Below, piece by piece: positions 1 through 27,252 of a stretch of DNA of 27,252 nucleotides (the first letter of the stretch is position 1; each line of letters opens with the position of its first letter). Source of the stretch: Baffinella frigidus. Lineage: Eukaryota > Cryptophyceae > Cryptomonadales > Baffinellaceae. The position numbers were made by a program, and so were the translations under genes. The notes beneath the pieces were generated by a model. It saw only the letters and a program-made list of their open reading frames with translations. It made no database searches and was not told the origin of the DNA. Location: assembly GCA_026770585.1 (NCBI GenBank), contig MU646358.1, positions 540,821 through 568,072 on the forward strand, in the 5' to 3' direction.

Positions 1-116
1 CTAAACCCTAAATCCTAAACCCTAAACCCTAAACCCTAAACCCTAAACCCTAAACCCTAAACCCTAAACCCTAAACCCTATACCCTTAACACTCAACCCT
101 AAACCCTAAACCCTGA
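1..116 (+). repeat. Left terminal telomeric array (CCCTAAA)n
   Basis: About ten near-perfect CCCTAAA units fill the first 75 bases and then degrade into variants such as CCCTTAACACT and CCCTGAACC. The C-rich strand reads 5' to 3' inward, which is the correct orientation for a left chromosome end with the Arabidopsis-type TTTAGGG repeat. The array is short, so it may be a collapsed true telomere or simply the point where assembly stopped inside one of the many internal telomere-like tracts seen in this window. Confidence 0.85.
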
Positions 117-523
117 ACCATACACCCTCAACCCTCTGTCAAGGCACTCTGTAAAACAGGTTACGAGTGCCTGTCGTTAGGGTGCTCCGAGACCCTTTTC
201 GGGGTCCGAAAGAGGGGTAGGCCTATAATAGTTGTAAGGCCTAGAGAGGCCGGATCCAGGATCTGTGACGGGAGGATCGGCCGCTCTTCATCAAAGTAAA
301 CCCCATGCTCTGATCGTGTGTGTGTGGTGGGGCGCGATGCTGGAGCTCCCCTTGCTTCGCTGCAGCTGAGTTGGTGCAGTGCTCTCTGTGGCCTGCTTCT
401 GCGTTCCTGTACGCGCGCCGGAGACCGACACCGTCGACTCTCTGACCCCTGGGATGTGGAGCAAGCCTGATCAAGGTGTGCTGGGCTCGCTGCCCCAACA
501 TGCTTTGACAGGTTATGAGCCCT
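117..523. other. Subtelomeric unique sequence, no gene recognised
   Basis: This stretch between two telomere-like tracts has overlapping open frames on both strands (for example minus 241-501 and plus 379-567), but none resembles a known family, has a convincing start or splice structure, or shows a signal peptide. I see no RNA gene or element ends here. Confidence 0.4.
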
Positions 524-965
524 GTACCCTAAACCCTAAACCCTCAAACCTGAACCCTGAACCCTGAACCCTAAATCCTAAACCCTAAACCCCAAACCCT
601 AAAACCTAAACCCTGAACCCTAAACCCTAAACACTAAACACTAAACACCAAACACTAAACACTAAAACATAAACACTACAACCTAAACCCTAAAACCTGA
701 AACCTGAAAGCTGAACCCTAAACCCTAAACCTTAAAACCTTAAAACCTGAAACTCAAAATCTTAAACCCTGAACCCTGAACCCTAACCCCTGAACCCTAA
801 AACCCAAAGCATCAACCCTTAACCCTACGCACTCAACCTTAAACCCCAAACTCTAAACTCTAAACCCTAAACCCTAAACCCAAACCCTTAACAATCAAAC
901 CACAAACCCTTAACTCTAAACCTTAGAACCCTAAACCCTAAACCCTAAACCCTAAACCATAAACC
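524..965 (+). repeat. Degenerate telomere-like repeat tract
   Basis: About 440 bp of 6-8 bp units of the form CCCTAAA, CCCTGAA, CACTAAA, ACCTGAAA and CCTTAAA. The drift between units is far higher than at the extreme end, typical of an old interstitial or subtelomeric tract. The C-rich strand is again on the plus strand. Confidence 0.9.
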
Positions 966-2417
966 GTGGCCAACTCTCCACTTGCTCGCTGCCAGCTTGC
1001 TAGAGTCCTTCCAACGTGGTGCAGCGGCTCGTCACCGCTGCTCAAGAGATTGGGCACTCAGCTGGAGAAGACAGATCAGGATCAGCTGGAGGGTCAGGAT
1101 TCCAGCATCGCAGCGCCCCGAAGGTGGCAGGGCTCTGTAGACGAGCAGCACTGGCCAATGCAGAAAATCCAAACATGTCCAGCTGGCTGAGACGAGAGGC
1201 GCGCCAGCCTCCGCCGCGGGGCTGGCTGTGGCAAGAGCGCTGGCGCGCGGCCAAGGGACTCAAGATAGCGATACAGGGGGCTTGTGAACTTCACTGACGC
1301 ATCCGGTGACGGCCTGACTGCGTGCCACCGGACCAGAACATTGGAGCTGAGATTTTACGTTTCGCCCACAAAGGGAGGAATTGGAGCCATTTGCTCTGGA
1401 CTCGGAGTTTTCAGCCTAGCGGGGAACTCCAAGCTCAGCAGGTGTCAACTTTCGAGATTGACACCTTGACAGGGTGAATATTCACCCTATGGGCACTTAA
1501 GGGATACCGCAGGGCTGACTCGAAGAAATCTCGAAGGAATGAGAGGTAAAAAAAAAGTCTCAACCACTGTACGTTTCACTTCCAGACTGAGCGGGGTATA
1601 ACATGGACCGATCATAGTCTGGTAATGGCACGGGTTAGGCAATAACGGCGAAACCTCTTTAATAAATTCAGTAATCAGTAATCCCCGCACCAGAGTATCC
1701 ATCTGGATCGCGTGCATGCATGTGCACGTGCCACCAATCAAGGTACAAAGCTGATTCTGGGTTGTGGACCTTGATAAATCAAGGACCACACACCGACCGC
1801 CTTTTTAACGGTTCTTAATTTGTCCTGAAATCGTGTAGCGGTCTCCGTTGCACCGTGCACAATTGAAGGACCGCAAACTGACCGCTTTTTGTGTGGGTAG
1901 TGTGGGTAGGATGGGAACTCCGACTCCGCTCCGAAGGAAAACACAGATTTTGAAGGTCCGCCCACCGGAAGATGTCAAAAGCCGTACTTTAAGCTTGGGT
2001 GGCCCCTGTACTCATCTCCCTTATCGGCACTCTCCCTCCTCGCCTTCCTCTCATCCGCCACACTTAACCCGCGCCCCCACCCAGCTATCCACATCCTGCC
2101 CCTCCCCCAAATCCTCACCCCACCTCACTGTTGGAGCTCGATGCGCTTCAAACCACAACTCTTACCGTGCTGCAAAGGCCTTCTCGGAAGGGAACAGATG
2201 ATGGCCATGTTGGGTTCGATCCGTAATAAACACATTTTCCTCTCAAACCGCAAACGGCAGCTCATGAACACCGCGATGAAGGCTCCTGGAAACGCGATCC
2301 GAAAGCAAAAATGCTTTCCCTGCAGTCCTTTCTACGAAGGGGCGTGTCGTTGGCATATGTTGCGAGGAATTAAAACCTAAAGGACCTAAAGGACGGGACT
2401 CTGCCCGATGGACATGG
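966..2417. other. No recognisable gene; mixed low-copy sequence
   Basis: GC-rich at 966-1300, with open frames in several registers (plus 1016-1297 is the longest at 93 codons) that match no family I know. An imperfect direct repeat of about 25 bp occurs at about 1780 and 1864 (AAGGACC then ACCGACCGC/ACTGACCGC then a T-run). At 1444-1500 the sequence ends in GGGCACTTAAGGGATA, which is a solo end of the 'TATCCCTTAAGTGGCCAG' element family described below. No coding region is called. Confidence 0.4.
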
Positions 2418-2549
2418 TACAGGGGTACCTCGCTCATAAGAAACTGCAGCCCCCTAGGACCCTACAGTACAGTGTAGGCCTATGCCTAGCTAGAGCCCTA
2501 TGGTGGTCTTAGGGGGGGAGCTCTCTCTTATGAGCGAGGTACCCCTGCA
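2418..2549. mobile_element. MITE family A copy 1
   Basis: A 132-bp element bounded by the terminal inverted repeats TACAGGGGTACCTCGCTCAT and the reverse complement of that end. The middle has a C-run/G-run pair and the palindromic-looking TAGGACCCTACAGTA segment. At least six full or partial copies lie in this window. There is no coding capacity, so it would be mobilised by a transposase elsewhere. The superfamily is not identifiable from the ends alone. Confidence 0.8.
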
Positions 2550-2553
2550 CGGG

Positions 2554-2780
2554 TATCCCTTAAGTGACCATAGGGTGAATATTCACCCATAGGGTGAATA
2601 TTCACCCTAACTCGCCCTAAGCAGGTCCTAGGACCCTACCGTAGGGTGTATGAGCCTACTGGTCACTTACGGGATTACCCCTTAAGTGGCCAGGCAGTCA
2701 AATTTGACGGCCAAGAGGTCCTAGGCAGGTCCTAGGGCCCTACGGTAGGGCGTATGAGCCTACTGGCCACTTGAGGGATA
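2554..2780. mobile_element. MITE family B, two adjacent copies
   Basis: Two head-to-tail elements (about 2554-2676 and 2676-2780) with ends TATCCCTTAAGTGGCCAG and CTGGCCACTTAAGGGATA. Both share a core containing GTCCTAGGGCCCTACGGTAG followed by GGCGTATGAGCCTACTGG. The first copy has an internal duplication of TAGGGTGAATATTCACCC, itself a palindrome. More copies lie at 21541, 23735 and 23986. Confidence 0.8.
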
Positions 2781-2887
2781 CACAAAATGTATGTAATATT
2801 GAGGCGGTCATGTACGGGTGTATGAAATAGACGTGTCTGTTTGAGAGGCGTGTGGGGGGGCGGGGTCCAACTTTACATGCGTATGTC

Positions 2888-3009
2888 TACAGGGTTACCT
2901 CGCTCACAAGGAGGCGCATCCCCCAAGGACCCTACAGTATGCCGATACCCAGGGCCTTCCAGTGGCCCCAGGGGGGGCGACGGCTCCATGTGAGTGAGGC
3001 ACCCCTGTA
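2888..3009. mobile_element. MITE family A copy 2 (diverged)
   Basis: Starts with TACAGGGTTACCTCGCTCAC and ends with GAGTGAGGCACCCCTGTA. It is more diverged than the copies at 3180 and 3453, so the family has been active at different times. Confidence 0.7.
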
Positions 3010-3179
3010 CATGAAAGCTTGGTGTGATTCGTCTCTGGCGGGACTCGCGTGTGTCCGCACAATTTTTATCACACCAAGGTCCTCCGACGGCTCACCCCCT
3101 CTCCGCCGCCGCCAAGCACCATCTCACCCGCCGCACGTGCTCCCTTCCGCCCCAGGGATTTCTCGCACGCTCATATTCC

Positions 3180-3289
3180 TACAGGGGTACCTCGCTCATA
3201 AGAAAACGCTTCCCCCTAGGGACCCCCATAGGGCCCTACTGTAGGGTGCTAGGGGGGGGGCGTTTTCTTATGAGCGAGGTACCCCTGTA
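3180..3289. mobile_element. MITE family A copy 3
   Basis: A 110-bp almost perfect foldback: left arm TACAGGGGTACCTCGCTCAT continuing through AAGAAAACGC, right arm its reverse complement ending GTACCCCTGTA, with a C/G-run and a TAGGGCCCTACTGTAGGG core. It is almost identical to the copy at 3453, suggesting recent amplification. Confidence 0.85.
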
Positions 3290-3452
3290 AGCCCCGCCCC
3301 CCCGCCTTGAAAGATCCCACGACCCCGCTTGGACTACACGACGCCCATCAGCCCAGGACCACCTTACAAGCGGACCGGGCTCGTGATTCCCCGCAGCCCC
3401 TCGATGCGAAGGGAACTGTGGAAGCGGTGGCGTGTCTAGGATATTCCCCGCC

Positions 3453-3562
3453 TACAGGGGTACCTCGCTCATAAGAAAACGCTTCCCCCTAGGGACCCCC
3501 ATAGGGCCCTACTGTAGGGTCCTAGGGGGGGGGCGTTTTCTTATGAGCGAGGTATCCCTGTA
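3453..3562. mobile_element. MITE family A copy 4
   Basis: A 110-bp element nearly identical to the one at 3180-3289; only a few substitutions are seen (for example GTATCCCTG instead of GTACCCCTG at the right end). Flanking sequences of the two copies also look related (GCGAGGGGACC / GCGAAGGGAAC to one side), so part of the similarity may be due to a local segmental duplication. Confidence 0.85.
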
Positions 3563-3689
3563 AGCACGAGGTCCTGCGGCGGACCCAGGACCATCCTACA
3601 CGCGCAACCCGGGCCCGTGATTTCCCGCAAACCCTCGATGCGAGGGGACCAGCGGGCGACGTTGGACATCCCCCACCCAGTCCCGACAG

Positions 3690-3780
3690 TCCTGAGGCGG
3701 GCTTATCCCGTCCGGAGGCGGGCTTATCCCGTCCGGAGGCGGGCCCCTCGAGACCCGAGGCGGGCCCTTGCCCGCGCATC
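3690..3780. repeat. Tandem GAGGCGGGC-type 20-mer repeat
   Basis: About four units of roughly 20 bp with the core GAGGCGGGCTTATCCCGTCC. The same core (GAGGCGGGCCTAT or GAGGCGGGCTTGT) recurs at 5644, 8718-8843, and 21035-21155, so this minisatellite unit is dispersed as well as tandem. Confidence 0.75.
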
Positions 3781-4179
3781 AGTGGTGCCTGCCCCCCAGC
3801 CGGTCGCCGTGTGGGCCTGCACACACAAGTTGGATCCATTGGTAAGCGCACGAATGTAGGGTCACAGTAGTAAAACGGACGCTCGAGCTGAATTCTTAAA
3901 ATGTTAGCGCTGATTGAGAGCCGGATGTGTTGAAGTTTCTCTCGGCGTCGCCAGGCACATACAGCCTTGTCTCACATTACAGGGATACATCCATGATACG
4001 CCAACACCTCTGCTAGGAAAATACAAAAGCCCGATTCCCAGGCCCCCCTGGTGGTCCTAGCACCGCACAGCGGGCTAGAGAGATTGATAATTTATTGCCA
4101 AACAACCAGCGTCAGCGCCGCACATGCTACGCATTGTGCCACTTACTGTACCCCGTGTCGGCCGCTCATACGAGCATTT

Positions 4180-4345
4180 TCCGGATGGATTCGCACAGCG
4201 GGCTACGAAGGGATTTTCGGGCAGGACGTGCCCGAGATTCCGTGACCGTATCCGTAGGAGCCCCCCCATGTCCCTACGGGTTGCCTACCGTAGGGTCCTA
4301 GGTCTGAACGCTCAGGGGTTATTCAAAATCCCTCCGAAGCCCACT
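4180..4345. repeat. Dispersed repeat with CCTACGGGTTGCCTACCGTA core
   Basis: A block running GGATTTTCGGGC, CCGTATCCGTAGGAGCCCCC, CCTACGGGTTGCCTACCGTA, TTCAAAATCCCTCCGAAG. It recurs at 22855-22995 and 19476-19560, and shorter inverted or partial versions lie at 9140-9185 and 9338-9390. There is no coding capacity; it is probably another non-autonomous element. Confidence 0.65.
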
Positions 4346-4425
4346 GTCTGGCAGGGGGGCGGTGTCTTACAATCGAGGCACCTGTGCAAATGGCTCCAAT
4401 GGCTCCAACGAAACAATGGCTCCAC

Positions 4426-4585
4426 AGTCTCAACCGTGGGTACGGTTTTACAAAACGGCCATAAACCTACAAGTGGCTGTGTAGAATTTTATTCAGAGGA
4501 TTCGTATGGCAATTGGTCACGGTGCCGCTCGATATTAGCAACGTGACCAGCTCTCGTACAAATCCTGGACGCGAGCGTTAACCCA
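4426..4585. mobile_element. Foldback element related to 6448-6620 (inverted copy)
   Basis: Contains AACCTACAAGTGGCTGTGTA, then ATTGGTCACG...ACGTGACCAG, and ends in TACAAATCCTGGACGCGAGC. The same blocks occur in reverse orientation at about 6448-6620. A related GGTAACGTGACCAATTTTGC end is present at 25371 and, inverted, at about 19345-19375. It is interpreted as a dispersed non-coding element family; exact ends are uncertain. Confidence 0.5.
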
Positions 4586-4690
4586 AGATTCAAGAAAGGG
4601 CTGGGTCTCGCCTCGAGTGGCGCCGCCGTGCATGGCCGAATTGTGTTTTGTCCGTTGGCGTGACTTGGGCCGTGACACCTGCACACGGGT

Positions 4691-4773
4691 GGGGGTTTTG
4701 GGTTTCGGGTTTCGGGTTTCGGGTTTCGGGTTCAAGGTTTCGGGTTTCGGGTTTCGGGTTCGGGTTTAGGGTT
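4691..4773 (-). repeat. Telomere-like TTTCGGG tract
   Basis: About ten units of GGGTTTC with a last unit GGGTTTAG. The G-rich strand is on the plus strand here, i.e. the C-rich strand is on the minus strand. It lies downstream of the end of the CSN7 gene. The TTTCGGG variant is the same one that builds CSN7 intron 4. Confidence 0.85.
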
Positions 4774-4884
4774 TAGTGTGGATACACATCCTTGACTCAG
4801 ACGACAGTCGATCTAACAGCCCTGTTGACTTGACCGGGCAATGTGACTTAACCGGACAACGTTTGCACCACGACCATAACAACT

Positions 4885-5300
4885 TCGAGGAGGAGGATAT
4901 GCACCAGGAAAAGCTCAAATTGGCCAGAGAGTCGCACGACTGTTGTCAACGTCTCAAAGAAACATTGGTCCTCTGCCACTAGGAAGACTGTCACTAGGAG
5001 GATATGCACCAGGAAAAGCTCAAATTGGTCAACAGTCGTGCGACTCTCTGGCCGTGCCCCCCGACACGAGAGTCGAGAGTGGGACGTCTCAAAGAAACAG
5101 GGGACCTCTATCACTAGGAAGACCGGTGGAGACCTGGGAATGGTTTGGCTGGTGACGAGGACATTGCTCACGCGCGTCAAGATACTACTTTCTGCCAAAC
5201 TGTCCCGTTCCAAGGGTGTCCGTGTACTGCTGTCACGTCCCGAAAGTAGTACCGGGCTGTAACAAGGCGGTACAAAAAGGTACAAGCCGGTACAAAAAGT
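4885..5300. repeat. Nested local duplications and inversion
   Basis: GGAGGATATGCACCAGGAAA (continuing AGCTCAAATTGG) occurs at 4891 and again at 4999. Next to these, CCAGAGAGTCGCACGACTGTTG at 4922 reappears inverted at about 5031-5053. ACGTCTCAAAGAAACA plus CACTAGGAAGAC also occurs twice (about 4949 and 5085). A short GGTACAA array follows at about 5267-5295. The minus-strand open frame over this region is a by-product of these repeats; no gene is called. Confidence 0.65.
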
Positions 5301-5427
5301 TACTACCGTCACGTCCAAATAAGCCGTCCATCTATCATATATAGGCCACACACACAAGAATTTTCACGGAGCACTTTCCACATCCGTTGGCCACGGAAAA
5401 GGATGAAGCAATGCCAAACGTTGACAG

Positions 5428-8400
5428 TTAGTACATCGGGGGGGGGGGGGGTACGTCATCCATGTCCATGCCTTCGGCCAACCCCGCTCCCTCCACACCC
5501 TCCAAATCCCCCTGCACGCCGCACGAGTCTCGAAAGTTAGTTGAATTCCAGCGATGCCTGCGTAAAACGGGGCTCGCCATAAAGCACATTTAGAACAGGA
5601 CATTTCTGCAGACCGGAGGGGGTTAGATCCAGAGATCGACGGCCCGAGGCGGGCTTGTCCTAGTTCTGCCTCAGTTTTTTATTCTGGCTCATCCTTAAAA
5701 GTATTTAAGAGCAGACATCCAGTACAAAAGGGCGAATAGAAAGCCTTCAGGACGAGCCAGAATAAAACCCAGGCAGAGCTAGTCGTCCAAGACTACGTCC
5801 TCGCAGGCAGGAGTCTCCGAGAGCGTGTAAGTTGCATTGCAGACACAAATAGACGGGCATTGTCTGCGAAGCCCACTGCCCACTCAAAAGGCTACAGGGG
5901 ACGCTATTGATCCGGAATTGGATCCTTTTCTTTGATTTGCATCGGAAACTGGTCGCGTTACCCCCGGATGGGTCACGTCAAATCGGTGTTGGATTCCGTG
6001 CCACGAGCTGGGCATGCCTACAGGAACTGAAACGAGGGAATCGTGCCAGAACGGATGGGGAAACGATGCTAGAGCGGTTTTCGCATCTGTCGGCCACCAA
6101 CCGATATGAAATTTGTGAACAAGGGCTCCAATTCCGGCCACTTTTGGCATTTTTATCACAAAATAAAGCTCTAAAACTTCAGAATCACTCCAAAAGTTGC
6201 CGGAATTGGAGCCCTTGTTCATATTTTCATGTCGGTGAGTGGCCGACAGATGAGAAAACCGCTCTACGATGGTTCTGTGCTCTGTGTGTGTCCGTTCTAC
6301 GTCCTGACGGTTTGTCAAATCCACCAGGAAGGAATAATTGGTCATCTTCGTGTCCGTCCGGGGAAGACGTACCGCGTAGCCTTTTGAGCGGGCGGGAGCG
6401 GGAAGCAACCTGCAGATTCTTCTTTACATCATGGACCGTGCCCGCAAAGTTACGCTCGCGTCCAGGATTTGTACGGGGGTGGTCACGTTTCCCACGCTTA
6501 AACCGTGGGTAACGTGACCAATCCCACACAAATCCTCTAAAAGAGGTTTTACGCAGCCACTTGTAGGTTTTATAAAACGTTTTACGCAGCCACTTGTAGG
6601 TTTTATAAAACGGGGCACGATTTGCTTCTCGGGTGGAGGGGGGTGTGAGGACCATCTCGGGACGAGCCCGCCTCAGGCGGAGAACATAAGTCATTTATGT
6701 AGACTTTAGGATTTTGGGCTATTTCGGGGTCGATCCGGGGGGGCAACCTGCAGATTCTTCTTCACGTCCTCGACCGTGGCTGCAAAATCCTTCACGCGCT
6801 GGGTTTCCATCTGCGAGCACGATACGGTGTAAGGGGGGGGCGACTTAATTCCGGCGTCAACTTAACCGCCAACCTTAAGTTGACGCATTCCACCCTATAG
6901 AATTCCATAGGGTGCTACCGTATGCAATACCGTAGGGTGATACGGAATGCCATAAATTAAGTTGACGCCGGAATTAGGGAGTCCACCCTTACTTGTTATC
7001 TACGTGTAGGCCAAGGTCCGGGTTTGAAAGTTTTTCACCAGCCTGCAATCACGTAAGGCCACATGGAGGAGGAGGTTCGAGGAGGGTTTAGGGATTAGGG
7101 TTCAGGGTTTAGGGTTTACAAGGTCCGATAAAAAATCCGGAGGGGCTTCGATGAGGGTTTAGCATTCAAGATTGAGGTTTTAGGGTTTAGGGTTTATTGG
7201 GCCGGATAAAAGTTTCCTCGGAGAAGTTAAGAGGAGCAGGACCTCATGGGCCTTCTCCTACGTGGATCACATGGAGGGGGGGTTGCGTACAGGGTTTACG
7301 ATTCAGGGTACAGGGTTCAGGGTTCAGGGTTCAGGGTTCAGGGTTCAGGGTTTAGGGTGCAGGGTTTAGGTCTTGGGGGGTGGTGGGCCTTCTAGGCCTT
7401 CTCCGAGACAGCGATCTTGTCGGATTTCGGATTTAGGGCTCAGGGTTGAGGGGTTGATAGGCGACTCTGGATTATGATAACGGGGGTTGGAGGAGTTTAG
7501 AGGACCTCCTGGGCCTGCTCCTGCATTGACCACATGGAGGAGGGGGTTCGAACAGGGTTGATGATTCAGGGTGCAGGGTTCAGGGTTCAAGGTTCAGGGG
7601 TTAGGTCTTGGGGTGTGGTGGACCTCCTGGGCCTTCTCAGAGAAAGCGATCTCCAGACAAACGGTCCTTGAGAAGAGTCAAGTCAACTGGGCGATAACCT
7701 TCGACAGCGTCTTCACACAGGGTTGGGAGGAGGACCTCCTGGGCCTTCTCCGAGACAGCGATCTTGTCGGTGATGTCGTCGGCGATCCGGTCCGACGCCT
7801 GCCACCCAACCCCTCCAAATCAGAGCCCTCCTATATTCTCTCTACGGACCCCCTCTATTCGTGATATGGCGTCCTCTGTCTGACCCTCTGATGTTGTCGG
7901 CGAGCAGGGGACAGACTGAGACTGAGCTACAGTCCACCCACCCTAACACAGGCTACCGTAACACATACTTACCCTCCACACATACTCCTTCGGCCGGCCC
8001 CCGATTTCCCCCTGCACGGAAGTATGCCTGAAGGGTGGACACCATAACGCATACCTACCCTCCACACATACTCAATCAGTCCGGCCCCGACGGGTATGTG
8101 TTAGGGTAGGTCCACTGTAGGCCTCTACCCATGTGCGAGAGGTGAGAGTGTTGTTGAGGTGCTCGAGACATGGTGGGAGACCTAGCTCTGTCTCAGCCTG
8201 TTTGGGCGATCCGGTCCGACGCCTGCCACCCCATCAATCCAACTAATACCCTCCCTCCAGACCCTCCATATCAGACCCAACCCATGAAAAATCGCATTCC
8301 GCATGGCGTCCATCTAAAGGAGTTCTGGTGCAAAACCAGGAATGTTCAACACCTAAAAGTGAGCTGAGCTCAGAAATGGGTGCAAGGCCCACGCAAATCT

Positions 8401-8897
8401 GAGATGAAGTCTATTGAGGGCCGCGAAGGAAATCAGAGCCCCGAGAGCCCCACGTCTCCTTCCTGAAAGTGTCCCGCGAGCCACCCCATCAAGAACCAGA
8501 AACCCGAGAAACCCTGCTGCTGCCTGAGGGTGACCTTCCGGCATGGTGAGAGACGGAGGGAATGCCAATGGAGAGGCATGGTTTCCATTGGAGAGGCATG
8601 GTTTCTCCATTGGAGAAATCTCGCCGATGCGTGGTACCACGCACCGCCACCACTTGCCGGTTCGAAACGTAACGCTCCGACACCCTACGCTAGGGGTGTG
8701 CGTAGGAGCTGTCTGCGGGCGGGCCTATCTGTCCCGAGGCGGGCCTATCTGTCCCGAGGCGGGCCTATCTGTCCAGATGCTGGCCTATCTGTCCCGAGGC
8801 AGGCCTGTCTGTCCCGAAGCGGGCCTGTCAGTCCCGAGGCGGGGAGAGTGACCTGGCTCCACCCCTCGAGCGCGCAGGTGCTATATATATTTGTATA

Positions 8898-8929
<32 letters not shown>

Positions 8930-11900
8930 CATGTACATAGAAAGATGCAGATAGGGAGGAGAGGAACCTGGCACCACCCCTGGAGAGTGGAGATCATCTC
9001 GTCGAGTTGCCCCGGCTTGCAGTCGCGCCCCGCCGTTTCGTGCACCTGCATCCCGCGCGATTTCGTGAACATCCCGCGCGATTTCGTGAACATCCCGCGC
9101 GATTTCGTGAACGTCCCGCGCGATTTCGTGAATGACCCACAAGTAAAAATCCATAGGACCCTACGGTAGGCAATCCGTACTACGCGAAACCACTGGATGG
9201 CAACCGACACCTGCATCCCGAAAGTGGATTCTTGACTTGCGTGATGCCAGAAGTTGACACACGAAAACCCCAGGCGGGCCCCTCCGTTGAGAGCCGCATC
9301 CCGCGCGATTTCGTGAACATCCCGCGATTTCGTGAATAACCCCAACGTGAAAATCCGTAGGAACCTACGGTAGGCAATCCGTAGGAACATAGGGTTGCAT
9401 CCCGCATCCGCGTTGGCACCCCCAAAACTCCTTCGAGAAAGGCCTCAAGAAAGGCTTTGATTCAAGCTTTCTGCGAGATAAATCTGCAACCCCACCGAAG
9501 TGATTCTACGTGGCTCGTAAGTGCGTCAGACATGGTGAGAGACCTAGCTCTGTCTCGGTCTTTTTGGAATCACCGATTTGGTGAGCGTCACCTTGAGAAT
9601 AGTCGGTCAACCCGAGTGAGGCAGAGCTAGGAGACCGGCAGCCCCTTCTTCTTCTGGTCGAGCTTGACCTTGCAGAGCCCACGCGGTTCGGTTGCGACTA
9701 TGCGTGTGCGGTGTTAACAAACACTCCACGTGGTGCTTCTACGTTGCTCACGAGCCACTTTTCAAAAAACAACTCAGCATGTCTCACGTTTTTTGTTTTT
9801 CGCAAGTGTTTCCGGCATGGTGAGAGACGGAGGGAGACTTTTATTGAAGTTATGACGTCGGGGAGAGACCTGCAGCTCCTTCTTCTTCTGATCCAGCTTG
9901 CCCTTGAAGAGCCCGGCGTACATCCCTTCAATGATCACATCCTCCACCTGCGCTTGCGGTTTAGGGTTTGGGGTTTGGGGTTTGGGGTTTGGGGTTTGGG
10001 GTGTGGGGTTGAGTGTTTGGGGTTTGGGGCTTGGGGTTTGGGGTTCAGGATTTAGTGTTTGGGGTTTGGGGTTCAGCGTCTAAGGTTTAGGGACTGACCG
10101 TTCGCGTGTCCGTGAGGTCAAGCTCGCGAAGCAGAGCCTCGTAGGGGATCACCTGCCACGCGCGCGCCGAGGGTTATTGCGGTTTTCGCATCTGTCGGCC
10201 ACCAACCGATATGAAATTTATGAACAAGGGCTCCAATTCCGGCCACTTTTGGCATTTATATCACAAAATAAAACTCTAAAACTTCAGAATCACGCCAAAA
10301 GAGGTCAAGCTCGCGGAGCAGCGCCTCGTAGGGCATCACCTGCCACGCGCGGGCCGAGGGTTATTGCAACCCAGTCTTTCTATGATGTGCACCCGAGTCT
10401 TTCTATGATGTGAACCGAGTCTTTCTATGGTGTGCACCGATCACCTGCAGGAGGGGTAGAAACGTACGGTTATTACGCATCGAAATCACGCAAGAGCCGA
10501 GGGTTGAGTTAGTGGAAACGAGTCTTTCTATCATGTGCACCACGAATCGGCCACTTTACTTTCGGTGAGAAATCGCAGAATTCCTCCCCGATTCGCCGAA
10601 AGTCAAATAGCTGAATTCGGCTATGGCCTCTACAGGGACCTCAGCCTCAGCTATTTGACTTTTGGCGAATCGGGGAGGAATTCTGCGATTTGGGTGATCG
10701 GTAAGGGGTTAGGCAGACACCTTGTTCTCCGGGGTTAGTGGGTCAGGTCCAAAATCGAAAAATGGTTCAGGGTTTGGGGGCAAGGGTTTAGTTGTAGGGG
10801 CCAACCCGTATCTCAGAAAACGAGTTCTAAAACTCGTTTTCTTAAGTCAATTTCCCTACAAATTCGTCAACTTGTTCTTTACTCTCCGCATAAGTTGACA
10901 AATTTGTAGGCGAATTGACTTGAGAAAACGAGTTTTAGAACTCGTTTTCTGAGATAAACCCACACCTTGTTCTCGGCGGCGAGGGAGACGACGGTGAGCT
11001 GCTTGAGCTTCAGGGCCTGTTTCGGGTTCCGGGTTTAGGGTTTCGGGTTTCACATGTCGGGTTTCGGGCTTCGGGTTTCCGATTTCGGGTTTCGGGCCTA
11101 GGGTTTCGGGTTTCGGATCGACTTGTGCATTACCTGCGTCTCGTCGAGCGGCGGGAGGTTGCCGGCCGCACGGTACTCCGCGTATGTCCCGTACGCTGGA
11201 GAAAGCGTTGGGGGTTAGCCATCAACGAATCCGGAGTTCAATGAGCGTGCCTGCAGCGCGCAAACCGAACCGACTGCATCTCCTGGTGAAAGGGTTGAGG
11301 GCTGAGGGTTGAGGGTTGAGGAGGCGGCGAGGTTCCCTTCCGCACACTACGCGTGTGTCCCGCATGCTGCGTGTGTCCCGCATGCTGCGGGGGCGCGTGA
11401 GTAATCGCTTACGCTCTCAGCAAATTCGCTGACACGGTGCTGACTGGTACATCCGCGTATGTCCCGTATGCTGTGCGGGGGGTGTTCCGTAAGGTAACTA
11501 AACTTTGCAGCAGGGCGTTAACTGAACCGGGCAGGCTTCGTACACCAGGGCATGTTTGAAGCCGGCGCACCTGCCGAAACCACGTATGCCAAAGACCGTG
11601 TGAGAGAATTTGTTGAGAACATAAGAGAGCATTTCGAGACGTGTTTGTACGTATTTGGCAGACCGTAGAAGAGTATGGGTTAACAACGTATAACCCTGGC
11701 AGTCGCCACAGCAGCGCCCAGGGCGACGAATTCAGTGAAATTCGATCGACTGCGGGAGGAACATGCGCGCACTCCTGCACGTGCAGCGCACAAACCCACA
11801 AACCGCACCAGCCCGCCCTGAATTACCCGCGTCCCCCATGGTGCGGGTCCCTCGCCCTCCCGCACGCGCGCTGTGGAGCGCGCGCGTGATTCCGAGCGCG

Positions 11901-13508
11901 AAGCGCGGTAGGACAGGCGGTGCCGGCGTGAGGGCGTGGNNNNNNNNNNNNNNNNNNNNNNNNNNNNNNNNNNNNNNNNNNNNNNNNNNNNNNNNNNNNN
12001 NNNNNNNNNNNNNNNNNNNNNNNNNNNNNNNNNNNNNNNNNNNNNNNNNNNNNNNNNNNNNNNNNNNNNNNNNNNNNNNNNNNNNNNNNNNNNNNNNNNN
12101 NNNNNNNNNNNNNNNTCCTGTTATATCCTTACATCTCGTTATATCCTTACAGTTATATCCTTACTTCCTCTTAATCCTATTAATATATTCTTTTCTGAGA
12201 CAACACTTTCGAGTACGTTCAGCCACGGGGCGGCGTCGGGGGAGTTGGCGATGTTCCGGGGACGTTTTGAAGAAAGAAAAGGGCTGTATCTACTACGTGG
12301 GAGAGCTACATGTCATTTTAAGCCCTGCGTCCATCTACTATTTTCCCTTGAAATCGGCAAAAGTTGCCGAAAATGCCCACAAATAATTGACTTTGACGGA
12401 AAAGTAACCGCAGGAATGCCCAAAAAGGGCTCCAAGAAACCACCTAGCCCTCCCCCGTAGTATCTATCAGTACCGAAGATGCGGAGCGCGTGGAGCCACG
12501 GGGCGGTGTCCGGGGAGTTGGCGAGCGCCTCGATGTTCTCGTGCTCGAGGATGTCCCCGAAGTGGTACAGGTGCGGGTGCGAGATCGCCTGGTGCGCAAC
12601 GCGGTCAGCAGTTGGTCAGCAGATGCTGACCAACAGGCTCAATGTGGTCAGCAGCTGCGGGTGCGAGATCGCCTGTTGCACAACGCGGTCACTTTGTGGT
12701 GGCCTCTCCTTCTATCGCCACTCACCAACCCTCGCTGGCTGGAGAATCTCTGAGTGGTTTGGGTGGTTGTGAGAAGCACAAGAAAATGGTTGAGCTGAGC
12801 TCGAGGATGTCCCCGAATTGGTCAAGGTGCAGGTGCGAGATCGCCTGTGTGCAGGACGTTACTGGGGGGGGTCTGTGCGCGTGGCGTTGCGTTGGGGGGG
12901 GGTGAGCTGATATTCTGCTGAGGAAAGCATATGGGGACAGGGATCTTGGGAATGATGAGGTGGGGAGAGGGAGGAGATGAGTTTGGCAAAGTGGGTAGGG
13001 AAAGGAGCAGGGTGGGAGGCGGGATGAAGAAGGGGGGTGGGTGGGGAGAGAGAGCGAGCAAAGAGAAAAAGGTGAGCGCAGAGGTGGGATATTCCTCCTC
13101 AAGAAAAGAGGAATTTTGAGTCAAGACGAGCAGGGCGGAGGCACGAAACAGATCACCCGAAACGAGAGGTTGAACGGACGACGCACATAAAGAGGGGGAA
13201 ATGCGGCTGTGTGCGGAGGAGGGGGGCGGGGGGTTGCCTGCTGGATCAGCGCCACAGCCGCTCTACCCTTCGCCCCCTTCGCCAGGATCACGTACTGCGA
13301 CACCGATCCACACCCGTCAGTCTCACCTCCTGCACCGTCCCCGCACTGCCCCGGTTTCCACAAGATAGCACAACCCGCCCGATTCCGCGCCCTTGCATCT
13401 CCGAAAGGAAGAGGGCGCATTGGGGCGGCAGCGCTGGTCGCAAGGCGAGCAGCGAACTGCAGTTGCCCTCACCTGCTCGATGGCGGCATCTTCAAGCACG
13501 GTCTCCAT
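5428..13508 (-). CDS. CSN7: COP9 signalosome complex subunit 7 (CSN7), PCI domain
   Basis: The spliced gene has 11 exons, given from the start codon downward: 13508-13473, 13294-13238, 12588-12474, 11195-11134, 11016-10966, 10152-10099, 9947-9870, 9045-8968, 7798-7736, 6810-6748 and 5511-5428, for about 246 aa; the family is usually about 220-275. All junctions keep frame (phase 0, except exon 3/4 at phase 1). Diagnostic stretches are YVILAKGAKGRAAVALIQQ and AISHPHLYHFGDILEHENIE at the N-terminus; AYGTYAEYRAAGNLPPLDE, LKLKQLTVVSLAAENK and VIPYEALLRELDL, then EDVIIEGMYAGLFKGKLDQ, in the PCI winged helix; AGRDCKPGQLDEMISTLQGW, which matches plant CSN7 GRDLRPGQL; and a C-terminal helix ending TVEDVKKNLQ plus an acidic tail DLEGVEGAGLAEGMDMDDV. 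Introns are 117 to 1278 bp; acceptors are CAG, donors are weak, and intron 2 has a GC donor. CSN7 is a scaffold subunit of the cullin-deneddylating signalosome (nucleus/cytosol). The last exon is the least certain: it ends PPPPPMY then TAA through a 14-C run, and GAC|GTACCC could instead be a donor. Confidence 0.88.
5660..5782. mobile_element. MITE family C copy 1
   Basis: A 123-bp foldback lying in CSN7 intron 10. The left end is CTAGTTCTGCCTCAG with inner block TTATTCTGGCTC; the right end is GAGCCAGAATAAAACCC followed by AGGCAGAGCTAG. It has the same ends as the copies in CSN7 introns 7 and 8, the PDI intron near 18192-18320, 18993-19116 and D27 near 26822-26956. Confidence 0.75.
6071..6265. 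mobile_element. MITE family E, full copy
   Basis: A 195-bp foldback in CSN7 intron 10. The left end is AGAGCGGTTTTCGCATCTGT, the right end its reverse complement ACAGATGAGAAAACCGCTCT. Inner inverted blocks read ACAAGGGCTCCAATTCCGGC and GCCGGAATTGGAGCCCTTGT. Long open frames on both strands over 5884-6500 are an artefact of this symmetry. A half copy sits in CSN7 intron 5 at 10180-10300. Confidence 0.85.
6410..6449 (-). pseudogene. Echo of CSN7 exon 10 (3' half with donor)
   Basis: Reads NFAGTVHDVKKNLQ on the minus strand followed by a GTTGC donor, against DFAATVEDVKKNLQ in exon 10. The first third of the exon is missing, and the sequence runs directly into the end of the repeat element at 6448. 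It lies in intron 10, downstream of the intact exon. Confidence 0.8.
6554..6613. repeat. Two-unit tandem repeat of about 33 bp
   Basis: The unit starts TTTTACGCAGCCACTTGTAG and ends TTTTATAAAACG; two almost identical copies stand in tandem. The same CCACTTGTAGGTTT block is found inverted at about 4461-4480. Confidence 0.8.
6846..6976. mobile_element. Foldback element in CSN7 intron 9
   Basis: The ends are TAATTCCGGCGTCAACTTA and TAAGTTGACGCCGGAATTA, perfect inverted repeats, with an inner imperfect palindrome around CATTCCACCCTATAGAATTC. It starts only about 36 bp upstream (in the sense of the gene) of the exon 10 acceptor. The GTCAACTTA block is shared by several otherwise different elements in this window. 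Confidence 0.8.
7393..7422 (-). pseudogene. Echo of CSN7 exon 9 (3' half, stop gained)
   Basis: Reads DKIAVSEKA and then a TAG stop where the intact exon has CAG, on the minus strand. It is one of three or four copies of the exon 9 end scattered through intron 9, each next to a telomere-like cluster. Confidence 0.75.
7503..7523 (-). pseudogene. Echo of CSN7 exon 9 end with donor
   Basis: A short copy of the exon 9 3' end (CAGGCCCAGGAGGTCC on the minus strand), keeping the GAG|GTCC donor. Only about 20 bp are recognisable, but the order and the flanking telomere-like units match the neighbouring copies at 7393 and 7624. A still shorter GGGCCTTCTCC remnant is at 7250. Confidence 0.6.
7624..7652 (-). 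pseudogene. Echo of CSN7 exon 9 end with donor
   Basis: Reads IAFSEKAQE with the GAG|GTCC donor on the minus strand, against IAVSEKAQE in the intact exon at 7736-7798. The homology stops abruptly at its upstream edge. Confidence 0.8.
8182..8226 (-). pseudogene. MITE C end joined to echo of CSN7 exon 9 start
   Basis: CTAGCTCTGTCTCAGCC, a solo left end of MITE family C (8182-8198), is followed after a few bases by a copy of the exon 9 acceptor and first codons (minus-strand CAG|GCGTCGGACCGGATCGCC, reading ASDRIA). This fragment carries the 5' part of the exon, while those in intron 9 carry the 3' part: the echoes sit on the side of the exon they resemble. Confidence 0.75.
8718..8843. repeat. 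Tandem GAGGCGGGCCTATCTGTCCC minisatellite
   Basis: Six to seven units of 20 bp with the consensus GAGGCGGGCCTATCTGTCCC and a few substitutions; the later units read GCCTGTCTGTCCCGAAGCGG. It is in CSN7 intron 8. The same core is tandem at 3690-3780 and appears singly at 5644 and three times at 21035-21155. Confidence 0.9.
8852..8870 (-). pseudogene. Echo of CSN7 exon 8 end with donor
   Basis: Minus-strand CTCGAGGGGTGGAGCCAG|GTCACT copies the exon 8 end CTCCAGGGGTGGTGCCAG|GTTCCT. It lies in intron 8, beyond the AT tract and next to the 20-mer minisatellite. Confidence 0.7.
8881..8934. repeat. (AT)n microsatellite
   Basis: About 50 bp of alternating TA with a few C interruptions, inside CSN7 intron 8, between the exon 8 echo and the intact exon 8. 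Confidence 0.95.
9051..9132 (-). repeat. 21-bp tandem array derived from CSN7 exon 8 start
   Basis: Four near-perfect units of ATCCCGCGCGATTTCGTGAAC sit directly upstream of the exon 8 acceptor. Read on the minus strand, each unit encodes VHEIARD, against VHETAGRD at the exon start. The array is therefore most simply an expansion of a mutated copy of the first 21-24 bases of the exon. Two more units are at 9297-9335. Confidence 0.85.
9285..9335 (-). pseudogene. Second echo of CSN7 exon 8 start
   Basis: Minus-strand reading VHEIARDAALNGGARL: two 21-mer-like units plus about 25 bp resembling the middle of the exon. It is in intron 7, about 250 bp upstream of the intact exon 8, between two copies of the CCTACGGTAGGCAATCCGTA dispersed repeat. 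Confidence 0.65.
9544..9630. mobile_element. MITE family C copy (87 bp)
   Basis: Left end CTAGCTCTGTCTCGG, inner pair CACCGATTTGGTG, right end GTCAACCCGAGTGAGGCAGAGCTAG. It is the shortest complete family C copy and lies in CSN7 intron 7, ending six bases from a copy of the exon 7 end. Confidence 0.8.
9637..9682 (-). pseudogene. Echo of CSN7 exon 7 end with donor
   Basis: Minus-strand reading GLCKVKLDQKKKGLP followed by a GTCTCC donor, against GLFKGKLDQKKKELQ|GTCTCT in the intact exon at 9870-9947. Several residues have changed, so it is decaying. It abuts MITE C. Confidence 0.8.
9958..10095 (-). repeat. CSN7 intron 6: telomere-like repeat intron
   Basis: Intron 6 (9948-10098, 151 bp) starts GTCAGTCCCTAAACC in the sense direction, continues as CCCCAAA/CCCTAAA units to its 3' end and closes with AACCGCAAGCGCAG. 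There is almost nothing else in it. The repeat is the degenerate TTTGGGG/TTTAGGG type. Confidence 0.9.
10180..10300. mobile_element. MITE family E, half copy
   Basis: GCGGTTTTCGCATCTGTCGG through AAACTTCAGAATCACGCCAA matches the left 120 bp of the full element at 6071-6265. It ends where the exon 6 echo begins, and it separates intact exon 6 from its echo. Confidence 0.85.
10301..10339 (-). pseudogene. Echo of CSN7 exon 6 (5' part with acceptor)
   Basis: Minus-strand reading VMPYEALLRELDL after a GTGGCAG acceptor, against VIPYEALLRELDL in the exon at 10099-10152. The homology extends upstream into the intron (CCTCGGCCCGCGCGTGGCAG), so acceptor and exon start were duplicated together with the half MITE E between them. 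The open frame is intact for 13 codons but there is no donor. Confidence 0.85.
10570..10691. mobile_element. Foldback element in CSN7 intron 5
   Basis: About 43-bp inverted arms: left starts AAATCGCAGAATTCCTCCCC and ends AAGTCAAATAGCT, right is the reverse complement, with a 35-bp loop. It is highly symmetrical and probably young. Confidence 0.85.
10811..10957. mobile_element. Foldback element related to MITE family D
   Basis: Ends TATCTCAGAAAACGAGTT and its reverse complement, with inner blocks AAGTCAATT and GTCAACTTG, organised like the 160-bp family D elements at 14996 and 22235 but with different arm sequence. It starts 9 bp inside CSN7 intron 5, right after the exon 5 donor AAG|GTGTGG. 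Confidence 0.8.
11017..11133 (-). repeat. CSN7 intron 4: TTTCGGG telomere-like intron
   Basis: The whole 117-bp intron, in the sense direction, is GTAATGCACAAGTCGATCC followed by CCCGAAA units (with CCCTAAA and CCCGACA variants) and ends CCCGAAACAG. It separates ...LPPLDETQ from ALKLKQLTVV. The TTTCGGG variant is the same as at 4691-4773. Confidence 0.9.
11345..11475 (-). pseudogene. Echoes of CSN7 exon 4 start
   Basis: At 11446-11473 the minus strand reads ACAG|CATACGGGACATACGCGG, i.e. acceptor plus YGTYAD, against YGTYAEY in exon 4. At about 11345-11393 there are two or three further decayed units (TGCGTGTGTCCCGCA) of the same segment. All lie in intron 3, upstream of the intact exon. Confidence 0.7.
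11498..11686 (-). other. Unassigned open frame in CSN7 intron 3
   Basis: The open frame of about 62 codons includes SYVLNKFSHTVFGIRGFGRC. I do not recognise it. It has no convincing splice sites and is not CSN7-like. It may be relict coding sequence captured in the intron or chance. Confidence 0.2.
11940..12115. other. Assembly gap (Ns)
   Basis: A run of 176 N bases inside CSN7 intron 3, likely spanning a repeat. Right after it a TATATCCTTAC unit occurs three times (12121-12156). True gap size is unknown. Confidence 1.
12215..12256 (-). pseudogene. Echo of CSN7 exon 3 (3' part)
   Basis: Minus-strand reading NIANSPDAAPWLNVL, against IEALANSPDTAPWLHAL in exon 3 at 12474-12588. It is in intron 3, about 220 bp downstream of the exon. 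It is missing the codons for EAL and lacks a donor. Confidence 0.8.
12651..12690 (-). pseudogene. Echo of CSN7 exon 3 start with acceptor
   Basis: Minus-strand CGCGTTGTGCAACAG|GCGATCTCGCACCCG, reading AISHPQL, copies both the last 15 bp of intron 2 and the first codons of exon 3. The GTCAGCAG units between this copy and the exon (12603-12655) are a small local tandem repeat. Confidence 0.8.
12799..12844 (-). pseudogene. Second echo of CSN7 exon 3 start
   Basis: Minus-strand reading AISHLHLDQFGDILE after a CACACAG acceptor, against AISHPHLYHFGDILE. It is longer than the copy at 12651 and could in principle compete for splicing, but it runs into a stop-free stretch without a donor. Confidence 0.8.
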
Positions 13509-13709
13509 CGCTCACTGCCCTCCTCCGGAAGGAGTTGTCACACCACGGATGCGGAACGCGGGGATGAAGGAACAGGAAGAGGGGAGAACTTGTCGCCCAC
13601 CCGCGAACGCGAATTCACTCAACATCCAAATTGACTTTGGCCGACCTTTGGCCAAAGTCAATATTCACTTTTGAAAGTTGTCAACTTAACAGCGGCACAA
13701 AAATCTTGA
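13509..13709. promoter_or_regulatory. Divergent intergenic region CSN7 / PDI-like gene
   Basis: The two start codons (minus 13508, plus 13710) face away from each other with 201 bp between. This must hold both 5' UTRs and promoters, so a bidirectional promoter is likely. No TATA box is obvious. At 13631-13661 there is a perfect 12-bp-arm hairpin (TTGACTTTGGCC / GGCCAAAGTCAA, 7-nt loop), about 50 bp upstream of the PDI start, which could be a regulatory palindrome or a small foldback element. Confidence 0.6.
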
Positions 13710-16700
13710 ATGGGGCGCTGTTCTCTACCACTCCTTGTGCTCGCTGCGGGACTCCTGTTGCTCGCATCACCGCCTCTGGTGTCTGGCACAGACCCTACCC
13801 CCAAGGTATCGCCCCGCAGCCCCCTGTCTTTCGTCCTGCACAGAGCTTACTTCCCCCAAACAACGGATCTTGATTTCCGCCCAGGGAGGTCAAGGATGTG
13901 GACTGATAGAGCGGCGGCGGGGTGGCCAGGAGGCTGTCGTGGCGGATCATGTGAAGCCGAGCGACGTGGTCCTGCTCGATGCCGACAACTTTGCACGGTG
14001 TGCGCCCGCTCACTCCTCTTTCACTCCTCCGTCCGGACAAGAACGCAAAGCACGGTCGCCAGATGAGCATACGAAATCCTTGAGCGTAACTCACCCGCGC
14101 CAGCACATTTCCCCACGAAAAAGAGTGACCACGAACCAGCCTGAACAGATCAAGCTCAAACCCGCGAACCACGAACGGGAACAACCGCACGACCTCTTGA
14201 TCGCAGCTCAACCCCCCATCAGGCTGATGAAAGAGGGGACTTGGTTCGTCAACTTCTACGCCCCGTGGTGTGGGCACTGCAAGAGGATGGCGCCAATTTG
14301 GGAACAGGTGCGTGCCGCCCAACCATCCCGGCCTCTCGAGCAGTGCTTCGAAACGAAGAAAACCACGCGATTATCCATCCATGAGTAGAAATACACTTGG
14401 AATCCCCCCTTGATTCATCTTGTGTCAACATCATGTGCAGTTGCAGCGAGGTGTGTACGCTCCTAACAAAGCAACCATGTGGGGCGTGATTTTTTGGTGG
14501 ACCATTTTGGTGCGCGCCGCGATTCTCGGTGCTCAGGGCTCCTAGATAATCTATGTGTCGACAGAATTCGCAAAATACACAATTCAAAGTCACTTTATTG
14601 ACTTTGATTTATTTCGAATCCTAGCAGATTTTCATGCAAACCACATCGCTTCAGCCATAAAAGAGTTTTCAGACAGGAATCATGTCGAAATGTTGCGAGT
14701 TCGAGCTCGAATGAAAAAATCTTGCTGCTGTACACAATTCAATTAAAATCGCAACGTTTCATTATGTCCAACACAATTTGAGCTGAAAGTGGCCGTAAAA
14801 CGTTTCAGGGCAACTAAAACTTTGAGTTGCGAATTCTGTATTTTGTCACCACACAGATTCGTGGAACAGCCCCGCCGGCAGGCTCGTGAACGCCCGCGTG
14901 ACCGGTCACGCGGACGCCGAAGCCAACTGTCCGAGGTGACTGCCTTGTCATGTCTCACGCCTCATCGCTCGCCACCCGGGTTGGACCAAACCTTTTTATC
15001 TCAGATAAACACTTTTAAAAGTCGTTTTCCTAAGTCAACTCCCCCACAAATCCGGCGACTTATGCGTACGGGCTCGCAGAGTAAAGCATAAGTTGACAGA
15101 TTTGTGGGGGAGTTGACTTAGGAAAACGACTTTTAAAAGTGTTTATCTGAGATAACTTTGTACGACCAACAGGACCCCGAAGTGGACTGGAGCGAGTTCC
15201 TTTCCAAAGGTCGGTTTGTATGGATAAGTTGCCCGATCAGGGAACTCCCTGGTAAAAATCAACCTCTGTAAACGCACTTGATAAGTCCACTTGGGAGTCC
15301 TGGTGGTGGGGCGCGCGATTTCAGGAGACCCCTGGTAGAAATCGGGGGGTTTTAGAAATCAGAGGGTTTTAGAAATCAGAGGGTTTTAGAAATCGGAGGG
15401 TTTAGAAATCAGAGGGACCCCTGGTAGAAATCAGAGGGTTTGGTTTCCGGCGACCCCCGGTAGAAATCAGAGGGTTTTCCAACGAGCAAAAACCAGAGGG
15501 TCCAACGAGCAAAACACTTGATTCGGAGGACTGGTGGTTGGCGATGTCTCGCGTGGGCACCGATAGTGTTTCATCTGTACTACGAAAGGATTTTAGTGCG
15601 AAACGTTACGTTTGAAAATCTGGCTTCTGCCGTAGTGTCGAGCAGCTGGCGACGAAGCTGAAGGCGAGCAAAAGTGTATTATATCGTCGTTCTGTTTCAT
15701 ACTAATTCCAGAAATTGGTGAACTAGAAACATAATCACCATTTATTATAACGGTGCAGGTCGCGAAGCTGGACGTGTCTGGCCTAATTTGGCATGGAAGG
15801 GCTCCAAAGGCAATGAAAGTTACCACACAAAGGCGGTATCTCGGCTTTAAATAGGTCCCTCCAGCATTGTCGCGTGGTAATGTCTGGCCTGGGGAGCAGC
15901 TGGCGACGAAGCTGAAGGCGAGCAAAAGGTGCAGGTCGCGAAGCTCGACGTGTCTGGCCTAATTTGGCACCACGCAGGGCTGGAGGTGGGGGTATTTCAA
16001 AGTCATTTTTGGGGGGGAAACGGTATTCAAGTCAATTCTGAGAAGAAAACGGCTCAAAAGGCGCCCCAATGGCTCAAAGGGCGCCCCTGGAATACCCCCA
16101 CGTAGCGCCCTGTGTGGTGGAAGGGCTCCAAAGGCAATGAAAGTTACCACACAAAGGCGGTATCTCGGCTTTAAATAGGTCCCTCTAGCATTGTCGCGTG
16201 GTAAAGTCTGGCCTGGGGAGCAGCTGGCCACGAAGCTGAAGGCGAGCAAGGTGAAGGTCGCGAAGCTCGACGCTGACGAGAATCACGAGATCGCTGAAGA
16301 GGTCTGTCGATCTCAATATGTGGGGTCCCTAGGAATGTATTCATACAGACCCAGTCCGGTCCCGTCACCTCCCTGATTATATCTCACATTTGTCTTGACG
16401 TTGGATCTCACATTTGTCTTGACGTTTGTCTATCTCACATTTGTCTTGACGTTTGTCTTGACGTATATCTCACATTTGTCTTGACGTATATCTCACATTT
16501 GTCTTGACGTTGGTCTTGACGTTGGAGCCGTTTCGTACTTGTACGGCTTAAAAATTAACGGGGGGTGTACGGGGGGAATCCACGCGCGGGGAATTAGATT
16601 TGAGGAAGATGGAGGCGAGCACGGTGAAGGCCGCGAAGACGCTCACGAGAACCACTGTTCATCTTATCTCTATGGCTAGTGGGAAGATTTTGAAAGTCAA

Positions 16701-18876
16701 TCCTCACACACACTGTCAACTTCACTGGAAATCCGAGCACCCTTGGAGCCGTTTGAGGTACCCAGCATGGGTACCTTTTCTAAGTTGACGGCGTGTGTAG
16801 GGAAGTGACTTTAAGCAAGGTGAAGGTCGCGAAGCTGGACGCTGACGAGAACTACGAGATCGCTGAGGAAGTTGGATGATCTTAATATGTGGGGCCCCTA
16901 TGAATAGATTTGTAAAGCGGCTAGTGGATGGTATAGATTTTCAAATGATGGTCTTTCACGACGGAACTGGAGCCATTTTGACACTTTGAAGGAGTGAGTT
17001 TTATGATTTTACCAGTAGAGCCGCTTTACAAATCTATTCCTAGGGACCCGCCCTATGGATCTCCCCGAGGCTCTCGAGTCGAAACGAGGGGTACACATTG
17101 TGTGTACCACGAGGCAAATATTTTGGGGGGTTGGCCAACCCGTGAGACACAGAGTTTGTACCTTTGTACCACCTAGGTTCCGCTCACAAGACTGGGGCAG
17201 ATCAGGGAAGGGTTCACAGACCGTGTGGGTGATTTATCAAGGACGCACAGGCTACTGGTAAATCTACGCTAGACCTGATGGGGAGCAATCGCAAAAGTCA
17301 ATTCCGACAAATTACCTTCAAACCCTGTCAACTTTTGGAGCAACAGCTGGATTTCCGGCTGTTTTGTGTAAAGGGAGTCGATGAGATTGCCCACACTCAG
17401 GTCTAGCGTAGTAAGAATGGCGCTCTCCACGTTGACACGGTGGCCATGTTGCTACCATCGGATGGCGCGCTACAATTTCACGGAGGGTGGGAATGCATGG
17501 CGGCTATGCTGGTTTCATTGCAGTACACTCCTAAACCCTAAACCCTAAACCCTAACGGAGCGTCTCACAGAGACGCTCCGTGGGACACAGAGACGTTGAA
17601 TCGCAGAAACACGTTACGCTTCGTCCGTGGGAGAGTGTCGAGCACGAGCCCGCGTGACCAGGGATAATGTGTAGTGAATATCATTTTCTTTCTCGTGCAG
17701 TATTATGTCCGGGCATACCCAACGTGGCGCTCTTCACGTTTTCTCCTCGAGGGCACTCTTGACGTTTCCCCCTCTTTAGGCACTCTTGACCTTGCCCCCT
17801 CGTGCAGTACTATGTACGGGCATACCCAACGTTCAAGATCATCAATGGGGACGCGGTCGTGGAATTCGCCGGCGAAAATTCTCTCGAAGGGTGCAACCTC
17901 AACCCTCAACCCTACACCCTTCACCCTGAACCCCAAACCCTGAGCCCAAAACCAAAAACACAAAACACTAAACCCTGAACCCTGAACCCTAAACAGTACA
18001 CACTTAACCCTAAACCATAAACCCTAAACCCTAAACCCTAAACCCTAAACCCTAAACAGTACACACTAAACCCCAAACCATAAACCATAAACCCTAAACT
18101 CTCTCCAAGGGTGCACTCCCACCCTCTTTCCTCGCCCTTGACACGGCGAGTTTCACCACACCAGAATGAGGACTCTGTGCAGCTAAATGTCCCAGCTCTG
18201 CCTGATTTAATCTGGTCTCCTCAAACGGAAGAGCTTGGAAGTTGTTTTGCCTGGTGTGTGGTACAAATGCGTCAACTTTTGGTCTGAAAATATTATTTAA
18301 CTCGACTGAGGCAGAGCTAGATAAGAAGAGCCACCTGCCTCAGAATAAGGACGCAGAGTTTAGGGTGTAGGGTGTAGGGTGTAGGGTGTAGTTGTTTTTC
18401 CAAGAGGCTCAGGACCTGGCCATGTTGGCTAAAACACGCTGCGAGCCCCAAGACTGTTGACTAATCACACGTCTTTCTGGTACTAAGCCTGCCCGGACCA
18501 TGCACCATCCGCGTACAAACCCTGCCAGGGTTAGTCAACCGTCGTAACCGTCGCACAACGGTTAACCGGCAGGCAACTTTCGCAGGTTCGTCAACTTTCG
18601 ACGGTTGAACTAAAAGGTGACTTTCGTGGGCAGGTTCGTGAAATTTGTGGAAGACTACCAGAAGCGGACGCACGCTGCAGTGGACGAGGTAACCCCTAAA
18701 CCCTAAACCCTAAACCATAAACCATAAACCATAAACCATAAACCATAAACCATAAACCATAAACCATAAACCCTAAACCATAAACCATAAACCCTAAACC
18801 CTCAGCCCTAAACCAGGGGCTACAAGACGCCGTCACAGGGGCGGGCCTGCTAGCGCAGTTTTGGTCCGCACTCTAA
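13710..18876 (+). CDS. Protein disulfide isomerase-like protein (single thioredoxin domain, signal peptide)
   Basis: Exons: 13710-13805, 13930-13997, 14223-14307, 15173-15217 (less sure), 16224-16301, 17808-17890, 18634-18688 and 18817 onward; phases agree at each join. Exon 1 is a signal peptide ([20 protein letters not shown], then PPLVSGTD). The thioredoxin fold follows: strand [11 protein letters not shown], active site [19 protein letters not shown] with the WCGHC redox motif, [17 protein letters not shown], the cis-Pro loop [26 protein letters not shown], and a last helix [18 protein letters not shown]. It would form or isomerise disulfides in the ER. The order resembles TMX/PDI a domains. 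The last exon reads [19 protein letters not shown] and stops at a TAA inside a telomere-like tract (about 189 aa); alternatively a donor at 18864 leads to further exons, possibly the one at 20880. It is head-to-head with CSN7. Exon 5 and its neighbours have several partial copies in adjacent introns. Confidence 0.85.
14563..14850. mobile_element. Weak foldback in PDI intron 3
   Basis: CAGAATTCGCAAAATACACA at 14565 faces TTGCGAATTCTGTATTTTGT at about 14825 as imperfect inverted repeats around 240 bp of AT-richer DNA, unlike the GC-rich surroundings. There is no coding sequence. It is likely an older element. Confidence 0.45.
14996..15155. mobile_element. MITE family D copy 1 (160 bp)
   Basis: A near-perfect foldback with ends TTATCTCAGATAAACACTTT and its reverse complement, and inner blocks AAGTCAACTCCCCCACAAAT and GACTTATGCGTACGGG. 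It is flanked by a 4-bp duplication CTTT (14992-14995 and 15156-15159). The copy at 22235-22394 is also exactly 160 bp and almost identical. It ends 17 bp before the PDI exon 4 start. Confidence 0.9.
15335..15485. repeat. Tandem GGTAGAAATCAGAGGGTTTT repeat
   Basis: Seven or so units of about 17-20 bp with the core AGAAATCAGAGGGTTTT, interspersed with GACCCCTGGT. It is in PDI intron 4 and is followed by AACGAGCAAAA doublets. Confidence 0.85.
15645..15773 (+). pseudogene. Split echo of PDI exon 5
   Basis: 15645-15674 reads LATKLKASK after a GAGCAG acceptor and then diverges at AAAAG|TGTATT. 15759-15773 resumes after GGTGCAG with VAKLD. Together they form an exon copy opened by about 85 bp exactly at the internal AAG|GT site of the exon, as if a new intron had been placed there. 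Confidence 0.75.
15793..16250 (+). repeat. Tandem duplication carrying PDI exon 5 start
   Basis: About 135 bp beginning TGGAAGGGCTCCAAAGGCAA and running through GGCCTGGGGAGCAG|CTGGC occur at 15793-15929 and again at 16118-16250 with few changes. The left copy contains a partial exon (15900-15950, LATKLKASK then GTGCAGGTCGCGAAGCTCGAC); the right one leads into the intact exon 5. A separate foldback element (about 15966-16119, ends CCACGCAGGGC / GCGCCCTGTGTGG) splits them. Confidence 0.85.
16382..16530. repeat. Tandem ATCTCACATTTGTCTTGACG array
   Basis: Five to six units of 20-26 bp built from ATCTCACATTTGTCTTGACG with TTTGTCTTGACGT half-units between. It is in PDI intron 5. Confidence 0.95.
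16611..16655 (+). pseudogene. Decayed echo of PDI exon 5
   Basis: GGCGAGCACGGTGAAGGCCG, CGAAGACGCTCACGAGAACC: corresponds to [15 protein letters not shown] with about five substitutions and a 9-bp loss. It is in intron 5, 310 bp downstream of the intact exon. Confidence 0.65.
16813..16870 (+). pseudogene. Echo of PDI exon 5 (3' two thirds)
   Basis: Reads [17 protein letters not shown] after AGCAAG, then GTTGGATGA. The homology with the intact exon's surroundings continues downstream (GATCTTAATATGTGGGGCCCCTA against GATCTCAATATGTGGGGTCCCTA), where a foldback element (16903-17038) has inserted. The reading frame is intact, and this copy could serve as an alternative exon if AG at 16814-16815 is used. 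Confidence 0.75.
16903..17038. mobile_element. Foldback element in PDI intron 5
   Basis: Ends AATAGATTTGTAAAGCGGCT and AGCCGCTTTACAAATCTATT are perfect 20-bp inverted repeats around a 96-bp middle. It is inserted next to the exon 5 echo. Confidence 0.85.
17264..17411. mobile_element. Foldback element in PDI intron 5
   Basis: Ends CTACGCTAGACCT and AGGTCTAGCGTAG, with inner blocks AAAAGTCAATTCC and CTGTCAACTTTTGG. It is a small non-coding element of about 148 bp. Confidence 0.75.
17526..17581. repeat. Short telomere-like tract abutting a perfect hairpin
   Basis: Four CCCTAAA-type units (17526-17554) run directly into ACGGAGCGTCTC-ACA-GAGACGCTCCGT (17555-17581), a perfect 12-bp stem with a 3-nt loop, followed by another GAGACG. 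The junction between telomere-type repeat and hairpin is exact. Confidence 0.85.
17694..17724 (+). pseudogene. Echo of PDI exon 6 start with acceptor
   Basis: CGTGCAG|TATTATGTCCGGGCATACCC AACG, reading YYVRAYPT, copies the acceptor and first 24 bp of exon 6 at 17808. It then diverges. The two are about 107 bp apart. Confidence 0.85.
17891..18116 (+). repeat. Telomere-like tract at start of PDI intron 6, with exon-end echo
   Basis: After the donor GG|GTGCAACC the intron consists of about 200 bp of CCCTAAA/CCCTGAA/ACACTAAA units. It ends at CTCTCCAAGGGTGCACTCCC (18099-18118), a copy of the exon 6 end plus donor (CTCTCGAAGG|GTGCAACCTC). Thus the telomere-like tract is bracketed by two copies of the exon end. 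Confidence 0.85.
18192..18320. mobile_element. MITE family C copy in PDI intron 6
   Basis: Left end CAGCTCTGCCTGATTTAATC, right end CGACTGAGGCAGAGCTAG, about 129 bp, with GTCAACTTTTGG inside. A short GTGTAGG array with the opposite telomere polarity follows at 18358-18391. Confidence 0.75.
18689..18816 (+). repeat. PDI intron 7: telomere-like repeat intron
   Basis: The 128-bp intron is GTAACCCCTAAACCCTAAAC, then eight or more CATAAAC units and CCCTAAA units, closing with CCCTAAACCAG. It has no other sequence. The flanking exons are ...THAAVDE and [10 protein letters not shown]. Confidence 0.9.
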
Positions 18877-18977
18877 ACCCTAAACACTCAACCCTGAACC
18901 CTAAACCCTGAACTCTAAACCCTGGACCCTAAACCCTAAACCCTAAACCCTAAACCCTAAACCCTAAACCCTAAACC
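18872..18977 (+). repeat. Telomere-like tract after last PDI exon called
   Basis: About 105 bp of CCCTAAA with variants, the last eight units perfect. Its first TAA is the in-frame stop of the PDI reading frame if no further splicing occurs. Confidence 0.9.
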
Positions 18978-18992
18978 CACCACTGTAAAGTG

Positions 18993-19116
18993 CCGCCTCT
19001 GTTAATCTGGGCTTCTCGTTACATATTTTTGAATGCGCTTTGTACTGGAGCGTGTGTACGGAGTCCTCATCTAAATATATTCAATGAGGAGCCCAGCTTT
19101 TCTCAGGCAGAGCTAG
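18993..19116. mobile_element. MITE family C copy (diverged)
   Basis: GCCTCTGTTAATCTGGGCTTCTC at the left and GAGCCCAGCTTTTCTCAGGC AGAGCTAG at the right, with GGACTCC/GGAGTCC-type internal symmetry. It starts directly after the telomere-like tract. Confidence 0.6.
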
Positions 19117-19119
19117 ACT

Positions 19120-20775
19120 CTTCTGAAAGAGACAGGCCTTGATTGAGAGATACACCCGTCTTGATTCGAACTCCCCCGTTTCCAGCATTGTTCCCTCTCC
19201 CAAAACGGTTTAGATTGAATGGCCTTTTCCGGCAGGCGGTTGGGTTTGTCAGTTTCTGCTCTGGTGCGAACCTTGCCCCTCCCACACGATGGACCACGGA
19301 CCTTTCATCAAAAGTCAACTTACCCTGTGCGCAGTTAACTTAAGGATTTTCTCGTGCAAGTTTGGTCACGTTACCGCTAAATCTAGGGGTCCCGAAACCC
19401 TCGAAGCCCACCGCGTGGTCGGAGGCCTGATGGACCACACGAGAATGCTAGAGGGGCCTACCACACTGAAGGCTACGAAGGGATTTTCGGCCCAAATCGG
19501 GCCACCTTTCCGTTACCTTATCCGTGGGAACCACCCTATGCCCCTACGCTGTTGGTTAGTCAACATTCGTACGGGGAACTTCCGGCAGGCGGGTGGTGAC
19601 AAAATTTGCCGGGAGATCTACGGGGCTGTACACGGTCGGCGTCTTCGGCTCTGGCTTTTTTTTCGGGGTAACGGGCCCGCCTCGGATCTGATGCGGATTC
19701 TTTTTTAAAATATCGGTTGTGCTATCTTAAGGGTGGAGTTTGCTGTCTTAGCCTCGACGTAGCTATACCTGAACAAAAAACGTCCCGACTCGGATCCGCA
19801 AATCGGAAATGATGCCGAAAGTCAACGCTGGCGGTGGACTTAAGTCAACGCTGGTGGTGGACTTAAGTCCACCGTTATCGGGGGACTTGGCGTTCTAAAT
19901 TCAGAAAGGGTTTAGAAGCAAGTTTGGGCGTTTAAAAGGGCCAAATGGTTGTTAATTGTAAATTTTGTACCGAGTCGCGTCCAAATAATTCTACCGCTAC
20001 TGCTGGCTTTCTGCATGAGAAAGCAGAGAGAGAAGACCCACACGAGGATGCTGGAAGAACCTATTTAAAACCGACTGGTATTCATTGTTACTACACAAAT
20101 GCCCAAATTTGTACCAGGATAACGTCAAAGTAAGCTCGTGCCTGGCATAAAATTTCCAGGCACGAGGTTACTTTTCCTTATCCTGGTACATTTTTTTACA
20201 ACCCTACATGTAAATAGGTTCCTCTATTGTAGAAATGGGCTCCGCACGGATTTTTAGAACGTGAGGTAAGGAGGTCAGGAACGTCAAAAATCAATTTTTT
20301 GACGAAAAAAGGATTTTTTGCTATGTTACGGTTGGTTGATTCTATTTTGGGCATCTTGCCCATGCCTAAGCTAGCATTAAAGTTCATTTTCGACGTTTTT
20401 TTCATCTCCTGACCTCATTTCCTGACCTGACTTTGAATCCGCGCGGAGCCCATTTCTACAATAGCATTCTCGAGTGGACGGTAGTAGACTGGTGGTGGCG
20501 ACAGAAACTCAAACGAAACAAACCACACGCGAGTCGGCGCGCAAACAGCCGCTTGGGAAACGGATGGCACCCCCACAAAGTGGGCTTTGAAGGAGATTTC
20601 AACCAGAAATCTTGCCAAAATGTCGGTTAATAAAATGTCTTTGTGCCGAGCAATTCTGAATTAGTATTTTCGTGAAAATGAATTAGCACGAAAACCACGA
20701 AAATGCATGGGCTGATCTGCGAAGCCCACCGTGATGTGGGCGGCTGCGGAAGTACAAATAGGAGCAAAAGCCCGT
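19120..20775. other. Repeat-rich region without recognised gene
   Basis: Contains the dispersed CCGTTACCTTATCCGTGGGA repeat (19476-19560), a small AAGTCAACGCTGGTGGTGGA direct repeat (about 19819-19870), the foldback 20110-20190 (ends TGTACCAGGATAA / TTATCCTGGTACA with inner CGTGCCTGG / CCAGGCACG) and the element 20223-20464. Open frames exist but none is recognisable. If the PDI gene extends to 20930, part of this is intron. Confidence 0.5.
20223..20464. mobile_element. Foldback element, about 240 bp
   Basis: Ends CTATTGTAGAAATGGGCTCC and GGAGCCCATTTCTACAATAG, perfect inverted repeats. A solo copy of the end (ATTGTAGAAATGGGCTCCGC) is at 21944-21963, immediately upstream of the unidentified gene's first exon. 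Confidence 0.85.
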
Positions 20776-20786
20776 GGGCTCCTGGC

Positions 20787-20866
20787 AGCGCTGTAAAGTC
20801 ACTAAAGTGTGTAAAGTCACTGAAGTGTGCAACGTGACTAAAGTGTGTAAAGTCACTAAAGTGGGG
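20787..20866. repeat. Tandem GTAAAGTCACTAAAGTGT repeat
   Basis: Four units of about 18-19 bp (GTAAAGTCACTAAAGTGT with CAACGTGACT variants), ending 14 bp before the candidate exon at 20880. Confidence 0.9.
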
Positions 20867-20879
20867 GAACGTGGTGCAG

Positions 20880-20930
20880 GTGTTGATTGGAGTGCTGTTT
20901 GCGATTCGGGAGAAGGACAAGCTGCATTGA
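20880..20930 (+). CDS. Candidate C-terminal exon: membrane segment plus KxKxx-type tail
   Basis: After a GTGGTGCAG acceptor the frame reads VLIGVLFAIREKDKLH and stops. It has a short hydrophobic stretch followed by lysines at -5 and -3 from the C-terminus, the pattern of ER-retrieval tails of type I membrane proteins. A membrane-bound PDI (TMX-like) would suit this tail, and the upstream exon ends with hydrophobic GLLAQFW. But phases do not match directly (exon at 18817 would end in phase 2 at its only donor), so an unseen intermediate exon is required. Treat as a hypothesis. Confidence 0.25.
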   Translation: MLIGVLFAIREKDKLH

Positions 20931-21540
20931 GTGTTTATGTTCAGAGTTCTTTGCGATGTGAAGCTCAGTGAAGACACGGGATACCAGTCTCGCGGGTGTC
21001 ATATGGCCATGTTTCTCGCACCATTTCTGAGGCTATTTCTCTCGAGGCGGGCCTATCTTCCACCCTTCATGAGGCTGTTTTTCTCGAGGCGGGCCTACAT
21101 GTATGTATCTTACACCCTTCCTGAGGCTATCTTGCTCGAGGCGGGCCTATCTCGCACCACCCCTGGGGCGGACCTCACACATCAGCTCAAGTGCGCAATC
21201 GATTGGCTGTTGCTTGCGGTTTGAAACAACGTGAGGAGAAGCATTCTTCATGAGCTGCTCTTTCTAGTCTTTGCGGTTCGAATCACAGTGCGAGACGTGG
21301 TGTGAAGCACAGCGAGCGCCAGCAGTGAGGTGGGGTGAGGAGAGGGGGAGAGACTCGGGCGTGGATAGGTACGTGGGGGCGTGTGTGAAGATAGGCGCGT
21401 GAGAGGGAGGGCGATGGGGGGGGAGTGACGATGAGGGAGAGGAGTGATCCCACCTTTTTTGTGCTGCACCCACAGAGGTTGTCCTTTAGGTCCTTTAGGT
21501 TCTTCGAGCTCCCAACATAGGCGGACACCGGAACTGGTTC

Positions 21541-21645
21541 TATCCCTTAAGTGGCCAGGCCCCCAAATTTGCGGGCCAAGAGGTCCTAGGCAGGTCCTAG
21601 GGCCCTACCGTAGGGCGTATGAGCCTACTGGGCACTTAAGGGATA
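21541..21645. mobile_element. MITE family B copy
   Basis: 105 bp, ends TATCCCTTAAGTGGCCAG and GGGCACTTAAGGGATA, core GTCCTAGGGCCCTACCGTAG. It is close to the copies at 2676 and 23986. Either side lies a direct repeat CACCTTNTTTGTGCTGCNCC (about 21450 and 21719). Confidence 0.85.
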
Positions 21646-21772
21646 GAAAGGCCATGCGTCCTTTCGGATCACATCAAGCCCCTCGATCAGCTACATGTAA
21701 GCGATCCAGATGAGATTCCACCTTCTTTGTGCTGCTCCCGCAGAGGTTGTTCTATTGGCCACCCTGTACATG

Positions 21773-21902
21773 CACAGGGTTACCTCGCTCATAAGAAATC
21801 AACCCCCGCTAGGCCCCTAAAGCTGTACAGTAGGCCTATGCCTGGGGCCCCATGGTGATCCTAGGGGGGGCAGGTGTTTCCTATGAGCGAGGTACCCATG
21901 TA
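21773..21902. mobile_element. MITE family A copy 5
   Basis: Starts CACAGGGTTACCTCGCTCAT and ends ATGAGCGAGGTACCCATGTA, 130 bp, with the C-run/G-run core. It is flanked by TGTACATG-like bases on both sides. Confidence 0.8.
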
Positions 21903-21979
21903 CACTGTTGCATGTACGCGATTCAGATGGATCATCTTTAGTGTATTGTAGAAATGGGCTCCGCGGGGCTCCCTGCACC

Positions 21980-24466
21980 ATGCACTACAAGTGCTCGATT
22001 CTGGGCAAGGACGACAAGGTTCTCCGCTTCGTGAGTCCCCTAATCCTTAAACCCTGATCCCCAAACTCTAAACCCTGAACCCTCAACCCTAAACCCTAAA
22101 CTCCAAACCCTAAACCCTACACCAGGGGAGTGACCATCACGACTTCCGGGAGCCTCCCGTCGAAACCTCGGGCTGGCGACACTGGGATGATGAAAGGTTC
22201 ATTCTGACAGAAGCAGACAAGGCGCTCGCGGTTCTTATCTCAGATAAACACTTTTAAAAGTCGTTTTCCTAAGTCAACTCCCCCACAAATCTGTCAACTT
22301 ATGCGTACGGGCTCGCAGAGTAAAGCATAAGTTGACAGATTTGTGGGGGAGTTGACTTAGGAAAACGACTTTTAAAAGTGTTTATCTGAGATAAGTTCGC
22401 CGGAATGGAAGCATCAAGCTCCGCATGGTGGTGCACCTGTACCTTGCAGAGTAGGCGCTGTCGGAGAGGGGGATGGGGGGGAGGCGCAAGACGGGGGCGT
22501 GTTGCGGGTGAAAGAGGCACCGCGCGAGTGGTGGTGCACCTGTACCTCGCAGAATCTGCGAGGTACAGGTTTTTTTTTGGGGGGGGGGTAAGTCGTGAGG
22601 AGGGCGTGGTGAAGGTGAGAGAGGCGCCGCGCGAGTGGAGGGTGGGGGTGAATCGCTTGTTTGGTGAGAGGTTGTTGCTCGAGACTTGCGGCGTGTGTGT
22701 GAACGAAGCCTGATTTCTGATTTATGTAGAGATGAAGACGGTTCCCCTCTCGCTTGCTCGCGCGCCTTCTCTCTGCGTCATCTCGCTATCTCTCTCGCCC
22801 TTCGCGAAAAGTGCACAACTCACAAGCCACGTCTTGCGCGAGTAATCCCACACGACGGACTACGAGGAGATTTTGGGCCCATTTTGTGCCGAGTTTCCGT
22901 TACCTTATCCGTAGGAACCCCCCCATGTCCCTACGGGTTGCCTACCGTAGGGTCCTGGGTCTCATCGCTGAGGGATAATTCAAAATCCCTTCGAAGTCCG
23001 CTGTGCGGCGTGCACTCTGTGATCGCATGGAGGAGCATCAAGAGCCGCCCCCCCCCACAAGACAACCGTAGGTCCCTATGGTGGTCCTGGGGGGGGGGGG
23101 CTGCTTATGAGCGAGGCACCCCTGTAGACATACACATGTAATATCGGACCCCGCCCCCCCCAAATGCCTCTCAAACAGACGTTTATTCCACACACCCGTA
23201 CACACCACCTCAATACCCGAACATAGCACCCTGGGGATGCAGTCCCGTGTAGGGCGGTCACTCCGGTCATCCTACACGGGACTGTATCCCCAGAACCTCT
23301 TCAATATCCGTGGGGCAGCGTGCCCTCTGGAGGCTTCATCGAGGTCCCGACGAGCTTGCCGCACACATCAGCGGGGGCGTCGTCGTCCTGCCGCATTCCA
23401 AGGTAAGTGAAAATCTCATCTCGGAAGATGCCTTAATCAGTTCCCTAATTGGCGTTGTCATTTAATTAAGAGGCCTAATTGAATTTACTATGCGCTAACT
23501 AATTTCTCCTATTCGACCTCCTATTGAAAAGGAAGTGAGGCGTCGTGCTCCTGCCAGACCGCGCGATTCATCAGACACCACACCACAATCAACGATCGAT
23601 TCATCAGGCCCCACAGTCGGAAACACGTTTGCTCCCACCAGGAGCACACAACAGCCGAGTTCACCGCATGCCCACCCCCGTTGCCGAACCCCAGCCTCCT
23701 GCTCACTAGCCTCGGTGGTGGCGGTGCATACAGGTATCTCTTAAGTGCCCAGTAGGCTCATACGCCCTACCGTAGGGCCCTAGGACCTGCCTAGGACCTC
23801 AGCCCCCCAAATTTGGAGGCCTGGTCACTTAGGGGATACGTAGCACGGGGGTAGCCAGCCTTGCTCTCACCTGACGAGGATCGGGGGTGGAGCGGCGCCC
23901 CCCGTGTGCGATCCTTTCCGGCCACCGCACGCCACTACCCTTCCCGACACCCAACGCCGTCATTAACACCCTGAACCCCACACCCTATAACCCTCAAGTG
24001 GCCAGCCGGGTCAAAATTGACCCGCAAGAGGTCCTAGGCAGGTCCTAGGGCCCTACGGTAGGGCGTATGCGCCTACTGGCCACTTAAGGGATAAACCATG
24101 TTCAAGGGGTGCGCGCACTAGGGTAGCCAGCCTTGCCCTCACCGGACTTTCGAGGGTGGAGCGCCCCCCCCCGTGCGCACGGGGTCTGCATGCACCCTAA
24201 ACTACCCTAAGCCCTGAACCCTGACCTCGCACGGGTCTACATGCACCCTAAACTACCCTAAGCCCTGAACCCTGACCTCAACCTTGCTCAAGGGGTGCGC
24301 GCACGGGGGGGTGGGACGGGGGGGGGGGGGTGTAGCTCTCACCAAAGCGGCAACGGCCCCGCGGCGTCCCCCATGGGCGCTCTTCTCCGGGCATTGGGTG
24401 AGGCACGGCGACGCGAACGCCGGATCGTTCTCCAGGGCCTGCGAGAAGAGGAGGAGGCCACGCCAG
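21980..24466 (+). CDS. Unidentified spliced gene (hypothetical protein)
   Basis: Exons inferred: 21980-22030 (MHYKCSILGKDDKVLRF, donor GTGAGT), 22126 to about 22234 (GSDHHDFREPPVETSGWRHW then DDERFILTEADKALAV), 22399 onward with the copy at 22527-22562 (MVVHLYLAESAR, donor AG|GTACAG), 23294-23402 (donor AAG|GTAAGT; ...GPDELAAHISGGVVVLPHSK) and 24403-24466 (ARRRERRIVLQGLREEEEAT). Phases agree through the last three joins: phase 2 into 23294, and phase 0 into 24403. I do not recognise the family; there is no signal peptide or membrane segment. The HLYLAE duplication differs only at synonymous sites (CTT/CTC, GAG/GAA), which supports the frame. A 160-bp MITE with 4-bp duplication lies within the second exon, so the gene is either broken there or the MITE is spliced out. 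The 3' end is not found. The first intron is telomere-like. Confidence 0.5.
22031..22125 (+). repeat. First intron of unidentified gene: telomere-like repeat
   Basis: The 95-bp intron reads GTGAGTCCCCTAATCCTTAA, then CCCTGAACCCTCAACCCTAA-type units, and ends ACCCTACACCAG|GGG. The ending is nearly the same as that of PDI intron 7 (CCCTAAACCAG|GGG). Confidence 0.85.
22235..22394. mobile_element. MITE family D copy 2 inside an exon
   Basis: 160 bp, almost identical to 14996-15155, flanked by GTTC on both sides (22231-22234 and 22395-22398). Coding-like sequence runs up to it (KALAV) and, with one GTTC removed, continues after it (RRNGSIKLRMVVHLYLAE). Unspliced it introduces a TAA after eight codons. 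A GT at 22231 and AG at 22395 or later (for example before CTCCGCATGG, phase 0) could allow splicing. Confidence 0.9.
22462..22640 (+). repeat. Local tandem duplication with exon-end copy
   Basis: GTGAAAGAGGCACCGCGCGA GTGG (22508) and GTGAGAGAGGCGCCGCGCGA GTGG (22615) are duplicated units. The first leads into GTGGTGGTGCACCTGTACCT CGCAG, the second copy of the exon end of the unidentified gene. The short palindrome CCTGTACCTCGCAGA/TCTGCGAGGTACAGG spans the donor at 22562, so the donor would sit in a hairpin. Confidence 0.75.
22855..22998. repeat. Dispersed repeat, CCTACGGGTTGCCTACCGTA type
   Basis: A close match to 4180-4345 over about 140 bp, with the same order of blocks (TACGA-GGATTTT, TCCGTAGGAACCCCCCCATG, TTCAAAATCCCTTCGAAG). 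Confidence 0.75.
23048..23126. mobile_element. MITE family A, truncated copy
   Basis: C-run core and intact right end CTTATGAGCGAGGCACCCCTGTA; the left terminal repeat is missing. It is in an intron of the unidentified gene. Confidence 0.7.
23233..23291. repeat. Near-perfect 21-bp hairpin next to a splice acceptor
   Basis: GGGGATGCAGTCCCGTGTAG G and its reverse complement with one mismatch, 17-nt loop. The right arm runs into CCCCAG|AACC, the acceptor of the exon at 23294, so the hairpin covers the polypyrimidine/acceptor zone. Confidence 0.85.
23735..23838. mobile_element. MITE family B copy (inverted)
   Basis: Ends TATCTCTTAAGTGCCCAG and CTGGTCACTTAGGGGATA with the family core in the opposite orientation to the copy at 23986. 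Confidence 0.8.
23986..24093. mobile_element. MITE family B copy
   Basis: Ends TATAACCCTCAAGTGGCCAG and CTGGCCACTTAAGGGATA. It lies between two copies of GGGTAGCCAGCCTTGC(T/C)CTCACC (23851 and 24121), part of a local duplication that also includes GGTGGAGCG. Confidence 0.8.
24180..24300 (+). repeat. Tandem duplication with telomere-like units
   Basis: A 50-bp unit (CGGGTCTACATGCACCCTAA ending ACCCTGACCTC) occurs twice in tandem (24181-24230 and 24233-24280). GGGGTGCGCGCAC also repeats (24107 and 24293). The unit contains degenerate CCCTAAA repeats. Confidence 0.8.
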
Positions 24467-24522
24467 GTCAAGAGGAGGAGGCCACGCCAGGTCACAAAAA
24501 GGAGGAGGTCACGCCAGGTCAT
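24446..24522 (+). repeat. Three tandem copies of an exon end plus donor
   Basis: GAGGAGGCCACGCCAG|GTCA (24449-24470) is followed by two more copies, the last with GTCACGCCAG|GTCA. The exon end and its 5' splice site of the unidentified gene have thus been multiplied into the intron, as seen with CSN7 exon 9. A further inverted match (TATGCCCTGGCGTGG) lies at about 24695. Confidence 0.8.
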
Positions 24523-25096
24523 ACGTTGAAATTTCATTTTGCTACACGATGTTCGAGTCAAGTGGATTCTACCCGGGAAACACTCCAAGAGGGATGGGAA
24601 TTGGAGCTTTTTGCTGGCGGATTATTAAAAATCTGTACCACGATAAGCCATCTAAACACTTTGAGCGCGAACGAGTGTGTATGAAAATCCCACTTATGCC
24701 CTGGCGTGGTCTGGCGGTCTGACACGCGTCCCCGGGGGTCAACTGTCAAGTTCAAGAGTGGCAGTGTTTCATTGTTTTCGTGGCCTGTAGATGTGAAACC
24801 CGCTCGCATGATTCCGCGGAGACTCAACCGCGAGATGTTGAGTCTCCGCTCGATCCGTCACGCCCTTTTCAACCTAGTCTCTTGCAAAGAGAGCAGGTTA
24901 TCTTTTTGGGCCTCTCTTATGAGAAACCAAGGCCCTAGAAGGATACCTTGCTCATAAGAAATAGTCCCCCCTGGGACACTAACAGACCACCCCCCATGGT
25001 CCTACGAAGGTGACGCCCAAAAAGATAACCTGCTCTCTCTGCAAGAGACTAAGATCGCTCGTCAGCGTCTGCTTCGGGGGGGCGGGGGGGCTTATG
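24467..25096. other. No further gene; elements only
   Basis: 24819-24848 is a perfect 10-bp-arm hairpin (GAGACTCAAC / GTTGAGTCTC, 10-nt loop). The element at 24875-25051 fills most of the rest. Open frames on both strands are not recognisable. Confidence 0.45.
24875..25051. mobile_element. Foldback element with nested family A fragment
   Basis: 37-bp inverted arms (left begins TAGTCTCTTGCAAAGAGAGC, right ends its reverse complement). The middle (about 24912-25010) is a rearranged MITE A piece: CTTATGAGAAACC, then ACCTTGCTCATAAGAAATAG with C-runs, as if A had inserted in this element. Confidence 0.8.
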
Positions 25097-25152
25097 GTTT
25101 GGGTTTGGGGTTGGGTTCCGGTTTGTTTTTAAAAGGTTCAGGGTTTAGGGCT
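25097..25152 (-). repeat. Telomere-like TTTGGGT/TTTAGGG tract
   Basis: Seven degenerate units (GGTTTGGGTTTGGGGTTGGG...GGTTTAGGG). The C-rich strand is on the minus strand, the same as the D27-like gene upstream of it. Confidence 0.8.
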
Positions 25153-25601
25153 GCGCAATCGGGATTCGGGATTCGGCCCCGCGCGTGCCTCTAGTTTTCT
25201 AGCGGTGCTGAAATTACGGCCTTGGTGTTTTCGGCCTTGGTGGTTTTGGCGGCCGCCCAAACACCAGTGTCTGCGGCTCGTTACCGGGCGTTGCCAGCGC
25301 CTAATATTATCTTCGTATACGTTGTATACTCGGTGATATATGACTCTGGGTAGGTGACTCTCCAGCGTCGGTAACGTGACCAATTTTGCACGAGAAAATC
25401 CCTGAAGTCAACTGACCACAGGGTGAGTAGACTTTTGATGAAAGGTCCGTAATCTTTCTGCGCTCGCGTGTCACGTCCCAGAGGCTGTTATCGGCGCTGT
25501 TATCGGCGCAGTGGACGTGACGCCAGGGGGAATCGTTGAGGTTACGGTAGGCCTGTTCCCGCTCCCAGTCGTCGTGCCGCCGGATCCCACAGCCACAGCC
25601 G

Positions 25602-27022
25602 CTAGCCTCTCCTGAATCGTTGACATGTTGTGGTGGTGCGCGTTACCGGGGGTGTCGCGCCGAAGGTGAGGGTGCACGAGAGGGTCTCGTAGTCGGGAGT
25701 CATGGTCAGCGGGAGCCCGATGTCGCGGGTAAAGTAAGCCTGCCGGGAGGAAGTTGGCGTGAGGGATGCAGGGGTTGCTCGAAATCAAGGACAGCACCGC
25801 CACCTTCCTGCGTGTAAAGCCACTTTTTTTACGTTTGACCAGTGCGTGTGCCTCGCGATTCCGCGTGTGTGGCTACTGAAGGTGAGGGTGCACGAGAGGG
25901 TCTCGTAGTCGGGTGTCATGGTCAGCGGGAGCCCGATGTCGCGCGTGAAGTAGGCCTGGGTTGGGGTTTGGGGGTTCGGGTTCAGGCTTGGCGGGGAGGG
26001 GTTGCGTGAGAGATGCAGGGGTTGTTCGGAATTAAGGACACGCATCGCCCTAGGGCCCTACTGTAGGGCTAGTCCTAGGAGCATACGACCTCCCTGGGGG
26101 CGGGGCGTGTCCTTGTTCTCGAGTCAACCCTGGAGGGAAGACACGAGCGGGTTTCGATGAAACGGCAGTGGAGTTGATAGAAGCAGGATCTGAAATTATC
26201 TTTGCAAAGCGACTCGCCCAGGTACAAATTGTAAACCTCGGAGGCTGGGAAAATTCTTCGTAAAAGCCCCCAACGGACAGCTCCGTCAACACCCTCAAGC
26301 CCGTGGAGCACCAGAGCGGGAAAAGTTGACGGATGTGTGCCGCACACCCAGCATGGCAACTTGAGAAGCGTCGGTCAACCCGAGTGAGGCAGAGGAAAGG
26401 TTCGAGGGGGCGAAAGAGCACCTTTTGGGCAACGTGATTTACTACACGATTGGGGCATACTAGTAATAGTAAAGGATTTGTGTGGTAAACTTCGTTGAGC
26501 CACACGCAATTAATTAATACTTTTGCGGAGATGAACCTGCACCAGCATGTCAACTTGATAATGGTTGGTCAACCCAAGTGAGGCAGAGATGAATCTGCGT
26601 GGGTGCCCCGTGAACCGTTTCCCCCCCGTGTGAGAATCAACGTTACAGGTAGATGGTGTGGGATGGACAGGCAGAGGTAGGGTCCAAGGAGCACCTGTGT
26701 GAGGACCGGGTCCGGGATGGGCCCGCCTCAGGGGAAAAGGGCTCCAAGGGTGAGTCCTATATCGGGGGAAATCCCGTGGGTGCCTTGCATACGTTGGCGC
26801 ACACCGACGCACACCCGATTCCTAGCGCTGTCTCAGTCTATTTGGCCTCACTAATTTGGTGAGCCCGGGCTCTTTTCCGCTCCAAAGTTGACGGGTTTGT
26901 ACCGCATACCCAGCATGGCAAGTTGAAAATGGTCGGTCGACTTGAGTGAGGCAGAGGAAAGGTGAAAGGAGGACCTGTGTGGGTGCCTTGCAGACGTTGG
27001 CGCACACCGACGCACACCCGAC
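25602..27022 (-). CDS. D27: Beta-carotene isomerase D27-like (DUF4033), C-terminal two exons
   Basis: Exon a, 27022-26975 (acceptor GCGCGCAG, donor CAG|GTCCTC), reads VGCASVCANVCKAPTQ. Exon b, 25739-25602, reads AYFTRDIGLPLTMTPDYETL, then SCTLTFGATPP, and ends RFRRG-stop. Joined at phase 0 they give the signature end of DUF4033: the Cys-rich C-x3-C-x3-CK-P-TQ segment, then GLPLTM-P-(Y/F)E-x-SC and FG-x2-PP. D27 proteins bind iron, act in plastids, and isomerise all-trans to 9-cis beta-carotene in plants; algal paralogues have varied roles, so the substrate here is open. The N-terminal two thirds lie beyond the contig, which turns into TTTAGGG repeat 8 bp from exon a. Both exons have echoes in the intron. 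The gene is either truncated by a chromosome end or cut by assembly in a telomere-like intron. Confidence 0.85.
25743..25877. other. D27 spacer between terminal exon and its echo
   Basis: In gene sense, 25742-25795 (ending CCTCCCGGCAG) is the polypyrimidine and acceptor region of the last exon. It matches 26045-25990 upstream of the echo (CCTTAATTCCGAACAACCCC against CCTTGATTTCGAGCAACCCC), showing that the intron end was duplicated with the exon. Confidence 0.7.
25878..25955 (-). pseudogene. Echo or alternative copy of D27 terminal exon
   Basis: 78 bp reading AYFTRDIGLPLTMTPDYETL then SCTLTF with only silent differences from the exon at 25602-25739. Instead of GATPP it continues into SSHTRGIARHTHW, reaching a TGA about 80 bp on. 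It has a good acceptor, made of telomere-like CCCCAAACCCCAACCCAG. Conservation of the protein suggests a young copy or use as an alternative exon. Confidence 0.75.
25958..25990 (-). repeat. Telomere-like insertion at a D27 acceptor
   Basis: TTGGGGTTTGGGGGTTCGGGTTCAGG on the plus strand supplies the polypyrimidine tract and CCCAG acceptor of the exon copy at 25955. It is absent from the paralogous position upstream of 25739, so telomere-type repeat was inserted exactly at the 3' splice site. Confidence 0.8.
26309..26396. mobile_element. MITE family C right-hand part (copy in D27 intron)
   Basis: AGTTGACGGATGTGTGCCGC, ACACCCAGCATGGCAACTTG, GTCAACCCGAGTGAGGCAGA G. The same series occurs at 26885-26956 and, shortened, at about 26540-26591, so the element end was triplicated in this intron. 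Confidence 0.7.
26540..26615 (-). pseudogene. MITE C end plus smallest D27 exon echo
   Basis: GGTCAACCCAAGTGAGGCAG AG is followed at 26597-26614 by minus-strand GGGGCACCCACGCAG|ATTC, i.e. the APTQ end of exon a. Only about 15 bp of the exon are recognisable. Confidence 0.55.
26688..26702 (-). pseudogene. Echo of D27 exon a donor region
   Basis: GGAGCACCTGTGTGAGG resembles GGAGGACCTGTGTGGGT around the CAG|GTCC donor of exon a. Very short; supported mainly by its position among the other copies. Confidence 0.4.
26776..26818 (-). pseudogene. Echo of D27 exon a, donor lost
   Basis: Minus-strand reading SGCASVCANVCKAPT followed by GGGATTT, against VGCASVCANVCKAPTQ|GTCC. The protein is unchanged to the last codon but the acceptor and donor are both gone. 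It lies four bases from MITE C (26822-26956), with exon a on the other side of that element. Confidence 0.85.
26822..26956. mobile_element. MITE family C copy between two D27 exon copies
   Basis: Left end CTAGCGCTGTCTCAGTC, right end GACTTGAGTGAGGCAGAG, 135 bp, with TTGGTGAG and AAGTTGACGGG inside. It is bracketed by the exon echo at 26776-26818 and intact exon a at 26975-27022. Confidence 0.8.
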
Positions 27023-27030
27023 CTGCGCGC

Positions 27031-27252
27031 AGGGTGTAGGGTTTAGGGTTTGGGGTTTGGGGGTCAGGGTTTAGGGTTTAGGGTTTGGGTTTAGGGTTTA
27101 GGGTTTGGGGTTTAGGGGTTATGGTTTGGGGTTTAGGGTTTAGGGGTTTAGGGTTTAGGGTTTAAGGTTTAAGGTTTAGGGTTTAGGGTTTAGGGTTTAG
27201 GGTTTAGGGTTTAGGGTTTAGGGTTTAGGGTTTAGGGTTTAGGGTTTAGGGT
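27031..27252 (-). repeat. Right terminal telomeric array (TTTAGGG)n
   Basis: Degenerate units (GTGTAGGG, TTTGGGG, GTCAGGG) from 27031 become perfect TTTAGGG for the last 80 bases or so. The orientation is right for a right chromosome end. In the sense of the D27-like gene it reads CCCTAAA...CCCTACACCCTGCGCGCAG, i.e. it also has the shape of the telomere-like introns seen elsewhere in this window. Confidence 0.9.

Follow-up and report, generated by a model that had tools for sequence, protein, structure and literature searches.

Predicted introns composed largely of telomere-type repeat in genes of Baffinella frigidus

INTRODUCTION

How introns arise, and why some lineages gain many of them, is an old question. 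The mass sources known so far are transposon-like introners. In Daphnia, introns are reportedly born by insertion at staggered breaks, in which case short direct repeats are expected.

Introners are intron families whose sequence similarity extends nearly to both splice sites (PMC9860276), and hairpin introners occur in Amoebophrya (PMC7789003). Part of the introner families show target-site duplication. Human interstitial telomeric insertions lie in introns in 31% of cases, a share described as fitting random insertion, and their effect on splicing is left open by the authors (PMC7215372). Plant telo boxes are single units that are most enriched in 5' UTRs, and telomerase action is proposed for their spread (PMC3022908). 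No report of introns made of telomere-type repeat, or of a register-locked tandem heptamer, was found in the open-access titles and abstract starts searched; one could exist elsewhere, even for this genome.

Here, we describe predicted introns of this kind in a window of 27,252 nucleotides of the B. frigidus genome (C56:540821-568072) and in a P4-ATPase gene elsewhere in the same genome.

RESULTS

Telomere-type tracts and four near-pure introns. The window was searched by cyclic alignment to CCCTAAA with a score threshold of at least 24, and 20 dinucleotide shuffles served as the control. Twenty-three tracts reached the threshold, whereas 3/20 shuffles had one such tract and 17/20 had none. 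The repeat is of the plant telomere type and is found at interior sites. Since the window lies inside its contig, both of the telomere-like window ends are interior; among 8 contig ends read, none carried a telomere in the right orientation.

Intron borders were set from reading frames and homology, which gave 64 introns in four genes. Fill was measured with a tract caller in which seven heptamer variants were permitted and a tract was ended by a drop in score. The original prediction had named four introns as consisting almost wholly of telomere-type repeat, and this was borne out: they are 84% to 98% CCCTAAA-type tract, with the tract 1 to 17 nt from the splice sites.

11017..11133, minus strand: CSN7 intron 4, 117 nt, 84% CCCGAAA-type tract in C-rich sense; donor gap 17 nt, acceptor gap 2 nt
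9948..10098, minus strand: CSN7 intron 6, 151 nt, 92% CCCCAAA-type tract in C-rich sense; donor and acceptor gaps 6 nt each
18689..18816, plus strand: last intron of the PDI-like gene (sixth in the present model, intron 7 originally), 128 nt, 98% CCATAAA/CCCTAAA tract; donor and acceptor gaps 1 nt each
22031..22125, plus strand: first intron of a third gene, 95 nt, 92% tract in C-rich sense; donor gap 7 nt, acceptor gap 1 nt

When these four introns are read through without splicing, zero stops are found in just 1 of 12 frame counts, so unspliced arrays would stop translation.

Gene models in the window. One of the window genes encodes a CSN7 subunit.

6748..13508, minus strand: CSN7 gene, ten exons placed, nine introns
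11196..12473, minus strand: CSN7 intron 3, 2% C-rich-sense tract (11291-11321); contains a run of N
10153..10965, minus strand: CSN7 intron 5, C-rich-sense tract over 3% of its length; also carries hairpin elements plus a copy of the exon 6 edge
6811..7735, minus strand: CSN7 intron 9, 925 nt, several C-rich-sense tracts totalling 30%; also carries partial exon 9 edge copies

Most of the length of the joined exons can be aligned to solved CSN7 subunits (best E value, 9.5e-45), and the predicted protein reaches the Pfam cut-offs for the CSN7 bundle and PCI models. The reading frame is open across the ten exons, and all genome matches to CSN7 (6/6) fall in the window. The predicted junctions of introns 4 and 6 are backed by the homology of the joined exons.

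The second gene encodes a PDI-like protein. Large tracts had been predicted in further introns also, and both CSN7 intron 9 and PDI-like intron 5 indeed hold them.

13710..18876, plus strand: PDI-like gene, seven exons placed; the exon 4 border was picked among near-identical copies
17891..18633, plus strand: PDI-like intron 5 (intron 6 originally), 28% C-rich-sense tract from 3 nt after the donor
18869..18978, plus strand: C-rich tract where the PDI-like gene ends, overlapping the final 8 bases of the last exon

The PDI-like protein, compared with structures and Pfam models in a version with two extra residues at one joint, matches PDI-family structures; the best match stops at residue 157, the last residue before the final intron. 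The exon 18817-18876 falls at the very end of the matched region or outside it, one weaker match extending four residues past 157. The third gene gave no Pfam match. Homology backs neither this exon nor the third gene, and the last PDI-like intron and the third-gene intron rest on open frames and GT..CAG ends. In the present model, the telomere-type tract behind the PDI-like gene provides the TAA stop codon of that gene (18869-18876). PDI-like intron 5 also contains the single G-rich-sense tract of a modelled window intron (18354-18391).

An earlier PDI-like exon 4 border was used for the CSN7 and PDI-like rotations, the duplication test, the unit variants, the direct-repeat pairs, and the splice-signal densities. 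In the rotations, the exon bases in tract numbered 0 for CSN7 (mean, 57) and 8 for the PDI-like gene (mean, 40), both within the rotation range; heavily filled introns numbered 2 in CSN7 (rotation maximum, 1) and 1 in the PDI-like gene (rotation maximum, 1).

Near 25.87-25.97 kb, the minus strand encodes a D27-like C-terminal domain, with two C-rich tracts in its vicinity. The D27-like exon is present in two copies (25637-25740 and 25866-25967; two matched stretches, judged by eye to be copies).

25958..26003, minus strand: C-rich tract directly upstream of the D27-like domain exon
25087-25176, minus strand: C-rich tract near the D27-like domain

A P4-ATPase gene elsewhere in the genome. Twenty ten-kb stretches were drawn, of which 16 were only N, one was mostly N, and three were readable. 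Of the readable stretches, the one whose tract was the most one-sided was extended into its neighbours (of four, one was all N and two were partly N). The gene was thus picked for its tracts, and therefore its share of tract introns overstates that of the genome.

C15:96659-116581 (stretches L035, L023, and L036): P4-ATPase gene, 49 exons placed, at least 48 introns, 1219 codons

The predicted reading of 1219 amino acids is without a stop and matches a solved phospholipid-transporting ATPase (E value, 8.7e-178). A six-frame Pfam scan of L023 (C15:100001-110000) found nothing because the exons are short. The intron phases are distributed 34/4/10. Among the 36 junctions within the alignment rows examined (12/48 fall outside the rows), 27 are ungapped for four residues on each side, including those of 13/26 heavily filled introns.

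All of the P4 introns (48/48) contain C-rich-sense tract, 26 are at least 80% tract, and 3 contain any G-rich-sense tract. Tract occupies 26/3660 exon bases, whereas 2000 rotations placed 1615 there on average and never fewer than 1010; the 26/48 introns with at least 80% tract compare to a rotation mean of 4.8 and a maximum of 10. Exon avoidance and fill thus fall outside the rotations, in agreement with the predicted uneven placement of tracts relative to splice sites. The more specific claim, that tracts end within bases of the splice sites, holds for the four named window introns; in the P4 gene, closeness by itself goes weakly beyond chance. Tract lies within 10 nt of the donor in 35 introns (rotation mean, 22.8; maximum, 35), of the acceptor in 30 (mean, 22.8; maximum, 37), and of both ends in 22/48 (mean, 11.5; maximum, 22). 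The P4 tract introns use the donors GTACAC, GTAACC, GTCTGA, and similar sequences.

In the predicted CSN7 and P4-ATPase structures, the tract introns are homology backed and have GT or GC..AG ends, and the arrays stand between exons and hardly ever inside them.

Extent of the intron class. The 64 predicted introns, whose exons join in frame, have 61 GT and 3 GC donors and 63 CAG acceptors and one AAG acceptor. The GC donors belong to CSN7 intron 2 (12589-13237) and P4 introns 14 and 21. At least 80% tract was seen in 30/64 introns (4/16 among the window introns), any C-rich-sense tract in 57/64, with a fill below 80% in 27 of these, and any G-rich-sense tract in 4/64.

Telomere-type introns are not local to the window. 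The assembly comprises 382 Mb in 1364 contigs, and four consecutive CCCTAAA units occur at 30,621 positions (overlaps counted) versus 2 for the reversed motif. Two exact units followed by CAGG within six bases were found 998 times genome-wide versus 136 times for the permuted word GACG. GTRAGT donors beside a tract gave just 8 matches genome-wide.

Register of the splice sites. The register was counted where tract lies within 8 nt of the intron end in question and is clear, and it was assigned without using the bases of the splice site itself. Splice sites tend to follow the register of the repeat, the acceptor more strictly than the donor, which is a new observation here and hints at an unfamiliar mode of making or rebuilding introns. 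The C of the acceptor CAG lies at heptamer position 1 (AAA-N-CAG) in 21/31 introns (chi-square P value, 3e-14), and the donor G lies at position 2 in 17/37 introns (chi-square P value, 1e-6). In 59 unmodelled tracts, position 1 was found for 10/14 CAGG and for 13/22 CAG sequences. Similarly, among 100 listed matches out of the 998 in the genome, 48 have exactly one base between AAA and CAGG, and this base is C in 41.

A single C-to-G change in CCCTAAA creates GT at the preferred donor register, and the donor may therefore sit where mutation is easiest. The creation of CAG costs two changes in 6/7 registers (hand count), so something else must lie behind the acceptor lock; the candidates are the junction formed at insertion, common descent, and splice-site context. 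For telomeric sequence inserted at a break, the break-site bases would lie in register with the repeat; the tract ends here do lie in register, but constraint on the splice sites could produce the same pattern.

Strand orientation. Over the 64 introns, C-rich-sense tract amounts to 9,770 bp and G-rich-sense tract to 224 bp. In a model-free orientation test on 72 tracts from six other stretches, part of which belong to the P4 gene, CAGG followed the tract in 33/72 C-rich readings versus 8/72 G-rich readings, and AGGT preceded it in 19/72 versus 6/72. Bare GT before the tract showed no orientation difference (56/72 versus 53/72).

In 16 heavily filled introns, the sense and antisense densities per 100 nt were 0.66 and 12.77 for GT, 1.60 and 7.84 for AG, and 0.12 and 2.91 for [CT]3AGG, respectively. 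Branch-site motifs of the CTNAY type were no denser in tract introns (0.70 per 100 nt) than in the others (0.69). We infer that the strand choice reflects selection by splicing. The proposal that the repeat is tolerated because it is spliced out fits the strand bias, and to that extent it stands.

Selection against AG within the arrays was also considered and rejected. A-to-G changes at positions 6 and 7 of the intron units number 2 and 0, respectively, versus 46 at position 5, and in the 118 non-genic window units, they number 0 and 0 versus 7. AG-making variants are as rare outside genes as in introns, and selection on units is therefore not claimed.

Degeneracy and remainders of the arrays. 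Intron-specific variants, such as CCCTACA, CCCGAAA, CCATAAA, CCCCAAA, and others, tend to occur. Perfect units make up 124/757 in 40 introns versus 49/118 in the non-genic window tracts, the former share being lowered by the unit parser, which also takes chance units outside tracts in introns. Degenerate arrays with intron-specific variants point to seeding and amplification in place. Outside the tract, the 30 heavily filled introns keep 2 to 55 nt, with at most 12 nt in 19/30. It is therefore unlikely that the repeat entered an ordinary intron from which nothing was lost; the repeat would have made the intron or replaced its content.

Target-duplication-like matches at the intron ends amount to 121 matched bases versus a permuted mean of 121.5 (40 introns). 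The original prediction had invoked telomerase acting at double-strand breaks or repair with telomeric DNA; neither is supported by the duplication counts, which show no excess, nor by the degenerate arrays. Support is strong for the telomere-type nature of the repeat and for its position between exons; it may have been inserted into exons, as the broader idea of the prediction has it, or may have taken over older introns.

Exon copies and inverted-repeat elements. Thirty-one partial exon copies were identified in neighbouring introns (CSN7 and PDI-like introns; L023, C15:100001-110000), with 0 in the reversed-exon control. The acceptor edge is carried by 16/19 upstream exon copies and the donor edge by 10/12 downstream copies. 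The copies make up 24 pairs of direct repeats flanking inserts of roughly 30 to 550 bp that are mostly not of telomere type, as if insertions or duplications across splice sites had enlarged the introns. Long exon-edge direct repeats were considered as the source of the tract introns. Of the inserts in the 24 pairs, 3 contain tract (93%, 38%, and 32%) and 21 do not; because most are tract free, exon-edge direct repeats do not explain the tract introns, and this candidate was rejected.

Near-perfect inverted repeats at 10809-10956, 14996-15155, and 22234-22395 have arms of 65 to 71 nt and similar sequences; they lie within or next to CSN7 intron 5, PDI-like intron 3, and the third gene, and they look like MITE-type elements. 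At 10153-10348 (CSN7 intron 5/exon 6), a 120-bp insert has the true acceptor edge of exon 6 on one side and a 67-nt copy of that edge on the other; by eye, the insert resembles part of the inverted-repeat element at 6062-6274. The inverted-repeat elements at 3180-3289, 3450-3562, and 23735-24093 are rich in CCTAGG and TACCTCGCTCATAAGAAA motifs. The window hairpin elements had no match in scans of viral and prokaryote contigs, and an Rfam scan gave nothing at the gathering threshold.

DISCUSSION

The reading that we favour, and hold to be rather probable, is that B. frigidus has a genome-wide class of introns that telomere-type repeat created or refilled, the repeat having multiplied in place and been kept in a splice-tolerant orientation. 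Repeat DNA would have entered genes at or beside CAGG sites or taken over the body of older introns, and multiplication in place after entry could then have given each intron its own variants. Within genes, the array would persist as CCCTAAA, the strand poor in GT and AG, since TTTAGGG sense would give acceptor-like and GT sites about every unit; we propose that the CCCTAAA sense survives in genes for this reason. The donor may form at the exon-repeat junction (G + TAAACCC giving GTAAAC), and the acceptor may form at the repeat-exon junction (CC + AGG giving CCAG|G).

A bolder form of this reading, which we offer tentatively as a possibility, is that telomere-type repeat is a ready-made intron. 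Placed at a CAGG site in one register, it would bring a donor (GTAAAC or GTACAC), an acceptor (CCAG|G), and between them a sequence with few GT and AG dinucleotides; it would be spliced from birth and could be the source of a large part of the introns of this lineage.

Alternatively, replacement could account for the introns without any gain. A short repeat seed would have taken over old introns and expanded by slippage while the rest was lost, and telomeric DNA would be unneeded. The 27/57 introns with less than 80% tract, the degenerate arrays tending to intron-specific variants, and the adjoining of ordinary and tract introns in CSN7 and the PDI-like gene are all consistent with such a process. 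However, replacement by itself leaves unexplained the acceptor register and the shrinkage of the remainders to a few nucleotides at both ends, and we regard it as doubtful as the whole explanation.

It is considerably less probable that the tract introns are copies of one another made in the manner of introners, each a mobile element with fixed ends that comprises the entire intron and its telomere-type body. Several P4 introns have common starts (GTACAC) and ends (AAGCAG), and one hairpin-element type is present in more than one window gene, as such copying would predict. The intron ends are nevertheless without a duplication signal, the starts and bodies are highly variable, and terminal inverted repeats were not noted in the tract introns, which were not searched for them one by one. 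Misassembly or decayed, unspliced genes, to which the abundant partial exon copies might point, are very improbable given the stop-free P4 reading of 1219 amino acids over 49 exons, with homology along its length, and the CSN7 frame open over ten exons, with all six genome matches to CSN7 in the window.

If introns were indeed created or refilled by telomere-type repeat, a telomere-type minisatellite in which splice sites take preferred positions would be a different intron source, tying together telomere-type DNA, repeat expansion, and splicing. Gene finding with such repeats masked could miss or break these genes.

The introns described here resemble introners in that many introns of one genome have common sequence reaching near both splice sites. 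They differ in that the body is a 7-nt telomere-type tandem array with intron-specific variants and no end-duplication signal. Daphnia intron gain is analogous in its idea of introns born by insertion, whereas here there is no direct-repeat excess and one repeat family supplies the DNA. Plant telo boxes are short telomere motifs in or near genes, whereas here the arrays are long and form introns. With the mammalian telomeric sequences inserted at breaks (PMC7215372), the introns have in common a telomere-type repeat at nonterminal sites, some of them within introns. In contrast to those insertions, the arrays here make up whole introns, are strongly strand biased and degenerate, and end in register at splice sites, and while placement relative to introns fits chance in mammals, it departs from chance here, with 26/3660 P4 exon bases in tract versus a rotation mean of 1615.
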